A stretch of DNA of 64,000 bases from Leisingera sp. ANG1 (GTDB taxonomy: Bacteria > Pseudomonadota > Alphaproteobacteria > Rhodobacterales > Rhodobacteraceae). Shown piece by piece: positions 1 to 64,000 of the stretch (its first letter is position 1; each line of letters starts with the position of its first letter). The DNA lies in NCBI RefSeq assembly GCF_000203975.2, contig NZ_AFCF02000006.1, forward strand, positions 186,001-250,000. The letters are read 5' to 3'. The translations under genes were made by a program, and so were the position numbers. The notes below the pieces were generated by a model that worked only from the letters and a program-made list of their open reading frames with translations, did no database searches and was not told where the DNA came from.

Positions 1-12
1 GGGAAGAATGAG

Positions 13-267
13 GTGCCGTTGAAGTCGGCGCTCTCCGTGACCTTCCTTCCCGTTCTTCTGGTGCCAATGGTGATTTATCTGATCGTTGCAGCTTTCCACG
101 TTGGCGAAATGGGGCAGGGCGTAGTCACCCTTTCCGGTATTCTTGGCGCGGCCTTCTTTATGGAGCGGCTCTCAATGTCCTTTCTGATGCCGCTTACAGC
201 CGCTGTTTTTTCGATTGCCTTGATTGTCGCAAGGCTGCGCCGGCAAAACTCTCAAAGGGGGCTATGA
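13..267 (+). CDS. Small membrane protein, unknown function
   Basis: An 84-residue protein starting with GTG, at the very edge of the window. It is almost entirely hydrophobic, with about three predicted membrane segments (residues 7-27, 36-52, 56-75), then a short basic tail rich in Arg. I do not recognise the family. The true start may lie upstream, because the window begins only 12 bases before this GTG. It runs in the same direction as the genes that follow, 139 bases before the next one, and may be the tail of an operon that begins outside the window. Confidence 0.5.
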   Translation: MPLKSALSVTFLPVLLVPMVIYLIVAAFHVGEMGQGVVTLSGILGAAFFMERLSMSFLMPLTAAVFSIALIVARLRRQNSQRGL

Positions 268-406
268 TGACTGTCTCGCACAACACGAGGGCAGAGCCTG
301 TCCGCGGGCGGAAGTGGAGCGCCCGCCCAGGGGGGCGGACGGGCGCTGCCCGAGCCGCAAGCGTCTCGGGCGGGAACGCTTTCCATAGTAATCAGGAGGG
401 CCTAGT

Positions 407-1246
407 TTGATTGACTGGGCTACGAACCACTGGCGTTCTATTCGAACCGGTTTGAAAAGCGACCGGCCTATGGAAGTGGGAAGAGCTCTTACTAAAGCCT
501 TTCTGGCAATCGTCGCTGCTCTGGCTATCTTGCCACAACACACAGCCGATGGCGGATGGCAGCTTCGAGCCTATGCTCTTATCACTTCGCCCCCGAATGA
601 AATTGGCGACACCTTTGCTGGGGTTGCCGGTGTTCTCGCCTTTCTCTGGATTATCGTAACCGTATGGTTGCAGAGTCAGGAATTGGCAGAACAACGGAAA
701 GAGCTGTCAGCTACAAGAGATGAGCTGAAGCTGACACGAGAAGCTCACCAAAAGCAGGTCAACATCTTGGAGAAACAGGCTTCTATCTACGAAATTGAAC
801 AGAAGGATAGAGCTGAAAAACGCGCGAAGGATCAATTTGATCAAATGCTAAGAGCCCTTGCAGACTTGGTGGGAAATGAAAGGGAGTGGGGCGAACCATG
901 GGTTCCAAGCACCACGCGTCCTCATATGCTGAATCTTGGAACTAGCGTTTTCAATTTGAAGGATCCTCAAAGTGTCGATGAAGCGATAAAACAGGCAGTT
1001 TCGTCCTCTCAACACTGTCACGAAACACTAGATGGGTACTTTGCTTCTCAAACGCCGTTCTCGAAGTCTGGTAAAATGGATGCCTATATTGCCTGTCTTG
1101 CGTTCGTAAAGGATGTGATGGGCCTGTATGATGATCTGGGCCCAGATCAGAAATTGCGCTTCGATTTTCTAGGTTTGACGCAACTAAGTGAAAACTTGAG
1201 AGCGCTACTTGAAATGAACATCTGGTTGGAAAGTGAAGCAACATGA
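407..1246 (+). CDS. Membrane-anchored coiled-coil protein, unknown (AbiC-like architecture)
   Basis: A 279-residue protein with two predicted membrane helices (about residues 28-43 and 68-88), then a long charged coiled coil (about 90-145, rich in Gln, Glu, Lys and Arg) and a soluble C-terminal domain. The start is TTG, chosen because an excellent AGGAGGG ribosome site lies at 394-400. The helix-helix-coil layout resembles putative AbiC-type phage abortive infection proteins and related anchored sensors, but I see no motif that fixes the family. It is visibly AT-richer than both neighbours and its codon use differs, suggesting recent transfer. Its stop overlaps the next ATG by 4 bases, so the two are probably translationally coupled. 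Confidence 0.6.
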   Translation: MIDWATNHWRSIRTGLKSDRPMEVGRALTKAFLAIVAALAILPQHTADGGWQLRAYALITSPPNEIGDTFAGVAGVLAFLWIIVTVWLQSQELAEQRKELSATRDELKLTREAHQKQVNILEKQASIYEIEQKDRAEKRAKDQFDQMLRALADLVGNEREWGEPWVPSTTRPHMLNLGTSVFNLKDPQSVDEAIKQAVSSSQHCHETLDGYFASQTPFSKSGKMDAYIACLAFVKDVMGLYDDLGPDQKLRFDFLGLTQLSENLRALLEMNIWLESEAT

Positions 1247-2604
1247 AACGCCTCATCCAGCATGGTCTGATGTTCGGCAATCTCTTCCATGTGGCCTCGC
1301 CCGCGCTGGTGGAGCGGTATAGGCGCGCGCTGAAGCATCTGACCGGCAAGACCACCGCCCTCACGGATTTCCACGTCGATATCTCGGGCTTTTCGCCCGA
1401 AATCGGCGATGAGCTGGGGGATGATCACTATCTGAACCATGCAGGCGTGAACCGGCAGTTCATTCTGCTGTCGACCGAGCAGAGGCGCTGCCCGCTGCTT
1501 CACGTGAAATTCTCCACCAGCCGGGACATTCTGCGCCGGTTCATCGAGGTCAATGAACGCCAGCTGTTTGCGCTGACCGCGACCGATGCGGTGGCCGGCG
1601 AACTGGTGAATTCGGTGTTTGAGGTGTCCTCTCCGGCCAAGCTGTTCGACATCCGGCAGGTGCGGATCGAGGCGGATACCACCCGCGGCACGCTGCGCCA
1701 TGCGGACCAATTGGCGGAGCTGGTGGAGCGGTTCAAGACCGGGGAGGATGCCTGGTTTGATGACGGTCTGATCGGAGAGATGATTGCGACCGCAGAGAAG
1801 ACCGGCGATGTGACCCGCAATCCGGTGCATCTGGAGCATGAGGTTTTTGAGCAGGGCAACTTCTGGACCGCGCATTTCGGCGGCCTCTATGTGTTTCAGG
1901 ACGTGGAGCATCCGGCGGTGATTGCCAGCGGGGCAAAGCCCGAAGGCGTACCGTTGCGCCATGTGTTTGACCTGACCCAGCGCAATGCCATTGCCAAGTT
2001 TCTGGAGCTGAACGGGCTGGCCGAGCCGGTGATCCGGGCCCGCGGCGTCGACGGCGCGGCGATCCTGCGGCAGAAGATGGGGTTCCTGGCGGTCAGCGTT
2101 CTGACAGAGAAGGGCAGGGATTTGACCGGCCTGTCACGGTCGGATCTGCGGCGGCTGGCAGCGCGGCATGCGGAGGAGCTGCCGGAAGAGTTTGAGGGGC
2201 TGGCGGCGCTGGTGCGCTGGGCCGAGGGCGGCGGCAAGTGGCCAAAGATCACCTCGGACCATCCGGCCTATTTCTATAGCCTCAGGGCGTCGGACACGCC
2301 CTGCCGCGATCTGGTCAACATGCTGCTGGCAGAGCTGTGCCCGCATGATTTCCGCCAGATGTTCATCTGCCACAAGGAAGAGTTCTACCGCCGGTACCGC
2401 GGCTGGCCGGAGACCAAGAAAGCCTATGCGGCGGAGTTCCTGGCGCGGGAATATGCGGTGGACAAGGCCGGCGCGCGCGCCGCGCTGTTCGGGCATGAGC
2501 CGGACATGGAGGGGCGGATGCCCAAGCTGCCGCGGAACCGGCGCAAGGCGGTGGTTGACCGGGTCGGCCCCTGGGGCGCGGTGAACCGGGTGAGGGGGCG
2601 ATAG
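1243..2604 (+). CDS. DUF6638-like Rhodobacterales protein
   Basis: A 453-residue soluble protein with no signal peptide or membrane segment. Its N-terminus and the 'EIGDELGDD' region match what I remember of the Rhodobacterales-restricted DUF6638 family. That is recognition from memory, not a search. The biochemical role is unknown. The central part (about residues 200-225, 'GNFWTAHFGGLYVF') and a Trp/Tyr-rich stretch near 340-400 look structured and conserved. It overlaps the preceding AT-rich gene by ATGA, yet its own composition is typical of the host, so it is more likely the core gene of the pair. It is followed by a strongly folded 149-base gap. Confidence 0.7.
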   Translation: MKRLIQHGLMFGNLFHVASPALVERYRRALKHLTGKTTALTDFHVDISGFSPEIGDELGDDHYLNHAGVNRQFILLSTEQRRCPLLHVKFSTSRDILRRFIEVNERQLFALTATDAVAGELVNSVFEVSSPAKLFDIRQVRIEADTTRGTLRHADQLAELVERFKTGEDAWFDDGLIGEMIATAEKTGDVTRNPVHLEHEVFEQGNFWTAHFGGLYVFQDVEHPAVIASGAKPEGVPLRHVFDLTQRNAIAKFLELNGLAEPVIRARGVDGAAILRQKMGFLAVSVLTEKGRDLTGLSRSDLRRLAARHAEELPEEFEGLAALVRWAEGGGKWPKITSDHPAYFYSLRASDTPCRDLVNMLLAELCPHDFRQMFICHKEEFYRRYRGWPETKKAYAAEFLAREYAVDKAGARAALFGHEPDMEGRMPKLPRNRRKAVVDRVGPWGAVNRVRGR

Positions 2605-2652
2605 GATGGTCCTATTGGAGAAACTTAATTCTTCCCGGATCGCTTGCGATCC

Positions 2653-2718
2653 GGTTCGCGCCCGACCCGCCCCCATGGGCGGGCGCGAAGTGCGCCCACC
2701 CCGGGACGGGCGCGAACC
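2653..2718. repeat. 66-bp nested inverted repeat (cruciform-like)
   Basis: Perfect 11-base arms (GGTTCGCGCCC at 2653-2663 and its complement at 2708-2718) enclose two further hairpins: CCCGCCC/GGGCGGG at 2666-2683 and GGGCGC/GCGCCC at 2681-2697. No T-run follows on either strand, so it is not a standard intrinsic terminator. It fills the gap between the DUF6638-like gene and the next small membrane gene and could shape mRNA processing. Confidence 0.6.
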
Positions 2719-2753
2719 TATGTTACGTGCAAAAGCTCAGGAGGCGTGCTGAG

Positions 2754-3020
2754 ATGTTCGGCTTTATCCGCCTGATCCTGATCCTCTTGGTGGTGCTGAC
2801 CGTGGTCTATGCCGCAGTGTCGCTCTATTCGCGCGAGATGCGGCGGCTGAAGCTTAAGCGGCGCTGGAAAGAGAAGGGGTTGACCGGCGACCGCGCGGCC
2901 TTCATCCAGCGGGGGCTGAAACAATACGACAACTCGTTCCGGCGCAAGCTAATCCTTCTGGTCTATATCATTCCGCTGGGGGCGCTGGCGCTCCTGATCT
3001 ACGTCATTAACTTCATGTGA
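2754..3020 (+). CDS. Small two-helix inner-membrane protein, unknown
   Basis: An 88-residue protein with two membrane helices (about residues 3-23 and 64-86) and a basic, probably cytoplasmic linker. The ATG at 2754 was chosen over an upstream in-frame start because CAGGAGG (2739-2745) lies just before it and the protein then opens directly with its first helix. The same small protein commonly precedes a DUF1523 gene in roseobacters, as it does here: its stop overlaps an alternative GTG for that gene and the preferred ATG is 11 bases on. The two products may work together in the membrane. Function unknown. Confidence 0.75.
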   Translation: MFGFIRLILILLVVLTVVYAAVSLYSREMRRLKLKRRWKEKGLTGDRAAFIQRGLKQYDNSFRRKLILLVYIIPLGALALLIYVINFM

Positions 3021-3031
3021 GGTCCACCCCC

Positions 3032-3676
3032 ATGCGTTTCATCAAATGGGCTTTCCTGATTACCTTCTGGGTGCTGTTCGGCGCCTTTCTGCATTACACG
3101 CTGCCGCAGTATGACGTGGTGCGGATCGTCAACACCTACGAGGAACGGCAGGAGCTGAACGACTGGACGCGGGTATTCTGGTCCAAGCCCGACGACCAGT
3201 CGGCGCAGCTGATCAACCGCGATGTGCAGTTCATCCAGGCAGTGCGCGCCAACGGCCGCAATATGGTCTACCGCAACGAGGACACCGGCTGGAACTGGCC
3301 GCCCTATTTCAAGTTCGACACCGCGAACCTGTACACAGACGCCAATGACAGCATCTCGACCAAGGCGAACCCGGAGTGGGTGGCGGTGATGCATTACGGC
3401 TGGCGCAACGAGTTCCTGTCGATCTTCCCCAATGCGGTGACGATCAAGCCGGTGGCGGGGCCGGAGGACAAGCCAACCAACTGGTTCTCGATCATCTTCC
3501 TGGTGCTGCTCGCGGCGCTGTTGTGGGCCATATATGTGCGTTGGCGCCGGTTCCGGCAGGCGCGGATCGACCCGATGATCGAAAGCGCCGAGGACAGCCT
3601 CTATGCGGCAGGCGATGCCATTGCTGAGCGCAAGGGCCGGTTCCGGCGCTGGCTGGATACCTGGAAATCGAAGTGA
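3032..3676 (+). CDS. DUF1523 family membrane protein
   Basis: A 214-residue protein with an N-terminal membrane helix (about residues 5-22), an extracytoplasmic middle domain beginning around 'YTLPQYDVVRIVNTYEERQ', and a second helix (about 158-175) followed by a basic cytoplasmic tail. The N-terminal wording and layout match the DUF1523 family, found mainly in Rhodobacterales and without known function. The ATG at 3032 is preferred, with GTGAGG as ribosome site. A GTG at 3017 overlapping the previous stop is the alternative. It ends the operon, and a strong hairpin with a T-rich tail follows. Confidence 0.8.
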   Translation: MRFIKWAFLITFWVLFGAFLHYTLPQYDVVRIVNTYEERQELNDWTRVFWSKPDDQSAQLINRDVQFIQAVRANGRNMVYRNEDTGWNWPPYFKFDTANLYTDANDSISTKANPEWVAVMHYGWRNEFLSIFPNAVTIKPVAGPEDKPTNWFSIIFLVLLAALLWAIYVRWRRFRQARIDPMIESAEDSLYAAGDAIAERKGRFRRWLDTWKSK

Positions 3677-3722
3677 CGGGAGGGGCCGCCGGATGGGCGG
3701 CTCTGAAAGACACAAACGGATG

Positions 3723-3750
3723 CGCGGGCCTGAAGCGGCCCGCGTTTGTT
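3723..3750. terminator. Bidirectional intrinsic terminator
   Basis: An eight-base stem, CGCGGGCC (3723-3730) with GGCCCGCG (3737-3744), loop TGAAGC, then TTTGTTTA on the plus side and a matching ACAAAC on the other side. It sits between the convergent DUF1523 and TetR genes and can serve both. Confidence 0.75.
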
Positions 3751-4301
3751 TATTCGATCCGGTCCAGCACCCAGACCAGCGCGGGGGTGAAGCCGTCAGG
3801 TGACAGCGCTCCGCGTGGTGCCGCGGCGGCGGCAAAGGCGAAGCCGTGTGTGTAATCCACCAGCAGGCAGAGAAGGGTGCGGGCCTCTGAGCCGGATACG
3901 CCTGCGGCGGTGATTTCCGCCTCGATCAGCCGGGTCAGCCCGGTCAGGGCAGGACCGATCAGGGACGGGTCCTCCAGGATGCATTTCGCAAGTTCCGGGT
4001 GCCGGGTCACCTGGGTGCAATAGCGGGTCATCAGGTCACGCAGCCGCAATTTGGGCGTTGCCGCTTCTGACGGTGCATCCGCACCTTCAAACGCAATGGC
4101 GACGAGGGATGCGATCATCTCGTCCCTGGTTCCGGCGTGATGGGCAACGGCCATAGGGGTGACGCCAAGCGCCGCAGCCAGTGCCTTGAACGTGAGGGCC
4201 TTGCTGCCACCTTCGTCAAGCAGCTCCAAGGCTTTCTGCAGCACATCATCCTTGCTGAGGGTGCGGCTTCCTCTGGGCGGGCGACCCATGCGCGGGGGCA
4301 T
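3750..4301 (-). CDS. TetR family transcriptional regulator
   Basis: A 183-residue repressor. The N-terminal helix-turn-helix spans about residues 15-60, with the typical 'ALTFKALAAALGVTPMAVAHH' region. The C-terminal ligand-binding domain is all-helical and has Ala/Gly-rich segments. It starts 3 bases after the stop of the DHFR-like gene (4305-4841), so the two form a bicistron. An AT-rich imperfect palindrome upstream of that operon (4862-4884) is the likely autoregulatory operator. Ligand unknown. Confidence 0.85.
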   Translation of the reverse strand: MPPRMGRPPRGSRTLSKDDVLQKALELLDEGGSKALTFKALAAALGVTPMAVAHHAGTRDEMIASLVAIAFEGADAPSEAATPKLRLRDLMTRYCTQVTRHPELAKCILEDPSLIGPALTGLTRLIEAEITAAGVSGSEARTLLCLLVDYTHGFAFAAAAAPRGALSPDGFTPALVWVLDRIE

Positions 4302-4304
4302 TGG

Positions 4305-4841
4305 TCAGGCCACCTGGAACGTGGTCTGGACCATGCCGGTGGGCAGGATGCGGGAGCTTGCCACCTGGAGGTCGATGTCCCGGTCCAGGCTGCCGAACAA
4401 GGGGATGCCGCTGCCGATCAGGATCGGAACCGTTGTGATGGTCAAATCGGCGATCAGCCCCTGGCGCAGGAAGGACTGCACCATCCGGCCGCCGTCGACA
4501 TAGGCGCGGGTCCAGCCCTGTTCTTGCAGTTCCTGCATGAGGTCTGCGGGCGCGGCGGTGCTGAGGCGCACCTTGTCCTTCAGCTCTTCGGGAATGTCCT
4601 GTTCACTCAGGCTGTTGCTGAGGACCACAACCGGTTTGGTGTAGGGCCATTGGCCGAACCCCAGCACGGTGCGGAATGAGCCCGTCCCCATGATCAGCCC
4701 GTCGACACTGTCCATGAAGGCGGCAAAACCGCCATCGTCATCTTCGGCGTCGGGCTGTTTGAGCAGCCAGTCCAGCGAATGGTCCTGCCGGGCCACGAAG
4801 CCGTCGAGGCTGGTGGCGATGAAGACGTGGCCGGTGGTCAT
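4305..4841 (-). CDS. Dihydrofolate reductase-like / RibD C-terminal domain protein
   Basis: A 178-residue protein of the RibD C-terminal / DHFR-like fold. It opens with 'VFIATSLDGFVA', typical of the family, and contains 'YVDGGRMVQSFLRQGLI' followed by 'PILIGSGIPLF', the usual NADPH-site and core strands. These stand-alone proteins are usually of unknown reductase specificity and are not true FolA. An AGGAG ribosome site precedes the ATG. It is the first gene of an operon with a TetR regulator, suggesting induction by a small molecule. Confidence 0.85.
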   Translation of the reverse strand: MTTGHVFIATSLDGFVARQDHSLDWLLKQPDAEDDDGGFAAFMDSVDGLIMGTGSFRTVLGFGQWPYTKPVVVLSNSLSEQDIPEELKDKVRLSTAAPADLMQELQEQGWTRAYVDGGRMVQSFLRQGLIADLTITTVPILIGSGIPLFGSLDRDIDLQVASSRILPTGMVQTTFQVA

Positions 4842-4861
4842 CGGATTCTCCTGTGCATCAT

Positions 4862-4884
4862 TTAACTATACGAAATATAATTAA
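4862..4884. promoter_or_regulatory. Candidate TetR operator/promoter of the DHFR-like operon
   Basis: A 23-base imperfect palindrome with outer arms TTAA/TTAA and inner arms TATA/TATA (8 of 11 pairs match), in a locally AT-rich stretch about 20 bases upstream of the DHFR-like start codon. Its position suits autoregulation by the TetR protein in the same operon. This is inference from symmetry and position. Confidence 0.5.
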
Positions 4885-5126
4885 GTGCAATTCGTGTTCC
4901 AGGGGGCCAGCGCAAGATTCGCTGTTTGCGAATCGATCTGCAGCGGCTGGCAGCGCCTAACCGCATGAAAGATAAGCGCTTGCCGCAAACGGGCTGGCGG
5001 ATGCCGGTTTGAGATTCTGGACATCCCTGTCCCTGCAGGCATGGCAAACATGCATGTCTTTTTCCGGTTTTGGCGGGTCGGATTTGTCTCCGCCGGCGGC
5101 GCGGGATTCGGGCATTTTCCGCTTCA

Positions 5127-6654
<1,528 letters not shown>

Positions 6655-6658
6655 GCGT

Positions 6659-7744
6659 ATGGGACTGCAGGCCAACTTCGAGACGCTGGACGAAACCCTG
6701 GCGTGGAAGGACGACGAGAAGCTGGAATGCGTCTCTGTCGTGCCGGAAGCGCCGAACACCGCCACCTTCAGCTTCCGCGCGCCTTCGGGCGCGTGGTTCA
6801 AATACCAGCCGGGCCAGTTCCTGACCCTGGAGCTGCCGGTGCCGGGGGAGGCAGTCTGGCGGACCTATACGATCAGCTCCTCGCCGTCGCGGCCCTTGTC
6901 GATCTCAGTGACGGTGAAGGCGCAAGGAGACAGCATCGGCACCCGCTGGATGCTGGACAGCCTGAAACCGGGTATGTTCCTCAAGGCCTCCGGCCCGGCG
7001 GGCGTGTTCACCCTGCCCAAGCGCCCGAACGGCAAGTTCCTGTTCATCTCTGCGGGCTCCGGGATCACACCCAGCCTGTCGATGACCCAGTACCTGTTCG
7101 ACCGCGGCCAATCGCCGGACGTCTGTTTCATCAACTGCGCCAAGCGCCCCAGCGAGATTATCGCGCGGCGCCAGCTTGAGGGCATGGCGGCGCGGGTGCC
7201 GGGCATCAAGCTGCACTTCGTTGTGGAGGAGGACGACCCCTATCAGGTCTGGACCGGCTACCGCGGACAGCTGAACCAGATCATGCTGGGCCTGATCGCC
7301 GGTGACTACCTGGAGCGCGAGGTCTATTGCTGCGGGCCGGAGCCGTTCATGCAGGCGGTGCGCGACATGCTGAACGGTCTGGGCTTCGACATGGAGAACT
7401 ACAACCAGGAAAGCTTTGGCGCGCCGGTGGAGACAGAGGCAGATGCGCCGGAGCTGGACGATGTTGTTCCGGCAGAAACCGCTGCCGCCGAGATCACTTT
7501 TGCAGCGTCGGGCGTCACCGCAACCTGCACCGAGACCGACACCGTGCTGGCAGTGGCCAAGGCGTCGGGCCTCAACATCCCGTCGGGATGCACCTTCGGC
7601 ATTTGCGGCACCTGCAAGGTCAAGAAGACCGCAGGCGACGTGCATATGGTCCACAACGGCGGCATCTCGGAAGAGGACGTGGAGGCAGGGTATATCCTGG
7701 CCTGCTGCTCCAACCCGATTGGCCGGGTCGAAGTGGAAATCTGA
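6659..7744 (+). CDS. gbcB: Hybrid flavin/2Fe-2S reductase, GbcB-type
   Basis: A 361-residue electron-transfer partner of the Rieske oxygenase, 4 bases downstream of it. Domains in order: an FAD-binding ferredoxin-reductase barrel ('WRTYTISSSP', about residues 64-73), an NAD(P)-binding domain ('FISAGSGITPSLSM', near 130-143; 'YCCGPEPFM', near 223-231), and a C-terminal plant-type 2Fe-2S ferredoxin domain with C-x4-C-xx-C and a distal Cys (about residues 310-350). This FAD-NAD-ferredoxin order is typical of GbcB and related hybrid reductases. It should pass electrons from NAD(P)H to GbcA and must share the riboswitch-controlled transcript. Confidence 0.87.
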   Translation: MGLQANFETLDETLAWKDDEKLECVSVVPEAPNTATFSFRAPSGAWFKYQPGQFLTLELPVPGEAVWRTYTISSSPSRPLSISVTVKAQGDSIGTRWMLDSLKPGMFLKASGPAGVFTLPKRPNGKFLFISAGSGITPSLSMTQYLFDRGQSPDVCFINCAKRPSEIIARRQLEGMAARVPGIKLHFVVEEDDPYQVWTGYRGQLNQIMLGLIAGDYLEREVYCCGPEPFMQAVRDMLNGLGFDMENYNQESFGAPVETEADAPELDDVVPAETAAAEITFAASGVTATCTETDTVLAVAKASGLNIPSGCTFGICGTCKVKKTAGDVHMVHNGGISEEDVEAGYILACCSNPIGRVEVEI

Positions 7745-7750
7745 TCTGTC

Positions 7751-7773
7751 GGAGGGCCTCCCGCGGGCCCTCC
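7751..7773 (+). terminator. Hairpin after gbcAB, possible terminator
   Basis: Stem GGAGGGCC (7751-7758) with GGCCCTCC (7766-7773), seven-base loop, starting 6 bases after the gbcB stop. The following GCTCCCTTCT lacks a real T-run, so termination may be partial and rpiB could be reached by read-through. Confidence 0.45.
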
Positions 7774-7884
7774 GCTCCCTTCTGGTCCGGGCCTGCGGCG
7801 ATAAAGGGATTGACGCCGCGCCCGTCCCTTGGTCAACACGGGGCCAAGCCTCATACCCCCGTTGCGACACAGGACCATCAGACC

Positions 7885-8334
7885 ATGACTGCCAGCAAAC
7901 GCATTGCCCTTTCCAGCGACCACGCCGCCATCGAGCTGCGCAAGGCCGTTGCCGCCCATATCGAAGCGCAGGGCTGGGAGGTCGAGGACATCGGCCCGCA
8001 AACCCCGGAAAGCACCCATTATCCCAAGCACGGCGCCGCCGCGGCACAGCTGGTGGCCTCTGGCGACTGCACTCTGGGCATTGTCCTGTGCGGCACCGGC
8101 CAGGGCATCATGATGGCGGCGAACAAGGTGAAGGGCATCCGCTGCGGTGTCTGCTCCGACACGTTTTCAGCCAAGATGATCCGTGCCCATAACAATGCCA
8201 ACATGCTGTCGATCGGCGCCCGCGTGGTTGGTGAAGGGCTGGCGCTGGAAATCGTCGATGCCTTCCTGGGCACGGAATTCGAAGGCGGCCGCCACGGCAC
8301 CCGCGTCGACATGATCAACGCGCTGGAAGACTGA
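7885..8334 (+). CDS. rpiB: Ribose 5-phosphate isomerase B
   Basis: A 149-residue RpiB/LacAB-type isomerase interconverting ribose 5-phosphate and ribulose 5-phosphate. Visible active-site features: the N-terminal 'SSDHAA' (D12, H13), the catalytic C69 in 'VLCGTGQG', and 'HNNAN' (H102 onward). Full length for the family. The ATG at 7885 gives the canonical N-terminus; an upstream open frame to 7327 is an artefact of GC-rich sequence. It lies 140 bases after gbcB on the same strand. A functional link to betaine breakdown is not obvious; pentose-phosphate metabolism is the likely role. Confidence 0.93.
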   Translation: MTASKRIALSSDHAAIELRKAVAAHIEAQGWEVEDIGPQTPESTHYPKHGAAAAQLVASGDCTLGIVLCGTGQGIMMAANKVKGIRCGVCSDTFSAKMIRAHNNANMLSIGARVVGEGLALEIVDAFLGTEFEGGRHGTRVDMINALED

Positions 8335-8375
8335 GACCTGGCCCTCTCGCCCGGCAGCGCAGGGCCGCGTCCCGC

Positions 8376-9953
8376 TCAGTCTGCAAAAAGATAACTGGTC
8401 CCGGCAATTTGCCGGGACTGATCGCCGGACAGGTTCAGAAAGCCGCTGAGCTGGTCTGCGTTTTCCTCCACGCTGCTGCTTTCCCGTATCTCGTAGAGCT
8501 GGCCGAAGCCTGCATCGCGGATGCGGTCGTTTTCATGCAGGATGTCGTTGCGGATCGTTGGCAGCAGCCGTTCGAGCGTCAGCTGCGGCGTGCGTTCGCC
8601 TGCCAGTCCGACCCGGCGGGCATGGCCGATCAGGTAGTCGTCGCTGAAATCGCATTCGATGTGCAGAAAGCGGGTCGATGACCGGTCTGAATGGAAATCG
8701 TTCATCAGGTCGATGGCGCCGGGGTCCAGGCAGATGATCAGCTGATCGGATTCATAGTATTCGAACAGCATCCGCATTAGCGCCCGGCGGTGACGGGTGC
8801 GTTTCATCAGCGCCGCCTGAATGCCGCCGAGGTCGGGCAGCGGGGTGTCTTCCTCGTTGAACAGGTATTCGATTGCCGGGATGTTGGTGACCTGCCGGAT
8901 CTGTTCCAGCAGCCGCTTGGCGACATGCCATTTCTTGCAGACCACGATCAGCAGCTCGCGTTCACGGCCCAGGGTGCTTTCGGTTTCCCAGAACCTGGGC
9001 GCAAAGCGGCGGCCGTCGCGCCCGCGCTGGGCCAGGAACTTGTAGAGGCTTCTGCCCTCGTTGGAGATCTGGAAGTCCACCCCCTGCGCCGCATAGAGCC
9101 GCCCGAGCCGCGACTTCAGCTCCTTGGCCTCGGGGCTGATTTTGCGGGCAAACAGAAAGTCCTGGCTGAGCAGCAGGTCATAGTGATCATTGTAGAAGTT
9201 CACCGGCATCCCGTAGTCGGTGAACATCAGGAAGGTGAGGGTGCGGGTTTCGATCTCCGCTTCCGGGATCAAGTGGCGCACCAGGGTTTGAAAGAAGGTC
9301 TCGTCCGGAATCCATGTGGTGCGGAAAAAGCGCATCACGTCGCGGCGCTTGCGGATGAAACCCAGGATCCATTCGACCGTGCGGCGGCGCAGGCACCACC
9401 ACTGGCTGCCGATCTGCACCTGGATGTCGGCGGGAATCTCCCGCTGCAGCCCCAGGCGTTTTTGCAGGCCGTGGCTCCAGTAAAACAGTTGCTTGTGCTT
9501 GCGCTCGTTGAAGAAGTGCCGGTAGATCAGCCGCTCCTCCTTCATGCCGGTCTTGATCCAGTCGCTTTCGAAGAAGTCGAAGCTCTCGATGAAATCCTTG
9601 TCGTGCGCATCCAGGAACTGGTGGGCGTATTCCGCCGTTTTCACCGCCATGCAATCGCCCGACAGCATGTAGAAATGGGTGGCGCGCGGAAACTCCTCCA
9701 CGGCGCTGCGCAGCGCATGCAGTGTCGCCTCGACCAGCGACCACTCGCCCCAGCCGCATTTGATGCGCTTCTTGGCAAAGGTAACGTTGGGGTTGTCTGC
9801 AAGCTCCGACCGGATCAGCTGGTAATCCTCCGGCGCTGCCCGCCCGTCAAAGTGGATCGCCATGCAGTCGCCGGCCGCCGTCAGCCGCTCAGCCTGCTGG
9901 ATGATCGCCTCGGGGTCTTTATGGCAGAGCAGAATATATGCGATTTTTGCCAT
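8376..9953 (-). CDS. DUF5928 / core-2-I-branching type glycosyltransferase
   Basis: A 525-residue protein. The N-terminal half (about residues 1-260) is a 'Branch' family glycosyltransferase domain (beta-1,6-N-acetylglucosaminyltransferase-like), with 'AYILLCHKDPEAII' at the start and 'ATHFYMLSGDCMAVK' in the sugar-nucleotide region. The C-terminal half matches DUF5928, known to me only from Rhodobacterales. The ATG at 9953 begins exactly at the domain start; an upstream open frame to 10112 lacks family sequence. It is divergent from a sulfotransferase 142 bases away. The pair suggests synthesis of a sulfated surface glycan, which is inference from context. Confidence 0.85.
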   Translation of the reverse strand: MAKIAYILLCHKDPEAIIQQAERLTAAGDCMAIHFDGRAAPEDYQLIRSELADNPNVTFAKKRIKCGWGEWSLVEATLHALRSAVEEFPRATHFYMLSGDCMAVKTAEYAHQFLDAHDKDFIESFDFFESDWIKTGMKEERLIYRHFFNERKHKQLFYWSHGLQKRLGLQREIPADIQVQIGSQWWCLRRRTVEWILGFIRKRRDVMRFFRTTWIPDETFFQTLVRHLIPEAEIETRTLTFLMFTDYGMPVNFYNDHYDLLLSQDFLFARKISPEAKELKSRLGRLYAAQGVDFQISNEGRSLYKFLAQRGRDGRRFAPRFWETESTLGRERELLIVVCKKWHVAKRLLEQIRQVTNIPAIEYLFNEEDTPLPDLGGIQAALMKRTRHRRALMRMLFEYYESDQLIICLDPGAIDLMNDFHSDRSSTRFLHIECDFSDDYLIGHARRVGLAGERTPQLTLERLLPTIRNDILHENDRIRDAGFGQLYEIRESSSVEENADQLSGFLNLSGDQSRQIAGTSYLFAD

Positions 9954-10095
9954 TGGGGGGACGGACTGCCTTGTTCTGCCTGATTGTTTACCTTGATAAG
10001 CGCGCTGTACGCACGAATAAACCAGATAGTTCCCGTTTCGGTAAACATATGCGATTACTGCTGGGAACAGGCAAAGACGGACAAGAGGGCGGCAA

Positions 10096-10914
10096 ATGGG
10101 GTTTCCCGGCACCTGGATGACGGAAAGTGAGAGTGTGGTCTACCGGGTGGTGCCGAAATGCGCCTGCTCGACGATTGGGCAGATCCTCTATTACTCGGAC
10201 CACGGACGGTTCTTTGACGGTGACATTCACGACGCCAAGGACGGTCTGCACAAATGGGCGCTGGAGCACAGCCAGGGGCCGATCACGCGAAATGTGCAGG
10301 GGCAGAGGTCCTATGCTTTCACCTGTGTGCGCAACCCCTATACCCGGATCCTGTCATCGTTCTTCGACAAGATCTGCGGCATCCAGCGCAACGGCAAGCG
10401 CTACCGCGGCAACCTGGTGCCCAAGCTGGCCTATGAGTACGGGATCGAGGTCGGTGGCGACGACGGCAAGCAGGAGTTCGACCAGATCGCCAGCTTCCGC
10501 CGGTTTCTGCTGTTTGCGCGCGACACCATCCGCTGGCGCCGCCCGATGGACCCGGACATCCACTGGTCGGCGATGTCGGGGCATGTGTCGACTTTCATCC
10601 TGAACGGCGGGCGCTACAACCAGATCTTCTGGACCGAGGCGTTCAATGACGGGATGCAGGGGGTGCTGGACGCGATCGAGACGCCGCATCCCGTGGACCT
10701 GACCGCAATCCCGCGCTTCAACGAAAGCGAGGGCCACGGCCCCAAGCGCGCCCATCCGGTGGAGGATTACTTCGACGACCTGTCGATGCATCTAGTCTAC
10801 GAGATCTACAAGCGCGATTTCGAGCTGTTCAAATACGATTTCGAAAACCCGGCCAACAAGATGCCGGTGGGCGAGATCGACCTGGACGAGGTGCACGCCA
10901 AGCTGGGGGAGTAA
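10096..10914 (+). CDS. Sulfotransferase family protein
   Basis: A 272-residue sulfotransferase using PAPS as donor. The 5'-phosphosulfate loop is 'VVPKCACSTI' (about residues 18-27), and the 3'-phosphate motif is 'CVRNPYTRILSSF' (about 77-89), as in the carbohydrate sulfotransferase (family 2) group. The ATG has GAGGG (10085-10089) upstream. It is divergent from the DUF5928 glycosyltransferase and followed 2 bases later by a small gene. Likely substrate is a cell-surface sugar made by the neighbouring glycosyltransferase; that link is inferred. Confidence 0.85.
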   Translation: MGFPGTWMTESESVVYRVVPKCACSTIGQILYYSDHGRFFDGDIHDAKDGLHKWALEHSQGPITRNVQGQRSYAFTCVRNPYTRILSSFFDKICGIQRNGKRYRGNLVPKLAYEYGIEVGGDDGKQEFDQIASFRRFLLFARDTIRWRRPMDPDIHWSAMSGHVSTFILNGGRYNQIFWTEAFNDGMQGVLDAIETPHPVDLTAIPRFNESEGHGPKRAHPVEDYFDDLSMHLVYEIYKRDFELFKYDFENPANKMPVGEIDLDEVHAKLGE

Positions 10915-10916
10915 CC

Positions 10917-11264
10917 GTGACGCGGGCGTTTGAGGGTTTCTATGCGGTTTGCAACCATACCAAATGGATGGAGCTCAGGGCCCTGGTTCTGTCTCTGGGC
11001 GCGGATGAAAGGTCTGACTTCCGGTCCCGTTGTATTGCTAGCGGAAACGTGAGTGGTTGGGAACGCGAGTGGTTTTACCATTTCTGCGACGGCGGTTTTG
11101 CGGATCTGGAATGGGTCGAACTGCGTGGCAGCTGCCTGGCTGATGCCGAATTTCAAAAACGGCTTGCGCAGATTGGATTGGCTGGGAAAGCCGAAGGAAA
11201 TGCAGTGCGCATTTTTGGCTTTGTGACATGCGGCGAGACAGCAGATAAACTGTCCTTCGCCTAG
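10917..11264 (+). CDS. DUF6678-like small protein
   Basis: A 115-residue soluble protein starting with GTG two bases after the sulfotransferase stop, so it is almost certainly co-transcribed. The middle ('GWEREWFYHFCDGGFADLEWVEL') and the end ('GNAVRIFGFV') resemble the DUF6678 family as I remember it: small proteins of unknown function with a Trp/Tyr-rich core. Its base composition is somewhat AT-richer than that of the sulfotransferase. No catalytic motif is evident. It might be an unrelated passenger at the operon's end. Confidence 0.65.
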   Translation: MTRAFEGFYAVCNHTKWMELRALVLSLGADERSDFRSRCIASGNVSGWEREWFYHFCDGGFADLEWVELRGSCLADAEFQKRLAQIGLAGKAEGNAVRIFGFVTCGETADKLSFA

Positions 11265-11283
11265 ATTTCTTGAGTGCCGAAGC

Positions 11284-11355
11284 GAGGGGCTCCCGCGCCA
11301 TGCTGCCGCATCATAGATGCAGCAGCATAAGACTTGGGCCGGGCTCCGCTGGCGC
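11284..11355 (-). repeat. Convergent-gap repeat, copy A
   Basis: Read on the minus strand: 5' block GCGCCAGCGG...GGCCCAA (11355-11334), a 37-base variable middle with a hairpin ATGCTGC/GCAGCAT (11300-11328), then GCGGGAGCCC (11296-11287). Same architecture as copies at 11440, 20945, 25371, 44376, 46414, 50043, 54775 and 60078. It lies between the convergent DUF6678-like gene and ilvD. The rest of the 11265-11721 gap holds copy B, the ilvD terminator and no recognisable gene. Confidence 0.7.
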
Positions 11356-11439
11356 GGCGCGGTTGCGTTCAAAGCGCGGTGGTCCCGCTTCTTTCTGGTT
11401 CAAAATACCCCCCGCCGGAGGCGCGCCGTGCGCCTGCAC

Positions 11440-11503
11440 GGCGCAAAGCCCAACGCCGCTCGGTGCACTGGCGTGAGCCAGAGGGCCGCAGCGGGGGCGG
11501 GAG
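11440..11503 (+). repeat. Convergent-gap repeat, copy B
   Basis: GGCGCAAAGCCCAA (11440-11453), a 42-base middle with hairpin CTGGC-GTGA-GCCAG, then GGCGGGAG (11496-11503). It sits in the same gap as copy A but in the opposite orientation. This is the most divergent spacing of the set. Confidence 0.6.
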
Positions 11504-11661
11504 AGATTGGCGGATGCAGAAAATTTTCTGAGAAGCGGTTCAGGGGCAGGGCTGCCCTGAACGCGCTTTCCCCATGGTAAAGCACCTGAAACCGCCTCAA
11601 GGGCAAGCGGCTGCGCCGCCGCGCGTTCGCGCGGCCCTTGACCCGGCTTCAGGCGCGGGAG

Positions 11662-11696
11662 CCAAAAGAAAACCCGCCGCGTAGAGGCGGCGGGTT
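11662..11696 (-). terminator. Intrinsic terminator of ilvD
   Basis: A ten-base perfect stem AACCCGCCGC (11671-11680) / GCGGCGGGTT (11687-11696). Read on the minus strand it is followed by TTTTCTTTTGG, a good T-rich tail, 26 bases after the ilvD stop codon. Confidence 0.85.
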
Positions 11697-11721
11697 CTGT
11701 GTGCTCCAAGTCTGAGCGGTA

Positions 11722-13566
11722 TCAGTCCTCGTCGGGCAACGCGCGCACCGCGCCTTTGGCGGCGGAGGTTGCCAGCAGCGCGTAGGCCTTCAGCGCCTTG
11801 GAGACCTTGCGCTTGCGCGGTTCGGCGGGTTTCCAGCCCTTGGTGTCCTGTTCCTCGCGGCGCGCGGCCAGGTCCTCGTCGGAGACAGCCAGATGGATCG
11901 AGCGGTTGGGGATGTCGATCTCGATCCTGTCGCCCTGGCGCACCAGGCCGATGGTGCCGCCCTCGGCTGCCTCGGGCGAGACATGGCCAATCGACAGGCC
12001 GGAGGTGCCGCCGGAGAAGCGGCCGTCAGTCAGCAGCGCGCAGGCTTTGCCCAGGCCCTTCGACTTGAGGTAGGAGGTCGGGTAGAGCATTTCCTGCATC
12101 CCCGGACCACCGCGCGGGCCTTCGTAGCGGATCACCACCACGTCGCCTTCCTTGACCTTGCCGGTAAGGATGTCGTTCACGGCGGCGTCCTGGCTTTCGC
12201 AGACATAGGCCGAGCCGGTGAATTTCAGGATGTTTTCATCCACGCCCGCGGTCTTCACGATGCAGCCGTCCAGAGCGATATTGCCGAAGAGCACCGCAAG
12301 GCCGCCGTCCTGGCTGAAGGCGTGCTCCTTGGCGCGGATCACACCGTTTTCACGGTCGGTGTCCAGTTCCTTGTAGCGGTTGGCCTGGGAAAAGGCCTGG
12401 GTGGTGCGGACGCCGCCAGGGGCGGCCTTGAACAGCTCTTCGGCCTCCGGGTTGTTGGCGACCTTGATGTCCCATTTGGCAATCGCCTCGCCCATGGATG
12501 AGGAATGCACGGTGTGGCAGTCGTTGTGCAAAAGGCCTGCGCGGCTCAGCTCGCCCAGGATCGAGAAGATGCCGCCGGCGCGGTGCACGTCCTCCATGTG
12601 GACGTTGTGGATGTTCGGCGCGACCTTGCACAGGCAGGGCACTTTGCGGCTCAACTGGTCCATGTGTGACATGTTGAAATCCACCTTGCCTTCGTTGGCG
12701 ATGGCCAGGAGGTGCAGCACAGTGTTGGTGGAGCCGCCCATGGCGATATCGAGGCTCATCGCGTTCTCAAACGCCTCAAACGTGGCAATTTCGCGCGGCA
12801 GCAGGCCTTTTTCCTCGTCCTGGTAGTGACGCTTAGTGATCTCGACGATCTTGCGCCCGGCCTCCAGGAAGAGGCCCTTGCGGTCGGCGTGCGTCGCCAG
12901 CGTCGAGCCGTTGCCCGGCAGCGCCAGGCCCAGGGCCTCGGCCAGGCAGTTCATTGAGTTGGCGGTGAACATGCCCGAGCACGACCCGCAGGTCGGGCAG
13001 GCGTTTTCCTCGATATGCTTCACCTGGTCGTCGGTGAACTTGTCATCCGCCGCCGCGACCATGGCATCCACCAGGTCGATCTTTTTCATGTCCAGATCGG
13101 CGATGTCGATCTTACCTGCCTCCATCGGGCCGCCGGAGACGAAGATCGCCGGGATGTTGAGACGCATGGCGGCCATCAGCATGCCCGGAGTGATCTTGTC
13201 GCAATTGGAGATGCAAACCATGGCATCCGCGCAGTGTGCGTTGACCATGTATTCGACGCTGTCGGCGATCACCTCGCGCGAGGGCAGCGAGTAGAGCATG
13301 CCGTCATGGCCCATGGCGATGCCGTCATCCACCGCGATGGTGTTGAACTCCTTGGCGACGCCGCCGGCCGCCTCGACCTCGCGGGCGACCATCTGGCCCA
13401 GGTCCTTGAGGTGGACGTGGCCGGGCACGAACTGGGTGAAGGAGTTGACAATGGCGATGATCGGCTTGCCGAAATCATCGTCTTTCATGCCGGTGGCGCG
13501 CCACAATCCGCGCGCGCCCGCCATGTTGCGGCCATGGGTGGAGGTTCTGGATCGGTACTTTGGCAT
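11722..13566 (-). CDS. ilvD: Dihydroxy-acid dehydratase
   Basis: A 614-residue IlvD, the usual length for the E. coli-type enzyme. It dehydrates 2,3-dihydroxy-isovalerate and -methylvalerate in valine and isoleucine synthesis. Iron-sulfur ligands are visible as C122 ('[11 protein letters not shown]') and the '[18 protein letters not shown]' cluster region (about residues 190-207). '[10 protein letters not shown]' and the C-terminal '[12 protein letters not shown]' and 'DGRFSGG' motifs are intact. The ATG at 13566 opens with '[13 protein letters not shown]', the standard IlvD start; an upstream extension lacks family sequence. It is followed by a strong terminator. Confidence 0.97.
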
Positions 13567-13699
13567 CAGGCTGGTTCCCTTAGTCTTTGCCCTCAGGGAC
13601 ACGATTTGCGCAACAAAGGCAACCGGCCGGGGGGCTGTTCGGTAATTTTGGCGCAGTTTGCGCCGGATTTCAGTGGCGAAATGTCTCTCGGGCTGTTTC

Positions 13700-14878
13700 T
13701 CAGGCGCGGGCGGGGGCAGGTTCGGGGCTTTTCAGCCAGTGTTTCACCAGAAGGCCCAGCACCAGCGCCCAGAACGGCGCGCCGATTCCAAAGAAACTGA
13801 TGCCGGAGACCGTGGTCATGAAGGTGATGAGCGCGGCCTCGCGCCCTTGCGGCTGAGCCAGCGCGGCAGACAGGCTGTTGCCGATGGTGGCCAGCAGCGC
13901 CAGGCCTGCGACGGTGGCAACCAGCGCCTTGGGGGCGATCAGAAAGAGGCTGATCACAGTGGCGCCGCCCAGTCCCACCAGGATGTAGACAACGCCCGTC
14001 ATTACGCCTGCCAGATAGCGGGTTTCGGGGTTCTCGTCCGCTTCCGGGCCGGCGCAGATGGCGGCGGTAATGGCGGCAAGGTTGAAGGCAAAGCCGCCGA
14101 AGGGGGCGAGGATCAGCGAGGCCAGGCCGGTGATGGTCAGGCTGGCGGAAACCGGCGGCTCATAGCCGCAGGCCTTCAGCGCCACTACGCCGGGCATGTT
14201 TTGCGAGGACATGGTGACGATGTAGAGCGGCAGGCCGATGCCGATCAGCACCGGCAGCGAGAAGGCGGGCATCACGAACTCGGGGCGGGCCAGTGTCAGG
14301 TCCAGCGCCTCCAGGCTGCCGAAGGCACCTGTACTCGCGCACCATGCCACACCTGCGGCCAGCACCGCGGGAATGGTGTAGCGGGGGAACAGCTTGCGCC
14401 CGGCCAGAAAGGTCAGGCCCATCACCGCCACCAGCGCTGTGTCGGTCTGCAGCGAGGTGAAGGCAGAGAGACCGAACTGGAACAGGATGCCCGCCAGCAT
14501 CGCGCTGGCCAGGCTGTCCGGGATCAGACGGGAGAGGGCGGCGAACCAGCCGGTAATACCCGTGAGCGTCAGGAGCGCCGCGCAGAGGAGGAAGGCGCCC
14601 ACCGCCTCTGCCAGCGGCACGCCATTGAGGCTGACCGCCAGCAGCGCCGCGCCCGGTGTCGACCAGGCCGTCAGGACCGGCATCCGGTACATCAGAGAAA
14701 GGATCAGGCAGGTGATCCCCATGCCGAGCCCCAGCACCAGCATCCAGCTGTTGGCCTGTGCCTGTGTGGCGCCCACGGCCTCAATTGCCTGAAAGATAAT
14801 GGCGACTGATCCGGTGTAGCCGACCAGCACGGCAACAGCGCCAGAAACGAGATGCGAAAGCTTCAGATCTTTGAGCAT
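13700..14878 (-). CDS. BenE-type benzoate/H+ symporter family transporter
   Basis: A 392-residue, very hydrophobic protein with about 11-12 membrane segments. It fits the BenE family (benzoate/proton symporters, nucleobase-cation symporter-like fold). Family-like features include the N-terminal '[21 protein letters not shown]', '[11 protein letters not shown]' and '[14 protein letters not shown]'. Substrate not determinable; many BenE homologs are not near benzoate genes, and none are here. It is divergent from an XRE-cupin regulator across a double palindromic operator, so expression is probably controlled by that regulator. Confidence 0.88.
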
Positions 14879-14915
14879 GCGGCTTTTCCTTGGCGGCCGG
14901 GCAGGGTAGGGTGGC

Positions 14916-14957
14916 GTGCGTTATAGCGCACACTACAATTCGTGCGCTATAACGCAC
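14916..14957. promoter_or_regulatory. Double palindromic operator between BenE gene and XRE-cupin regulator
   Basis: GTGCGTTATAGCGCAC (14916-14931) and its exact reverse complement GTGCGCTATAACGCAC (14942-14957) form a perfect 16-base inverted repeat separated by 10 bases. Each half is also internally symmetric (GTGCG...CGCAC), so each can bind a dimer. Centre-to-centre spacing is 26 bases. The second site ends 26 bases before the regulator ATG. Confidence 0.85.
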
Positions 14958-14983
14958 AAGCGTTTTCTTGACGGGCAGAGACC

Positions 14984-15544
14984 ATGAGCAATGACAGCAT
15001 CACCCTGAACCTGCGGGAAATACGTACGGCGGCGGGACTTAGCCTGTCCAAAGCGGCGGAGGCCACAGGTGTCAGCAAGGCGATGCTGGGGCAGATCGAG
15101 CGCGGCGAATCAAGCCCGACGATTGCGACCCTGTGGAAAATCGCCAAGGGTTTCCATCTGCCGCTGACCGCCCTATTGGGCGAGGCCGCGCGGCCGGTGA
15201 GCGCGGCCACCGGCGTCTATGAAACGGTGCAGTTTCCCGGCAGCATCGGGGTCAAGATCGTCTTTCCTTTTGATCCGCTGCTGGGGGCGGAGACTTTTCA
15301 GGTGACGCTGCAGCCGGGGCAGAGCCACCAGTCGCAGCCGCATGACACCGGTGTGACCGAGGAGGTCTATGTGCTGCATGGCTCCATGGAAGTGCTGCGG
15401 GATGGCGAATGGGTGGCGCTGGAGCCGGGGCAGGGGCTGCGCTTTGCCGCCGACCAGCCGCATGGCTACCGCAGCCTTGAGACCGGCGCGGCGTTTCTCA
15501 ACATGCATCACTACCGGCAGGCGGTTCTGACGCAGCGGGATTGA
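14984..15544 (+). CDS. XRE family regulator with C-terminal cupin
   Basis: A 186-residue two-domain regulator: an N-terminal XRE/Cro helix-turn-helix (about residues 8-62, 'GLSLSKAAEATGVSKAMLGQIERGESSPT') and a C-terminal cupin_2 sensor domain (about 105-175, with 'SQPHDTGVTEEVYVLHGSMEVL'). This class senses small carboxylates or amines and controls neighbouring transport or catabolic genes. It is divergent from the BenE-type transporter, with twin perfect operators between them, so it likely represses both genes until a ligand binds the cupin. Confidence 0.92.
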   Translation: MSNDSITLNLREIRTAAGLSLSKAAEATGVSKAMLGQIERGESSPTIATLWKIAKGFHLPLTALLGEAARPVSAATGVYETVQFPGSIGVKIVFPFDPLLGAETFQVTLQPGQSHQSQPHDTGVTEEVYVLHGSMEVLRDGEWVALEPGQGLRFAADQPHGYRSLETGAAFLNMHHYRQAVLTQRD

Positions 15545-15580
15545 TCTGCTTCACTTGTGTATTTTTTCGGGGCTGCCTAC

Positions 15581-15594
15581 CACTTGCGCAAGTG
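15581..15594. promoter_or_regulatory. 14-bp perfect palindrome upstream of EamA gene
   Basis: CACTTGCGCAAGTG is perfectly self-complementary and ends 28 bases before the transporter ATG. A related half (TTCACTTGTG) occurs at 15550. It is probably an operator, but no cognate regulator can be named. Confidence 0.45.
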
Positions 15595-15622
15595 ATTGAG
15601 TTTTCAGGATTTGGAGCCGGGA

Positions 15623-16477
15623 ATGGACACGCTGCGCGGAAGCCTTCTGATGGTGCTGGCCATGGCCGCCTTTGCGCTGGAGGACATGTTCATCAAATCC
15701 GCGGCTCTTGCGCTGCCGGTGGGGCAGATACTGATCCTGTTCGGGCTGGGCGGCATGGCGGTCTTTGCCGCGATGGCGCGTGCGCAGGGTCACGCCCCCT
15801 GGCACCCGGGCTTTGGCACGCGCCCGATGCTGTGGCGCTCCTTGGCGGAAGTTGTCGGGCGGCTGTGCTTCACCCTGGCAATTGCGCTGACGCCTTTGTC
15901 CTCGGCCTCGGCCATTTTGCAGGCGACACCGCTGGTGGTGGCTGCAGGGGCGGTTGTGTTCTTTGGCGAGACCGTCGGCTGGCGGCGCTGGCTGGCGATC
16001 GGGCTGGGGTTTGCCGGGGTGTTCATGATCCTGCGGCCGGGGCTGAGCGGTTTCGAACCGGCCTCGCTGTTTGCGGTGGCAGGCACGCTGGGGTTCGCGG
16101 GCCGCGATCTGGCCACCCGCGCGGCGCCCAAGGATATGAGCAACAACCAGTTGGGGTTCCTGGGCTTTGCCATGCTGGTGGTTGCCGGGATCATTGCGCT
16201 GGGCTGGACTGGCGGTGCGGTCTGGCCTGCCCCGCGTAATTGGCTGGACATCGCTGCGGCCACGGTGATCGGAGTGATTGCCTATAATGCTTTGTCGGGC
16301 GCGATGCGGGCAGGGGAAATTTCGGTCATTGCACCGTTCCGCTACACAAGGCTGGTCTTTGCCATGGTGCTGGGGGTGCTGGTGTTCGGCGAGCGCCCCG
16401 ACACGCTGACCCTCATTGGCAGCGCGGTGATCGTCGTCAGTGGTGTTTTCACGCTGCTGCGCAGCCGCAAAGCGTAA
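15623..16477 (+). CDS. EamA/DMT family transporter
   Basis: A 284-residue, ten-helix drug/metabolite transporter with two EamA repeats (about residues 5-135 and 148-280), e.g. '[25 protein letters not shown]' closing the first and '[25 protein letters not shown]' closing the second. The ATG at 15623 with GGAG (15613) is preferred over a TTG at 15596. Probably an exporter of a small metabolite; substrate unknown. It follows the XRE-cupin gene by 78 bases with a palindrome in between. Confidence 0.88.
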
Positions 16478-16521
16478 CCGTATCTTGCGCCCGCCGCGGT
16501 GCGGCCTTACATCTGCCGCCC

Positions 16522-17004
16522 ATGGCCAAGAAGAAGCAGACATCAGACCCGAACTACAAGGTGATCGCCGAGAACCGGCGGGCACGTTTCGATTATGCAA
16601 TCGAGGACGATATCGAATGCGGCATCGTGCTGGAGGGGTCCGAGGTCAAGGCGCTGCGCGGCAACGGCACCAATATCGCGGACAGCTATGCTGCGGTGGA
16701 AGAGGGCGAGTTGTGGCTGGTGAACTCCTACATTCCGCCATACGCGCAGGCCAAGGTGTTCAAGCATGAGGAACGCCGACGCCGCAAGCTGCTGGTGTCG
16801 CGCAAGGAACTGTCGGACCTGTGGAACCTCACCCAGCGCAAGGGCATGACCCTGGTGCCGCTGGTGATCTATTTCAACCACAAGGGCCGCGCCAAGATCA
16901 AGCTGGGCATCGCCAAGGGCAAAAAACTGCACGACAAGCGCGAAACCCAGGCCAAACGGGATTGGGGCCGCCAGAAACAGCGCCTGCTGAAGGACGCGCG
17001 GTAG
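16522..17004 (+). CDS. smpB: SsrA-binding protein
   Basis: A 160-residue SmpB, the tmRNA partner in trans-translation rescue of stalled ribosomes. The OB-fold core is intact: '[29 protein letters not shown]', '[22 protein letters not shown]', and the basic C-terminal tail ('[22 protein letters not shown]' region) that enters the mRNA channel. Normal length. It sits alone between the EamA gene and the convergent leucine-rich-repeat gene, 11 bases from the latter's stop. The ssrA gene itself is not in the window. Confidence 0.97.
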
Positions 17005-17015
17005 GTTTCGGCCTA

Positions 17016-18233
17016 TCAGTCTTTCTGGCTTGCGCCGGTAACGTATCTGGCAATCTGCTTCCGCCCCAGCAGGCGCCTGTGCGGCCCGCCTTCCGGGCCG
17101 GCGTAGAGGATCTTGAGGTTTTCGGTTCTGAGCAACGGCAGGAGAGTTTCCTGAGGCAAGCCGATGGCCCGCAGGATAGACAGATTTTTCAGGCCTTCGA
17201 GCGGTTGCAGATCCCGGACGGCTGTGCCGGATATTCCAAGTTCCTTCAGACCTGGCATCTGCCGGACAGGCGCCAGACTGATCACCGCAGTGCCAATTGC
17301 TGAAAGCTCACGGAGGCTTGGCCCTGCAAGCGGCTTAAGGTTGCTGACAGTGGTGCCGTCCAATACCACAGTTTGAAGCGCGGAAAGGTTTGACAGGGGC
17401 GCGAGGTCTTGGACACGCGTGTGTGCCAGGTTCAGTTCTGCCAGTCTGCCTGCGCTTGCCAAGGGCGACAGGTCGGCAACGCTGCTGCCTGTCAGGACCA
17501 CGGTATGAAGGGCGGGTTTATTCTGCAGCCCTTCCAGGCTTTGCAGGCGGCTTCCGTCTGCGCGCAGCATTTCCAGACTGCTGGAGGCCGCCAGCGGTGC
17601 CAGGCTTTGGACCGGGCAACCGGAGATCCAGACCACGCGCAGGTTCGCCGCGGCCAGCGGTGCCAAATCGGAGATGCCGGTGTTGAAGGCCAGCAGATTT
17701 TCCAGCGTGGCCATTCCCGCCAGCGGTTCCAGGTCCGTGACGCCTGAATCGGCAATATTGAGGCTTTGCAGACGGTTGTAACCGCGCAAAAAGGAGAGAT
17801 CTGTCAGCTCCCTGATGCCCCAGACGGAAAGATGCTCAAGCCGGGTCAATTGCGCCAGCGGAGTGAAATCGCGGGTCCGGACAGAATCAAGGCTCAGCCG
17901 CCGCAGTTCCGGCAGCCGCGTCAAAGGCTCCAGGCCGGAAACGCCCAGCCCCACTAGCGCCAGTTTCTCCAGATTGGGAAGCTGAGCCAGCGGTGACAGG
18001 TCTACGGGGTCTTCAAATCCTGGTTCTGCTATCAGCGACAGGCTGGTCAATTGCTGAAACTGTACCAGTTCCTGCAAGTCCGACTGCCTTGCGCCAAGCC
18101 TGATGCTCGCCTCTAAGTTATTGTCTTTTATGCATGTACTTCCAAAGGCCGCACAGCTGGCCTGCGCAGGAAACGGCAGGGACAGCCAGGCGGCCAGAAG
18201 GATGAATGCAAAAAAGCTGCGCAAACCGGGCAT
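17016..18233 (-). CDS. Secreted leucine-rich-repeat protein
   Basis: A 405-residue protein with a clear Sec signal peptide (residues 1-26, ending 'PAQA-SC') and then about 12-14 leucine-rich repeats of roughly 20-23 residues with the pattern 'L.PL..L..L..L.L..T.V.DL'. This is the SDS22/internalin-like type. The repeats end near residue 375; the last part is basic. No anchor or catalytic domain is visible, so it is probably periplasmic or exported and binds a protein partner. Start chosen at the ATG preceded by AAAGG. It overlaps nothing and stands alone between smpB and sseA. Confidence 0.82.
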   Translation of the reverse strand: MPGLRSFFAFILLAAWLSLPFPAQASCAAFGSTCIKDNNLEASIRLGARQSDLQELVQFQQLTSLSLIAEPGFEDPVDLSPLAQLPNLEKLALVGLGVSGLEPLTRLPELRRLSLDSVRTRDFTPLAQLTRLEHLSVWGIRELTDLSFLRGYNRLQSLNIADSGVTDLEPLAGMATLENLLAFNTGISDLAPLAAANLRVVWISGCPVQSLAPLAASSSLEMLRADGSRLQSLEGLQNKPALHTVVLTGSSVADLSPLASAGRLAELNLAHTRVQDLAPLSNLSALQTVVLDGTTVSNLKPLAGPSLRELSAIGTAVISLAPVRQMPGLKELGISGTAVRDLQPLEGLKNLSILRAIGLPQETLLPLLRTENLKILYAGPEGGPHRRLLGRKQIARYVTGASQKD

Positions 18234-18399
18234 GTGATTACCTTTTCCGACACCTGCCGCAATAATGCAGGCAAGATGTTTCTGCTCCGTAAAACACACG
18301 CATAAGGCCCGTAAAGGCTTGTGAGGGGGACAGGACAGCTTGCACCGCCCTGCCACGGGATGTACCCATGGCGCTAAATGCAGATAGGGAGACGCTTTG

Positions 18400-19254
18400 A
18401 TGCAGGACGATCCGAAGACGCTGGTTTCCACGGACTGGCTTGCCGCCCATCTGAAGGACCCGGATCTGCGGGTTTTGGACGCGTCCTGGTATCTGCCGCA
18501 GCAGGGGCGGGACGCCAAGGCGGAGTATGAGGCTGCCCATATCCCCGGCGCGCGGTTCTTCGATATCGACGAGATCTCCGACAACCGCTCCGACCTGCCG
18601 CATATGGTGCCGCCGGTTGAGAAATTCATGTCCAAGCTGCGTGCCATGGGCGTCGGCGACGGCCATCAGGTGGTGGTGTATGACGGTGCCGGGCTGTTTT
18701 CGGCGGCCCGCGTCTGGTGGCTGTTCCGGCTGATGGGGCAGACCAATGTTGCGGTGCTGGACGGCGGCTTTCCGAAATGGCAGGCCGAGGGCCATCCGGT
18801 GGAGGACCTGCCGCCGGTGATCCGCGACCGCCATATGACCGTGCGGGTGCAGAACCATATGGTGCGCGATGTGACCCAGGTCTCTGCCGCCGCCAAGCTG
18901 GGCGATCATGAAATCATCGACGCCCGCTCCGCCGAGCGGTACCGCGGTGACGCGCCGGAGCCGCGCGAGGGGCTGCGGGCCGGCCACATTCCCGGCTCCC
19001 GCAATGTGCCCTTTGGCCAGGTGCTGAAGGCCGATGGCACCATGAAAGACGCCGATGGCATCCGCGCTGCCTTTGAGGCCGCTGGCGTCGACCTGAACAA
19101 ACCTGCGATTACTTCCTGCGGATCGGGCGTTACCGCTGCCATCCTCAGCCTCGCCCTGGAGCGCATCGGCAAGACCGATCATTCGCTTTATGACGGGTCC
19201 TGGGTGGAATGGGGTGCCTTCCCGACCCTTCCCGTTGCTACCGGAGAGAACTGA
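18400..19254 (+). CDS. sseA: 3-mercaptopyruvate sulfurtransferase
   Basis: A 284-residue protein with two rhodanese domains (about 8-135 and 165-275). The active Cys is C240 in 'TSCGSGVTAA', the loop typical of mercaptopyruvate sulfurtransferases rather than thiosulfate rhodaneses. It moves sulfur from 3-mercaptopyruvate to thiols or cyanide. The ATG at 18400 is preferred over the TTG directly before it; AGGGAGA is upstream. The next gene, an aminotransferase able to make the keto acid from cysteine-like substrates, starts 3 bases after the stop, which suggests a joint cysteine-sulfur pathway. Confidence 0.92.
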   Translation: MQDDPKTLVSTDWLAAHLKDPDLRVLDASWYLPQQGRDAKAEYEAAHIPGARFFDIDEISDNRSDLPHMVPPVEKFMSKLRAMGVGDGHQVVVYDGAGLFSAARVWWLFRLMGQTNVAVLDGGFPKWQAEGHPVEDLPPVIRDRHMTVRVQNHMVRDVTQVSAAAKLGDHEIIDARSAERYRGDAPEPREGLRAGHIPGSRNVPFGQVLKADGTMKDADGIRAAFEAAGVDLNKPAITSCGSGVTAAILSLALERIGKTDHSLYDGSWVEWGAFPTLPVATGEN

Positions 19255-19257
19255 GCA

Positions 19258-20442
19258 ATGTTCGAAACCCTGAAACCCCAGCCCGCCGACAAGATCCTGG
19301 CGCTGATGCAGATGTACCGCGACGACCCGCGCGCGGACAAGATCGACCTTGGCGTCGGCGTCTACAAGAACGCCGAGGGCGTCACCCCGGTGATGCGCGC
19401 GATCAAGGCGGCGGAGCACAAGCTGTGGGAAGAGCAGACCAGCAAGTCCTATGTCGGTCTGGCCGGCGATCCGGCTTACTCGGATGCGATGATCAAGCTG
19501 ATCCTGGGCGATGCGGTTGCGCGTGAGAACATCGCGGCAGCGGCCACGCCCGGCGGCACCGGCGCGGTGCGCCAGGCGTTTGAGCTGATCAAGATGGCCA
19601 ACCCCAAGGCGCGCGTCTTTGTGTCGGATCCGACCTGGCCGAACCACGTGTCGATCCTGAACTATGTCGGCATCGAAACCGTCGTTTACCGCTATTTCGA
19701 CCGCGACACCCGCGGTGTGAACTTCGACGGCATGATGGAAGACCTGAAAGGCGCGCGGAAGGGCGACGTGGTGCTGCTGCACGGCTGCTGCCACAACCCG
19801 ACCGGCGCCAACCTCAACGAGGTGCAGTGGAAAGAGGTCATTGCGCTGCTGAACGAGCGCGGCCTGATCCCGATGATCGACATTGCCTATCAGGGCTTTG
19901 GCGACGGCCTGGAAGAGGACGCGCTGGGCGTGCGCCTTGTGGCCTCCAGCTGCCCAGAGACGCTGATTGCCGCCAGCTGCTCCAAGAACTTCGGCATCTA
20001 CCGCGAGCGCACCGGCCTGCTGATGGCTGTCTCCAACGACGCGGGCGCACAAGCGCTGAACCAGGGCACCCTGGCGTTTTTGAACCGGCAGAACTACTCC
20101 TTCCCGCCGGATCACGGCGCGCGTCTGGTGACCATGATCCTCAACGACGATGCTCTGCGCGCCGACTGGGCGGCCGAGCTGGAAGAGGTGCGTCTTGGCA
20201 TGCTGGGCCTGCGCCAGAGCCTCGCGGATGAACTGCAGCGCCTGACCGGCTCCGACCGGTTCAGCTTCATCGCCCAGCACCGCGGCATGTTCTCGCTCTT
20301 GGGAACCACGCCGGAGCTGGTCGAGAAAATGCGGGTCGACAACGGCATCTACATGGTTGGCGACAGCCGCCTGAATATCGCGGGCCTTAACGCGCAGACC
20401 GTGCCGGTGCTGGCCAAGGCGATTGTTGACGCCGGCGTCTGA
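19258..20442 (+). CDS. Aromatic/aspartate aminotransferase (class I)
   Basis: A 394-residue PLP enzyme of the AAT/TyrB subgroup, starting 'MFETLKPQPADKILALMQMYRDD'-like and full length. The PLP lysine is K243 in 'SCSKNFGIYRERTG'. 'GCCHNPTGANL' holds the Asn that contacts PLP. The 'RERTG' following the lysine is diagnostic for this aspartate/aromatic group. It likely transaminates aspartate or aromatic amino acids with 2-oxoglutarate. Transcribed with sseA and closed by a strong terminator. Symbol left blank because tyrB and aspC roles cannot be separated by eye. Confidence 0.9.
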   Translation: MFETLKPQPADKILALMQMYRDDPRADKIDLGVGVYKNAEGVTPVMRAIKAAEHKLWEEQTSKSYVGLAGDPAYSDAMIKLILGDAVARENIAAAATPGGTGAVRQAFELIKMANPKARVFVSDPTWPNHVSILNYVGIETVVYRYFDRDTRGVNFDGMMEDLKGARKGDVVLLHGCCHNPTGANLNEVQWKEVIALLNERGLIPMIDIAYQGFGDGLEEDALGVRLVASSCPETLIAASCSKNFGIYRERTGLLMAVSNDAGAQALNQGTLAFLNRQNYSFPPDHGARLVTMILNDDALRADWAAELEEVRLGMLGLRQSLADELQRLTGSDRFSFIAQHRGMFSLLGTTPELVEKMRVDNGIYMVGDSRLNIAGLNAQTVPVLAKAIVDAGV

Positions 20443-20467
20443 GCCTGAGCCACTTTGAAATTTTAGA

Positions 20468-20496
20468 AACGCGCCCTTGTGCGGGGCGCGTTTTTT
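20468..20496 (+). terminator. Intrinsic terminator of sseA-aminotransferase operon
   Basis: Stem AACGCGCCC (20468-20476) / GGGCGCGTT (20484-20492) with a short loop, then an uninterrupted T6. It lies 26 bases after the aminotransferase stop. Confidence 0.92.
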
Positions 20497-20672
20497 GGGG
20501 GTTGGCGCCTAAGACTTTTCAGAAAAATTTTGCGCGCAGGGGCAGTGATTGACGGCTTTGCGAAGGCGGGACGACGCTTGACGTTAGGTCATTTGCAATT
20601 GGGCGACGGAAGCACCAAGGCTTCGCGTTTGTGCTTGCGGAAGTCATACGCAACACAGCCTAGGAGACCGAA

Positions 20673-20930
20673 ATGACCCTCGCAAAATCCGCCCTCGCCG
20701 TGATCCTGTCCGCGGCCGTTGCCCTGCCGCTGGCCGCCCCGGCTTTTGCTGCAAACGGCGAAGTTATCGACCGGGTGGAAAACCGTGCCGACCGCCGCGA
20801 GAACCGCCGGGATGAAGCCGTCGACACGGGTGTCTGGGACGTGGTGGAGGATCATCTTGACCGCGCCGAAGACCGCCGCGACTACCGCGACCAGAAGGCG
20901 CCCAAAGTGATTGTTGTCCCGCAGGGCTGA
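20673..20930 (+). CDS. Small secreted Arg/Asp/Glu-rich protein
   Basis: An 85-residue protein: signal peptide (about residues 1-26, cleavage after 'APAFA'), then a highly charged mature part dominated by Arg, Asp and Glu with repeated 'DRxENRxDRREN' and 'DRAEDRRDYRDQ' patterns, ending in a hydrophobic 'KVIVVPQG'. Such mixed-charge periplasmic proteins are common in roseobacters but have no assigned role to my knowledge. The ATG has AGGAGACC upstream. It is flanked by the aminotransferase terminator and by convergent-gap repeat copy C. Confidence 0.75.
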   Translation: MTLAKSALAVILSAAVALPLAAPAFAANGEVIDRVENRADRRENRRDEAVDTGVWDVVEDHLDRAEDRRDYRDQKAPKVIVVPQG

Positions 20931-20944
20931 CCCCGTTCCGCCCC

Positions 20945-21013
20945 GCGCCAGCGGCGCCCGGCCCAAAAGCGAAGGGTCATTTCTTGATGATCCTGCAACT
21001 GGCGGGAGCCCTC
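20945..21013 (+). repeat. Convergent-gap repeat, copy C
   Basis: 5' block GCGCCAGCGG...GGCCCAA (20945-20966), a 34-base middle with hairpin GGGTCAT/ATGATCC, 3' block GGCGGGAGCCCTC (21001-21013). Its outer blocks are nearly identical to copy A. It lies between the convergent charged-protein gene and amtB. Confidence 0.75.
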
Positions 21014-21026
21014 CGCCGAAACACAA

Positions 21027-21053
21027 ACGCGGCGCCTGAAACAGGCGCCGCGT
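21027..21053. terminator. Terminator between small gene and amtB
   Basis: A perfect 12-base stem ACGCGGCGCCTG (21027-21038) with its complement (21042-21053) and an AAA loop. On the minus strand TTTGTGTTT follows, suiting glnK-amtB; on the plus strand AATTTTG follows. Confidence 0.85.
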
Positions 21054-21075
21054 AATTTTGTCAGCAGGGCTGGAC

Positions 21076-22410
21076 TTAGCTCGGCGAGAACTCCGGGTAC
21101 GCCTCCATGCCTAGCTCCGCCATGTCGAGCCCGTTGACCTCATCCTCTTCCTCCACCCGGATGCCAGTGGTGGCACGCAGGATGATCCAGACCACGGCAG
21201 AGGCTGCAACGGTGAACACACCCACCACGGCGATGCCGGTCAGCTGAGTCAGCAGGCTGGCTTCGGGGTTCGACAGCACCACGGCCACAGTGCCCCAGAT
21301 GCCGCAGAGCAGGTGCACCGGGATGGCGCCAACCACGTCGTCGATCTGCAGCTTGTCCAGGAACGGCACGGCGAAGACTACGATCACACCGCCGATGGCA
21401 CCGATCAGGGTGGCCAGGCCCAGGCCCGGGGTCAGCGGCTCGGCAGTGATAGCCACCAGGCCGGCCAGCGCGCCGTTCAGGATCATGGTCAGGTCCGGTT
21501 TCTTGAACAGGAGCTGCGTCAGGATCAGAGCTGCCACCGCGCCGCCAGCCGCGGCAGCATTGGTGTTGGAGAAGATGCGGCTGATGTCAGCCACGTCGCC
21601 GATCGAGCCCATCGCCAGCTGCGAGCCGCCGTTGAAGCCGAACCAGCCCATCCACAGGATGAAGGTGCCGAGGGTTGCCAGCGCCAGGTTGGAGCCGGGC
21701 ATCGGAATGGTCTTGCCGTCCTTATACTTGCCGATGCGGGGCCCGAGGATCAGCGCGCCGGTCAGTGCGGCCCAGCCGCCCACGGAGTGCACCACGGTGG
21801 AGCCGGCGAAATCCAGGAAGCCCATCTCCTCGAGGAAGCCGCCGCCCCATTTCCAGCTGGCCTGGAACGGGTAGATCACGGCAGTCAGGATGATGGTGAA
21901 GATCAGAAACGGCCACAGCTTGATGCGTTCCGCCAGGGTGCCCGACACGATCGAGGCGGTGGCGGCGCAGAACATCAGCTGAAAGAAGAAGTCCGAGCCG
22001 GTGGCGGCATAGGAATAATCATCCGCGCCTTCCGCGGTGATCCCAACCGCCTCCAGCACGCCGGGGCCAAAGACGCCGGACAGGACGCCGTCGACGGCCC
22101 AGTTGCCCAGCGGATACATCAGGTTGTAGCCGATCAGCCAGTAAAACACGGCTGCCAATGAGAATAGCGCCATGTTCTTGGTCAGCTGCATAGTAACGTT
22201 TTTGGAGCGGACCAGGCCCGCCTCGAGCATGGCAAAACCCGCTGCCATCCAGAACACCAGGCAGCCGCCGATCAGGAACAGCAGCGAGTTCAGGATGAAC
22301 ACGGTGTCGGTTGCGGGGTTCACGCCCGGGGCCGGGCCGTCCTGGGCCAGCGCCAGGCCCGGCAGCGCGCTCAGCGCCAGAGCCGCAAGGGGGAGTTTCA
22401 GGGTCTTCAT
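21076..22410 (-). CDS. amtB: Ammonium transporter
   Basis: A 444-residue Amt/Rh channel with an N-terminal signal-like segment (residues 1-22, 'LALAQDGP') and 11 membrane helices. Signature regions are present: 'TLAERIKLWPF', 'DFAGSTVVHSVGGWAALTGA' (first pore-lining His) and 'DDVVGAIPVHLLCGIWGT' (second conserved His). It conducts ammonium or ammonia across the inner membrane. It starts 26 bases after glnK, with GGAGGAAAG upstream, the classic glnK-amtB order in which GlnK blocks AmtB when nitrogen is plentiful. Confidence 0.96.
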   Translation of the reverse strand: MKTLKLPLAALALSALPGLALAQDGPAPGVNPATDTVFILNSLLFLIGGCLVFWMAAGFAMLEAGLVRSKNVTMQLTKNMALFSLAAVFYWLIGYNLMYPLGNWAVDGVLSGVFGPGVLEAVGITAEGADDYSYAATGSDFFFQLMFCAATASIVSGTLAERIKLWPFLIFTIILTAVIYPFQASWKWGGGFLEEMGFLDFAGSTVVHSVGGWAALTGALILGPRIGKYKDGKTIPMPGSNLALATLGTFILWMGWFGFNGGSQLAMGSIGDVADISRIFSNTNAAAAGGAVAALILTQLLFKKPDLTMILNGALAGLVAITAEPLTPGLGLATLIGAIGGVIVVFAVPFLDKLQIDDVVGAIPVHLLCGIWGTVAVVLSNPEASLLTQLTGIAVVGVFTVAASAVVWIILRATTGIRVEEEDEVNGLDMAELGMEAYPEFSPS

Positions 22411-22436
22411 AAGTCTTTCCTCCATGCCGGGCGCGC

Positions 22437-22775
22437 TTACAGCGCCTCGAGATTGGTTTCGCCGGTGCGCACCCGCAGGGCCTGTTCCACATCCAAAACA
22501 AAAATCTTGCCGTCGCCGATCTTGCCGGTGCGGGCGGTCTCGGAAATTGCGCTGACGGCCTGTTCGGCCTGATCGGCAGGCACAACCAATTCCAGCTTCA
22601 ACTTGGGCACGAAATTCACTTCGTACTCGGCGCCGCGGTAAATCTCGGTGTGGCCCGCCTGGGCGCCAAAGCCCTTGATTTCGGTGACCATCAGCCCGCT
22701 CACGCCAAGACCGGTCAGCGCCTCGCGGACCTCGTCCAGCTTGAAGGGCTTGATGGCGGCAACGATCATTTTCAT
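22437..22775 (-). CDS. glnK: Nitrogen regulatory protein P-II (GlnK)
   Basis: A 112-residue P-II signalling protein, exact family length. Y51, the uridylylation site, is present in the T-loop 'RGAEYEVNFVPK'. 'GDGKIFVLDVEQALRVRTGE' is the conserved C-terminal nucleotide-binding signature. It senses 2-oxoglutarate and ATP/ADP and gates AmtB. The ATG at 22775 ('MKMIVAAIKPFKLDEV') is the standard start. The 270-base upstream gap probably holds a nitrogen-regulated promoter, but I could not assign a clear NtrC or sigma-54 site. Confidence 0.97.
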   Translation of the reverse strand: MKMIVAAIKPFKLDEVREALTGLGVSGLMVTEIKGFGAQAGHTEIYRGAEYEVNFVPKLKLELVVPADQAEQAVSAISETARTGKIGDGKIFVLDVEQALRVRTGETNLEAL

Positions 22776-23045
22776 CTTTGCATCCCTTTGTTTCGCGCTG
22801 CCCCGGCCCCATGCCGATGCATTGTGCACCTGCAGCAAAGCCGCCGCCCCGAGTCGTGCAAAGCCAAGGGCAGCAAGTTTCCGCGCGTCTTTCTGCGAGC
22901 GCACAATAATTTTGCGCCTTTTGATCGCTTCGCTTAAAAACCGGCCATCTGGAAAAGGGGAAAGGTCCGGATTCTGCCCCCTCTACAATCCGGCGCCGGC
23001 AGGGTATTGTCGCCGGACAACGGGCAAACCGGGCAGGAACAGACG

Positions 23046-25256
23046 ATGGCACAAGGATCCGGGCGCAAGCCTCTGGTGGCAGAGAAACGCTATTCCGCGG
23101 GCGGCAAGGGCAAACCACCCGCTAAGAAGCCTGCGCGCAGGAAGCCGGCGCCCAAGGCCAAAAAGCCTGGACTGCTGGCACGGCTGTTTGGCCGCAAGAA
23201 GTCCCGCGCCAGGCCGGTACGCAAGAAACGCGGCCTCATCGGCTGGCTGCTGGCGCCGTTTGCCTTTGTGTTCCGGCTGGCTTGGGGGTTCACCTGGCGG
23301 GTTGGCATGGTGGTCTGCGGGCTGGTCGGCCTGGCGGTGGCGTTCCAGTATGCAAAACTGCCGGAGGTTTCTGCCTACCTGGACGGGCGCGCCCGTGGCT
23401 CCGTCACCATTCTGGACCGTGAGGGCGAGGTCTTTGCCTGGCGCGGCGACCAGTTCGGCGGCGTGGTGACCGCGGACACGGTGTCGCCGCATCTGAAAAA
23501 CGCCATCGTTGCGACAGAAGACAAGCGGTTTTACCGCCACCTTGGCCTGTCGCCGCGCGGCATAGCCAGCGCCGTGCGCATCAACCTGAGCGAAGGGCGC
23601 GGGCCGCTGTCGGGCCATGGCGGCTCCACCATCACCCAGCAGGCAGCGAAACTCCTGTGCTTGGGCAAGGTCTATGATCCCACCGAATGGAAGAGTGAAA
23701 GCGCCTATGAGGCCGACTGCCGCAAGGGATCGCTCTGGCGCAAAGGGACCGAGGCGATCTTTGCCCTGGCGATGGAGGCCAAGTACACCAAGGACGAGAT
23801 CCTTTCGATCTACATGAACCGCGCCTATATGGGCGGCGGCGCCTATGGCGCAGAGGCCGCGGCGCAGCGCTATTTTGGTAAATCCGCAAACCAGCTGAAC
23901 CCGGCGGAGGGTGCAATGCTGGCAGGGTTGCTGACCGCGCCGTCGACGCTGGCCCCCACAAACAACCTGCAGCGCTCGCAGGACCGGGCAGCTACCGTGC
24001 TGCGGCTGATGCAGGAGCAGGGCTACCTGACCACGGCGGAGATGCAAAAGTACCAGAACAGCCCGGCAGAGCTGAGCGAGGCTGCGGCAGCGCGGGCCGG
24101 CGGCTATTTCGCCGATTGGGTGATGGACAGCATCCCGGACTTCCTGGGCGACCAGACCACAGAGGACGTGGTGATCCGCTCCACCATGGACCAGCGCTTG
24201 CAGCGCGCGGCTGAGGAAGCGCTGAAATACATCTTCGAAAACAAGGTGCGTCAGGGCTCCAAGGCGCAGGCCGCCATTGTGGTGATGAGCGCCGACGGCG
24301 CAGTGCGCGCCATGGTGGGCGGGCGCAAGACCAAGGTCTCGGGCGTTTTCAACCGGGCGACCCAGGCCAAGCGGCAGACCGGTTCTGCGTTCAAACCCTT
24401 TGTCTATGCCACCGCGCTGGAGCTGGGTTATTCGCCCTATGACCGGGTGCTGGATGCAAAATACTGCCTGAACATTCCAGGATCCGGCCAGTGGTGCCCG
24501 GATAACTACACCCGCAAGTTCTATGGTGAAGTGACATTGGCGCGGGCGCTGCGCGACTCGCTGAACGTGCCGGCGGTGAAAGTGTCCGAGGCCGTGGGCC
24601 GCGACAAGGTGAGCCTTGTGGCCAAGGACTTTGGCATCGACAGCGATCTGGCCGCGGGCCCTGCGCTGGCGCTGGGGGCGTCGGAAAGCACTCTGCTGGA
24701 AATGACCGGCGCTTATGCGGGTATCCTCAACGGCGGCTCCTCAGTGACACCTTATGGTGTAACGGAGCTGAAGCTGGTGGAGGACAATGAGGCGCTGATG
24801 GGGGCCAGCGGCGGCATGGGCGAGCGGGTGATCCGCCCGGAGGCCGCGCAGCAGCTGGTCTGGATGATGGAGAAAGTGATTGCCGGTGGCACCGGCCAGC
24901 GGGCGCAGATCCCGGGCTGGCAGGCGGCGGGCAAATCCGGCACCACATCAGCCGCCAAGGATGCCTGGTTTATCGGCTTCACGGCTGACTATGTGGCCGG
25001 CGTCTGGATGGGATATGACGACAATACGCCCCTGTCCGGTGTGACCGGCGGCGGTCTGCCCGCCGAGATCTGGCGCGAGACCATGGTGCGGGTGCATGAG
25101 GGGCTGGAACCGAAGCCACTGCCGATGCTGGAACCGGCACCGATCGCACCGCCGCCGCAGCCAACCCGCCGCGAGCGCCGCCGTCAGGGGCCAAAACTGG
25201 GCCAGGAACTGGGCCGCGCGGTGGACAACATCCTGCGGGATATTCTGGGCAACTGA
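23046..25256 (+). CDS. Class A penicillin-binding protein (bifunctional transglycosylase/transpeptidase)
   Basis: A 736-residue PBP1-type protein. The N-terminus is unusually basic and Pro/Ala/Lys-rich (residues 1-65, cytoplasmic), then one membrane anchor (about 70-95). The GT51 transglycosylase domain has E158 in 'VATEDKRFYRH' and 'GGSTITQQAAK'. The transpeptidase domain has S447-x-x-K450 ('TGSAFKPF'), 'DSLNVPA' (SxN) and K630-S-G-T-T. It polymerises and cross-links peptidoglycan. The C-terminus is Pro-rich then basic. It closely follows the divergent glnK promoter region and ends before repeat copy D. Confidence 0.95.
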   Translation: MAQGSGRKPLVAEKRYSAGGKGKPPAKKPARRKPAPKAKKPGLLARLFGRKKSRARPVRKKRGLIGWLLAPFAFVFRLAWGFTWRVGMVVCGLVGLAVAFQYAKLPEVSAYLDGRARGSVTILDREGEVFAWRGDQFGGVVTADTVSPHLKNAIVATEDKRFYRHLGLSPRGIASAVRINLSEGRGPLSGHGGSTITQQAAKLLCLGKVYDPTEWKSESAYEADCRKGSLWRKGTEAIFALAMEAKYTKDEILSIYMNRAYMGGGAYGAEAAAQRYFGKSANQLNPAEGAMLAGLLTAPSTLAPTNNLQRSQDRAATVLRLMQEQGYLTTAEMQKYQNSPAELSEAAAARAGGYFADWVMDSIPDFLGDQTTEDVVIRSTMDQRLQRAAEEALKYIFENKVRQGSKAQAAIVVMSADGAVRAMVGGRKTKVSGVFNRATQAKRQTGSAFKPFVYATALELGYSPYDRVLDAKYCLNIPGSGQWCPDNYTRKFYGEVTLARALRDSLNVPAVKVSEAVGRDKVSLVAKDFGIDSDLAAGPALALGASESTLLEMTGAYAGILNGGSSVTPYGVTELKLVEDNEALMGASGGMGERVIRPEAAQQLVWMMEKVIAGGTGQRAQIPGWQAAGKSGTTSAAKDAWFIGFTADYVAGVWMGYDDNTPLSGVTGGGLPAEIWRETMVRVHEGLEPKPLPMLEPAPIAPPPQPTRRERRRQGPKLGQELGRAVDNILRDILGN

Positions 25257-25370
25257 AAATACGGATAGGCGGTGCTCCCGCCCGTCTCTGGCCTCCATGC
25301 GGAGGCATCGCCAGTTGGGCCCGGCGCCGCACCTTGAAGGTGCGGCGCGCGCCTGTCCCACAGGGCCTGG

Positions 25371-25430
25371 GGCGCCACGCCCAACGGGCGCACGGCATCC
25401 AGGATGCTGCGGCGACGGGCGGGAGGCTTC
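25371..25430 (+). repeat. Convergent-gap repeat, copy D
   Basis: GGCGCCACGCCCAA (25371-25384), a 33-base middle with hairpin GCATC-CAG-GATGC, then GGCGGGAGGCTTC (25418-25430). It lies between the convergent PBP and mlaC genes. A second hairpin-rich stretch (25320-25350, CCGCACC/GGTGCGG) precedes it. Confidence 0.65.
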
Positions 25431-25460
25431 TGCCCCGCAAGCGGGTGGCCTGAAGCAGGC

Positions 25461-25489
25461 AAAGAAAAAGGCTCCCCGCAGGGAGCCTT
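25461..25489 (-). terminator. Intrinsic terminator of mlaA-mlaC
   Basis: Stem AAGGCTCCC (25468-25476) / GGGAGCCTT (25481-25489), loop CGCA. Read on the minus strand the stem is followed by TTTCTTTGCC, 27 bases after the mlaC stop. Confidence 0.85.
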
Positions 25490-25515
25490 GCTCGTGTCCG
25501 TCAGGAAAAACCGGA

Positions 25516-26112
25516 TCAGCTCAGCCGGTCCAGCTCGGCAATCAGCGCGTCGATGTCACCTTTCTTGCTGTCCAGGATCGCGCCGATTTCGGTGCGCTCG
25601 GTCAGCAGCAGGTTCACGCCTTCGATGAACATGTTGAAAAACAGGTCGCGGCCGGAGCGGTCCGACACCAGGAAGGTCACTTCAAACGGCGACTGGCCCT
25701 TGAGGTAGGCAATAGTGCTCACCTCATACCATTTCTTGACTTTCTTGACGCCCTTCACCTCCAGCTTGCCGCCGATGAACTCGCGGAAGCGTTTGCCGTA
25801 CTTGCGCGAGATGTAGCCCTGAAATGCCTTGGAGAAGGCCTTCTTCTGGCTGGCCGAGGCGCGGCGCCCATCCACCCCGAGCGCATAGGCCGCGATATAC
25901 GAGGTGTCGCTGTAGCGCTGGAAGATCCGCTCGAACTCGCGGAACATGGCGCTTTCACCCTTGCCAGAGTCGATCACACGGTTGATGTCGGCAACCAGGC
26001 TGTTGATCAGCTTGCTGGCGCTGTTTTCGGTCAGCGCCCAAAGGGTTTGCGGAGCTGCAACCAAAGCAGCGGCGCCGGCGCACAGGCCAGTCACGAAATT
26101 GCGGCGGTCCAT
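25516..26112 (-). CDS. mlaC: MlaC-like phospholipid-binding ABC transporter accessory protein
   Basis: A 198-residue periplasmic protein of the MlaC/Tgt2 (Ttg2D) family. It has a twin-arginine-like N-terminus ('MDRRNFVTGLCAGAAALVAAPQ') and the MlaC core with 'YALGVDGRRASASQKKAF' and 'YGKRFREFIGGKLEVKGVKK'. It should ferry phospholipids between the outer membrane MlaA complex and the inner membrane MlaFEDB transporter, which is not in this window. The ATG at 26112 lies 2 bases after the mlaA stop. The 'RR' with 'NF' suggests Tat export, unlike E. coli MlaC, though a Sec signal cannot be excluded. Confidence 0.9.
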   Translation of the reverse strand: MDRRNFVTGLCAGAAALVAAPQTLWALTENSASKLINSLVADINRVIDSGKGESAMFREFERIFQRYSDTSYIAAYALGVDGRRASASQKKAFSKAFQGYISRKYGKRFREFIGGKLEVKGVKKVKKWYEVSTIAYLKGQSPFEVTFLVSDRSGRDLFFNMFIEGVNLLLTERTEIGAILDSKKGDIDALIAELDRLS

Positions 26113-26114
26113 AT

Positions 26115-26876
26115 TCAAAATCCTTCAGTGTTCAGTTCGAACGGGTCGATTTCCTGGATCTCTTCGCCATCCCCCAGCTCGAACCGGCGGTTCTGCAGGT
26201 AGATCAGCCGCGACTGCGCATAGCTGTCGGCGCTCTCGTAGAGAATCGAGTCGATCGTGTCGGAATAGTTGCCACGATCACCCATGCGGCGCACGATCTC
26301 GGCGTAGATGGTGATGTTGTCGGCAGTATTCTGCTCGGCATATCCCAGCGGGTTGGTGAAGAAGTCGACGGCAACCCCCACCGCGTCACGGCTGGTGGAA
26401 GGGCCGAGCAGCGGCAGTTCGACATAGGCGCCTTCGCCGACGCCCCATTTATGCAATGTCTCGCCGAAGTCGGTATCGACCTGCGGCACTTTGAACTCAG
26501 TTGCGGGGTCTGCGAGGCCCGCAAAACCCACGGTCGAGTTGATCACGAAGCGCGAAAACGCATTGCCGGCCGTCTTCAGGTCGCCCTGCAGCAGTGCATT
26601 GACCATCTGGCCGGGCATCGACAGGTTCTCAGCAAAATAGGAGAAACTGGTCACCATCGGCGCCGGCACAATTGCCACGTAGCCTTTGGAGGCGGGGCGG
26701 AAGGCCAGCCGGTCAACGCCGCGGTTGAAGGCGTGAATGGTGCGGTTGGTCCGCTCATAGGGGTCGAATACCTCACCGGAGGCACGCGCAACCGGGTCCT
26801 GGGTGGCGCAGCCAGCGGCAAAAGCGGCCAAAATCAGCGCAGGTACAAATTTAAGCGGTCGCAACATCAAGGGCAT
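26115..26876 (-). CDS. mlaA: MlaA (VacJ) outer-membrane lipoprotein
   Basis: A 253-residue VacJ/MlaA family lipoprotein. The signal peptide ends in the lipobox 'FAAGC'. Family motifs follow: 'DPYERTNRTIHAFN' near residue 40 and 'TVGFAGLADPA', 'DFGETLHKWGVGEGAYVELPLLGPSTSRD' in the middle. MlaA removes phospholipids from the outer leaflet of the outer membrane. Either ATG 26876 or 26867 could start it. It is coupled to mlaC in a two-gene operon. Confidence 0.93.
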   Translation of the reverse strand: MPLMLRPLKFVPALILAAFAAGCATQDPVARASGEVFDPYERTNRTIHAFNRGVDRLAFRPASKGYVAIVPAPMVTSFSYFAENLSMPGQMVNALLQGDLKTAGNAFSRFVINSTVGFAGLADPATEFKVPQVDTDFGETLHKWGVGEGAYVELPLLGPSTSRDAVGVAVDFFTNPLGYAEQNTADNITIYAEIVRRMGDRGNYSDTIDSILYESADSYAQSRLIYLQNRRFELGDGEEIQEIDPFELNTEGF

Positions 26877-27038
26877 TCGGATAAGTGTCCAATTGGTACT
26901 GGAATGGGCGCGTCGGGGGGCAAATAAGTGTTCTCTTGCCAATTTCCAGTCTGATTACATTTTTTTACCGGCTTGTGCCACAACTGGTACAATTCCAGCC
27001 CTGACCTGAAGCCAACGAACCACTATTGCAGTCTGACC

Positions 27039-28772
27039 ATGAATAAAAGCCTTTACAAAAACGGGTATGATGAACTGCGCCAGGTGCGGCGGCAGAGCCG
27101 CGGCCTGTACTGGTTCACCGGGATCTTCAGCTTTTTCGTGAACCTGCTAATGCTGACCGGTCCCTTATACATGATGCAGGTCTACGACCGGGTGCTGGGC
27201 AGCCGGTCAGAGGCGACCCTTTTGGCGCTGTCGCTGCTGGTGGTTTTCCTTTACGGGATGATGGGGCTCTTGGACTATGCCCGCGGCCGGATCATGGCGC
27301 GGGTTGGGGCCCGGCTGCAGGCGGCGCTGGACAAGCGGGTGTTTGACGCGATGATCCGCCGTTCTGCGGTGGCACAGGACCCGGTAGCGCAGACCGGTCT
27401 CTCAGACCTGGAGTCGGTGCAGCGGCTGATCGCCTCGCCGGTGCTGACCGCGGCTTTCGACCTGCCCTGGACGCCAGTGTTTCTGGCGGGCATTGCGCTG
27501 TTCCACCCCTGGCTGGGCCTGCTGGCCCTTGGCGGCGGTGCGGTATTGGTGCTGATTGCGTTCTTGAACCAGATGTTCACCCGGTTGCCGCAGCAGAAGG
27601 CAAGCATGACCGGCCACAAGGCCAATCTGATGTCCGAGGAAATCCGCAACGAAGCGGAAATGATCCAGTCAATGGGCATGCGCGGGGCATCTTTCGAGCG
27701 CTGGAAACAGGCCCGGGACGCGGCCTTGACCGACAGTGTCACGGCCAATGACACCGGCGGCGGGTTCACCACGCTGACCAAGACGCTGCGTCTTTTCCTG
27801 CAATCGGCGATGCTGGGTTTGGGCGCATATCTGGTGCTGCAAAACGAGGTGACGCCAGGCGCGATGATCGCAGGTTCCATCCTGATGGGCCGCGCCCTGG
27901 CGCCGATCGAACTGGGGCTGGGGCAGTGGGCGCTGGTGCAGCGGGCGATGAAGGGCTGGCACAATCTGGCGGAGCTGCTGGACAAGGTTCCGGAGGAAGA
28001 GACACGCACCGCCCTGCCCAAGCCGAAGGCGCTGCTGGAGGTCCAGGGGCTGGCGGTGGTGCCGCCTGGCAGCAATACGCCGCTCTTGCGCAATGTGAAT
28101 TTCCGGGTGCAGCCGGGACAGGCAATCGGCGTGATAGGGCCTTCGGGATCCGGCAAGTCAACCCTCGCGCGGGCGCTGACAGGTGTTTGGCGGCCTGCGG
28201 CCGGTTCCGTCCGGCTCGACGGTGCGTCACTGGATCAGTACGCACCGGATGTGCTGGGCGGCCACATAGGTTACTTGCCGCAGCGGGTGCAGGTGTTTGA
28301 TGGCACCATTGCCCAGAACATCGCCCGCCTTAATCAGCAGCCCGACGCCGAAAAGGTGGTGGAGGCCGCCCGTAAGGCTGCAGCGCATGAGATGATCCTG
28401 AAACTGCCCGACGGCTATGACACGCGCGTCAACGCCACCGGCGGACGGCTGTCGGGCGGGCAGATGCAGCGGGTCGGGCTGGCCCGGGCACTGTTCGACG
28501 ATCCGGTGATCGTGATCCTGGATGAGCCGAACTCGAACCTCGATAATGAAGGCTCGATGGCACTGAACCAGGCGATCAAGCAGATCAAGGCTGAGGGCCG
28601 CTCGGTGCTGATCATGGCGCACCGCCCGGCGGCGATCCAGGAATGCGACACGCTGCTGGTGATTGACAAGGGCACCCAGACCGCCTTTGGCCCCAAGGAC
28701 AAGGTGCTGCAGGAAATGGTTGCCAACCATCAGAACATCCGCCAGGCGACCGGCGCGGGAGGTGTGCGATGA
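27039..28772 (+). CDS. Type I secretion system permease/ATPase
   Basis: A 577-residue ABC exporter of the PrtD/AprD type: a membrane domain of six helices (about residues 20-300) without an N-terminal peptidase domain, then the nucleotide-binding domain with Walker A 'GPSGSGKST' (about 367-375), signature 'LSGGQ' (about 471) and Walker B '[13 protein letters not shown]'. It powers one-step export of an unfolded protein through a periplasmic adaptor and TolC. Translationally coupled (ATGA) to the adaptor downstream. No RTX substrate or TolC gene is adjacent. Confidence 0.93.
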
Positions 28773-30073
28773 GTGTGGAGAACAACTGGCCCGCGCGCCG
28801 CCCGCTGATTATCGGCCTGATTGCTCTTGCAGTGCTGGTGGGGGGCTTCGGCTCCTGGTCGGTGCTGTCCTCGATTTCCGGTGCGGTGGTGGCCACGGGC
28901 CGTATTGAGGTCGACCGCAACCGGCAGGTGGTGCAGCATCTGGACGGCGGCATCGTTGCTGAGATCCTGGTGGATGAAGGCGACACCGTGGCTGAGGGCG
29001 CGACGCTGATCCGGCTTGACGCCAATGAGCTGACCTCCCAGCTGGTGATCACCGAAGGCCAGCTGTTCGAGCTGATGGCGCGGCGCGGCCGGCTGGAGGC
29101 GGAACGGGACGAGGCGGCTGATGTCACCTTTGACCCGGAATTGCTGCAGGCCGCGGAAGCCCAGCCGGATGTCATGGACCTGGTCGAGGGCCAGCGGCGC
29201 CTGTTCTTGGCCCGGAGAGATTCCACCGCGCGCGAGATCGAACAGCTCGAGAAGCGCCGGGCGCAAATCGAGGAGCAGATTCGCGGTATTCAGGCGCAGC
29301 AGAAATCCATGTCGGTGCAACTGGACTTGATCGGTGAGGAACTGGGCAACCAGCAGTCGCTGCTGGACCGCGGCCTGGCGCAGGCGGCAACGGTGCTGAA
29401 TTTGCGGCGCACCCAGGCCAGCCTGGACGGCCAGCTGGGTGAGCTGGTGGCGTCGGAGGCGCAGGCTGAGGGGCGCATCACCGAGATTGATATCGAAATC
29501 CTGAAACTGGGCAGCGGCCAGCGAGAAGAGGCGATTACCCGCCTGCGCGATCTGCGCTATCAAGAGCTGGAGCTGGCTGAGACCCGCCGGTCCTTGCAGG
29601 GGCGGCTGGCGCGGCTGGATATCACCGCGCCGGTCTCGGGCATTGTCTACGGGCTGCAGGTGCAGACCCCGCGCTCGGTGATCCGGCCGGCCGACCCGGT
29701 GTTGTATCTGGTGCCGCAGGACCGGCCGCTCGTGATCGCGGCACAAGTGGCGCCGACCGACATTGACCAGCTTTATACCGGTCAGGAGGTCACCCTGCGG
29801 TTCTCGGCTCTGGATCAGCGCTCGACGCCGGAACTTTTTGGCCATGTCACCCAGGTCTCGGCTGATGCGTTTGAGGACCAGGGCAGCGGCATATCCTATT
29901 ACCGGGCGGAGATCGAGCTGAACCCGGGCGAGCAGGGCCGCCTGCCGGCGGGCACGGTGCTGATCCCAGGAATGCCGGTGGAAAGCTACATCCGTACCGC
30001 CGACCGTTCGCCGCTGGCCTATCTGGTCAAGCCGCTGGCGGACTACTTCAACAAGGCTTTCCGCGAAAGCTGA
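28769..30073 (+). CDS. HlyD-family type I secretion periplasmic adaptor
   Basis: A 434-residue membrane-fusion protein: one N-terminal membrane helix (about residues 12-35), the barrel-sandwich half-motif '[21 protein letters not shown]', a long alpha-helical hairpin (about 95-280), then the second half '[22 protein letters not shown]' and a C-terminal beta-barrel. 'QHLDGGIV' is typical of PrtE/HlyD adaptors. It links the ABC exporter to TolC. It starts inside the exporter's stop codon. Confidence 0.93.
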
Positions 30074-30176
30074 CTGCGGAGGGCGGATTCCCGCGCCGGG
30101 GTTTCGCATTTTCTCTTTCCGAAACCTGCTGCTGCGGGTAGCGTCCCGGCCAGCAAAGACTCGGAAGGAATGCGCC

Positions 30177-30635
30177 ATGAGCATCGAAGCAAAACTGAAA
30201 GAGCTGGGTGTGACCCTGCCTGACGCGCCGGCACCTGCGGCCAACTATGTGCCTTATGTCGTTGCAGGCGACATGGTCTATATTTCCGGCCAGATTTCGG
30301 CGGATGAAAACGGTTTGATCACCGGCACCTTGGGCGCGGACATGGATGTCGACGCAGGCCAGGCAGCGGCCAAGCGCTGCGCGATTGCGCTGCTGGCTCA
30401 GCTCAAGGCAGCCTGCGGCGGCGATCTGGAGCGTCTGGTCCGCGTTGTGAAACTGGGCGCCTTTGTCAACTCGACCGCGGATTTTACCCAGCAGCCGCAG
30501 GTGGTGAACGGCGCCTCCGACTTCCTGGTTGAAGCGCTGGGCGACATTGGCCGCCACGCGCGTTCCGCAGTCAGCTCGCCCTCGCTGCCGCTGGGCGTCG
30601 CAGTTGAAATCGACGGTGTGTTCCAGATCAAATGA
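30177..30635 (+). CDS. RidA/YjgF family protein
   Basis: A 152-residue member of the Rid superfamily, of the longer type with a helical N-terminal extension ('MSIEAKLKELGVTLP'). RidA proteins hydrolyse reactive enamine/imine intermediates, but the Arg needed for that chemistry in true RidA is not clearly in place; 'GRHARSAVSSPSLPLGVAVEIDGVF' at the end replaces the usual motif. It may therefore belong to a Rid subgroup of unknown activity. First gene of a coupled run: its stop overlaps the GDPD start by 4 bases. Confidence 0.87.
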   Translation: MSIEAKLKELGVTLPDAPAPAANYVPYVVAGDMVYISGQISADENGLITGTLGADMDVDAGQAAAKRCAIALLAQLKAACGGDLERLVRVVKLGAFVNSTADFTQQPQVVNGASDFLVEALGDIGRHARSAVSSPSLPLGVAVEIDGVFQIK

Positions 30636-31414
30636 CGCCGTCCCTGCCTGCCGCCTTTCTGACTGTCCCTCTGGCCCACCGCGCATTGCATGATGTTGAG
30701 GACGGGCGCCCGGAGAACAGCCGCGCTGCCATCCGCGCAGCAATTGCGGCAGGCTACGGGATCGAGATTGATTTGCAGCTGTCGAAGGATGGCTGCGCCA
30801 TGGTGTTTCACGATTATGACCTGGACCGGCTGGCCGAAGGCTCCGGTCTGGTCAGGGACCGGACCCGCGAAGACCTGCGCGCCATCCCGCTGAAAGGCGG
30901 CGACGGGGAGGGCATTCCGGACTTTGCGGAAGTATTGGAGCTGGTGGGGGGGAAGGTGCCTCTGCTGATTGAGATCAAGGATCAGGTTTGGAGCCGGCGG
31001 CCAGATGGCACCGGATGCGGCAGGCTCGAAGCAGCGGCTGCGCAGTGCCTGGAAGGATACTCAGGCGATGTTGCGGTGATGTCCTTCAATCCGGATGCCG
31101 TTGCGGAATTCGCCAAGCACCGCAGCGACTTGGCGCTTGGCCTGGTAACGGGCGCCTTTAAACCTAAAAATTGGCCGGAGCTGACGCCGGAAGAGCGCAA
31201 ACACCTGCGGAAGATCGCAGATTTTGACAGGGTGGCCGCCAGCTTCATCAGCCACGGGGCGCACAATCTGGGCAACCCTGCTGTTGCCCGTTTGAAAGAG
31301 GCAGGCGTCCCGGTGCTGTGCTGGACAATCAAATCGCTTGCCCAGGAAGAAGCTGCGCGGGCGATCGCTGACAATGTCACATTTGAGCAGTACCTTTCGC
31401 CGCTAACATCTTGA
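30632..31414 (+). CDS. Glycerophosphodiester phosphodiesterase
   Basis: A 260-residue GDPD-domain TIM barrel without signal peptide, so cytoplasmic. Catalytic and metal residues are visible: 'LAHRAL' (H, R), 'RPENSRAA' (E, N), 'IEIDLQLSKDG' (E, D) and 'VFHDYDLDRL' (H, D). It should cleave glycerophosphodiesters to glycerol 3-phosphate and an alcohol. Codons overlap the RidA-like gene, so the two are translated together. Substrate range unknown; lipid turnover is likely. Confidence 0.92.
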   Translation: MTPSLPAAFLTVPLAHRALHDVEDGRPENSRAAIRAAIAAGYGIEIDLQLSKDGCAMVFHDYDLDRLAEGSGLVRDRTREDLRAIPLKGGDGEGIPDFAEVLELVGGKVPLLIEIKDQVWSRRPDGTGCGRLEAAAAQCLEGYSGDVAVMSFNPDAVAEFAKHRSDLALGLVTGAFKPKNWPELTPEERKHLRKIADFDRVAASFISHGAHNLGNPAVARLKEAGVPVLCWTIKSLAQEEAARAIADNVTFEQYLSPLTS

Positions 31415-31462
31415 TCGCTCTGGACCGCACCCCACATCTTTGAAGCGGTGCGGAGGAATTGC

Positions 31463-32650
31463 ATGTCTCAGGCGCGAATCGAAATCCGAGTGCTGGCGTC
31501 GCTGTCGCAGATCACGGCAGGCGAGTGGGACGCCTGCGCCTGCCCGGAGGCTGCGGCAGGCGGCCGTGCGCTCGATCCGTTCACCACCCACAGGTTCCTG
31601 AGCGCACTGGAGGACAGCGGTTCTGTCGGGCCGGGTACCGGCTGGCAGCCGCAGTATCTGACCGCCTATCAGGAGGGGCGCCTGATCGCCTGCGCGCCGC
31701 TTTATGCCAAGGGGCACAGCCAGGGCGAATACATCTTCGACCACAATTGGGCGCACGCCTATGAGCAGGCGGGCGGGCATTATTACCCCAAGCTGCAGAT
31801 TGCGGTGCCCTTTACCCCGGCCACCGGGCGCCGGTTTCTGGTTCGCCCGGGTTTTGACGGCATTGGCCACTCGGCGTTGTTGCAGGGTGCTGTGCAGCTG
31901 GCGGCGGACAACAATCTGTCATCCCTGCATGTGACGTTTTGCACCCAGGACGAGGCGCGGCTGGGTGAGGAGATGGGGCTGATGCTGCGCACAACGCAGC
32001 AGTTCCACTGGCAGAACGATGGTTACGCCGATTTCGAGACCTTCATGCGGGCGCTGTCATCGCGCAAGCGCAAGAACATCCGCAAGGAACGGATGCAGGC
32101 GCAATGCTTTGGCGGCGATATCCGTGTCGTTCAGGGCGATGACCTGCGCCCGGAGCATTGGGATGCCTTCTGGGAATTCTATCAGGACACTGGCGCGCGC
32201 AAGTGGGGGTCGCCTTATCTGACCCGGCAGTTCTTTGATATCGCGCACCGCACGATGGCAGACGACATGGCGCTGATTCTGGCGGAACGCAACGGGCGCT
32301 ATGTGGCGGGCGCGCTGAATTTCATTGGCCGTGAAACACTTTACGGCCGGTACTGGGGCTGTGTCGAACAGCACCCCTGCCTGCATTTCGAGCTGTGCTA
32401 TTATCAGGCTATAGAGCTGGCGATTGCCCTGGGACTTGACCGGGCGGAAGCCGGCGCACAGGGTGAACACAAGCTTGCGCGTGGCTACATGCCATGCCAG
32501 ACACACAGCTTGCACTGGATCGGCGATCCCGGGTTTGCCGGGGCCGTCGGACGCTACCTCGAGGCTGAGCGGGCTGCCACCGAGGAAGAGATTGAAATCC
32601 TGACCGATTACGGCCCGTTCCGCAAAGCCCATGTGGAGGAGCAAGAATGA
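31463..32650 (+). CDS. FemAB-like GNAT-fold protein (PF04339-type)
   Basis: A 395-residue protein of the 'peptidogalycan biosynthesis/recognition' family, a double GNAT-fold group related to FemAB aminoacyl transferases. Typical segments are '[16 protein letters not shown]' around residue 197 and '[25 protein letters not shown]' near 330. The ATG at 31463 has GGAGG at 31452. The precise acceptor is unknown; a cell-envelope or conjugation role is inferred from the family. It overlaps the next gene (phhB) by 4 bases. Confidence 0.88.
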
Positions 32651-32955
32651 CGGAGAAACTGTCCGACGCCACCCGCGGCCCGCTGCTGGAGCCGCTGTTC
32701 GCCACCGGCTGGGAGATGGTGGATGGGCGTGATGCCATCACCAAGACCTTCAAGTTCAACAATTTCGCTGATGCCTTCGGCTGGATGACCCGCGCCGCGA
32801 TCTGGGCCGAGAAGTGGAACCACCACCCGGAATGGAGCAATGTCTACAACCGGGTGACGGTGGTTCTGACCACCCATGATGTCGATGGGATCAGCGCCCA
32901 GGACGCCAAACTGGCGCGTAAAATGGACGGGCTGTTTGGCGAACCGCAGGAGTGA
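32647..32955 (+). CDS. phhB: 4a-hydroxytetrahydrobiopterin dehydratase (PCD)
   Basis: A 102-residue pterin-4a-carbinolamine dehydratase. The active-site motif '[15 protein letters not shown]' (the EKxxHHPxW-type signature) is intact. It recycles the pterin cofactor of aromatic amino-acid hydroxylases. No phenylalanine hydroxylase is in the window, so it may serve a distant hydroxylase or molybdopterin-type pterins. Coupled by ATGA to the FemAB-like gene. Confidence 0.93.
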
Positions 32956-32978
32956 CGAGAGGCAAATTCAGGCGGGCT

Positions 32979-33341
32979 CTAGCCGGTTTCCGCCCTTAGG
33001 GATTCAAAAAGGTCTTTCAGAATCCGATTGCCTTCCTCTGACTGAGAAATGAGGCAAGGGTCATTCCACTCATTCTGAAAGACGAACATGCAGCCTGCAA
33101 AGTTTACACTCGAGCAGGCCGGATACGCGGTTATCTCCGGTACACCGTAGATGCTTTCGATAGCTTCTCTGACAGCCGTCAGGTCAGACGCGCTGAATTC
33201 TAGCGAGAGACGGCCGCTCGAAAGTTCTAAAATCTTGAATGTTATTGTTTTTTCCTTGTCCTGCAGCCTTGGCGGACTGTGTCTTACAGCTTGACCTGAA
33301 TAGGTCAGCAATGTTGTCTTAATGTTTCGCGCGCGAAACAT
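32979..33341 (-). CDS. Hypothetical protein, AT-richer orphan
   Basis: A 120-residue soluble protein I cannot place in a family. It has no signal peptide or membrane helix. The middle ('LSLEFSASDLTAVREAIESIYG') looks like a strand-helix unit, and the end ('NEWNDPCLISQSEEGNRILKDLFESL') resembles the tail of some small immunity-type proteins, though this is weak. Its composition is clearly AT-richer than its neighbours, suggesting transfer. The start codon lies inside a perfect 22-base palindrome (33321-33342), which is unusual and may regulate it. Confidence 0.6.
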   Translation of the reverse strand: MFRARNIKTTLLTYSGQAVRHSPPRLQDKEKTITFKILELSSGRLSLEFSASDLTAVREAIESIYGVPEITAYPACSSVNFAGCMFVFQNEWNDPCLISQSEEGNRILKDLFESLRAETG

Positions 33342-33342
33342 T
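33321..33342. promoter_or_regulatory. 22-bp perfect palindrome over an orphan gene start
   Basis: From 33321 to 33342 the sequence is perfectly self-complementary, with arms AATGTTTCGCG and CGCGAAACATT. The core GTTTCGCGCGCGAAAC fits the loose pattern GTTNNNNGCNNNNAAC reported for RepB partition sites of repABC replicons, though not the stricter versions. It overlaps the start codon of the minus-strand orphan gene, so an operator is the simpler reading. Confidence 0.65.
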
Positions 33343-33392
33343 CGGACAGAAACGCTGACCCTATTTTTTACGAATTATTAAGAGGTTGAAGG

Positions 33393-33416
33393 GTGGCCGC
33401 CTGCCTTGGCGGCCAC
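33393..33416 (-). terminator. Hairpin before peroxiredoxin stop side, possible terminator
   Basis: Stem GTGGCCGCC (33393-33401) / GGCGGCCAC (33408-33416). On the minus strand it lies 13 bases after the peroxiredoxin stop, but what follows (CCTTCAACC) is not a T-run. Possible weak terminator. Confidence 0.45.
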
Positions 33417-33429
33417 TGCAGTTCCAGAA

Positions 33430-33918
33430 TCAGCCCATCGCTTCCAGCAGGCCCTCGCCGGCCGACAGCTCACACTGGCCCGGGTTCTCTTCCTTGTTGA
33501 GGATCTTCACCTCGCCGTCTTCCACCAGCATGGCATAGCGCAGCGAGCGGCCGATCAGGCCCGCAGAGGGCACGTCCAGCCGCATCTCGATTGCCGAGGT
33601 GAATGTGCATTCGGCGTCCGAGAGCATGGTGATCCCGGCCTCAGTGGCGCCGGTGTTGTCACCCCAGATCGACATTACGAAAGGGTCGTTGCCGGCCAGA
33701 CAGATGATTTCATCGACACCTTTGGCGACGAATTGGTCCTTGGTGCGGATAAAGCTGGGCACATGCGCGGAATGGCAGGTGCTGGTAAAGGCACCCGGAA
33801 CCGCGAAGATCACCACTTTGCGCCCTTTCAGCTTGTCCGACAGTTGCACTTGTTCTGGGCCGTTGTCCCCAATCCGTGTCAGTGTCGCGTCCGGCAGTTG
33901 GTCTCCAACAGAAATCAT
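33430..33918 (-). CDS. Peroxiredoxin (Prx5 type)
   Basis: A 162-residue Prx5/AhpC-TSA type peroxiredoxin. The peroxidatic Cys is in 'PGAFTSTCHSAHVPSF' (PxxxTxxC). The second half has 'SIWGDNTGATEAGITMLSDAE' and 'GLIGRSLRYAMLVEDG', typical of the subgroup. It reduces hydrogen and alkyl peroxides, probably with glutathione or glutaredoxin. The ATG at 33918 gives the standard 'MISVGDQLPDATL' start, with an AGGAG-like site upstream. It is divergent from the ferredoxin-reductase-like gene 95 bases away. Confidence 0.94.
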   Translation of the reverse strand: MISVGDQLPDATLTRIGDNGPEQVQLSDKLKGRKVVIFAVPGAFTSTCHSAHVPSFIRTKDQFVAKGVDEIICLAGNDPFVMSIWGDNTGATEAGITMLSDAECTFTSAIEMRLDVPSAGLIGRSLRYAMLVEDGEVKILNKEENPGQCELSAGEGLLEAMG

Positions 33919-34013
33919 TGCACGTTCCTCTTTCTCCTGATTGCGTTTTGGGGCCCCGGGTATATAGGGTCCGGTGAAAGCGTGACGGGAACTATTGCGG
34001 GAGGCAAGGGGAT

Positions 34014-35225
34014 ATGTCCCACATCGTCGTGATTGGAGCAGGGCAGGCGGGGTCCTCGCTGGTGGCAAAGCTGCGCAAGGACGGGTTTGACGGGGAGATC
34101 ACCCTGATCGGCGCAGAAGCAGCGCTGCCCTATCAGCGGCCGCCGCTGTCAAAGGCCTATCTGCTGGGGGAAATGGAGCTGGAACGGCTGTTCTTGCGGC
34201 CCGAGAGTTTTTACTCCGAAAACAACATCACCCTGAAGCTGGGACAGCGCGTCACCGCGATTGATCCGGCCGCCAAAACGGTGTCGCTGGAGGATGAGGT
34301 GATCAGCTACGACCAGCTGGCGCTGACCACTGGGTCCGACCCGCGCCGCCTGCCTGCCGCCATTGGCGGTGATCTGGACGGCGTTTACGTGGTGCGAGGG
34401 CTGACCGACGTGGACGCTATGGCGCCCAACGTGACCGAGGGCAAGCGCGCGCTGATTGTCGGCGGCGGCTACATCGGGCTGGAGGCTGCTGCAGTCTGCG
34501 CCAAGCGCGGTGTGCAGGTGAAGCTGGTGGAAATGGCTGATCGTATCCTTCAGCGGGTAGCGGCGCCGGAAACCTCTGATTTCTTCCGCAATCTGCACAG
34601 CGGCCACGGCGTGGACATCCGCGAGGGCGTTGGGCTGGAGCGTCTGGAAGGCGAAGACGGCAAGGTCACCCGCGCTGTGCTGAGCGGCGGAGAGGTGCTG
34701 GACGTGGATTTCGTCGTGGTAGGCGTGGGCATCACCCCGTCGTCGCAACTGGCGGAGATGGCCGGGCTGGAGCTGGACAATGGCATCAAGGTGGATGCCA
34801 AGGGCCGGACCTCCGATGCGTCGGTCTGGGCGGCAGGCGATTGCGCCTCCTTCCCGTTCCAGGGCAACCGCATCCGCCTGGAAAGCGTGCCCAATGCCAT
34901 CGACCAAGCCGAAGTTGTGGCGCAGAACATGCTGGGCGCGGACAAGGACTACATCGCGACCCCTTGGTTCTGGTCGGATCAGTACGACGTCAAACTGCAG
35001 ATTGCGGGCCTCAACACCGGCTATGACAATGTGGTCACCCGCCAGGGTGAGGGCAGTCAGGTTTCTTTCTGGTACTACAAGGGTGACCAGCTGGTGGCGG
35101 TGGACGCGATGAACGACCCGCGCGCCTATATGGTGGCCAAGCGGCTCATTGATGCAGGCAAGACAGCGGACAAGGCAGTTGCCGCCGACCCTGCTGCCGA
35201 TCTGAAACCGCTGCTGAAAGCGTGA
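34014..35225 (+). CDS. FAD-dependent ferredoxin/rubredoxin reductase-like oxidoreductase
   Basis: A 403-residue NAD(P)/FAD disulfide-reductase-fold protein of the putidaredoxin/ferredoxin reductase group (ThcD/CamA-like). It has N-terminal FAD-binding 'VVIGAGQAGSSLVAKLR', 'PYQRPPLSKAYL', NAD-binding 'ALIVGGGYIGLEAAAVCAKRG' (about residues 147-167) and FAD 'VWAAGDCASF' (about 270). The C-terminal reductase domain is present. It likely feeds electrons from NAD(P)H to a 2Fe-2S ferredoxin for a P450 or dioxygenase; no such partner is adjacent. Overlaps rsmD by GTGA. Confidence 0.9.
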   Translation: MSHIVVIGAGQAGSSLVAKLRKDGFDGEITLIGAEAALPYQRPPLSKAYLLGEMELERLFLRPESFYSENNITLKLGQRVTAIDPAAKTVSLEDEVISYDQLALTTGSDPRRLPAAIGGDLDGVYVVRGLTDVDAMAPNVTEGKRALIVGGGYIGLEAAAVCAKRGVQVKLVEMADRILQRVAAPETSDFFRNLHSGHGVDIREGVGLERLEGEDGKVTRAVLSGGEVLDVDFVVVGVGITPSSQLAEMAGLELDNGIKVDAKGRTSDASVWAAGDCASFPFQGNRIRLESVPNAIDQAEVVAQNMLGADKDYIATPWFWSDQYDVKLQIAGLNTGYDNVVTRQGEGSQVSFWYYKGDQLVAVDAMNDPRAYMVAKRLIDAGKTADKAVAADPAADLKPLLKA

Positions 35226-35788
35226 GGATCATCGCCGGAGACTTCCGCGGCCGGGCACTGGCCGCGGTGGGCAAGGGGGATGCAGGTGCCCATCTGCGCC
35301 CAACCACCGACCGGGTGCGGGAAAGCCTGTTCAGTGTACTGACCCACACGGGCGCCATTCCGGGTGCCCGTGTGCTTGACCTGTTTGCAGGCACCGGCGC
35401 GCTGGGGCTGGAGGCGCTGTCGCGCGGTGCGGCGGAGGTTTTGTTTGTCGATGATGGGCGTGTGTCCGGCGGCCTGATCAAAAAGAACATCACGATCTGC
35501 AAGGCCGAAGACCGCTGCACCCTTGCGCGCCGTGACGCGCTGAAGCTGGGACAGAACCCGGATGCGCCTTTTGATCTGATCTTCCTCGACCCGCCTTATG
35601 GAAAGGCGCTGGGAGAGAAGGCGCTGGCTGCTGCCGTGGCTGGCGGCTGGTTGGCGGAAGATGCGCTGGTGGTCTGGGAGGAAAGCGCACCTATGAGCGC
35701 ACCAAACGGGTTTGAGCTGGAAAGCAGCCGGAAGTATGGCGATACCTACGTCACCTTGTTGTGGCGTCAGGAGAACAGTCCTGCGTAA
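35222..35788 (+). CDS. rsmD: 16S rRNA (guanine-N2) methyltransferase RsmD
   Basis: A 188-residue methyltransferase that modifies G966 of 16S rRNA. It starts 'MRIIAGDFRGRAL', the family's opening, and has 'RPTTDRVRESLFSVL', the SAM-binding 'VLDLFAGTGALGLEALSRGA' (about residues 50-69) and catalytic 'FLDPPYGKAL' (DPPY). The start is GTG inside the previous gene's stop codon. Complete and full length. Confidence 0.94.
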   Translation: MRIIAGDFRGRALAAVGKGDAGAHLRPTTDRVRESLFSVLTHTGAIPGARVLDLFAGTGALGLEALSRGAAEVLFVDDGRVSGGLIKKNITICKAEDRCTLARRDALKLGQNPDAPFDLIFLDPPYGKALGEKALAAAVAGGWLAEDALVVWEESAPMSAPNGFELESSRKYGDTYVTLLWRQENSPA

Positions 35789-35905
35789 GTTCCGCTCCGC
35801 TCTTCGAATGTTTGAATTTCTATTTGCAAACTCAACTTTAGGAGCGTAGCCAGCCTGTGATTTAAGCAAATATCCGCCCATTCCGGCGGTTTCAAAGGAC
35901 CCAAT

Positions 35906-36232
35906 ATGAAAACTGCAAAGTTTCTTGGCCTGCTGGCAGCAGGTTCTCTGTTTCTGTCCGGTTGTGTTTCGCCGGAAGTCGTGACCACCAACAACGTTGA
36001 TGACGCTTCGCTGACTTGCGAGGAAATTAAAACCCAGTTGGGTCAATTGGATGAGATTCGCGCTGAAGCCAAGAAAGGCAAGACCGCCTCCGGCACGAAT
36101 GTGGCCGCGGCGATCCTGTTCTGGCCGGCGGTGATCGGCAACTACGCCAACGCCAACGAGGCGCTGGAAGCGGCCAACAAGCGCCACGAGGTTCTGGTTG
36201 CTTTGGCAAAGAAGAAGCGCTGCAAGTTCTGA
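35906..36232 (+). CDS. Small lipoprotein, unknown
   Basis: A 108-residue lipoprotein. The signal peptide ends in the lipobox 'FLSGC' (Cys about residue 20). The mature part is helical and ends in a basic Lys/Arg/Cys stretch; a hydrophobic segment 'VAAAILFWPAVIGNYANANEALEAANKRHEVL' (about residues 68-98) resembles metal-sensitive or stress lipoproteins seen across alphaproteobacteria. No enzymatic motif. Single-gene unit with its own terminator. Confidence 0.82.
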   Translation: MKTAKFLGLLAAGSLFLSGCVSPEVVTTNNVDDASLTCEEIKTQLGQLDEIRAEAKKGKTASGTNVAAAILFWPAVIGNYANANEALEAANKRHEVLVALAKKKRCKF

Positions 36233-36256
36233 GCCTTGCCAGATTTTTGATTGGAT

Positions 36257-36283
36257 AATGCAGGGGGGATCCCCTGCATTTTT
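36257..36283 (+). terminator. Intrinsic terminator after lipoprotein gene
   Basis: Ten-base perfect stem AATGCAGGGG (36257-36266) / CCCCTGCATT (36271-36280), loop GGAT, followed by a T-run (TTTTT to 36283), 24 bases after the stop. Confidence 0.92.
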
Positions 36284-36386
36284 GCATTTGAGAGCAGGTG
36301 CTTGGCCGCTGCGTAATTGCGGTGGCAGAGAAAGCTGTCTAACTCTTGCGGGGTAACCCGGATGCATCCCTCGATTGGCGGCACAA

Positions 36387-37049
36387 ATGCCCAAGACATT
36401 TCCAACCCCAAAACTGGTGATTTTTGATTGCGACGGAGTGCTGGTGGACAGCGAGCCGGCGTCGAACCAGGCGCTGATCGACAATTTGGCGTGCCACGGG
36501 CTGGCACTGACGATGGAACAGTCGATGGCGCACTTCGTTGGCTGTACCATGGCCGGAGTTATGGAGAAGGCCCGCGGACTGGGTGCAGATCTGCCAGACA
36601 GGTGGATTGATGAAGTCTACGCGGAAACCATTGCCCGTCTGAGGCAGGGCGTGCCGCTGACGCCAGGCATTCCAGAATTGCTGGCGCGGCTGGATGCGCA
36701 GGAGATACCAGTCTGTGTGGCTTCCAACGGCAGCGAGGAGAAAATGCGCGTTACCTTGGGCCAGAACGGTCTTTGGGGGCGCTTCCATCCGCACGCAATA
36801 TTCTCGGCGCATGCTTTGAGGGTCGCCAAGCCCGAACCGGGGCTGTTTCTGGCGGCAGCCAGCCATTTCGGAGTGCAAGCGCGCGACTGCCTGGTGATCG
36901 AGGACAGCTGCAACGGTGTGACCGCAGCCGTGCGTGCAGGCATGCGCTGTCTTGGATATGCGCCGCAGGACAGTGGCAGGAAACTGGCAGCATTGGGTGC
37001 AGAGGTGTTCCGCGACATGGCAGAGGTGCCTGCGCTTTTGTCGATCTGA
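36387..37049 (+). CDS. HAD family phosphatase / beta-phosphoglucomutase-like
   Basis: A 220-residue HAD hydrolase with cap domain. Motif I is 'VIFDCDGVLVDSE' (nucleophile Asp about residue 14), motif II 'VASNGSEEKM', motif III/IV 'AKPEPGLFLAAA' and 'CLVIEDSCNGVTAA'. Closest in style to the PGMB-like subgroup (e.g. GPH/YniC/CbbY-type), so a sugar or glycolate phosphate substrate is likely. The ATG at 36387 is preferred over a TTG at 36375. Confidence 0.9.
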   Translation: MPKTFPTPKLVIFDCDGVLVDSEPASNQALIDNLACHGLALTMEQSMAHFVGCTMAGVMEKARGLGADLPDRWIDEVYAETIARLRQGVPLTPGIPELLARLDAQEIPVCVASNGSEEKMRVTLGQNGLWGRFHPHAIFSAHALRVAKPEPGLFLAAASHFGVQARDCLVIEDSCNGVTAAVRAGMRCLGYAPQDSGRKLAALGAEVFRDMAEVPALLSI

Positions 37050-37073
37050 GGCCGTTGTGGTACTGTTCCGCGC

Positions 37074-37265
37074 ATGGAACAGACCTTGCGCCTACCGTTC
37101 CTGCGGTATTCAAAAGAAGCGGAAACGCAGAAACTGCCTGCGTCAAAACCGCTGCGGGCACCGCTGTTCATTCAGGATGCGGTGACACCGTTTGGCGATG
37201 GTACGTTATTGCTGGCGCTCTGGCGGTTTCAGGAAGCTGATGGGCAGGACGACGCAAAGTCCTGA
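37074..37265 (+). CDS. Possible 63-residue protein
   Basis: A 63-residue frame beginning ATG 25 bases after the HAD stop, same strand. No clear ribosome site and no recognised family; the product has a Leu-rich middle ('DGTLLLALWRFQEA') and an acidic end. Weak indirect support: this gap is the only convergent gap longer than about 130 bases without the repeat element, which would fit a coding role. It may be spurious. Confidence 0.3.
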   Translation: MEQTLRLPFLRYSKEAETQKLPASKPLRAPLFIQDAVTPFGDGTLLLALWRFQEADGQDDAKS

Positions 37266-37300
37266 CCGTATCCGTCCTGCACCTGGCTGAAAGAAATCCG

Positions 37301-37324
37301 GAGCACCGGGGGGCGGCCCCTGGT
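37301..37324 (-). terminator. Hairpin after map, possible terminator
   Basis: Around 37301-37324 GCACCGGGGGGCGG pairs with CCCCTGGTGC (outer arms GCACC/GGTGC, inner GGG/CCC). On the minus strand it is followed by TCCGGATTTCTTT after the map stop, a weak T-rich tail. Confidence 0.5.
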
Positions 37325-37337
37325 GCGTCTTGGCAGG

Positions 37338-38162
37338 TCAGCCGTAGGTCGGGTGAAATTTTCCGGCCGGCGACAGGGTGAAAATTTCGGCTCCGTCTGC
37401 GGTTACGCCGATCGAATGCTCGAACTGCGCCGACAGAGACTTGTCGCGGGTTACTGCAGTCCATTCATCCGCCAGGATCTTGGTTTCCGGGCGGCCCAGG
37501 TTGATCATTGGCTCGATGGTGAAGAACATGCCTTCCTCCAGCACCGGTCCGGTGCCGGGGCGGCCGTAGTGCAGCACATTGGGCGGGGCGTGGAACACTG
37601 TGCCCAGGCCATGGCCGCAGAAGTCGCGCACAACGCTCATACGCTGCGCCTCTGCATAGGTCTGGATCGCATGGCCGATGTCGCCGAAGGTGTTGCCGGG
37701 CTTCACGGCCTCAATCCCTTTCATCAGCGAATCGTGGGTGACCTGAATAAGCCGCTCCGCCTTACGGCTGAGCTTGCCTGCAACGAACATCCGCGAGGTG
37801 TCGCCGAACCAGCCGTCGACGATCACGGTCACGTCGATGTTCAGGATATCGCCGTCCTTCAGCTTCTTGTCGCCGGGGATGCCGTGGCAGACCACATGGT
37901 TCACCGAGATACAGCTGGCGTGCTGATAGCCCTTGTAGCCGATGGTAGCGGATTTGGCGCCCGCGTCTTCGACCATTTGGGTAATGAGACGGTCGATTTC
38001 GCCGGTGCTCTGGCCGGGGAACACATGGGCTGCGATATCGTCCAGAATGCGCGCGGCAAGCGCCCCCGCTTTGTGCATGCCGGCATAGTCGCCGGGTTCA
38101 TGAATGCGGATGCCGTCCTTGGTGGTGCGGCCGTCTTTCGATCTCATCGCGCAGAGCTCCAT
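37338..38162 (-). CDS. map: Type I methionine aminopeptidase
   Basis: A 274-residue enzyme removing the N-terminal methionine of new proteins. Metal-ligand motifs are visible: 'HGIPGDKKLKDGDILNIDVTVIVDGWFGDTSRMF' region (two Asp), 'CGHGLGTVFH' (His), 'FFTIEPMINLG' (Glu) and 'SAQFEHSIGV' (Glu). Type I without N-terminal zinc-finger extension. The ATG at 38162 is used; a second ATG five codons later is possible. Normal length. Confidence 0.95.
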   Translation of the reverse strand: MELCAMRSKDGRTTKDGIRIHEPGDYAGMHKAGALAARILDDIAAHVFPGQSTGEIDRLITQMVEDAGAKSATIGYKGYQHASCISVNHVVCHGIPGDKKLKDGDILNIDVTVIVDGWFGDTSRMFVAGKLSRKAERLIQVTHDSLMKGIEAVKPGNTFGDIGHAIQTYAEAQRMSVVRDFCGHGLGTVFHAPPNVLHYGRPGTGPVLEEGMFFTIEPMINLGRPETKILADEWTAVTRDKSLSAQFEHSIGVTADGAEIFTLSPAGKFHPTYG

Positions 38163-38291
38163 CACGTTTGTTGCGTAGCTATGTAAGGGGTTCCGGGCGA
38201 AAGGGCCAGACCGGGGGTGCGGGAACTTTTTCAGCAGCTATGCGTTTTCTCAGTTGAACCTTTACTTGGACAACGAGGGGAATGCAGCAGA

Positions 38292-39188
38292 ATGGACAGC
38301 GTCAATAGCCTTATGCAAACTGAAATTTACGACGGGAAGTCGCTGGCGGATCTGGTCACGCTGGAATTTCTGGCGCAGGCTTTGGGCAGTGTGGTGGCAG
38401 CAGTGGTCATTTTGCTGGCCGGCTTCATCGTTGCGGGCTGGGTCAAGCGGCGGATCGTGCAGCTGGGTGACAGCAATGCCAAGCTGGATGTGACTTTGTT
38501 CCATTTCCTGGGCAACCTGGCCCGCTACGTCATCCTTGCCTTTGCCGTGCTGTCTGTTCTGAACACCTTCGGCGTCAAGACCACGTCCATCGTTGCAGCG
38601 ATCGGTGCGGCTGGCCTTGCAATCGGTCTGGCCATGCAGGGCGCACTGTCCAATGTGGCGGCCGGCGTCATGATCATCCTTTTCCGCCCGTTCAAACTGG
38701 GTGATTTCATCGAAGTGGACGGCGAAATGGGCACGGTGCATGAAATCACTCTGAACAACACCGTGATTGCCAGCCTGTCCAACCTCAAGGTGATCATTCC
38801 CAATTCGGAAGTCTGGGGTAACACGATCACCAATTACTCGTCCTTCGACACACGCCGGGCTGAATGGGTTTTTGGGGTTGGCTACGGGGCGAACCTGGCA
38901 ACCGCCGAAAAGGCAATCAGGGATGCCATCATGGGTGACAGCCGGTCGCACAGCGATCCTGAGCCCTTCATCCAGGTGAATGCACTGAACAGCAGTTCGG
39001 TCGACTTTCTGGTGCGGGTCTGGGTCGATGCAGAGGAATACTTCCAGTACCAGGCCGACATGAAACGCAAGGTGAAGGAAGCACTGGATGCGGCTGGAGT
39101 CGACATTCCGTTCCCGACAAGGACCATCGTTCAGGCCGAAGCGGAACAGGAAGGCGGGAACGCGAAGCAAGTGGATCAGGCAGCCTGA
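38292..39188 (+). CDS. Small-conductance mechanosensitive channel (MscS family)
   Basis: A 298-residue MscS-type channel with three N-terminal membrane segments. The pore helix TM3 is typical: Gly/Ala-rich 'AAGLAIGLAMQGALSNVAAG' around residues 100-120. It is followed by the beta-domain 'FKLGDFIEVDGEMGTVHEITL' and the C-terminal cage 'FPTRTIV'. It releases solutes on hypo-osmotic shock. The ATG at 38292 is preferred over an upstream start. Confidence 0.93.
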   Translation: MDSVNSLMQTEIYDGKSLADLVTLEFLAQALGSVVAAVVILLAGFIVAGWVKRRIVQLGDSNAKLDVTLFHFLGNLARYVILAFAVLSVLNTFGVKTTSIVAAIGAAGLAIGLAMQGALSNVAAGVMIILFRPFKLGDFIEVDGEMGTVHEITLNNTVIASLSNLKVIIPNSEVWGNTITNYSSFDTRRAEWVFGVGYGANLATAEKAIRDAIMGDSRSHSDPEPFIQVNALNSSSVDFLVRVWVDAEEYFQYQADMKRKVKEALDAAGVDIPFPTRTIVQAEAEQEGGNAKQVDQAA

Positions 39189-39209
39189 GCGACCGCCCGG
39201 TCCGGGCCG

Positions 39210-39911
39210 TTACTCTCTTGAGAGCGGTCCGGCGACCTCAACACCCTGCGGGGTAATCCGGGTACCCAGAACCAGCTTCTCCACCCCGGCGGCATAGGCA
39301 CTGGCAAAGGCATCTGCGTAGGCAGGGTCGATATCGGCGGCCAGCTGGAAGCGTTCGCAGTCGGTGCGCTGCACCAGGTAGAGCATAACTGCCCGGTGGC
39401 CCTGTTCCACCATGTTTGCCAGCTCCCCCAGATGCTTGGTGCCGCGGGCGGTTACGCTATCGGGAAACTCGGCCAGGCCGGGCTGGCGCGACAAGGTCAC
39501 GCTTTTCACCTCGACATAGCAGTCGGGCAGGCCGTCCTGTTGCAGCAGGAAATCGATGCGGCTGTTTGCGCCGTATTTCACCTCGGCTCGCACAGTCTTG
39601 TAAGCGGCGAGCTCCGCAACCTCCCCAGCCTCCAGCGCGGCCCGCAGGGCGCGGTTGGGAACCGAGGTGTCGACGCCGGTGAAATGGCCGTCTGCGTGTT
39701 CCACCAGCCGCCAGCCGTATTTCAGCTTCTTCTTCGGATCGTCGTTGGGCTCCAGCCAGACCTTCATGCCCGGATCCGCCAGCCCCATCATGCTGCCGGG
39801 GTTGGCGCAATGGGCGGTGATTTCCTGCCCGTCTACCAGCCGGCAATCGGCGAGGAAGCGTTTGTAGCGGCGGATCAGGGTGGCGGGGATCAGGGGCTGG
39901 GCAAAGTTCAT
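39210..39911 (-). CDS. sfsA: SfsA family DNA/RNA nuclease-like protein
   Basis: A 233-residue SfsA protein, full length. Family signatures: N-terminal 'RRYKRFLADCRL', 'AHCANPGSMMGL', 'PNRALRAALEAGEV', 'RIDFLL', 'CYVEVKSVTL' (PD-(D/E)xK-like core) and 'AVMLYLVQR'. First described as a regulator of sugar fermentation in E. coli and now annotated as a nuclease; its role here is unknown. Convergent with the MscS gene, 21 bases apart. Confidence 0.94.
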   Translation of the reverse strand: MNFAQPLIPATLIRRYKRFLADCRLVDGQEITAHCANPGSMMGLADPGMKVWLEPNDDPKKKLKYGWRLVEHADGHFTGVDTSVPNRALRAALEAGEVAELAAYKTVRAEVKYGANSRIDFLLQQDGLPDCYVEVKSVTLSRQPGLAEFPDSVTARGTKHLGELANMVEQGHRAVMLYLVQRTDCERFQLAADIDPAYADAFASAYAAGVEKLVLGTRITPQGVEVAGPLSRE

Positions 39912-39949
39912 GCCAGATGACTATCCCAGCCCCGCCCGGCGGCAAAGCC

Positions 39950-40705
39950 CTAGTTGCGGCCGGCCATGACGCCGCCGTCGACATCCCAGATGGCGCCGGT
40001 CACCCATGCAGTCTGATTTGACAGCAGGTGCACCACGGTTGCGGCTATGTCAGCCGGGCGGCCAACGCGTCCAATCGGGTGGAAGGTGTCAAAGCCGCTG
40101 GTCAGTGCGTCCTCGATCTGTGCGGGGGGTATGAATGCGCCGTAGATCGGAGTGACCACCACCGCAGGGGCCACCGCGTTCACCCGGATGCCATGGTCTG
40201 CCAGCTCCATCGCCAGGTGCTGAGTCAGGGCGTGCAAGCCCGCCTTGGCCATGGAGTAGGCTGAGCTGGGGGTCGCCTTGATCGCTTGTTTTGCCCACAT
40301 CGAGCCGATGTTGACAATGGCGCCGCCGCCGTTGCGTGACATGTTGGTTGCGGCGGCTTGTGTCAGAAAGAAGGTGGCGCGGTTCAGGCCCATGTAACGG
40401 TCATAATCTTCGGGGCCATGCTCCAAAAATGGTTTTGGGGCAAAGACACCGGCGGCGTTGACCAGTTTGCTGATATGGTTGCTGCCGGCCTTAAGCTCGT
40501 CTGCCAGCGTCTGAACGGCTGCGAAGTCCATCAGATCAACTTTCCGGACTTCTGCGAGGGAGCCAAGTTCTGCTTTGGCAGCTTCTAACTTGGCAGCAGA
40601 CGAACCCAAGAGGGTGACATGATGTCCCTCCTCTACCAGCTGGCGGGCAGTTTCCAGACCCATTCCCGACGATCCGCCGATGATCAATGCGGTCTCAGTA
40701 CTCAT
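39950..40705 (-). CDS. SDR family oxidoreductase
   Basis: A 251-residue classical short-chain dehydrogenase. NAD(P)-binding 'IIGGSSGMGLETA' (about residues 7-19), 'NAAGVFA' and the catalytic 'SSAYSMAKAGL' (Tyr-x3-Lys, about 152-156), with the Ser of 'NIGSMW' upstream. Reaction unknown. Divergent from a TetR regulator across two related operator-like repeats, so it is likely the regulator's target. Confidence 0.92.
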   Translation of the reverse strand: MSTETALIIGGSSGMGLETARQLVEEGHHVTLLGSSAAKLEAAKAELGSLAEVRKVDLMDFAAVQTLADELKAGSNHISKLVNAAGVFAPKPFLEHGPEDYDRYMGLNRATFFLTQAAATNMSRNGGGAIVNIGSMWAKQAIKATPSSAYSMAKAGLHALTQHLAMELADHGIRVNAVAPAVVVTPIYGAFIPPAQIEDALTSGFDTFHPIGRVGRPADIAATVVHLLSNQTAWVTGAIWDVDGGVMAGRN

Positions 40706-40715
40706 TGTGATTCTC

Positions 40716-40788
40716 CTATCTATCAGTAGGTAGATAGATGTGAGTTGTGCTCCATTCCGTCAAGACCTATCTGTAGGTAGGTAGATGA
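40716..40788. promoter_or_regulatory. Paired TetR-type operators between SDR and TetR genes
   Basis: Site 1: CTATCTA (40716-40722) and TAGATAG (40731-40737) form 7-base inverted arms. Site 2 (40767-40786, CTATCTG...TAGGTAGGTAGATG) repeats the same words in direct orientation (TAGGTAG-TAGATG occurs in both). Site 2 overlaps the first possible TetR ATG (40785), supporting the second ATG (40803) as the real start. Confidence 0.75.
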
Positions 40789-40802
40789 GCGAGGGGTTGA
40801 GC

Positions 40803-41339
40803 ATGGCAAAGCCGGACACAGCGGAACGCATCCTGGACATTGCGGAGAAGGCCGCGCGCACAGGTGGCTACAACGCCTTCAGCTTCCGTGAAATCGCTGC
40901 GGAAATCGGTATCAAATCAGCCTCTGTCCACTATCATTTTCCAACCAAGGATGCCTTGGGGGAGGCTCTGGCTGAACGCTATTCTGACAACTTTTTCATA
41001 GCCTTGGGTGATCCCCAGGGGGCGGAGCCTGCGGAGTTGCTCAAGCGCTATGTTGCAGCGTATGGCACGGCTCTGAAACAGGACGGGCTGATGTGCCTGT
41101 GCGGTGTTTTCGGGGCCGAGATTGCCGATTTGCCGCCGCCGGTCGCAAGCGCGACCCGGGCATTTTTCGCCCGCAACCTGGAATGGCTGGGGCAGGTTTA
41201 CCAGCGACAAGGGTTGCAGCGGGATGCAGCGGACCGGGCTGCGGCACATATGATTGCCACGCTGGAAGGCGCGATGATTCTGGCCCGTGCCATGGAGGAT
41301 GCGGCGCTGTTCGACGCTGCGGTTGCGAGGCTTTCCTAG
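40803..41339 (+). CDS. TetR family transcriptional regulator
   Basis: A 178-residue TetR repressor: helix-turn-helix 'GYNAFSFREIAAEIGIKSASVHYHFPTKDALGEAL' (about residues 20-55) and a helical C-terminal sensor domain, close to the YxaF/LmrA-type group. Start taken at the ATG at 40803 with GAGGGG upstream (40790-40795), because the earlier ATG (40785) lies inside an operator repeat. Likely represses itself and the divergent SDR gene. Confidence 0.9.
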   Translation: MAKPDTAERILDIAEKAARTGGYNAFSFREIAAEIGIKSASVHYHFPTKDALGEALAERYSDNFFIALGDPQGAEPAELLKRYVAAYGTALKQDGLMCLCGVFGAEIADLPPPVASATRAFFARNLEWLGQVYQRQGLQRDAADRAAAHMIATLEGAMILARAMEDAALFDAAVARLS

Positions 41340-41403
41340 TCGCTTTGGCCCTTGTGCCGCTCTGCTGGCGGAGTATTTTTGCACTCAGCCAAGGGAGATG
41401 CTC

Positions 41404-42135
41404 ATGCCTGCAACGCCGAACCCAACTGCCGCCATGCTGGTTATCGGCGATGAGATCCTGTCCGGCCGCACCCGCGATGCCAATATGCATTACCTGGCGG
41501 GAGAGCTGACCAAACATGGCATCGATCTGAAGGAAGTGCGGGTGGTGAGCGACGATGAGGCGGCGATCATTGCCGCGGTGCGGGCGCTGTCACGCGCTTT
41601 TGACCATGTGTTCACCAGCGGCGGTATCGGGCCGACCCATGATGACATTACCGCCGATTGCATTGCCAAGGCGTTTGAAGCGCATCTGGATGTGCGCGAC
41701 GATGCCCGCGCGATCCTGCAGGCGCATTACGATACCCAAGGGCTGGAGATGAACGCGGCGCGGCTGCGGATGGCCCGCATTCCGGACGGTGCGGTGCTGA
41801 TTGACAACCCTGTCTCGGCGGCGCCCGGATTCACCATCGGCAATGTGCATGTGATGGCCGGTGTGCCGATGATCTTTCAGGCAATGGTGGCAAGCGTGAT
41901 GCCGACCCTGACCGGCGGCCGGCCGATGCTGTCGCAGACCTTGCGGGTGCTGCGCGGAGAGGGCGAAATCGCGGCTCCGCTGCGCTCTCTGGCAGAGGCC
42001 TATAGCGATCTATCGGTGGGCTGCTACCCGTTCCAGAAGGACGGCGCGTTCGGCGCCAATGTCGTGATCCGCGGCACTGACGGCGCACGTGTCGATGCGG
42101 CGATGACCGAACTGGCAAAGGAGCTGGAGCAGTGA
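41404..42135 (+). CDS. CinA-like molybdopterin-binding domain protein
   Basis: A 243-residue stand-alone MoCF/CinA N-terminal-type protein ('AMLVIGDEILSGRTRDANMHYLAGEL', 'VFTSGGIGPTHDDITADCIA', 'MAGVPMIFQAMV'). It lacks the CinA C-terminal deamidase domain, as usual for this roseobacter version. It may bind pterin or be an ADP-ribose/FAD pyrophosphatase-like enzyme, judging from the family. The second ATG is preferred, 6 bases after AAGGGAG. Coupled by GTGA to a GNAT gene. Confidence 0.9.
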   Translation: MPATPNPTAAMLVIGDEILSGRTRDANMHYLAGELTKHGIDLKEVRVVSDDEAAIIAAVRALSRAFDHVFTSGGIGPTHDDITADCIAKAFEAHLDVRDDARAILQAHYDTQGLEMNAARLRMARIPDGAVLIDNPVSAAPGFTIGNVHVMAGVPMIFQAMVASVMPTLTGGRPMLSQTLRVLRGEGEIAAPLRSLAEAYSDLSVGCYPFQKDGAFGANVVIRGTDGARVDAAMTELAKELEQ

Positions 42136-42857
42136 CCACCGATCCCCGTTACTATGGCGTGACCGAGGCGACATGGCCGCCGGCATCGCTGCGCGAACTT
42201 GGGCCTGTCACCCTGCGCGAAGGGCAGGGCGGCGGCAGCCGTGTGTCGGCAACGACGGTGAACGGTGCAGCGTCTGACGTGGAGATTGCAGCGGCTGAGG
42301 ACGCGATGCGCGCTATGGGTCAGGACTGCCTGTTCATGATCCGCGACGGTGAGACAGAGCTGGACGCGCAGCTGGAGGCGCGCGGCTATGCGGTGAAGGA
42401 TCCGGTTAACCTGTGGGCCTGCCCGGCGGAGCGGCTGACAGATATCCCGGTGCCCCGTGTTACCGCCTTTTGCGTCTGGGAACCGCTGGCGATCCAGCGC
42501 GAGATCTGGGTGCAAGGGGGCATCGGGCCGGAGCGGCTGGCGGTGATGCAGCGGGTGCAAGGTCCGAAAACCGGGCTGCTGGGCCGCCACAAGGACAAAC
42601 CGGCGGGCGCAGGGTTCGTTGCCATTCACGACGGGGTGGCGATGGTTCACGCGCTGGAAATCCTGCCGCATCAACGCCGCGCCGGCATGGGCGCCTGGAT
42701 GATGCGTCAGGCCGCCTTCTGGGCTCTTGAAAACGGCGCCAGCGAACTGGCGGTGCTCTGTACGAAACGTAACGAGGGTGCAAACGGGCTTTACGCTTCC
42801 CTCGGCATGGACTGTGTTGGACAGTACCACTACCGGATTTTGCAACAAGGCGATTGA
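42132..42857 (+). CDS. GNAT family N-acetyltransferase
   Basis: A 241-residue acetyltransferase. The acetyl-CoA motif is in the C-terminal half: 'ALEILPHQRRAGMGAWMMRQAAFWALENGA' (R/Q-x-x-G-x-G type), followed by the 'NEGANGLYASLGM' segment near the end. The N-terminal half is a second, degenerate GNAT-like fold. Substrate unknown. GTG start overlapping the CinA-like stop; its own stop overlaps a TTG of the next gene, so the three genes form one operon. Confidence 0.9.
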   Translation: MTTDPRYYGVTEATWPPASLRELGPVTLREGQGGGSRVSATTVNGAASDVEIAAAEDAMRAMGQDCLFMIRDGETELDAQLEARGYAVKDPVNLWACPAERLTDIPVPRVTAFCVWEPLAIQREIWVQGGIGPERLAVMQRVQGPKTGLLGRHKDKPAGAGFVAIHDGVAMVHALEILPHQRRAGMGAWMMRQAAFWALENGASELAVLCTKRNEGANGLYASLGMDCVGQYHYRILQQGD

Positions 42858-42862
42858 CCGCG

Positions 42863-43435
42863 ATGAGTGACCAGACCCAGCCCACAGCCCTCGACCTGCC
42901 GATAATGGACCCGCTGCCGCCGGAGACGCAGAAATATTTCGATATCTGCGTCGAAAAACTGGGCTTTGTGCCGAATGTGCTGAAGGCAAATGCCTTTGAT
43001 ATCGCCAAGCTCAACGCCTTCACCGCCATGTACAACGATTTGATGCTGGCGGACAGCGGCCTGAGCAAGCTGGAGCGGGAGATGATTGCGGTGGTGGTCT
43101 CTGCGATCAACCGCTGCTTCTATTGCCTAGTGGCCCATGGCGCTGCCGTGCGGCAGTTGTCCGGCGATCCGCAGCTGGGCGAGATGCTGGTGATGAACTA
43201 CCGGGTGGCGCCGCTGGATGCGCGCCAGCGGGCGATGCTGGATTTTGCGGCCAGGATGACGACGGCGAGCGCGGAGATCGAGGAGGCGGACCGCCAGACC
43301 CTGCGGGATGCGGGATTTAGCGACCGGGATATCTGGGATATCGCCAATGTCGCGGGCTTTTTCAACATGTCGAACCGGGTGGCCAGTGCTACCGCGATGG
43401 CGCCCAATTCGGAATATCACAGCCAGTGCCGTTAA
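42863..43435 (+). CDS. AhpD-like peroxidase-related enzyme
   Basis: A 190-residue all-helical carboxymuconolactone-decarboxylase/AhpD-family protein of the 'peroxidase-related enzyme' type. The redox motif C-x-x-C with downstream His is 'NRCFYCLVAHGAAV' (about residues 86-95). 'VPNVLKANAFDIAKL' and 'GFFNMSNRVASAT' are also typical. Probable antioxidant disulfide reductase activity. The ATG at 42863 is preferred over an overlapping TTG. Ends overlapping the OmpA-type gene's GTG start. Confidence 0.92.
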   Translation: MSDQTQPTALDLPIMDPLPPETQKYFDICVEKLGFVPNVLKANAFDIAKLNAFTAMYNDLMLADSGLSKLEREMIAVVVSAINRCFYCLVAHGAAVRQLSGDPQLGEMLVMNYRVAPLDARQRAMLDFAARMTTASAEIEEADRQTLRDAGFSDRDIWDIANVAGFFNMSNRVASATAMAPNSEYHSQCR

Positions 43436-44349
43436 GACGTCTGATTGCAGCGGCGGCAGCAGCGTTCCTGCCCGGAATTCTGAATGCGGCGGAACTCACC
43501 TTGCCCGCTGATGCGACTGCCATTTCTGAACGGGCGACTGCGCTTGGCGTCTATCAGCTGCCCATTGGCCCGGAAGACGCGGACAAGGTGCCTTCGGAGC
43601 GGTTCGAGGGGCAGATTACCCGCCGGACCTGGCGCGTGGAAGGCAGCGGCACGGTGCTGCAGATCCTGGCGCCGCTGCGGGAGCAGCTGGTGGAGCAGGG
43701 TTATGAAGTGCGGCTAGACTGCGCGGCGCGTGATTGCGGCGGTTTTGGCTTCCGGTTCGGGATCGAAGTGGTGCCAACGCCGGATATGATGGTGGATATT
43801 TCCCGTTTTCACTTCCTGTCGGCCGCCAAGGGAAGAGAAGCGGTTTCTGTTCTCGTGTCGCGGGCAGGCGGTGCGGCCTTTGTTCAAATGATCAGTGTGC
43901 GGCCGCCGGACGCAGTGCCAGTCCTATCGAAACCCGTGGTCCAAGCGCCGGCGGAACCGGATCCGGTGCGGCCGGTAGAATTGGCCAAGGTGCTGGAAGT
44001 GCGCGGCCATGCGGTGCTGACAGATCTGGTATTCGAGAGCGGTTCTACCCGTCTGCGCGAGGGGCAGTATGGCAGCCTGAAGGAATTGGCTGGCTATCTG
44101 GCCGCGAATCCGCAGCATCGGCTGCTGCTGGTGGGCCATACTGACTCGGTGGGCTCGCTGGCGCAAAACACCCGCATTTCCGAACGCCGGGCGCAGTCTG
44201 TGAAAGAGCGGCTGGTTGAGGCCTATGAGGCTGATGGAACGCGCATTGACGTGGCTGGTGCCGGATATCTGGCCCCCATCGCCAGCAATCTGGTCCCGGA
44301 GGGTCGAGAGGCCAACCGGCGGGTGGAGGCTGTCCTTCTCGCCAATTGA
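43426..44349 (+). CDS. OmpA-domain envelope protein
   Basis: A 307-residue secreted protein starting with GTG inside the previous gene. Signal peptide about residues 1-21. The N-terminal 170 residues are of unknown type; the C-terminal OmpA/MotB peptidoglycan-binding domain (about 195-305) has 'LLLVGHTDSVGSLAQNTRISERRAQSVKERL' and the final 'NRRVEAVLL'. It probably tethers the outer membrane or periplasmic partners to peptidoglycan. Confidence 0.9.
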   Translation: MPLRRLIAAAAAAFLPGILNAAELTLPADATAISERATALGVYQLPIGPEDADKVPSERFEGQITRRTWRVEGSGTVLQILAPLREQLVEQGYEVRLDCAARDCGGFGFRFGIEVVPTPDMMVDISRFHFLSAAKGREAVSVLVSRAGGAAFVQMISVRPPDAVPVLSKPVVQAPAEPDPVRPVELAKVLEVRGHAVLTDLVFESGSTRLREGQYGSLKELAGYLAANPQHRLLLVGHTDSVGSLAQNTRISERRAQSVKERLVEAYEADGTRIDVAGAGYLAPIASNLVPEGREANRRVEAVLLAN

Positions 44350-44375
44350 GCGCCGGTACCCTGAACGCTGCTATT

Positions 44376-44438
44376 CACTCCCGCCCCCGCAGGTGTCTTA
44401 GTGATTGCAAGCCTTCTTGGAGGGGGCAGGCTTGGCGC
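44376..44438 (-). repeat. Convergent-gap repeat, copy E
   Basis: Read on the minus strand: GCGCCAAGCC...CCCTCCAA (44438-44417), a 31-base middle whose AGGCTTG can pair with the CAAGCCT inside the 5' block, then GGCGGGAGTG (44385-44376). Between the convergent OmpA-type and GlxA-type genes. The 3' block GGCGGGAGTG is identical to that of copy H. Confidence 0.6.
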
Positions 44439-44496
44439 AGATTTTCTGCACCGGCGGCTGGCAGAACGGTTGCAATGAGGATTGTCCAGGTGGGCC

Positions 44497-45420
44497 TCAG
44501 CAGCGGCGCATACCGCGCGGGCTGCGCTGGTACATGGCCTTGAACTGGCGCGAGAACCCCGGCAGCGAGACAAACCCCGTCGCCAGAGCCACTTCTGTGA
44601 CTGGCATTGCGGTGCTTAGAAGCAGCTCGCGCGCCCGCTGCAGGCGAATCTGAAGATAGGCCTGTTGCGGTGTCATGCCCAGCCCGCGTTTGCAGCGCAG
44701 GCGCATCGCTTTCAGGCTGAGCCCGAGCCGCCCTGCAATCTCAGTCAATGCCAAAGGAGCTTGCAGACTTTCCAGCATTATCTGATGCATCTGCCCCAGA
44801 ACCGGGTCGGCTGAAGGCTGCAGCCGCTGGCGCACATCCGGGGGGCGGATAGAGCCATGGGCCATGTCTTCGGCGGTCGCCGCCGCCAGCCCTTCCGGGG
44901 CGGTGGCCGAGATCCAGGCAAGCATTGCGTCGCCGGTAGCGGTTCCGCCCACGGCGCTCAGCCTGCGGCGGCCGTAGCAGTAAATACGGTCGCTGACCTC
45001 GATTTCGGGCCAGCGCTCGCGGAACCCCGCTTCGGCCTCGTGGTGCAGCACCGCCTCATGGCCGTCCAGATAGCCCAGCTGGGCCAGTACAACGGTGCCG
45101 GTATCGATGCCGCCCAGCACGGCGCCGGCGCGCGCGGCCCGTGCCAGATAGGCACGCAGCCCCTGCGGCAGGTGGCGCAACGGATCGTAGCCGGCGCAAA
45201 GCAGCACAAGATCGGGCGTATCGCCGAGGTCCCATCCACTGCGGTCCGGCGCGGCCAGCCGTCCGCTGGAGGCTGGCACCGGTGTCTGAGTGGCGCTGAG
45301 CGTCTCCCATGTGTATAGTCGGCGGCCGGCATTCTTGTTGGCAATGCGCAGAGTTTCGGAAGCCAGCACATAGGCCAGCATCTGAAATTCAGGAAACAGG
45401 ATGAAGCTCACCTTCGGCAT
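44497..45420 (-). CDS. GlxA family AraC-type transcriptional regulator
   Basis: A 307-residue regulator: an N-terminal DJ-1/PfpI-like domain (about residues 1-180, 'FILFPEFQMLAYVLASETLRIANKN'; 'LLCAGYDPL' in place of the catalytic nucleophile loop, 'GIDTGTVVLAQLGYLDGHEAVLHHE') and a C-terminal AraC helix-turn-helix (about 215-305, ending 'GFVSLPGFSRQFKAMYQRSPRGMRR'). This group includes glycine-betaine, carnitine and choline catabolism activators (GbdR/CdhR). It is divergent from a class II aldolase gene, its probable target. Confidence 0.92.
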   Translation of the reverse strand: MPKVSFILFPEFQMLAYVLASETLRIANKNAGRRLYTWETLSATQTPVPASSGRLAAPDRSGWDLGDTPDLVLLCAGYDPLRHLPQGLRAYLARAARAGAVLGGIDTGTVVLAQLGYLDGHEAVLHHEAEAGFRERWPEIEVSDRIYCYGRRRLSAVGGTATGDAMLAWISATAPEGLAAATAEDMAHGSIRPPDVRQRLQPSADPVLGQMHQIMLESLQAPLALTEIAGRLGLSLKAMRLRCKRGLGMTPQQAYLQIRLQRARELLLSTAMPVTEVALATGFVSLPGFSRQFKAMYQRSPRGMRRC

Positions 45421-45515
45421 ATCAGGAAGTTATATGCAAGTACCGGGCGTTTCCATGCAATTTTGACGAGGTCCAGGCCGCTAGGGTTCTTGCAGTCACA
45501 GGAAAGGAAACGCCA

Positions 45516-46307
45516 ATGACCGTCATGACCCCGACCCCGTTGCAGGGCCGTCCGGCCAATTGCTCGGATGCCGAATGGGAGGCCCGTTGCGAGCTGGCTG
45601 CGATTTACAATGCGCTGGTGAAATACCGGCTGACGGATCAGACCAATCAGTGGCACGCGATCCGGGTTCCCGGCGAGGACGCGCTGATCACCCACCATTA
45701 CGGCTGGATGCATGAGGAGGTGACCGCCTCCAATCTGATCAAGGTCGGCTTTGACCGGAAAAACCATAATCCTGAAAATGGCGAGCCGAACCCCTCGGCC
45801 ACAGAGATCGGCAAGCTGTTTTTTGAGGCAGAGCCGGAAAAGAACTGCATCATGCACATCCACACCAAGGCGATTATGGGTGTGTCGGCGCAGAGGGATG
45901 GCGTCGGCCCTTACAGCCAGGCCTATCTGATGATCGGTGGCGGCGATGTGCTGGGATACACCGACTATGAATTCGAATGCACTGATGATTTCCTGGCCGG
46001 GCTGCTGGATGCGGGCCGCGGCAAGAAGGCCGTGGTCGAGGCATGGCACGGTGCCTTTGTGTTCGGGGGGACGGCAGGGGAGGCGTTTTTCCGGTCCTTT
46101 TACCTGGATCAGGCCTGTGCGGTTCAGCTGGAGGTGCAGCAGGCGGCAGCCTGCCCCGGGGTTGAGATCCGCACCATTCCGGAAAGCGAGCAGAAGCGCC
46201 ACCTGAGTGACATGGCGGCCAGCGACTGGTACGGTTACGAGGGAGAATTGGAATGGCATGCCATCCGGCGCCGCCTGGATGCGGAGGCGCCGCATTACAA
46301 AGGCTGA
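45516..46307 (+). CDS. Class II aldolase/adducin family protein
   Basis: A 263-residue class II aldolase-fold protein. Metal-binding residues are in 'MHIHTKAIMGVSAQ' (His-x-His) and 'AWHGAFVFGG' (His). Members include fuculose-phosphate aldolase and uncharacterised ketone-chemistry enzymes; substrate unknown here. AAAGGAAA precedes the ATG. It is divergent from the GlxA/AraC regulator, 95 bases away. The gap after it holds repeat copy F. Confidence 0.88.
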   Translation: MTVMTPTPLQGRPANCSDAEWEARCELAAIYNALVKYRLTDQTNQWHAIRVPGEDALITHHYGWMHEEVTASNLIKVGFDRKNHNPENGEPNPSATEIGKLFFEAEPEKNCIMHIHTKAIMGVSAQRDGVGPYSQAYLMIGGGDVLGYTDYEFECTDDFLAGLLDAGRGKKAVVEAWHGAFVFGGTAGEAFFRSFYLDQACAVQLEVQQAAACPGVEIRTIPESEQKRHLSDMAASDWYGYEGELEWHAIRRRLDAEAPHYKG

Positions 46308-46413
46308 ACGGGCCGACGGGCTGCAGTCCGGAGATTCCCGGGCCTTGGCCACGACATCAGAGATGCCTCAGCAAGCCTTCGGTCCGGCGCCGTGCTGGAG
46401 TCCGGCGTGCGAC

Positions 46414-46480
46414 GCGCAGCGGCGCTGGACCCAACGGGAGCAGATCAATCTTTGATTGATCCGGGAAGGGCGGGAGCCTG
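46414..46480 (+). repeat. Convergent-gap repeat, copy F
   Basis: GCGCAGCGGCGC...GACCCAA (46414-46434), a 34-base middle with the perfect hairpin GATCAATC-TTT-GATTGATC (46443-46461), then GGCGGGAGCCTG (46469-46480). It sits between the convergent aldolase and LysR genes. A further direct copy of TGATTGATCC lies at 46482-46491. Confidence 0.7.
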
Positions 46481-46520
46481 CCTGATTGATCCTGCCAGGC
46501 CGACCTGAGGTGCAGGTCTT

Positions 46521-46549
46521 AAAAAAGCCCCCGCGAGTGGCGCGGGGGC
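46521..46549 (-). terminator. Intrinsic terminator of LysR gene
   Basis: Stem GCCCCCGCG (46527-46535) / CGCGGGGGC (46541-46549). On the minus strand an uninterrupted T6 follows (46526-46521), 45 bases after the LysR stop. Confidence 0.88.
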
Positions 46550-46593
46550 AGGTCTTCGAGGGATGTCTTGTTCCGGTTTTCCTTAGAACCGGT

Positions 46594-47505
46594 TCAGGTT
46601 TTCCATTCGGACGGGTCGCGGTCGGCAAAGGCTGCCACCAGGAAATCGATGAAGGCCCGCACCTTGGGCTGGGTGAATTTACCGGGCGGGTAGACCGCGT
46701 AGATACCCTGGGTCTCAACCGGCAGGCTGGGCATCACGTCCTCAACCAGCCCTTCTTCCAGCGCCTCGGAGTAAAGGTAGCTGGGCAGATAGGCGATGCC
46801 GAGGCCGGAGATTGCGGCATTCAGCAGCGATTGCCCATCATTCACCGACAGCCAGCCGGAAGTGCGTACCTGGCGTTTTTCGCCGGAAGGTGCGGTGATT
46901 TTCCAGACATTGCCGCTGGACTGGCTGGAGTAGTGCAGCAGTTTGTGGTTGTTCAGCTCGTCGATCTTCTGCGGGCGGCCGTATTTTTCCAGGTATTCCG
47001 GCGAGGCAATCATCCGCTTGGTGGTCTCTGTCAGCTTGCGGGCCCGCAGAGAGCTGTCCTCCAGCTCGCCGATCCGCACGGCCATGTCGAAGCCTTCGGA
47101 GATCAGCTCCACATAGCGGTTGTTTAGAACCATGTTGACAGTGATATCCGGGAAGTCGCGCAGGAAATCCGACAGCACCGGCGACAGGTGGTTGACGCCG
47201 AAGTCGGTGGCAACGGAAATCCGCAGCAAACCGGAGGGGGCCGATTGCATCGAGGTGACAAGCGCATCCGCCTCGCCTGCATCGTTGAGAACCCGGCGGG
47301 CACGGTCATAATAGGCAAGGCCGATCTCGGTCGGCGACACCCGGCGCGTGGTGCGGTTCAGCAGGCGCGCGCCGAGACGGGCTTCCAGGCTGGAGACATG
47401 TTTGGAGACGGCCGATTTGGAAATCCCCATTTTCCGTGCCGCATCGGTGAAGCCGCCTTGGTCCACCACATTGGCAAAGGCCTCCATTTCCATCAGTCGG
47501 TCCAT
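46594..47505 (-). CDS. LysR family transcriptional regulator
   Basis: A 303-residue LysR-type regulator: N-terminal winged helix-turn-helix (about residues 4-62, 'FANVVDQGGFTDAARKMGISKSAVSKHVSSLEARLGARLLNRTTR') and a C-terminal periplasmic-binding-like effector domain, of the CrgA/DmlR-like subgroup. The ATG at 47505 has GGATGGG upstream; a longer open frame is artefactual. It is in tandem with, and downstream of, the AEC transporter gene on the same strand. Target and ligand unknown. Confidence 0.93.
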   Translation of the reverse strand: MDRLMEMEAFANVVDQGGFTDAARKMGISKSAVSKHVSSLEARLGARLLNRTTRRVSPTEIGLAYYDRARRVLNDAGEADALVTSMQSAPSGLLRISVATDFGVNHLSPVLSDFLRDFPDITVNMVLNNRYVELISEGFDMAVRIGELEDSSLRARKLTETTKRMIASPEYLEKYGRPQKIDELNNHKLLHYSSQSSGNVWKITAPSGEKRQVRTSGWLSVNDGQSLLNAAISGLGIAYLPSYLYSEALEEGLVEDVMPSLPVETQGIYAVYPPGKFTQPKVRAFIDFLVAAFADRDPSEWKT

Positions 47506-47668
47506 ATTCACCCATCCTCGTAAAGCCGTGTTGCCCCGAAGCTGACGGGGAAATCGGGCAAGATCGGGGCGGAGGTGGGATAATTGCGAGGTTTCGCCGG
47601 GATCGTTTGCGCTGTGGAAACGGCTGCCCTTGGCCGGCGGGCGGCGAAGGCTGAGGGTTAATGAAACC

Positions 47669-48613
47669 TTAAAGGGCAAGCCTGATCGTCAGAATCCATA
47701 GCGGCAGGGTCACCGCACTGAGCAAGGTGGATTGCGCAATAAGTGTGGCAGCCAGTGTGCGGTCAGCACCAAAGGCCGAGGCCAGCACATGCGCCGCTGA
47801 TGCGGTGGGCAGGGCAGCAAACAGCACCAGCACGGCGGCAAAGCCGGGATCGCTGCCCAGCAGCAGGCAAGCCGCCAGGACAATGGCGGGCACCAGCACC
47901 AGACGCACCAGGCAGAGATAGCCGTTGAACAGGTCGAGCCGCGCCAGCGCCCGCCAATTCATGGTGGCGCCGATGGACAGAAGCGCAATCGGGATCGCTG
48001 CATGGGCCAGCATCTCGGCTGGGGCCAGGATCGGTGCAGGAATCTTGTAACCCGAAAGTCCCACAGAAACACCTGCAACGGAGGCCAGCAGAAAGGGATT
48101 GAGTGCGATTTTCACTGCCGTCTCGCGCAACGAAAGGCTGCCGCCGCGTGACAGCGCGCAGACAGCCATTACATTGGCCACTGGCACGGCCATGCCGATG
48201 GCAACCGCCATCTGGCCGGTCAGTTCCGTGCCGATCGAAGGCAGGGCGACAAAGGCAATGGCCGTATTGAAACGCCAGGCAGTTTGCCAGGCGCCTGCAA
48301 AGTCGAGGAATTTTTCCGGCCCGGCCCTGCGCGCCAGAAGACCAAAGGCGAGTGCCAGGGCGAGGATGCTCCAGACTGCGGGCCCGATCCGGCCGAGGTC
48401 TGCAATGGCAATAGGGCGGCCACTGGCGGCAAAGAACAGCAGCGCTGGAAACAGTACCTCGAAGTTCAACTTGTCCAGGCCTTGCCAAGCTTGCGGTGAC
48501 AGCCGCCTGCGAACCAGCCCGCCAAGAGCCACCATCAGGAAGCTGGGGGTCAGGCCCATCAGGATAACTGCAAATACCACGTATGCCCTCGTCTTGCGGT
48601 TCAGGTGTGACAC
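47669..48613 (-). CDS. AEC family (auxin efflux carrier-type) transporter
   Basis: A 314-residue transporter with about ten membrane helices of the AEC family ('FEVLFPALLFFAASG', 'NTAIAFVALPSIG', 'ALLSIGATMNW', 'ALPTASAAHVLASAFGAD' near the end). Substrates in this family are often small carboxylates such as malonate or malate. The start is uncertain: a GTG at 48613, a GTG at 48580 that begins right before the first helix, or an ATG at 48559. It lies upstream of the LysR gene on the same strand, so the regulator may control it. Confidence 0.88.
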   Translation of the reverse strand: MSHLNRKTRAYVVFAVILMGLTPSFLMVALGGLVRRRLSPQAWQGLDKLNFEVLFPALLFFAASGRPIAIADLGRIGPAVWSILALALAFGLLARRAGPEKFLDFAGAWQTAWRFNTAIAFVALPSIGTELTGQMAVAIGMAVPVANVMAVCALSRGGSLSLRETAVKIALNPFLLASVAGVSVGLSGYKIPAPILAPAEMLAHAAIPIALLSIGATMNWRALARLDLFNGYLCLVRLVLVPAIVLAACLLLGSDPGFAAVLVLFAALPTASAAHVLASAFGADRTLAATLIAQSTLLSAVTLPLWILTIRLAL

Positions 48614-48776
48614 TGCCGCCCTCGGTTAACGCGGGCAAGAGGAATGGGGGCCGGCACAGTGGGCTTCTGTGAAGATGACGCAAAATTGTGCGTTTGCTGC
48701 GGCCGAAGGGTTTGCTGCTGCTTGCCGGACGCCTAGCTTTACTTTGTTTGTTGAACAAATTGCTGGAGGACCCGCT

Positions 48777-49220
48777 ATGAAAGTTTTGCTTGCCGCCACT
48801 GCCGCCGCCCTGTGCCTGGCTGCTCCGCTTGGGGCTCAGGAGCGCACGCCGTCGCACCCGGATGCCAAGGTCTATTTTGTCAACCTGAAGGATGGCGATA
48901 CTGTCACGTCTCCGGTGACTGTGGTCTTTGGCCTTTCGGCGATGGGGGTTGCCCCGGCGGGTACGGAGAAGGAGCACACCGGCCATCACCATCTGCTGAT
49001 TGACCGCCCAGCAATCGGCGAGGGTGAAGATGGCGCGGATGAGCTGCTGTACGGATTGCCTGCGGATGAGCACCATGTGCATTTTGGCGGCGGGCAAACC
49101 GAGACATCAATTGAGCTGTCTCCGGGCCGCCACACCCTTCAGCTGGTGCTGGGCGACGCCAGCCATGTGCCGCACGAATCGCCTGTGGTGTCTGAAGTAA
49201 TCACCATCAACGTCGAGTGA
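48777..49220 (+). CDS. DUF4399 family periplasmic protein
   Basis: A 147-residue secreted protein with signal peptide (residues 1-20, cleavage after 'PLGA') and a DUF4399 domain: 'KVYFVNLKDGDTVTSPVTVVFGLSAMGVAPAGT' then a His-rich 'HTGHHHLLID' and 'HVHFGGGQTETSIELSPGRHTLQLVLGD'. The histidines suggest metal binding, but function is unknown. A strong GGAGGA lies 6 bases before the ATG. Confidence 0.9.
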   Translation: MKVLLAATAAALCLAAPLGAQERTPSHPDAKVYFVNLKDGDTVTSPVTVVFGLSAMGVAPAGTEKEHTGHHHLLIDRPAIGEGEDGADELLYGLPADEHHVHFGGGQTETSIELSPGRHTLQLVLGDASHVPHESPVVSEVITINVE

Positions 49221-49296
49221 CAGTTCGGTCTGCGGCGAAGCATTTGCTGGCTGGCGCAAGCTAGGCAGGAGGCCTTGAACCAACGAAGGGCCTCTC

Positions 49297-49632
49297 ATGC
49301 TGACCTGCATTATCCGTTATCACATTGATCCCGCCAAAAAGGCGCAGTTCGAACAATACGCCCTCAATTGGGGCCAGGCGATCCCACGTTGCGGGGCTGA
49401 ACTGATCGGCTACTATGCGCCGCATGAAGGCTCCACGACCCTGGCCTACGGAATCTACAACGTGGACAGCCTGGCGGCGTATGAGGCCTACCGGACGCGG
49501 CTGGCGGCAGACCCCTTGGGGCGCGAAAATTACGAGTTCGCCCAGAAGGAGCGGTTCCTGCTGCGCGAGGACCGGACATGGCTCAAGCTGGCTTCGTCGC
49601 CGCATGGGAACGGAGGAGGGGAGCGCAGATGA
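49297..49632 (+). CDS. NIPSNAP family protein
   Basis: A 111-residue ferredoxin-like (dimeric alpha-beta barrel) protein of the NIPSNAP group: 'IIRYHIDPAKKAQFEQYALNW' at the start and 'AAYEAYRTRLAADPLGRENYEFAQKERFLLREDRTWLK' later. Role unknown; such proteins often bind small hydrophobic ligands. Its stop overlaps the next gene by 4 bases, and the next product has the same fold class, suggesting a joint role. Confidence 0.88.
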   Translation: MLTCIIRYHIDPAKKAQFEQYALNWGQAIPRCGAELIGYYAPHEGSTTLAYGIYNVDSLAAYEAYRTRLAADPLGRENYEFAQKERFLLREDRTWLKLASSPHGNGGGERR

Positions 49633-49973
49633 TTGCCGTTATTTTTGAGGTGGAGATCGCCGCAGGGCGGAAGGATGCCTATCTGGAAATTGCAGCGGAG
49701 CTGCGGGGGCTGCTTGAGGAGATGGAGGGGTTTATCTCCGTTGAGCGGTTTCAAAGCCTGAGCGCACCGGACAAGCTGTTGTCGCTGTCCTTTTGGCAGG
49801 ATGAGGCGGCGGTGCAGCGCTGGCGTCATCTGGCGGAGCACCGCGTGGCACAAGGTAAGGGCCGGGCTGGAATCTTTGCCGACTACAGGCTGAGGGTTGC
49901 TGGGGTGATCCGGGATTATGGCATGATGGCGCGGCATGAGGCCCCGGCAGACAGTATTGCGGCCCACGGCTGA
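49629..49973 (+). CDS. Antibiotic biosynthesis monooxygenase (ABM)-domain protein
   Basis: A 114-residue ABM-fold protein: 'MIAVIFEVEIAAGRKDAYLEIAAELRGLLEEMEGFISVERFQSL' and 'LLSLSFWQDEAAVQRWRHLAEHR' are typical. These proteins can be cofactor-free monooxygenases or structural relatives. It starts inside the stop of the NIPSNAP gene (ATGA). Possibly a two-subunit unit with it. Function unknown. Confidence 0.9.
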   Translation: MIAVIFEVEIAAGRKDAYLEIAAELRGLLEEMEGFISVERFQSLSAPDKLLSLSFWQDEAAVQRWRHLAEHRVAQGKGRAGIFADYRLRVAGVIRDYGMMARHEAPADSIAAHG

Positions 49974-50042
49974 GCGCTTTGCGGGCCCGGCGCCTGAAGG
50001 GCGCGCGGGGACACTGCAGCCCGGCTTCGGCGCCTTGAAAGT

Positions 50043-50100
50043 GCGCCGGGTCCAACAGCGGGCAGGGCCTGACTAGTCCGGCTGCCGCAGGCGGGAGGCC
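50043..50100 (+). repeat. Convergent-gap repeat, copy G
   Basis: GCGCCGGGTCCAA (50043-50055), a 34-base middle with arms GGGCAG/CTGCC, then GGCGGGAGGCC (50090-50100). Between the convergent ABM-protein and fadH-like genes. Confidence 0.65.
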
Positions 50101-50109
50101 TATGTCTTC

Positions 50110-53281
<3,172 letters not shown>

Positions 53282-53287
53282 TACTGG

Positions 53288-54157
53288 TTATTCAGCTGCC
53301 GTTGCGGAGGGCCGGGACCGCAGCCGCACCTGGCCGAGCCAGAGGCTGAACAGGGCCAGAGTGGCGCCCAGCACCTGGTTGGGCGTCAGGGTTTCCCCCA
53401 GCAGAAGCCAGCCCAGGATCACGGCAGACAGCGGGCTCAGGACGCCGAGCAGCGAGACTTGCGACGGGTCGATCCGGGCGAGGCCGCGGAACCACAGGAT
53501 ATAGGTCAGCGCGCCGCCGATGAGGCTCATGTAGGCAAGGCCCAGGATATTGGCAGCCGTGAAGACCGGCATCTCCGGCACCATCCACAGCGCAAGAGGC
53601 ACCAGCAGCAGCCCGCCCGCGGTCAGCTGCCAGGCGGTGAAGGTGAGCGGCGGCACCGGCGGCTGCCACTTCCGGGTCAGAACAACGCCGGCGGCCATCG
53701 ACAAGGCGCCGCCGAGACCGGCCAGGACACCCAGCGTGTCCAGCTTGGCGGCCGGGGTCAGCACCAGCAAGGCAACACCTGCCATGCTTAGAAGCGCGGC
53801 GGCAACGGCAGCAGGGCGGATCTGCGTCTGCAGCAGCAAGGCGGACAGGAACACCACGATCAGCGGCTGCACGGCGCCCAGCGTCGCGGCGACCCCGCCG
53901 GGCAGGCGGTAGGCGGAGAGGAACAACAGCACCCAGAACAGCGAGAAATTCAGCGCTCCAAGCACCATCAGCCGCGGCAGCCAGCTGAGCGGCGGCAACT
54001 GGCGCACCAGCAGCAGCAGCAGCAGGCCCGCGGGCAGCGCCCTGAGAAGCGCCACCACCAGCGGTGAGTGGCCGGGCAGAAAAGTTGTCGTCACAATGTA
54101 GCTGCTGCCCCAGATGGCAGGGGCCAGCGCTGTCAGCAGAAGGGTCCGGATCGGCAT
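53288..54157 (-). CDS. EamA/DMT family transporter
   Basis: A 289-residue ten-helix transporter with two EamA units ('ALAPAIWGSSYIVTTTFLPGHSPLVVALLRALPAG' start, 'SLLGVLSPLSAVILGWLLLGETLTPNQVLGATL' near the end). Substrate unknown; probably an exporter. It is divergent from a MarR regulator with two palindromic operators immediately before its start, so its expression is probably induced by the MarR ligand. Confidence 0.92.
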   Translation of the reverse strand: MPIRTLLLTALAPAIWGSSYIVTTTFLPGHSPLVVALLRALPAGLLLLLLVRQLPPLSWLPRLMVLGALNFSLFWVLLFLSAYRLPGGVAATLGAVQPLIVVFLSALLLQTQIRPAAVAAALLSMAGVALLVLTPAAKLDTLGVLAGLGGALSMAAGVVLTRKWQPPVPPLTFTAWQLTAGGLLLVPLALWMVPEMPVFTAANILGLAYMSLIGGALTYILWFRGLARIDPSQVSLLGVLSPLSAVILGWLLLGETLTPNQVLGATLALFSLWLGQVRLRSRPSATAAE

Positions 54158-54169
54158 GTGTTTCTCCTT

Positions 54170-54211
54170 ATCTTGATATCGAGATAATGGATTTTATCTT
54201 GACGTCAAGAT
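54170..54211. promoter_or_regulatory. Twin MarR operators between EamA and MarR genes
   Basis: ATCTTGATATCGAGAT (54170-54185, one mismatch from perfect) and ATCTTGACGTCAAGAT (54196-54211, perfect). Centre-to-centre spacing is 26 bases. The TCTTGA...TCAAGA arms are of the kind bound by MarR-family dimers. They lie 13 bases upstream of the EamA start and 21 before the MarR start. Confidence 0.88.
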
Positions 54212-54232
54212 GTAAATACCTAAACCGGTGGC

Positions 54233-54718
54233 ATGGACCATGTAGATTTTATTACCCAGCAATGGGGGCAGGAGCGGCCGGACCTGGATGTGACGGCTAT
54301 GGGCATCATTGGCCGGGTCGCGCGGCTGTATCTGGCCTATCAGCGTGAGATGCATAAAACCTTCGCGGAGTTCGGGCTGAATGCGGCCAAGTTCGACGTG
54401 CTGGCCACCTTGCGCCGGTCGGGTGCGCCTTACACGCTGTCACCAGGCGATCTGCTGAAGGCGACAATGGTGGCGTCCGGCACTATGACCAACCGCATCG
54501 ACCGGCTGGAGGCAGACGGGCTGGTCAAGCGCGAGGTGAACCCGGAGGACAGCCGCAGTTTTCTGGTTGGGCTGACAGAAGAAGGCTTTGCCCTGATCGA
54601 TCGGGCCGTCACAGCCCATGTTGAGACCCAGACACGGTTGCTGAGCGCAATGAGCGGGCAGGACGTTGAGACCTTCAAAGTGCTTTTGAGCAAGGCGCAG
54701 CTGTCGGCTGACAGCTGA
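54233..54718 (+). CDS. MarR family transcriptional regulator
   Basis: A 161-residue MarR repressor. The winged helix-turn-helix is about residues 45-115, with 'DLLKATMVASGTMTNRIDRLEADGLVKREVNPEDSRSFLVGLTEEG' as the recognition helix and wing. N- and C-terminal helices form the dimer interface. Divergent from an EamA exporter with twin operators in between, a standard MarR-exporter module. Confidence 0.93.
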   Translation: MDHVDFITQQWGQERPDLDVTAMGIIGRVARLYLAYQREMHKTFAEFGLNAAKFDVLATLRRSGAPYTLSPGDLLKATMVASGTMTNRIDRLEADGLVKREVNPEDSRSFLVGLTEEGFALIDRAVTAHVETQTRLLSAMSGQDVETFKVLLSKAQLSADS

Positions 54719-54774
54719 GGCTGGAACCGGTAGGCCCGTGTGCCTGCCGCAGGCAGGCTGCGCGGGGCGGCAAA

Positions 54775-54840
54775 GCCGCGCCGCGCTACGCCCAAGGGCC
54801 GAAAATGCACCGCGAGGTGCAGTTCCGGCGGGCGGGAGTG
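54775..54840 (+). repeat. Convergent-gap repeat, copy H
   Basis: GCCGCGC...GCTACGCCCAA (54775-54795), a 35-base middle with the perfect hairpin TGCACC-GCGA-GGTGCA (54806-54821), then GGCGGGAGTG (54831-54840). Between the convergent MarR and PfkB-kinase genes. Confidence 0.65.
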
Positions 54841-54850
54841 TCCGGCGGGA

Positions 54851-55843
54851 TTAAACCAGCCCGGCTTCTTCCAGCAGGTGCCGCACGTTGGTTTCAGGGC
54901 GCGGGCCGATATGGCAGATGACTTCGCCTGCACAGATGCAGCCCATTCGAGCGCAGACTTCCATGCTGCGGCCGGTGGCGAGACCGAACAGGAAACCGGC
55001 AGCGAACTGGTCGCCTGCACCAGTCGCGTCAACCGGTGTGATCGTTTCGACCGGCACGTCGACACGCACGCCATCATTCAACACAGTCACACCGTCGCCA
55101 GAACGGGTGCAAACCACCAGCGCGCAGATCGCGGCGGTCCTGGCCATTGCTTCTTCCAGGTCGCTGGTTTCGAACAGGGCGCAGATTTCGTCCTGGTTTC
55201 CGATCACGAAATCCAGCTCGTTGCTGATCAGGTTCAGGAAGTCGGCCCGGTGGCGCTCGACGCAGAACGGGTCGGAGATCGAAATGCCAACTTTGCCGCC
55301 GCCCTCACGGCAGTCGCGGGCCGCTTCCAGAAAGGCGGTCTTGCCCTTGTCCTTGTCGAACAGATAGCCTTCCAGGAACATGATCTGGGCGTTGCCGGCC
55401 ACGTCCTGGGGCACGTCGTCGGAACTCAGTTCCGACGAAATGCCAAGGTAGGTGTTCATTGAACGCTCACCGTCCGGCGAGACAAAGATCATCGACCGCG
55501 AGGTCGGCATCTCGCCGTCCGCTACCGGCGCATTCACAAAGCTGACGCCCTCGTTGTTCATTGCATCGGCGTAGAATTTTCCAAGCGCGTCGTCACGGAC
55601 GCGGCCGATGAAGGCTGACTGCAGCCCCAGCGCGCCGGCGCCAGCGATGGTATTGGCGACCGAGCCGCCAGGGGTTAGAACCCGGTTGCCCATTGCCGCA
55701 TAAAGCTCTTCGCAGCGGTCGCGCTCGATCAGCTGCATGATGCCTTTTTCAATGCCTTGTTCAGCCAGGAAGCTGTCCTCGCATTGCGCAATCACATCCA
55801 CCACGGCATTGCCAATGCCGACGAGCTGGTAGGTCTTGGTCAT
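54851..55843 (-). CDS. PfkB family sugar/nucleoside kinase (adenosine kinase-like)
   Basis: A 330-residue PfkB-fold kinase. N-terminal 'VGIGNAVVDVIAQ', 'TPGGSVANTIAGAGALG' substrate lid region, and the C-terminal catalytic signature 'VDATGAGDQFAAGFLFG' (catalytic Asp near residue 278). Closest to the adenosine-kinase-like subgroup of alphaproteobacteria; substrate not settled. Single gene followed, on the minus strand, by repeat copy H. Confidence 0.92.
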   Translation of the reverse strand: MTKTYQLVGIGNAVVDVIAQCEDSFLAEQGIEKGIMQLIERDRCEELYAAMGNRVLTPGGSVANTIAGAGALGLQSAFIGRVRDDALGKFYADAMNNEGVSFVNAPVADGEMPTSRSMIFVSPDGERSMNTYLGISSELSSDDVPQDVAGNAQIMFLEGYLFDKDKGKTAFLEAARDCREGGGKVGISISDPFCVERHRADFLNLISNELDFVIGNQDEICALFETSDLEEAMARTAAICALVVCTRSGDGVTVLNDGVRVDVPVETITPVDATGAGDQFAAGFLFGLATGRSMEVCARMGCICAGEVICHIGPRPETNVRHLLEEAGLV

Positions 55844-55904
55844 GGTCCCTCCTCGGGGAATTCCAAAGCGGTGTCATTTCAGGCGACTATGCCGCTCAAA
55901 AAGT

Positions 55905-56549
55905 TTACAGGTTCTTGTCTTCAAACATGCAGAGATCGCGGATGATGCAGGTTCCGCACATCGGTTTTCGCGCCTTGCAGTGATAGCGGCCGTGCAGGAT
56001 CAGCCAGTGATGGGCATGCTGCTGGAAATCCGCGGGGATGTTATCCTCCACCGCGCGTTCCACGGCATCCACATCCTTGCCCGGCGCAATGCCTGAGCGG
56101 TTGCCGACTCGGAAGATGTGGGTGTCCACCGCCTGCGCAGGCTGTTTCCACCACATGTTCAATACAACATTGGCCGTTTTACGCCCCACGCCGGGCAAGG
56201 ATTGCAACGCAGCGCGGGAATTCGGGACTTCGCCGCCGTAGTCCTCGACCAGGATCCTGGACAGCTTGATCACATTCTTGGCCTTGTTGCGGTAGAGGCC
56301 AATTGTTTTGATATGCTCGATCAGGCGTTCCTCGCCCAGATCCAGCATCTTTTGCGGGGTGTCGGCAATCTTGAACAGCTCACGGGTCGCCTTGTTGACC
56401 CCTGCATCGGTTGCCTGTGCCGACAGTGCAACCGCAACGACCAGCGTGTAGGCGTTGACGTGTTCCAGTTCACCCTTGGGTTCGGGCTCGGCTGCCTGAA
56501 AGCGCGTGAAGATCTCGCGCAGCGTATGATAATCGAGTTGCTTTGCCAT
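55905..56549 (-). CDS. nth: Endonuclease III
   Basis: A 214-residue DNA glycosylase/AP lyase. Helix-hairpin-helix 'LPGVGRKTANVVLN' with the catalytic Lys in 'ALSAQATDAGVNKAT' onward/HhH-GPD region and catalytic Asp in 'VDTHIFRVGNR'. C-terminal 4Fe-4S motif Cys-x6-Cys-x2-Cys-x5-Cys ('CKARKPMCGTCIIRDLC'). Removes oxidised pyrimidines. Divergent from the Ada/AraC-type alkyltransferase, so both repair genes share the 157-base promoter region (56550-56706). Confidence 0.95.
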   Translation of the reverse strand: MAKQLDYHTLREIFTRFQAAEPEPKGELEHVNAYTLVVAVALSAQATDAGVNKATRELFKIADTPQKMLDLGEERLIEHIKTIGLYRNKAKNVIKLSRILVEDYGGEVPNSRAALQSLPGVGRKTANVVLNMWWKQPAQAVDTHIFRVGNRSGIAPGKDVDAVERAVEDNIPADFQQHAHHWLILHGRYHCKARKPMCGTCIIRDLCMFEDKNL

Positions 56550-56706
56550 CGCGCGCCATATGTACAGAGCGGGTGTCAAAGAGCAATTGAAATTGCGCCT
56601 TTCCTGCTGCGGGCTCCTGTCTAGTAGGAAAACCCGCAAGTTCCGGGTCGATTGCAGTGTTGGGCCGGAGTATGTTGAATACACAACCACGAAACAGGCT
56701 GGACCG

Positions 56707-57576
56707 ATGAATATCGAAGCGCGGGAAAACTCCTATCACTATGGTGTCATGCGCCGGGCGATTGAGCTGATCGACGATGGCGGCGAGGATCTGACACTGG
56801 AGCAGCTGGCGGTTCGCATGGATATGAGCCCCACGCATTTTCAGCGGGTGTTTTCGGCCTGGGTGGGTGTTTCCCCAAAGCGTTATCAGCAATACTTGCG
56901 GCTGGGCCATGCCAAAGCACTACTGCGGGACCGGTTCACCACGCTGGAGGCGTCACATGCAGTAGGGCTGTCTGGCTCCGGGCGCTTGCATGATCTGTTT
57001 CTGCGCTGGGAGGCGATGAGCCCTGGCGAATATGCCCGCAAAGGGGACGGCCTGCAGATTTTCTGGGGCTGGTTTGACAGCCCCTTTGGGCTTGCTCTGG
57101 TGATGGGCACGGAAAAGGGTATTTGCGGACTGGCATTTGCTGCCGAGACTGGCGCCGAACCTGCCATGGCCGATATGCGCGCCCGCTGGCCTCAGGCTGA
57201 GTTCATTGAGGACCCGTCTGCCCTGCGCCCTTTGGCGGAGGCCGCCTTTGCCCAAAAGGGGGAAACTGCGCTGCACATGATCGGTGCACCTTTGCAGATC
57301 AAGGTATGGGAAGCGCTGCTGCGCATCCCGTCAGGCCATGTTACCACTTATTCAGAACTGGCCCATGCCATCGGCGCCCCCAAGGCCGTGCGCGCAGTTG
57401 GCACAGCAGTCGGACGCAACCCTGTCAGCTGGCTGATCCCCTGTCACCGCGCCTTGCGGAAATCCGGCGCACTGGGCGGCTATCACTGGGGGCTTCCGGT
57501 CAAACGCGCGATGCTCGCCTTTGAGGCTGCGCGGGATGAGGAGGCTGCGGCAGGTGATATGCGCGCTGCCGGCTGA
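56707..57576 (+). CDS. AraC-HTH/methylated-DNA-cysteine methyltransferase fusion (Ada-like, no zinc domain)
   Basis: A 289-residue fusion. N-terminal AraC helix-turn-helix (about residues 10-105, 'LAVRMDMSPTHFQRVFSAWVGVSPKRYQQYLRLGHA'), then the MGMT domain with active site 'NPVSWLIPCHRALR' (PCHR, Cys about residue 246) and 'GYHWGLPVKRAML'. It repairs O6-alkylguanine by suicidal transfer. The N-terminal Zn-containing phosphotriester domain of E. coli Ada is missing, so the usual methylation switch is absent. The ATG at 56707 is used. Confidence 0.92.
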   Translation: MNIEARENSYHYGVMRRAIELIDDGGEDLTLEQLAVRMDMSPTHFQRVFSAWVGVSPKRYQQYLRLGHAKALLRDRFTTLEASHAVGLSGSGRLHDLFLRWEAMSPGEYARKGDGLQIFWGWFDSPFGLALVMGTEKGICGLAFAAETGAEPAMADMRARWPQAEFIEDPSALRPLAEAAFAQKGETALHMIGAPLQIKVWEALLRIPSGHVTTYSELAHAIGAPKAVRAVGTAVGRNPVSWLIPCHRALRKSGALGGYHWGLPVKRAMLAFEAARDEEAAAGDMRAAG

Positions 57577-57742
57577 ATTGGCGCTGCAGCAGGCTAGGTG
57601 CTGCGGGCTTAAAGGTCTGTCGGGCTTCGTGGCGCTTTCGCGCTTCCTCACGCTCAATCTCATGCGGAGTAAAAGCACGTTGCCTGCTGTCCCAGCGGTC
57701 TAGACCCAGGGTAATCATCACAATCCAATCGTAGCTCAGCAT
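57500..57742 (-). CDS. Small hypothetical protein overlapping the Ada-like gene
   Basis: An 80-residue protein read antisense over the last 77 bases of the Ada-like gene. It is supported by a perfect AAAAGGAGG ribosome site 7 bases before the ATG (57742). The N-terminal part ('MLSYDWIVMITLGLDRWD' then basic) looks like a short amphipathic or membrane-associated helix; the C-terminal half, which overlaps the Ada gene, is Pro/Gln/Arg-rich and low-complexity. I do not recognise it. The true product might be shorter only if a stop were nearer, which is not the case. Confidence 0.5.
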   Translation of the reverse strand: MLSYDWIVMITLGLDRWDSRQRAFTPHEIEREEARKRHEARQTFKPAAPSLLQRQFSRQRAYHLPQPPHPAQPQRRASRV

Positions 57743-57780
57743 AGGGTTCCTCCTTTTCCAGTGGCCAGAAAATCAGACCC

Positions 57781-57825
57781 CTGCTGACATGCTGTTGTCA
57801 GTGGTGTGTGTTAGTGTGTCAGCAG
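57781..57825. promoter_or_regulatory. Inverted-repeat operator of the YafY-type regulator
   Basis: CTGCTGACA (57781-57789) and TGTCAGCAG (57817-57825) are perfect 9-base inverted arms, with an inner TGTCAG (57796-57801) also matching. They end 21 bases before the regulator ATG at 57847. Probably autoregulatory. Confidence 0.7.
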
Positions 57826-57846
57826 AATGTCACTGGAGCCCCGCCA

Positions 57847-58536
57847 ATGCCCCGCACCGGCCGTTTGTTCGAGATCATCCAAATCCTGCGTTCCGCCTCA
57901 GCACCGGTGCGGGCAGAGGATCTTGCGGCACAGCTGGAAGTGTCCAAACGCACCATCTACCGGGACATCGTTGCCCTCCAGGCAATGCGCACTCCGGTGG
58001 AGGGGGAAGCAGGGATCGGCTACATGCTGCGCAAGGGCTATGATCTGCCGCCGCTCAATTTCGATGAGGAGGAGCTGGAGGCGCTGCATGTGGGATTGGC
58101 GATGCTGATGCGCACGGGCGATGGAGCCTTGCAGAAAGCAGCGGAGCGGGTGAGCCACAAGATCAAGGATGTGCATGCGACCGCCGACTGGCTGCAGGTT
58201 GCCCCTTGGGGTGCACCGCTGGATGACCCGCAGCAGGGTTGCGTCTCCAAGGCCCTGCTGCGCCAGGCAGTGCGGGAAAGCCGCAAACTGCATCTGACGT
58301 ATCTTAGCCCTGAAAGGGGTGAAAGCCGCCGCACCTTGCGGCCGCTTGCCCTGATTTATCACATCGAGTGCACCATGCTGGCTGCCTGGTGCGAGCTGCG
58401 TGGCGGTTTCAGGCATTTCCGTACTGACCGGATGCTGGCCGCGGAATTGCGGGAAGTGGATTTCGCCGCCGAGGCTGCTGCCTTGCGTAAACTGTGGATG
58501 GAACAGGAGGGCTGGAACTTTGCTTTTGCGCCCTGA
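57847..58536 (+). CDS. YafY-type HTH/WYL-domain transcriptional regulator
   Basis: A 229-residue regulator: N-terminal HTH_11 ('RAEDLAAQLEVSKRTIYRDIVALQAM', about residues 20-46) and a C-terminal WYL ligand-sensing domain (about 135-205, 'HLTYLSPERGESRRTLRPLALIYHIECTMLAAWCELRGGFRHFRTDRM'). WYL regulators often sense oligonucleotides or stress. Its own operator lies upstream. No obvious target next to it; the small antisense gene and the OmpA lipoprotein are the neighbours. Confidence 0.92.
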   Translation: MPRTGRLFEIIQILRSASAPVRAEDLAAQLEVSKRTIYRDIVALQAMRTPVEGEAGIGYMLRKGYDLPPLNFDEEELEALHVGLAMLMRTGDGALQKAAERVSHKIKDVHATADWLQVAPWGAPLDDPQQGCVSKALLRQAVRESRKLHLTYLSPERGESRRTLRPLALIYHIECTMLAAWCELRGGFRHFRTDRMLAAELREVDFAAEAAALRKLWMEQEGWNFAFAP

Positions 58537-58674
58537 AAATGCATGTGTTTTTCGTTTTTTGCGCGGTAATCCGCCTAAATGAAAACGCTTTGCCTTGAGA
58601 ACGTGGCGCGACATCCCGATATTCGAGCAGACTGCCGGGCGCTGCCCGGAGCTTAGAAAGCAGAAGGCAATTTT

Positions 58675-59334
58675 ATGATGCAGATGAAACTCACCACGGC
58701 TGGTATTGTCGCCGCAACCCTGACACTTGGCGCTTGTACCGATCCCGCAACTGTCGGCACTCCGGGCAGCAACACTCAAAAGGGTGCGGTTCTTGGCGGT
58801 ATCATCGGCGCTGGCGTTGGTGCGATTGCCAATGATTCCGATCGCGGCCTAGGTGCGGTGACCGGTGCGCTGGTTGGTGCGACCGCCGGCAGCGTGATTG
58901 GCAATCAGCTCGATGCGCAGGAGCGCGAGCTGCGCCAGAACCTGTCGAACGATGATATCACCATCGTCAATACTGGCGACCGGCTGATCTTGTCATTCCC
59001 GAACGATCTGACATTTGCCACTGACAGTGCCGCGGTTTCGCCGGCCGTGCAGGGCGATTTGCGCCGCGTGGCGAACAGCCTCGTGCGATACCCCAACAGC
59101 ACCATCCAGGTTATCGGCCATACCGACAGCGATGGTGATGCAGGTTACAACCAGGGCCTTTCTGAGCGCCGGGCAAATGCAGTCGCCAGTGAAATTGCAG
59201 CTGGCGGTGTGCCCTATCACCGCATGCGCATCATCGGCCGCGGCGAGGAACAGCCGGTGGCCTCGAACCTGACACCGGAAGGCAAGGCCCGCAACCGCCG
59301 CGTCGAGGTGGTGGTGATCCCGCAAGCCGCCTGA
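58675..59334 (+). CDS. OmpA-family lipoprotein with glycine zipper
   Basis: A 219-residue outer-membrane lipoprotein. Signal peptide with lipobox 'TLGAC' (Cys about residue 21). Then a glycine-zipper region ('GAVLGGIIGAGVGAIAND', 'GAVTGALVGATAGSVIG') and a C-terminal OmpA domain ('IQVIGHTDSDGDAGYNQGLSERRANAVASEI', 'NRRVEVVVIP'). Similar to YiaD. It anchors the outer membrane to peptidoglycan. Single gene with its own terminator. Confidence 0.93.
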   Translation: MMQMKLTTAGIVAATLTLGACTDPATVGTPGSNTQKGAVLGGIIGAGVGAIANDSDRGLGAVTGALVGATAGSVIGNQLDAQERELRQNLSNDDITIVNTGDRLILSFPNDLTFATDSAAVSPAVQGDLRRVANSLVRYPNSTIQVIGHTDSDGDAGYNQGLSERRANAVASEIAAGGVPYHRMRIIGRGEEQPVASNLTPEGKARNRRVEVVVIPQAA

Positions 59335-59357
59335 CCTGGCCCTGGCGGCACGAATTG

Positions 59358-59387
59358 CAGCCCGTCCCGCAAGGGATGGGCTGTTTT
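59358..59387 (+). terminator. Intrinsic terminator of OmpA lipoprotein gene
   Basis: Stem CAGCCCGTCCC (59358-59368) / GGGATGGGCTG (59373-59383) with one G-T wobble and a GCAA tetraloop, followed by TTTT. Confidence 0.88.
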
Positions 59388-59508
59388 CGTTCCGGTGTAG
59401 CGGCTTTACGCAACGCTGCACATTGCTTGCGCGGGTATGGCTGTTTCATGCTGGAGGCGCCCTCTTACATGATGGTGCAACACGAGACGCTAACAGAAGG
59501 AACTCTCC

Positions 59509-60051
59509 ATGGCCGACCCTGTCCTGCTGACCATTTCCGGCTCGCTGCGGCGAGAGGCCACCAACCGCAAGCTTCTGGCCGAAGCCGCACGGGTGTTCGG
59601 CCCGGCTACTGTCGTGGAAGCCGATCTGAATCTGCCGCTCTATGATGGTGATGCGGAAGCGGCAGAGGGGATCCCGCCTGCGGTGCAGGCACTTGCGAAT
59701 CAAATCGCGGCTGCGGATGCGGTGGCGATTTCGACACCTGAATACAACAAGGGGCCGTCGGGAGTGCTGAAGAATGCCCTCGACTGGGTCAGCCGCACCG
59801 AGGGCAGCCCTTGGACGGACAAACCTGTGGCAGTGATGTCGGCGGCGGCAGGCCGGGCCGGGGGCGAGCGGGCGCAGATGATCCTGCGCGGTTTTCTGGT
59901 GCCGTTTCAGCCGAGGCTGATTACCGGACCAGAGGTGCACCTAGCGGCGTCTGGAAAGCAATTCGACGAACAGGGGCGGCTGACAAGTGAGCAGTATGAA
60001 GCCACACTAACCAAGCTTATGCAGAAGCTGCGGGCCGAAGCGTCTCGTTGA
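59509..60051 (+). CDS. NADPH-dependent FMN reductase family protein
   Basis: A 180-residue flavodoxin-fold reductase (chromate/azo/quinone reductase type). FMN loop 'ISGSLRREATNRKL' (GSxRxxSxN-like) and 'STPEYNKGPSGVLKNALDWVSR' near residue 80 are conserved. It reduces FMN, quinones or azo compounds with NADPH. AGAAGGA precedes the ATG by about 9 bases. Substrate unknown. Confidence 0.92.
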   Translation: MADPVLLTISGSLRREATNRKLLAEAARVFGPATVVEADLNLPLYDGDAEAAEGIPPAVQALANQIAAADAVAISTPEYNKGPSGVLKNALDWVSRTEGSPWTDKPVAVMSAAAGRAGGERAQMILRGFLVPFQPRLITGPEVHLAASGKQFDEQGRLTSEQYEATLTKLMQKLRAEASR

Positions 60052-60077
60052 AAGTGAAGGGGGCAGGCAGGTTGCAT

Positions 60078-60142
60078 GCTCCCGCGATTGAAGCTTCCCT
60101 TGGGGCCGATTGGCGGCTTGGATGCGGCGCCGCCAGCGCGGC
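60078..60142 (-). repeat. Convergent-gap repeat, copy I
   Basis: Read on the minus strand: GCGCTGGCGGCGCCGCATCCAA (ending at 60118), a 32-base middle, then GCGGGAGC (60085-60078). The most degenerate copy, with GCATCCAA instead of GGCCCAA and no clean central hairpin. Between the convergent FMN-reductase and FAD-oxidoreductase genes. Confidence 0.5.
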
Positions 60143-60197
60143 GCCGGGAACCCGCTGAAAACCTTTCAAGGAACAGGTTTGCTCATCAAAACGGGTG

Positions 60198-61238
60198 TTA
60201 GAAGTTGTTTTCCACCCGGAATCCCACTGGGATGCTGTCTTTTTCCTCCAGCAGCAAGTCCGCCATCACATGGGCGGCCTTGGGAGCCATACCAAAACCG
60301 ATCTTGAAACCTCCATTGGTGATGTAATGGCCGTTCCGCCCAGGCCAGGCTCCGAGCATCGGGGCACGTGACTTGGCACGGGGGCGGACACCTGCCCAGC
60401 GTTCGATCACCTCAGCCCCGTGCAGCACCGGCACCGCTGCGCGGGCGCGCTCAATCACGTCGTCCAGTTGAGCGTCGGTAGCTTTTCCGTCGTCAAATTC
60501 CCGCTCGCTGGTGGAGCCGATCGCCAGGGTGCCGTCTGCATGCGGGATGATGTGCAGGCTGTCCGCATAAAGCTGCGGCACTTCGCCTTCGTGGAAGCGC
60601 AGAAGTGCCGCCTGGCCCTTGACGCCGCCGCCGACGGTTTTGCCGAAGCTTTCATTCAGTTCCAAGAGGCCCGCGTAACCCTTGGCGTGGACTACCTTGC
60701 CTTGGTCCGGAGCCTCGGCCTGTATCTCCACACCCATAACCGCAAGGGCGGAGACCAGCGCTTCGCAGGCGCGGCGGGGGTGCATGCGGGCGCTGAGGGT
60801 ATCGTGAATGACATAGCCGGTGGCGCTGGGTGGTACCCAGGGCCCCAGGCTGTCTGCCTTGCAGACAGTCCATTCGGCCTCGTCCCTCCACAGTTCGCGG
60901 GCTGAGATTTCGCGGCTGCGGGCGAGCTCCAGGGAGCGCTCGTCGTTGATGGGCTGCAAGCGCCCGGTGCGGCCATAGCCGGGAGAAACACCGCCGGTGG
61001 CCTCAACTTCCTGCCAGAAGCCTTCTGCCATCAGCAGGCTTTCTAGCTGGAATTGTTTCTTGGGATTCCAGTTCTCCGGCACATGCGGGGCCAGGGCGCC
61101 GACCAGGCCGCCGCTGGAGCCGGCACCTGCGCCGAATGGGTCCACCACCTGCACATGCGCGCCGCGGCGGGCGCAGAGCCAGGCGATCGACAGGCCGAAA
61201 ATACCCGCCCCTCGCACCGTTACATCTGCCATTGCCAT
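60198..61238 (-). CDS. FAD-dependent oxidoreductase, MnmC oxidase-domain-like
   Basis: A 346-residue DAO-type flavoprotein: 'GAGIFGLSIAWLCARRGAHVQVVDPFGAGAGSSGGLVGALAPHVPE' N-terminus and C-terminal 'YITNGGFKIGFGMAP'. This matches the oxidase half of E. coli MnmC, which removes the carboxymethyl group of cmnm5U34 in tRNA. It starts 58 bases from, and divergent to, the MnmD methyltransferase gene, which supports that role. A generic amino-acid oxidase is the alternative. Confidence 0.85.
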   Translation of the reverse strand: MAMADVTVRGAGIFGLSIAWLCARRGAHVQVVDPFGAGAGSSGGLVGALAPHVPENWNPKKQFQLESLLMAEGFWQEVEATGGVSPGYGRTGRLQPINDERSLELARSREISARELWRDEAEWTVCKADSLGPWVPPSATGYVIHDTLSARMHPRRACEALVSALAVMGVEIQAEAPDQGKVVHAKGYAGLLELNESFGKTVGGGVKGQAALLRFHEGEVPQLYADSLHIIPHADGTLAIGSTSEREFDDGKATDAQLDDVIERARAAVPVLHGAEVIERWAGVRPRAKSRAPMLGAWPGRNGHYITNGGFKIGFGMAPKAAHVMADLLLEEKDSIPVGFRVENNF

Positions 61239-61296
61239 TTCGGTATCCTTTCGCCAGTGTCGCGCCGTTCCAAACACTCACTTAGGGGATTATAGC

Positions 61297-61965
61297 ATGG
61301 CAGACCAGCAGGCCCGCCTCAGCTGGCGCGATGGCACTGTTCCAGTGTCGGATCAGTTTGATGATCCCTATTTTTCGATCCAGGACGGGCTGGCGGAGAC
61401 GGAGCATGTGTTCCTGGCCGGTAACGATCTGCCATCGCGGTTTGCGCTGGGCTTTCATATCGCCGAGCTCGGCTTCGGCACCGGTCTCAATATGCTGGCG
61501 GCCTGGCGTGCCTGGGAAGCGGCAGGGCAGGAAGAACCATTGCGCTTTACCAGTTTCGAAGCCTTTCCGATGGTGCCCGCCGACATAGCCAAGGCTCTGG
61601 AGGCGTTTCCTGCGGTCGCCCCCTGGGCGCAGCGGTTTCTGGCCAAGTGGCAGGGCACCGGGGCTTGTGATCTGGGCAGTCTGCAACTGGAGGTGATCCA
61701 GGGCGACGCGCGGATGTCGCTGCCGGAGTGGACAGGGCAGGCGGATGCCTGGTTTCTGGACGGGTTTTCTCCGGCCAAGAATCCCGAACTGTGGGAAGAG
61801 TCGCTGATGGCGGAGGTTGCGGCGCATACCGCGCCCGGCGGCTCGGCGGCGACCTACACGGCGGCAGGTTTTGTCCGCCGCGGGCTGGAAGCGGCAGGAT
61901 TTGAAGTGACCCGCATCCCCGGCTACGGGCGCAAGCGGCATATGACAAAGGCGGTACTGCGATGA
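61297..61965 (+). CDS. mnmD: tRNA (5-methylaminomethyl-2-thiouridine)-methyltransferase MnmD
   Basis: A 222-residue SAM methyltransferase equal to the N-terminal half of E. coli MnmC, and to stand-alone MnmD. SAM motif 'IAELGFGTGLNMLAAW' (about residues 54-69), 'FTSFEAFPM', and catalytic 'WFLDGFSPAKNPELW' (about 151-165). It makes the final methylation in mnm5(s2)U34. Its overlap with the next EamA gene (ATGA) suggests co-transcription; the partner oxidase lies divergent upstream. Confidence 0.93.
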   Translation: MADQQARLSWRDGTVPVSDQFDDPYFSIQDGLAETEHVFLAGNDLPSRFALGFHIAELGFGTGLNMLAAWRAWEAAGQEEPLRFTSFEAFPMVPADIAKALEAFPAVAPWAQRFLAKWQGTGACDLGSLQLEVIQGDARMSLPEWTGQADAWFLDGFSPAKNPELWEESLMAEVAAHTAPGGSAATYTAAGFVRRGLEAAGFEVTRIPGYGRKRHMTKAVLR

Positions 61966-62870
61966 GCATGGTTCCACAGCCCAAAAGCCTGCCTCAGCCT
62001 CGGGTGCAACAGAACAACGTGCCGCTGGGTATTCTGCTGATGATCGGCGCCACCATCGTCTTTGCCCTGCAGGACGGTATCTCGCGCCACCTGGCGGGCA
62101 CCTACAACACCTACATGGTCGTAATGGTCCGCTACTGGTTCTTTGCCGCATTTGTCGTGTTCCTTGCGGCACGGGCCCAAGGCGGGATCAAGGAGGCAGC
62201 CCGTACGGATCAGCCGTGGCTGCAAATCTTCCGCGGCGTCTTGCTGGTCGGGGAAATCTGCGTGGCGGTCTATGGCTTTACCGTGCTCGGCCTGATCGAG
62301 AGCCAGGCAGTGTTCATCTGCTATCCGCTGCTGGTGGCAGCGCTGAGCGGCCCGGTTCTAGGCGAGAGCGTCGGCTGGCGGCGCTGGGCGGCGATCGGCG
62401 TCGGCCTGATCGGGGTGCTGGTTATCCTGCAGCCGGGCATGGGCGTGTTCAACCCGGCCGCGGTGATACCGTTCATCTCGGCGCTGATGTTTGCCGTTTA
62501 CGGGCTGGTGACGCGCTACGCCGCGCGCAAGGACAGCACCGCCACCAGTTTCTTCTGGACCGGGGTTGCCGGCATGGTCTTCATGACCGCAATCGGCATC
62601 TGGTTCTGGGAGCCGATGAGCCAGGGCGACTGGTTCTGGATGGCGCTGTTGTGCGTTTCGGGCGTGACCGGCCACTGGCTGCTGATCAAGTGTTATGAAA
62701 TGGCCGAGGCCAGCGCAGTGCAGCCATTTGCCTATTTTCACCTAATCTGGGCGGCGATGCTGGGCATGGCGGTGTTCGGTGAAGTGATCCGAACGAACGT
62801 CGCCATCGGTGCGGGCATCATCATCGCGGCAGGCCTGTTCACCCTATGGCGCGAACGCGTGAAGGGTTGA
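61962..62870 (+). CDS. EamA/DMT family transporter
   Basis: A 302-residue ten-helix transporter with two EamA repeats ('IVFALQDGISRHLAGTYNTYMVVMVRYWFFAAF' start; 'AVQPFAYFHLIWAAMLGMAVFGE' end), of a roseobacter subgroup with an unusual N-terminal Pro/Gln tail. Substrate unknown. Coupled by ATGA to mnmD, though a functional link is unlikely. Convergent with the lytic transglycosylase, whose stop overlaps by 27 bases. Confidence 0.92.
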   Translation: MSMVPQPKSLPQPRVQQNNVPLGILLMIGATIVFALQDGISRHLAGTYNTYMVVMVRYWFFAAFVVFLAARAQGGIKEAARTDQPWLQIFRGVLLVGEICVAVYGFTVLGLIESQAVFICYPLLVAALSGPVLGESVGWRRWAAIGVGLIGVLVILQPGMGVFNPAAVIPFISALMFAVYGLVTRYAARKDSTATSFFWTGVAGMVFMTAIGIWFWEPMSQGDWFWMALLCVSGVTGHWLLIKCYEMAEASAVQPFAYFHLIWAAMLGMAVFGEVIRTNVAIGAGIIIAAGLFTLWRERVKG

Positions 62871-64000
62871 CCCCTTCAGCTCCTTTGAAAACGGCACCGG
62901 CAGCGGCTTCTTGCCCAGCCGCGCGCGGTAGACAGGCAGGCTTTCGGTCACACGCATCACGTAGTTCCGGGTCTCGTTGAAGGGGATGTGTTCGATCCAG
63001 TCAACGATATCGGGGTCACCGTCCCGGGGATCGCCATAGCGTTCCATCCAGGCAATGGGGCGGTGCGGGCCGGCATTGTAGCCGGCCGCCATCATCACCA
63101 CGTTGCCGCGGAACTTGCCGGCTAGGCCTGCCAGGTAATTGGCCCCCAGCTTGGCGTTGTAGTCCCACTCCGCGGTCAGGCGGGAGGTCTTGTGGTTTGC
63201 CAGGATGCCCAGCTCGGTCGCCACCAGCTTGGCCGTTGCCGGCATTACCTGCATCAGTCCGCGCGCACCGGCATGGCTTATGACCGCCGGGTCGAATTCG
63301 CTTTCCCGCCGCGCAATAGCCAAGGTCATTTCTTCGGCCATTGGAAGCTGCCGCTTGGCAACGGGGTGCAGCGGGTAGTAGGCGCCCTCCAGCTCTACCC
63401 CGCCACGGGCTGCGCGTTTGGAGATCATCACCGCCAGATGCGGCTGGTCCATGTCCACTGCCATCTGTCCCAGCTGGCGCGCCTGTACCGGTGGCAGGGT
63501 TTCGACCAGATGAGTAAGAAAGCGCTCGGCCAGCGCCAGATCGCCAGCTTTCAGCAGTTGCAACCCGGCCTCTGCCACCGAGGACTGCATGAATGCCGCC
63601 TCGCGCCAGTCCGGCATGGGGGCGGGTGTCACCAGGGCAGGATCAAAGGGGCGTCCCAGTTTTTCGGCGGCCAGCAGTCCGTAGAAAGACGTCTGATATT
63701 CTGCACCCCTCGCATAAGCCTCGTGTGCTTTGTCGGCCTCTCCCATTGCCGCATAGGCCCGGCCCAGCCAGTAGCCGCCGCGGCCGATCGAGATTGGGGT
63801 CTCGACGGAGGAAAGAAAGCGCTGGAAGTGCACCGCAGCCAGTTCCGGGTCGCGCAACTTCTGCAATGCGATGTAACCTGCCAGCCATTCACAGTCGGAA
63901 TAGCCGTAACCGTCATCGGGCGTGGAGAAATGATAGGCCGCAAGCTGGTAGGCGCGCTCATGTTCGCCGTCACGCATCACCTGGCGGGCCAGATCACGGC
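62844..64000 (-). CDS. Soluble lytic murein transglycosylase-like protein (5' part outside window)
   Basis: The C-terminal 385 or so residues of an Slt70-type transglycosylase. The frame is open to the window edge ('DLARQVMRDGEHERAYQLA...'), so the start is not visible. Helical U-domain repeats are present ('RGGYWLGRAYAAMGEADKAHEAYARGAEYQ'), then the catalytic SLT domain with the catalytic Glu in 'ARRESEFDPAVISHAGARGLMQVMP' and 'NYLAGLAGKFRGNVVMMAAGYNAGPHR'. It cleaves peptidoglycan to anhydro-muropeptides. The stop overlaps the convergent EamA gene by 27 bases. Confidence 0.93.
   Translation of the reverse strand, partial: RDLARQVMRDGEHERAYQLAAYHFSTPDDGYGYSDCEWLAGYIALQKLRDPELAAVHFQRFLSSVETPISIGRGGYWLGRAYAAMGEADKAHEAYARGAEYQTSFYGLLAAEKLGRPFDPALVTPAPMPDWREAAFMQSSVAEAGLQLLKAGDLALAERFLTHLVETLPPVQARQLGQMAVDMDQPHLAVMISKRAARGGVELEGAYYPLHPVAKRQLPMAEEMTLAIARRESEFDPAVISHAGARGLMQVMPATAKLVATELGILANHKTSRLTAEWDYNAKLGANYLAGLAGKFRGNVVMMAAGYNAGPHRPIAWMERYGDPRDGDPDIVDWIEHIPFNETRNYVMRVTESLPVYRARLGKKPLPVPFSKELKGSTLHAFAP

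Follow-up and report, generated by a model that had tools for sequence, protein, structure and literature searches.

A candidate REP-like family of two-hairpin repeats behind genes of Leisingera sp. ANG1 and other Rhodobacteraceae

In BIMEs and REPINs, units alternate or face each other in inverted orientation about a spacer, and integron attC sites share the core pattern GTTRRRY. As the text of one survey describes them, REPs lie between convergent and unidirectional ORFs, adjoin 3' ends and often stand in opposite orientation (Di Nocera et al. 2013, PMC3733652). The main text of that survey does not mention Rhodobacter, Ruegeria, Silicibacter, Roseobacter, Dinoroseobacter or Paracoccus. Caulobacter CIR repeats are described, in the text of their report, as intergenic elements of about 110 bp that bear GANTC and have two hairpin arms and a linker (PMC2229807). 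Our literature search found no published description of the element analyzed here.

We analyzed a 64,000-nt stretch of the Leisingera sp. ANG1 genome (the window), in which an earlier note had marked nine copies of an intergenic element. All nine were present at their places, and independent gene calls put all nine in convergent gaps; the count itself was one short, as a tenth copy, 25275-25357(+), had been overlooked. The box pair CCAA-N28-44-GCGGGAG gave 11 matches in the window, one of them inside a gene, compared to 1.55 ± 1.23 in shuffles (0/100 shuffles reached 11), and GCGGGAG by itself occurred at chance level (21 versus 21.2). A covariance model, R1, detected nine of the ten window copies at E≤1, with the retrieved DNA only as search space.

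The informative orientation proved to be the reverse complement of the one first used, because CTCCCGC lies just 3' of the stop codon of a same-strand gene. On this strand the stop codon and about 20 nt are followed by the unit, which comprises the CTCCCGC tag (box 1), a hairpin of free sequence and about 33 nt (hpII), the TTGGG(C) tail (box 2), and then a second, G+C-rich hairpin (hpI). What had been described as a 5' GC-rich block is this second hairpin in most copies, but it is degenerate in some window copies; TTGGA replaces TTGGG in three (44378, 50051 and 60079). The copies in the window, with the parts of copy 4 given separately, are as follows.

11290..11369, + strand: copy 1, type B box (CTCCCGCG), forming an inverted pair with copy 2; R1 16.2 bits, E 0.29; boxes exact at 11290-11338
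11414..11503, - strand: copy 2, inverted partner of copy 1; R1 27.4 bits; boxes at 11449-11503
20931..21008, - strand: copy 3, 67 nt after an ammonium transporter gene (Pfam PF00909); R1 42.8 bits
25275..25357, + strand: copy 4, 18 nt past the stop codon of a gene for a class A penicillin-binding protein (Pfam PF00912, PF00905); R1 49 bits
25275..25281, + strand: copy 4 box 1, CTCCCGC, from sequence
25282..25314, + strand: copy 4 hpII, variable hairpin, from sequence and fold
25315..25319, + strand: copy 4 box 2, TTGGG, from sequence
25324..25348, + strand: copy 4 hpI, 11-bp G+C-rich stem with a 3-nt loop, from fold
25346..25425, - strand: copy 5, paired in inverted orientation with copy 4, 90 nt past an mlaC-like gene (Pfam PF05494); R1 64.7 bits, training copy
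44378..44438, + strand: copy 6, degenerate box 2 (TTGGA); box pattern only, missed by R1 at E≤1
46395..46476, - strand: copy 7; R1 55.2 bits, training copy
50021..50097, - strand: copy 8, box 2 TTGGA; R1 20.8 bits
54756..54838, - strand: copy 9, 12 nt downstream of a pfkB-family kinase gene (Pfam PF00294); R1 54.5 bits, training copy
60079..60153, + strand: copy 10, box 2 TTGGA; R1 19.2 bits

In the whole genome R1 found at least 90 copies, an undercount in that the best 150 candidates were scored and the list includes five of the ten window copies; E exceeds 1e-3 for 11 of the 90 matches, and a few cover a real copy only in part or out of register. CTCCCGC and TTGGG are both exact in 71 of the 90. 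The 12 training copies of R1 and the aligned sets were picked by their boxes, and box invariance within those sets is partly by construction. In convergent gaps of at least 180 bp (36 matches), the tag lies a median of 24.5 nt from the same-strand stop, compared to 139 nt between the other end of the element and the other stop (KS p 2e-9). Some units stand alone and others form inverted pairs with the tags outward and the hpI parts shared or adjacent (11 pairs among the listed matches; a partner by boxes for 26/90), and some pairs join the two unit types, A and B.

The claim that the element occurs only in convergent gaps held for the window but not for the genome, where our own ORF caller, used in place of curated annotation, assigned the 90 listed matches to 57 convergent, 27 tandem and 5 divergent gaps and one ORF call. 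A strong convergent bias remains: in a near-regular sample, 9/60 convergent gaps held a copy, versus 5/183 tandem and 0/87 divergent gaps (Fisher p 1.4e-3 and 2e-4). The earlier note had named equal frequency in tandem or divergent gaps as evidence against itself; tandem matches do exist, yet they are far rarer per gap, and the sampled divergent gaps were empty. Three other genera show the same leaning to 3' gaps, above all convergent ones: their 41 copies comprise 25 convergent, 13 tandem, 1 divergent and 2 at contig ends. The statement that all convergent gaps longer than about 130 bp are occupied is true of 8/9 in the window if degenerate copies are counted (the unoccupied one being 32956-33429 by the new gene calls, rather than 37050-37337), but does not generalize: strict copies occupy 5/9 convergent gaps of at least 130 bp in the window versus 6/30 in the near-regular 620-kb sample. 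The window is denser in copies than that sample.

Every same-genus genome searched (20/20) carries 54-112 copies. In a survey of the family, at least 48 of 295 genomes, own genome included, had a match at E≤1e-4, and across the family and class surveys, in which the best 15 and 13 candidates per genome were scored, elements were found only in Rhodobacteraceae. In genome G109, of another genus, hpII sequences of different loci are up to 0.97 identical in unrelated flanks, which points, indirectly and from one other genus, to spread by copying. Within our genome the similarities of hpII and of hpI are uncorrelated (-0.05, 70/90 copies parsed), a result not predicted by simple copying of the whole unit. 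Between loci L202 and L221, coding ends are 96.5% identical and hpI stretches 97%, but hpII only 62%. Of 21 genomes searched for that hpII, 8 contain it, 6 of them at a single place and G000 (own genome) and G003 at two; in G004 and G012 it again follows the same gene, about 1 kb farther downstream. We do not claim cassette-like swapping of hpII, as allele exchange between species explains the L202/L221 pattern equally well.

On balance we favor, with some reserve, the reading that the element is a Rhodobacteraceae family of the REP/BIME class, that is, dispersed non-coding palindromic repeats that survive 3' of genes and may serve mRNA 3' ends. Among the roles listed in the earlier note, a non-autonomous repeat tolerating only 3' gaps fits best. 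Units would spread by copying, and copies would survive mainly just past stop codons, most of all where two genes converge. At these sites the elements are probably transcribed as 3'-UTR hairpins and, by analogy with E. coli REPs, could shield mRNA 3' ends and keep convergent transcripts apart. Several results count against this reading. Copies in tandem gaps show no sense bias (11 sense versus 16 antisense, several of the antisense copies belonging to pairs). The genome has no PF01797 (Y1, RAYT-type) transposase, as is the case for 14/17 genomes examined and for 9/12 element-bearing ones. Only some copies fold clearly better than dinucleotide shuffles, with z of -1.3 to -4.0 for six whole elements as RNA and of -3.7, -0.9 and -3.5 for three as DNA. 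Among the gaps examined, none showed a clean empty site with a target duplication.

A possible but less likely account is that of a dedicated, non-selfish RNA element, in which a putative RNA-binding protein or the ribosome would read CUCCCGC/UUGGG beside the hairpin and so set mRNA 3'-end formation or stability. Conservation at orthologous sites speaks for it. Both boxes are exact in 20/21 genomes at gap A (the remaining genome is without the element) while 92/109 fourfold sites (84%) vary, and in 16/21 at gap B while 69% of fourfold sites vary; however, genomes were chosen for these counts by their boxes, and the others lack a copy at the site. The hairpin between the boxes covaries: ungapped equal-length hpII sets from our genome, with no fitted alignment, gave z of 9.1 (n=22), 5.3 (n=15) and 4.6 (n=12), and the gap A covariation score was 0.141 versus 0.044 shuffled (reached by 0/500 shuffles). 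Two of five covariation measures at gap A were weak (4 pairs with a two-sided change versus 2.9, and 10 further pair types versus 8.2; reached by 68/500 shuffles). The tag is also anchored about 20 nt past the sense stop. Against a dedicated RNA element stand the tandem copies without sense bias, the absence of a strict copy from most convergent gaps, and gap C, where 9/22 loci have an altered or missing box, which indicates that constraint is not universal. The stronger proposal, of a widespread marine-Rhodobacteraceae 3'-UTR RNA element whose putative trans-acting factor reads CUCCCGC/UUGGG, sets the 3' ends of about 100 genes per genome and insulates convergent neighbors, seems slightly more doubtful still. 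For the REP/BIME-class family that we favor, boxes that stay unchanged at certain orthologous sites hint at something that reads them beside the hairpin, and the element looks to be kept partly by selection. The earlier proposal of selected structure is supported by hpII covariation and by box retention at gap A, qualified by box decay at gap C and the two weak measures.

It is rather improbable that the element is instead a DNA-level site, for gyrase, a nucleoid protein or a single-strand-specific protein, that handles supercoils between convergent genes. The convergent bias would suit such a site, as would scarcity outside the main contigs (0 listed matches versus 9.6 expected on contig C14 of our genome; 0/55 listed matches outside C1 in G006 and 3/95 in G003). 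However, hpII covariation is not expected from a site bound as double-stranded DNA, and listed matches are spread over the chromosome with no clear terminus peak. A terminus-centered chromosome organizer was rejected on the same pattern, seen on two chromosomes that start at dnaA.

That hpI is an intrinsic transcription terminator, with hpII as an accessory hairpin, is more unlikely again. A strong G+C-rich stem directly 3' of genes invites the idea, the element nearly fills the whole gap at L002 (108 bp) and L018 (104 bp), and 6/61 tails of 14 nt hold TTTT (counted by eye). Nevertheless, in 61 copies that have no partner, T makes up just 0.11-0.39 of the bases at each position following hpI, and T-tract terminators are about equally frequent with or without the element (9/20 element-bearing versus 28/51 element-free convergent gaps). 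T-poor tails and terminator counts lead us to reject intrinsic termination as the general role, and the counts lend no support to replacement of terminators by the element; that it is separate from the real terminators, as first proposed, agrees with both results. Chance in G+C-rich gaps is already refuted, for although the GCGGGAG box by itself is at chance level, the paired boxes far exceed shuffles, non-training matches reach E 1.6e-16 in our genome and 1e-18 in a relative, and orthologous sites are conserved.

At gathering score, the one Rfam 15 match across the window was a cobalamin riboswitch, and no family matched the element. Permissive scans at two element loci returned matches with E down to 1.7e-4 (ctRNA_p42d, CRISPR repeats and others), all of them short of their family cut-offs. 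GTTGGGC fits the attC core pattern, but the opposite box does not, and we set aside an integron attC origin. The elements resemble CIR repeats, as the text of that report presents them (PMC2229807), in being alphaproteobacterial, intergenic and two-hairpinned, but GANTC occurs in 0/71 parsed elements and membership was rejected. Their inverted units recall those of BIMEs and REPINs, the RAYT-linked systems treated in PMC2817692 and PMC3116915. Unlike RAYT-linked BIMEs and REPINs, they inhabit a genome without a Y1 transposase and combine types A and B in some pairs; with PF01797 present in only 3/17 genomes and none in G000, we rejected mobilization as a RAYT-driven REP or REPIN. The closest likeness is to REPs of the GTAG/CGTC superfamilies, which the text of PMC3733652 depicts as high-copy, mostly extragenic short palindromes that bear an unpaired tag on one side, prefer the 3' ends of convergent or unidirectional ORFs and often have inverted neighbors. 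The Leisingera element shares the high copy number (one of 90 listed matches in an ORF call), the convergent and unidirectional placement and the common inverted dimers, but differs in its CTCCCGC tag (in place of GTAG or CGTC, or the variants TGTC and CCTC), its TTGGG(C) tail, the free sequence of hpII and the second hairpin, hpI. Since the boxes are fixed at some orthologous sites and the hairpin between them is free and covarying, the element offers a natural experiment on REP-like placement, addressing whether position behind genes reflects passive tolerance or use in mRNA 3'-end biology. On the reading we favor, it would add to the REP-like repeats a Rhodobacteraceae family whose tag is new, whose plan has two hairpins and whose host lacks RAYT.

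We retrieved the sequence at all nine places where the earlier note had put copies of the element, and each copy was present. In the orientation given there the copies end GCGGGAG. Wider retrieval revealed a longer unit, for which the opposite strand is the informative one. Read on that strand, the unit consists of CTCCCGC (box 1, the tag), hpII (a hairpin whose sequence varies), TTGGG(C) (box 2), 2-3 bases and hpI (a G+C-rich hairpin). Of 90 own-genome matches to R1, a covariance model built from 12 copies, 71 carry exact copies of the two boxes; box invariance in two element alignments arises partly by construction, because members were chosen by their boxes. Units are either type A (CTCCCGCC) or type B (CTCCCGCG), the latter making up 10 of the 90 matches. 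No Rfam 15 family matched the element at gathering score within the window, and every match from permissive scans at two element loci stayed under its family's cut-off. The R1 search added a tenth copy, and one Rfam family was placed elsewhere in the window:

25275-25357, plus strand: tenth copy of the element, inverted partner of the copy at 25346-25425 (minus strand)
5113-5311: cobalamin riboswitch (RF00174, 107.7 bits)

In hpII sets of equal length, compared without gaps and without fitting, Watson-Crick plus GU pairing along the central antidiagonal exceeded that of column shuffles (z 5.3, n=15; 9.1, n=22; 4.6, n=12), with the register off by one scoring nearly as well in two sets (4.9, n=15; 3.9, n=12). 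Against mononucleotide shuffles, mean fold z was -2.24 for hpII (below -2 in 38/71) and -2.83 for hpI (46/71), compared to -0.47 for an upstream stretch (10/71). Whole-element folds against dinucleotide shuffles were less uniform, with z of -1.3 to -4.0 for RNA (six copies) and of -3.7, -0.9 and -3.5 for DNA (three copies). The base pair directly inside the boxes is mostly C-G, with G-C or A-T in a few copies. Predicted type A folds also pair GCC(C) with GGG(C), which leaves just CTCCC and TT predicted as unpaired in this type. None of the 71 parsed own-genome elements contains GANTC, the site methylated by CcrM; the count expected is 11 ± 3 from mononucleotide shuffles (3 being the lowest of 200) and 9.2 from the intergenic rate.

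The element is numerous and is shared by relatives. The 4.59-Mb draft genome that contains the window holds at least 90 R1 matches at E≤1; the true number is higher, as that list lacks five of the ten window copies. Apart from the training copies, the best match has E 1.6e-16. Each of the 20 same-genus genomes searched has 54-112 matches at E≤0.01. A family-wide draw gave matches at E≤1e-4 in at least 48 of 295 genomes, representing 47 of 294 genera (at most 15 candidates per genome scored), and a second model run on a class-wide draw gave matches in at least 2 of 337, both from the same family (13 candidates per genome scored). The penicillin-binding protein beside the tenth copy is up to 97% identical to Leisingera strain proteins, which places the host in or very near Leisingera. 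R1 matches occur in 18 of 80 named loci around this protein's gene (~7 kb per genome), from Leisingera, Phaeobacter, Pseudophaeobacter, Zongyanglinia, Tritonibacter, Tropicibacter and other Rhodobacteraceae or Rhodobacterales records. One locus carrying the element, L098, is titled Nocardioides marinus, probably wrongly, its penicillin-binding protein being 88% identical to that of Leisingera. Separately, none of the matches listed falls on own-genome contig C14 (491 kb), where 9.6 were expected; a plasmid or chromid nature of this contig might explain this.

By our own gene caller, the 90 listed matches lie in convergent (57), tandem (27) and divergent (5) gaps and inside an ORF call (1). Among gaps of at least 60 bp in a near-regular 620-kb sample, elements occupied 9/60 convergent, 5/183 tandem and 0/87 divergent gaps, and the 41 matches from three other genera lay in convergent (25), tandem (13) and divergent (1) gaps or at contig ends (2). 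The position of the tag is anchored to the stop of the gene on its own strand: across 36 matches within convergent gaps that are 180 bp or longer, the median distance between the two is 24.5 nt, against 139 nt on the element's other side, and the sense stop is the nearer one in 30. Tandem-gap copies are 11 sense and 16 antisense, a split that argues against an RNA role confined to the sense strand; several of the antisense copies are halves of inverted pairs.

Two further repeats were seen near elements. A hairpin module past hpI, starting GCTGAGA with arms GGGCAGG/TTGCCC (five pattern matches in own-genome loci), follows some copies, for example at L068:2966, L059:2939, L054:3104 and L034:4164. 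The motif CTTTCTGGT..GAAATAC recurs at L048:2906, L075:3021 and L085:1200, and two of these three pattern matches adjoin an element.

Among 70 parsed own-genome copies hpII identity reaches 0.93 and 0.88 at most, with no correlation between hpII and hpI similarity (-0.05), pointing to an old or reshuffled set. In a relative's genome, G109, hpII identity reaches 0.97 between different loci whose 40-nt and 60-nt flanks are at most 0.70 identical, indicating that units have been copied in this lineage. Type A and B units also occur face to face in G109.

Retention at orthologous gaps varied. In set A, past the gene for a 388-aa protein (92 of 109 fourfold sites variable), 20 of 21 genomes carry exact copies of both boxes and the remaining one has neither; hpI is invariant at eight of its nine pairs and hpII is highly divergent. 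With a structure drawn up from set A members themselves, paired cells (91.6% versus 85.7% shuffled) and covariation score (0.141 versus 0.044) were each reached by 0/500 shuffles, but two-sided-change pairs (4 versus 2.9) and further pair types (10 versus 8.2) by 68/500. Set B retains both boxes directly past the stop in 16/21, and two of the remaining five (G004 and G012) carry a set-B-type hpII ~1 kb further on. Loci L202 and L221 at this gap show block-like divergence of hpII (62% identity) within flanks 96-97% identical, which may reflect allele exchange between species. Set C comprises 22 loci from 21 genomes; 13 of these loci retain both boxes, once with box 2 shortened to TTGG, and a box is altered or lost in the other nine, so the element is dispensable at this gap. 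At the penicillin-binding protein gap, the first 420 nt of most of the 80 loci hold no box pair, and the five read individually (L101, L107, L108, L110 and L111) show by eye a terminator-like hairpin there.

We found no description of the element among the titles and opening lines of abstracts listed by literature searches, nor in the portions consulted of PMC3733652, PMC12306157, PMC2229807, PMC2864571 and PMC8632094. Its positions, palindromes and dimers agree with REPs as described in the consulted portion of PMC3733652, but its tag does not match theirs. A Y1 transposase is present in 3 of 17 genomes examined and absent from the own genome; this absence and the tag mismatch place the element beside, not inside, the REP superfamilies. 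According to the consulted portion of PMC12306157, E. coli REPs lower translation if they lie no more than 15 nt from the stop. Among 68 sense-classified matches the tag starts a median of 21.5 nt past the stop, so that hpII starts near 28 nt, and hpII starts within 15 nt in nine. By analogy with REPs, we infer that the element would protect mRNA 3′ ends and keep convergent transcripts apart.
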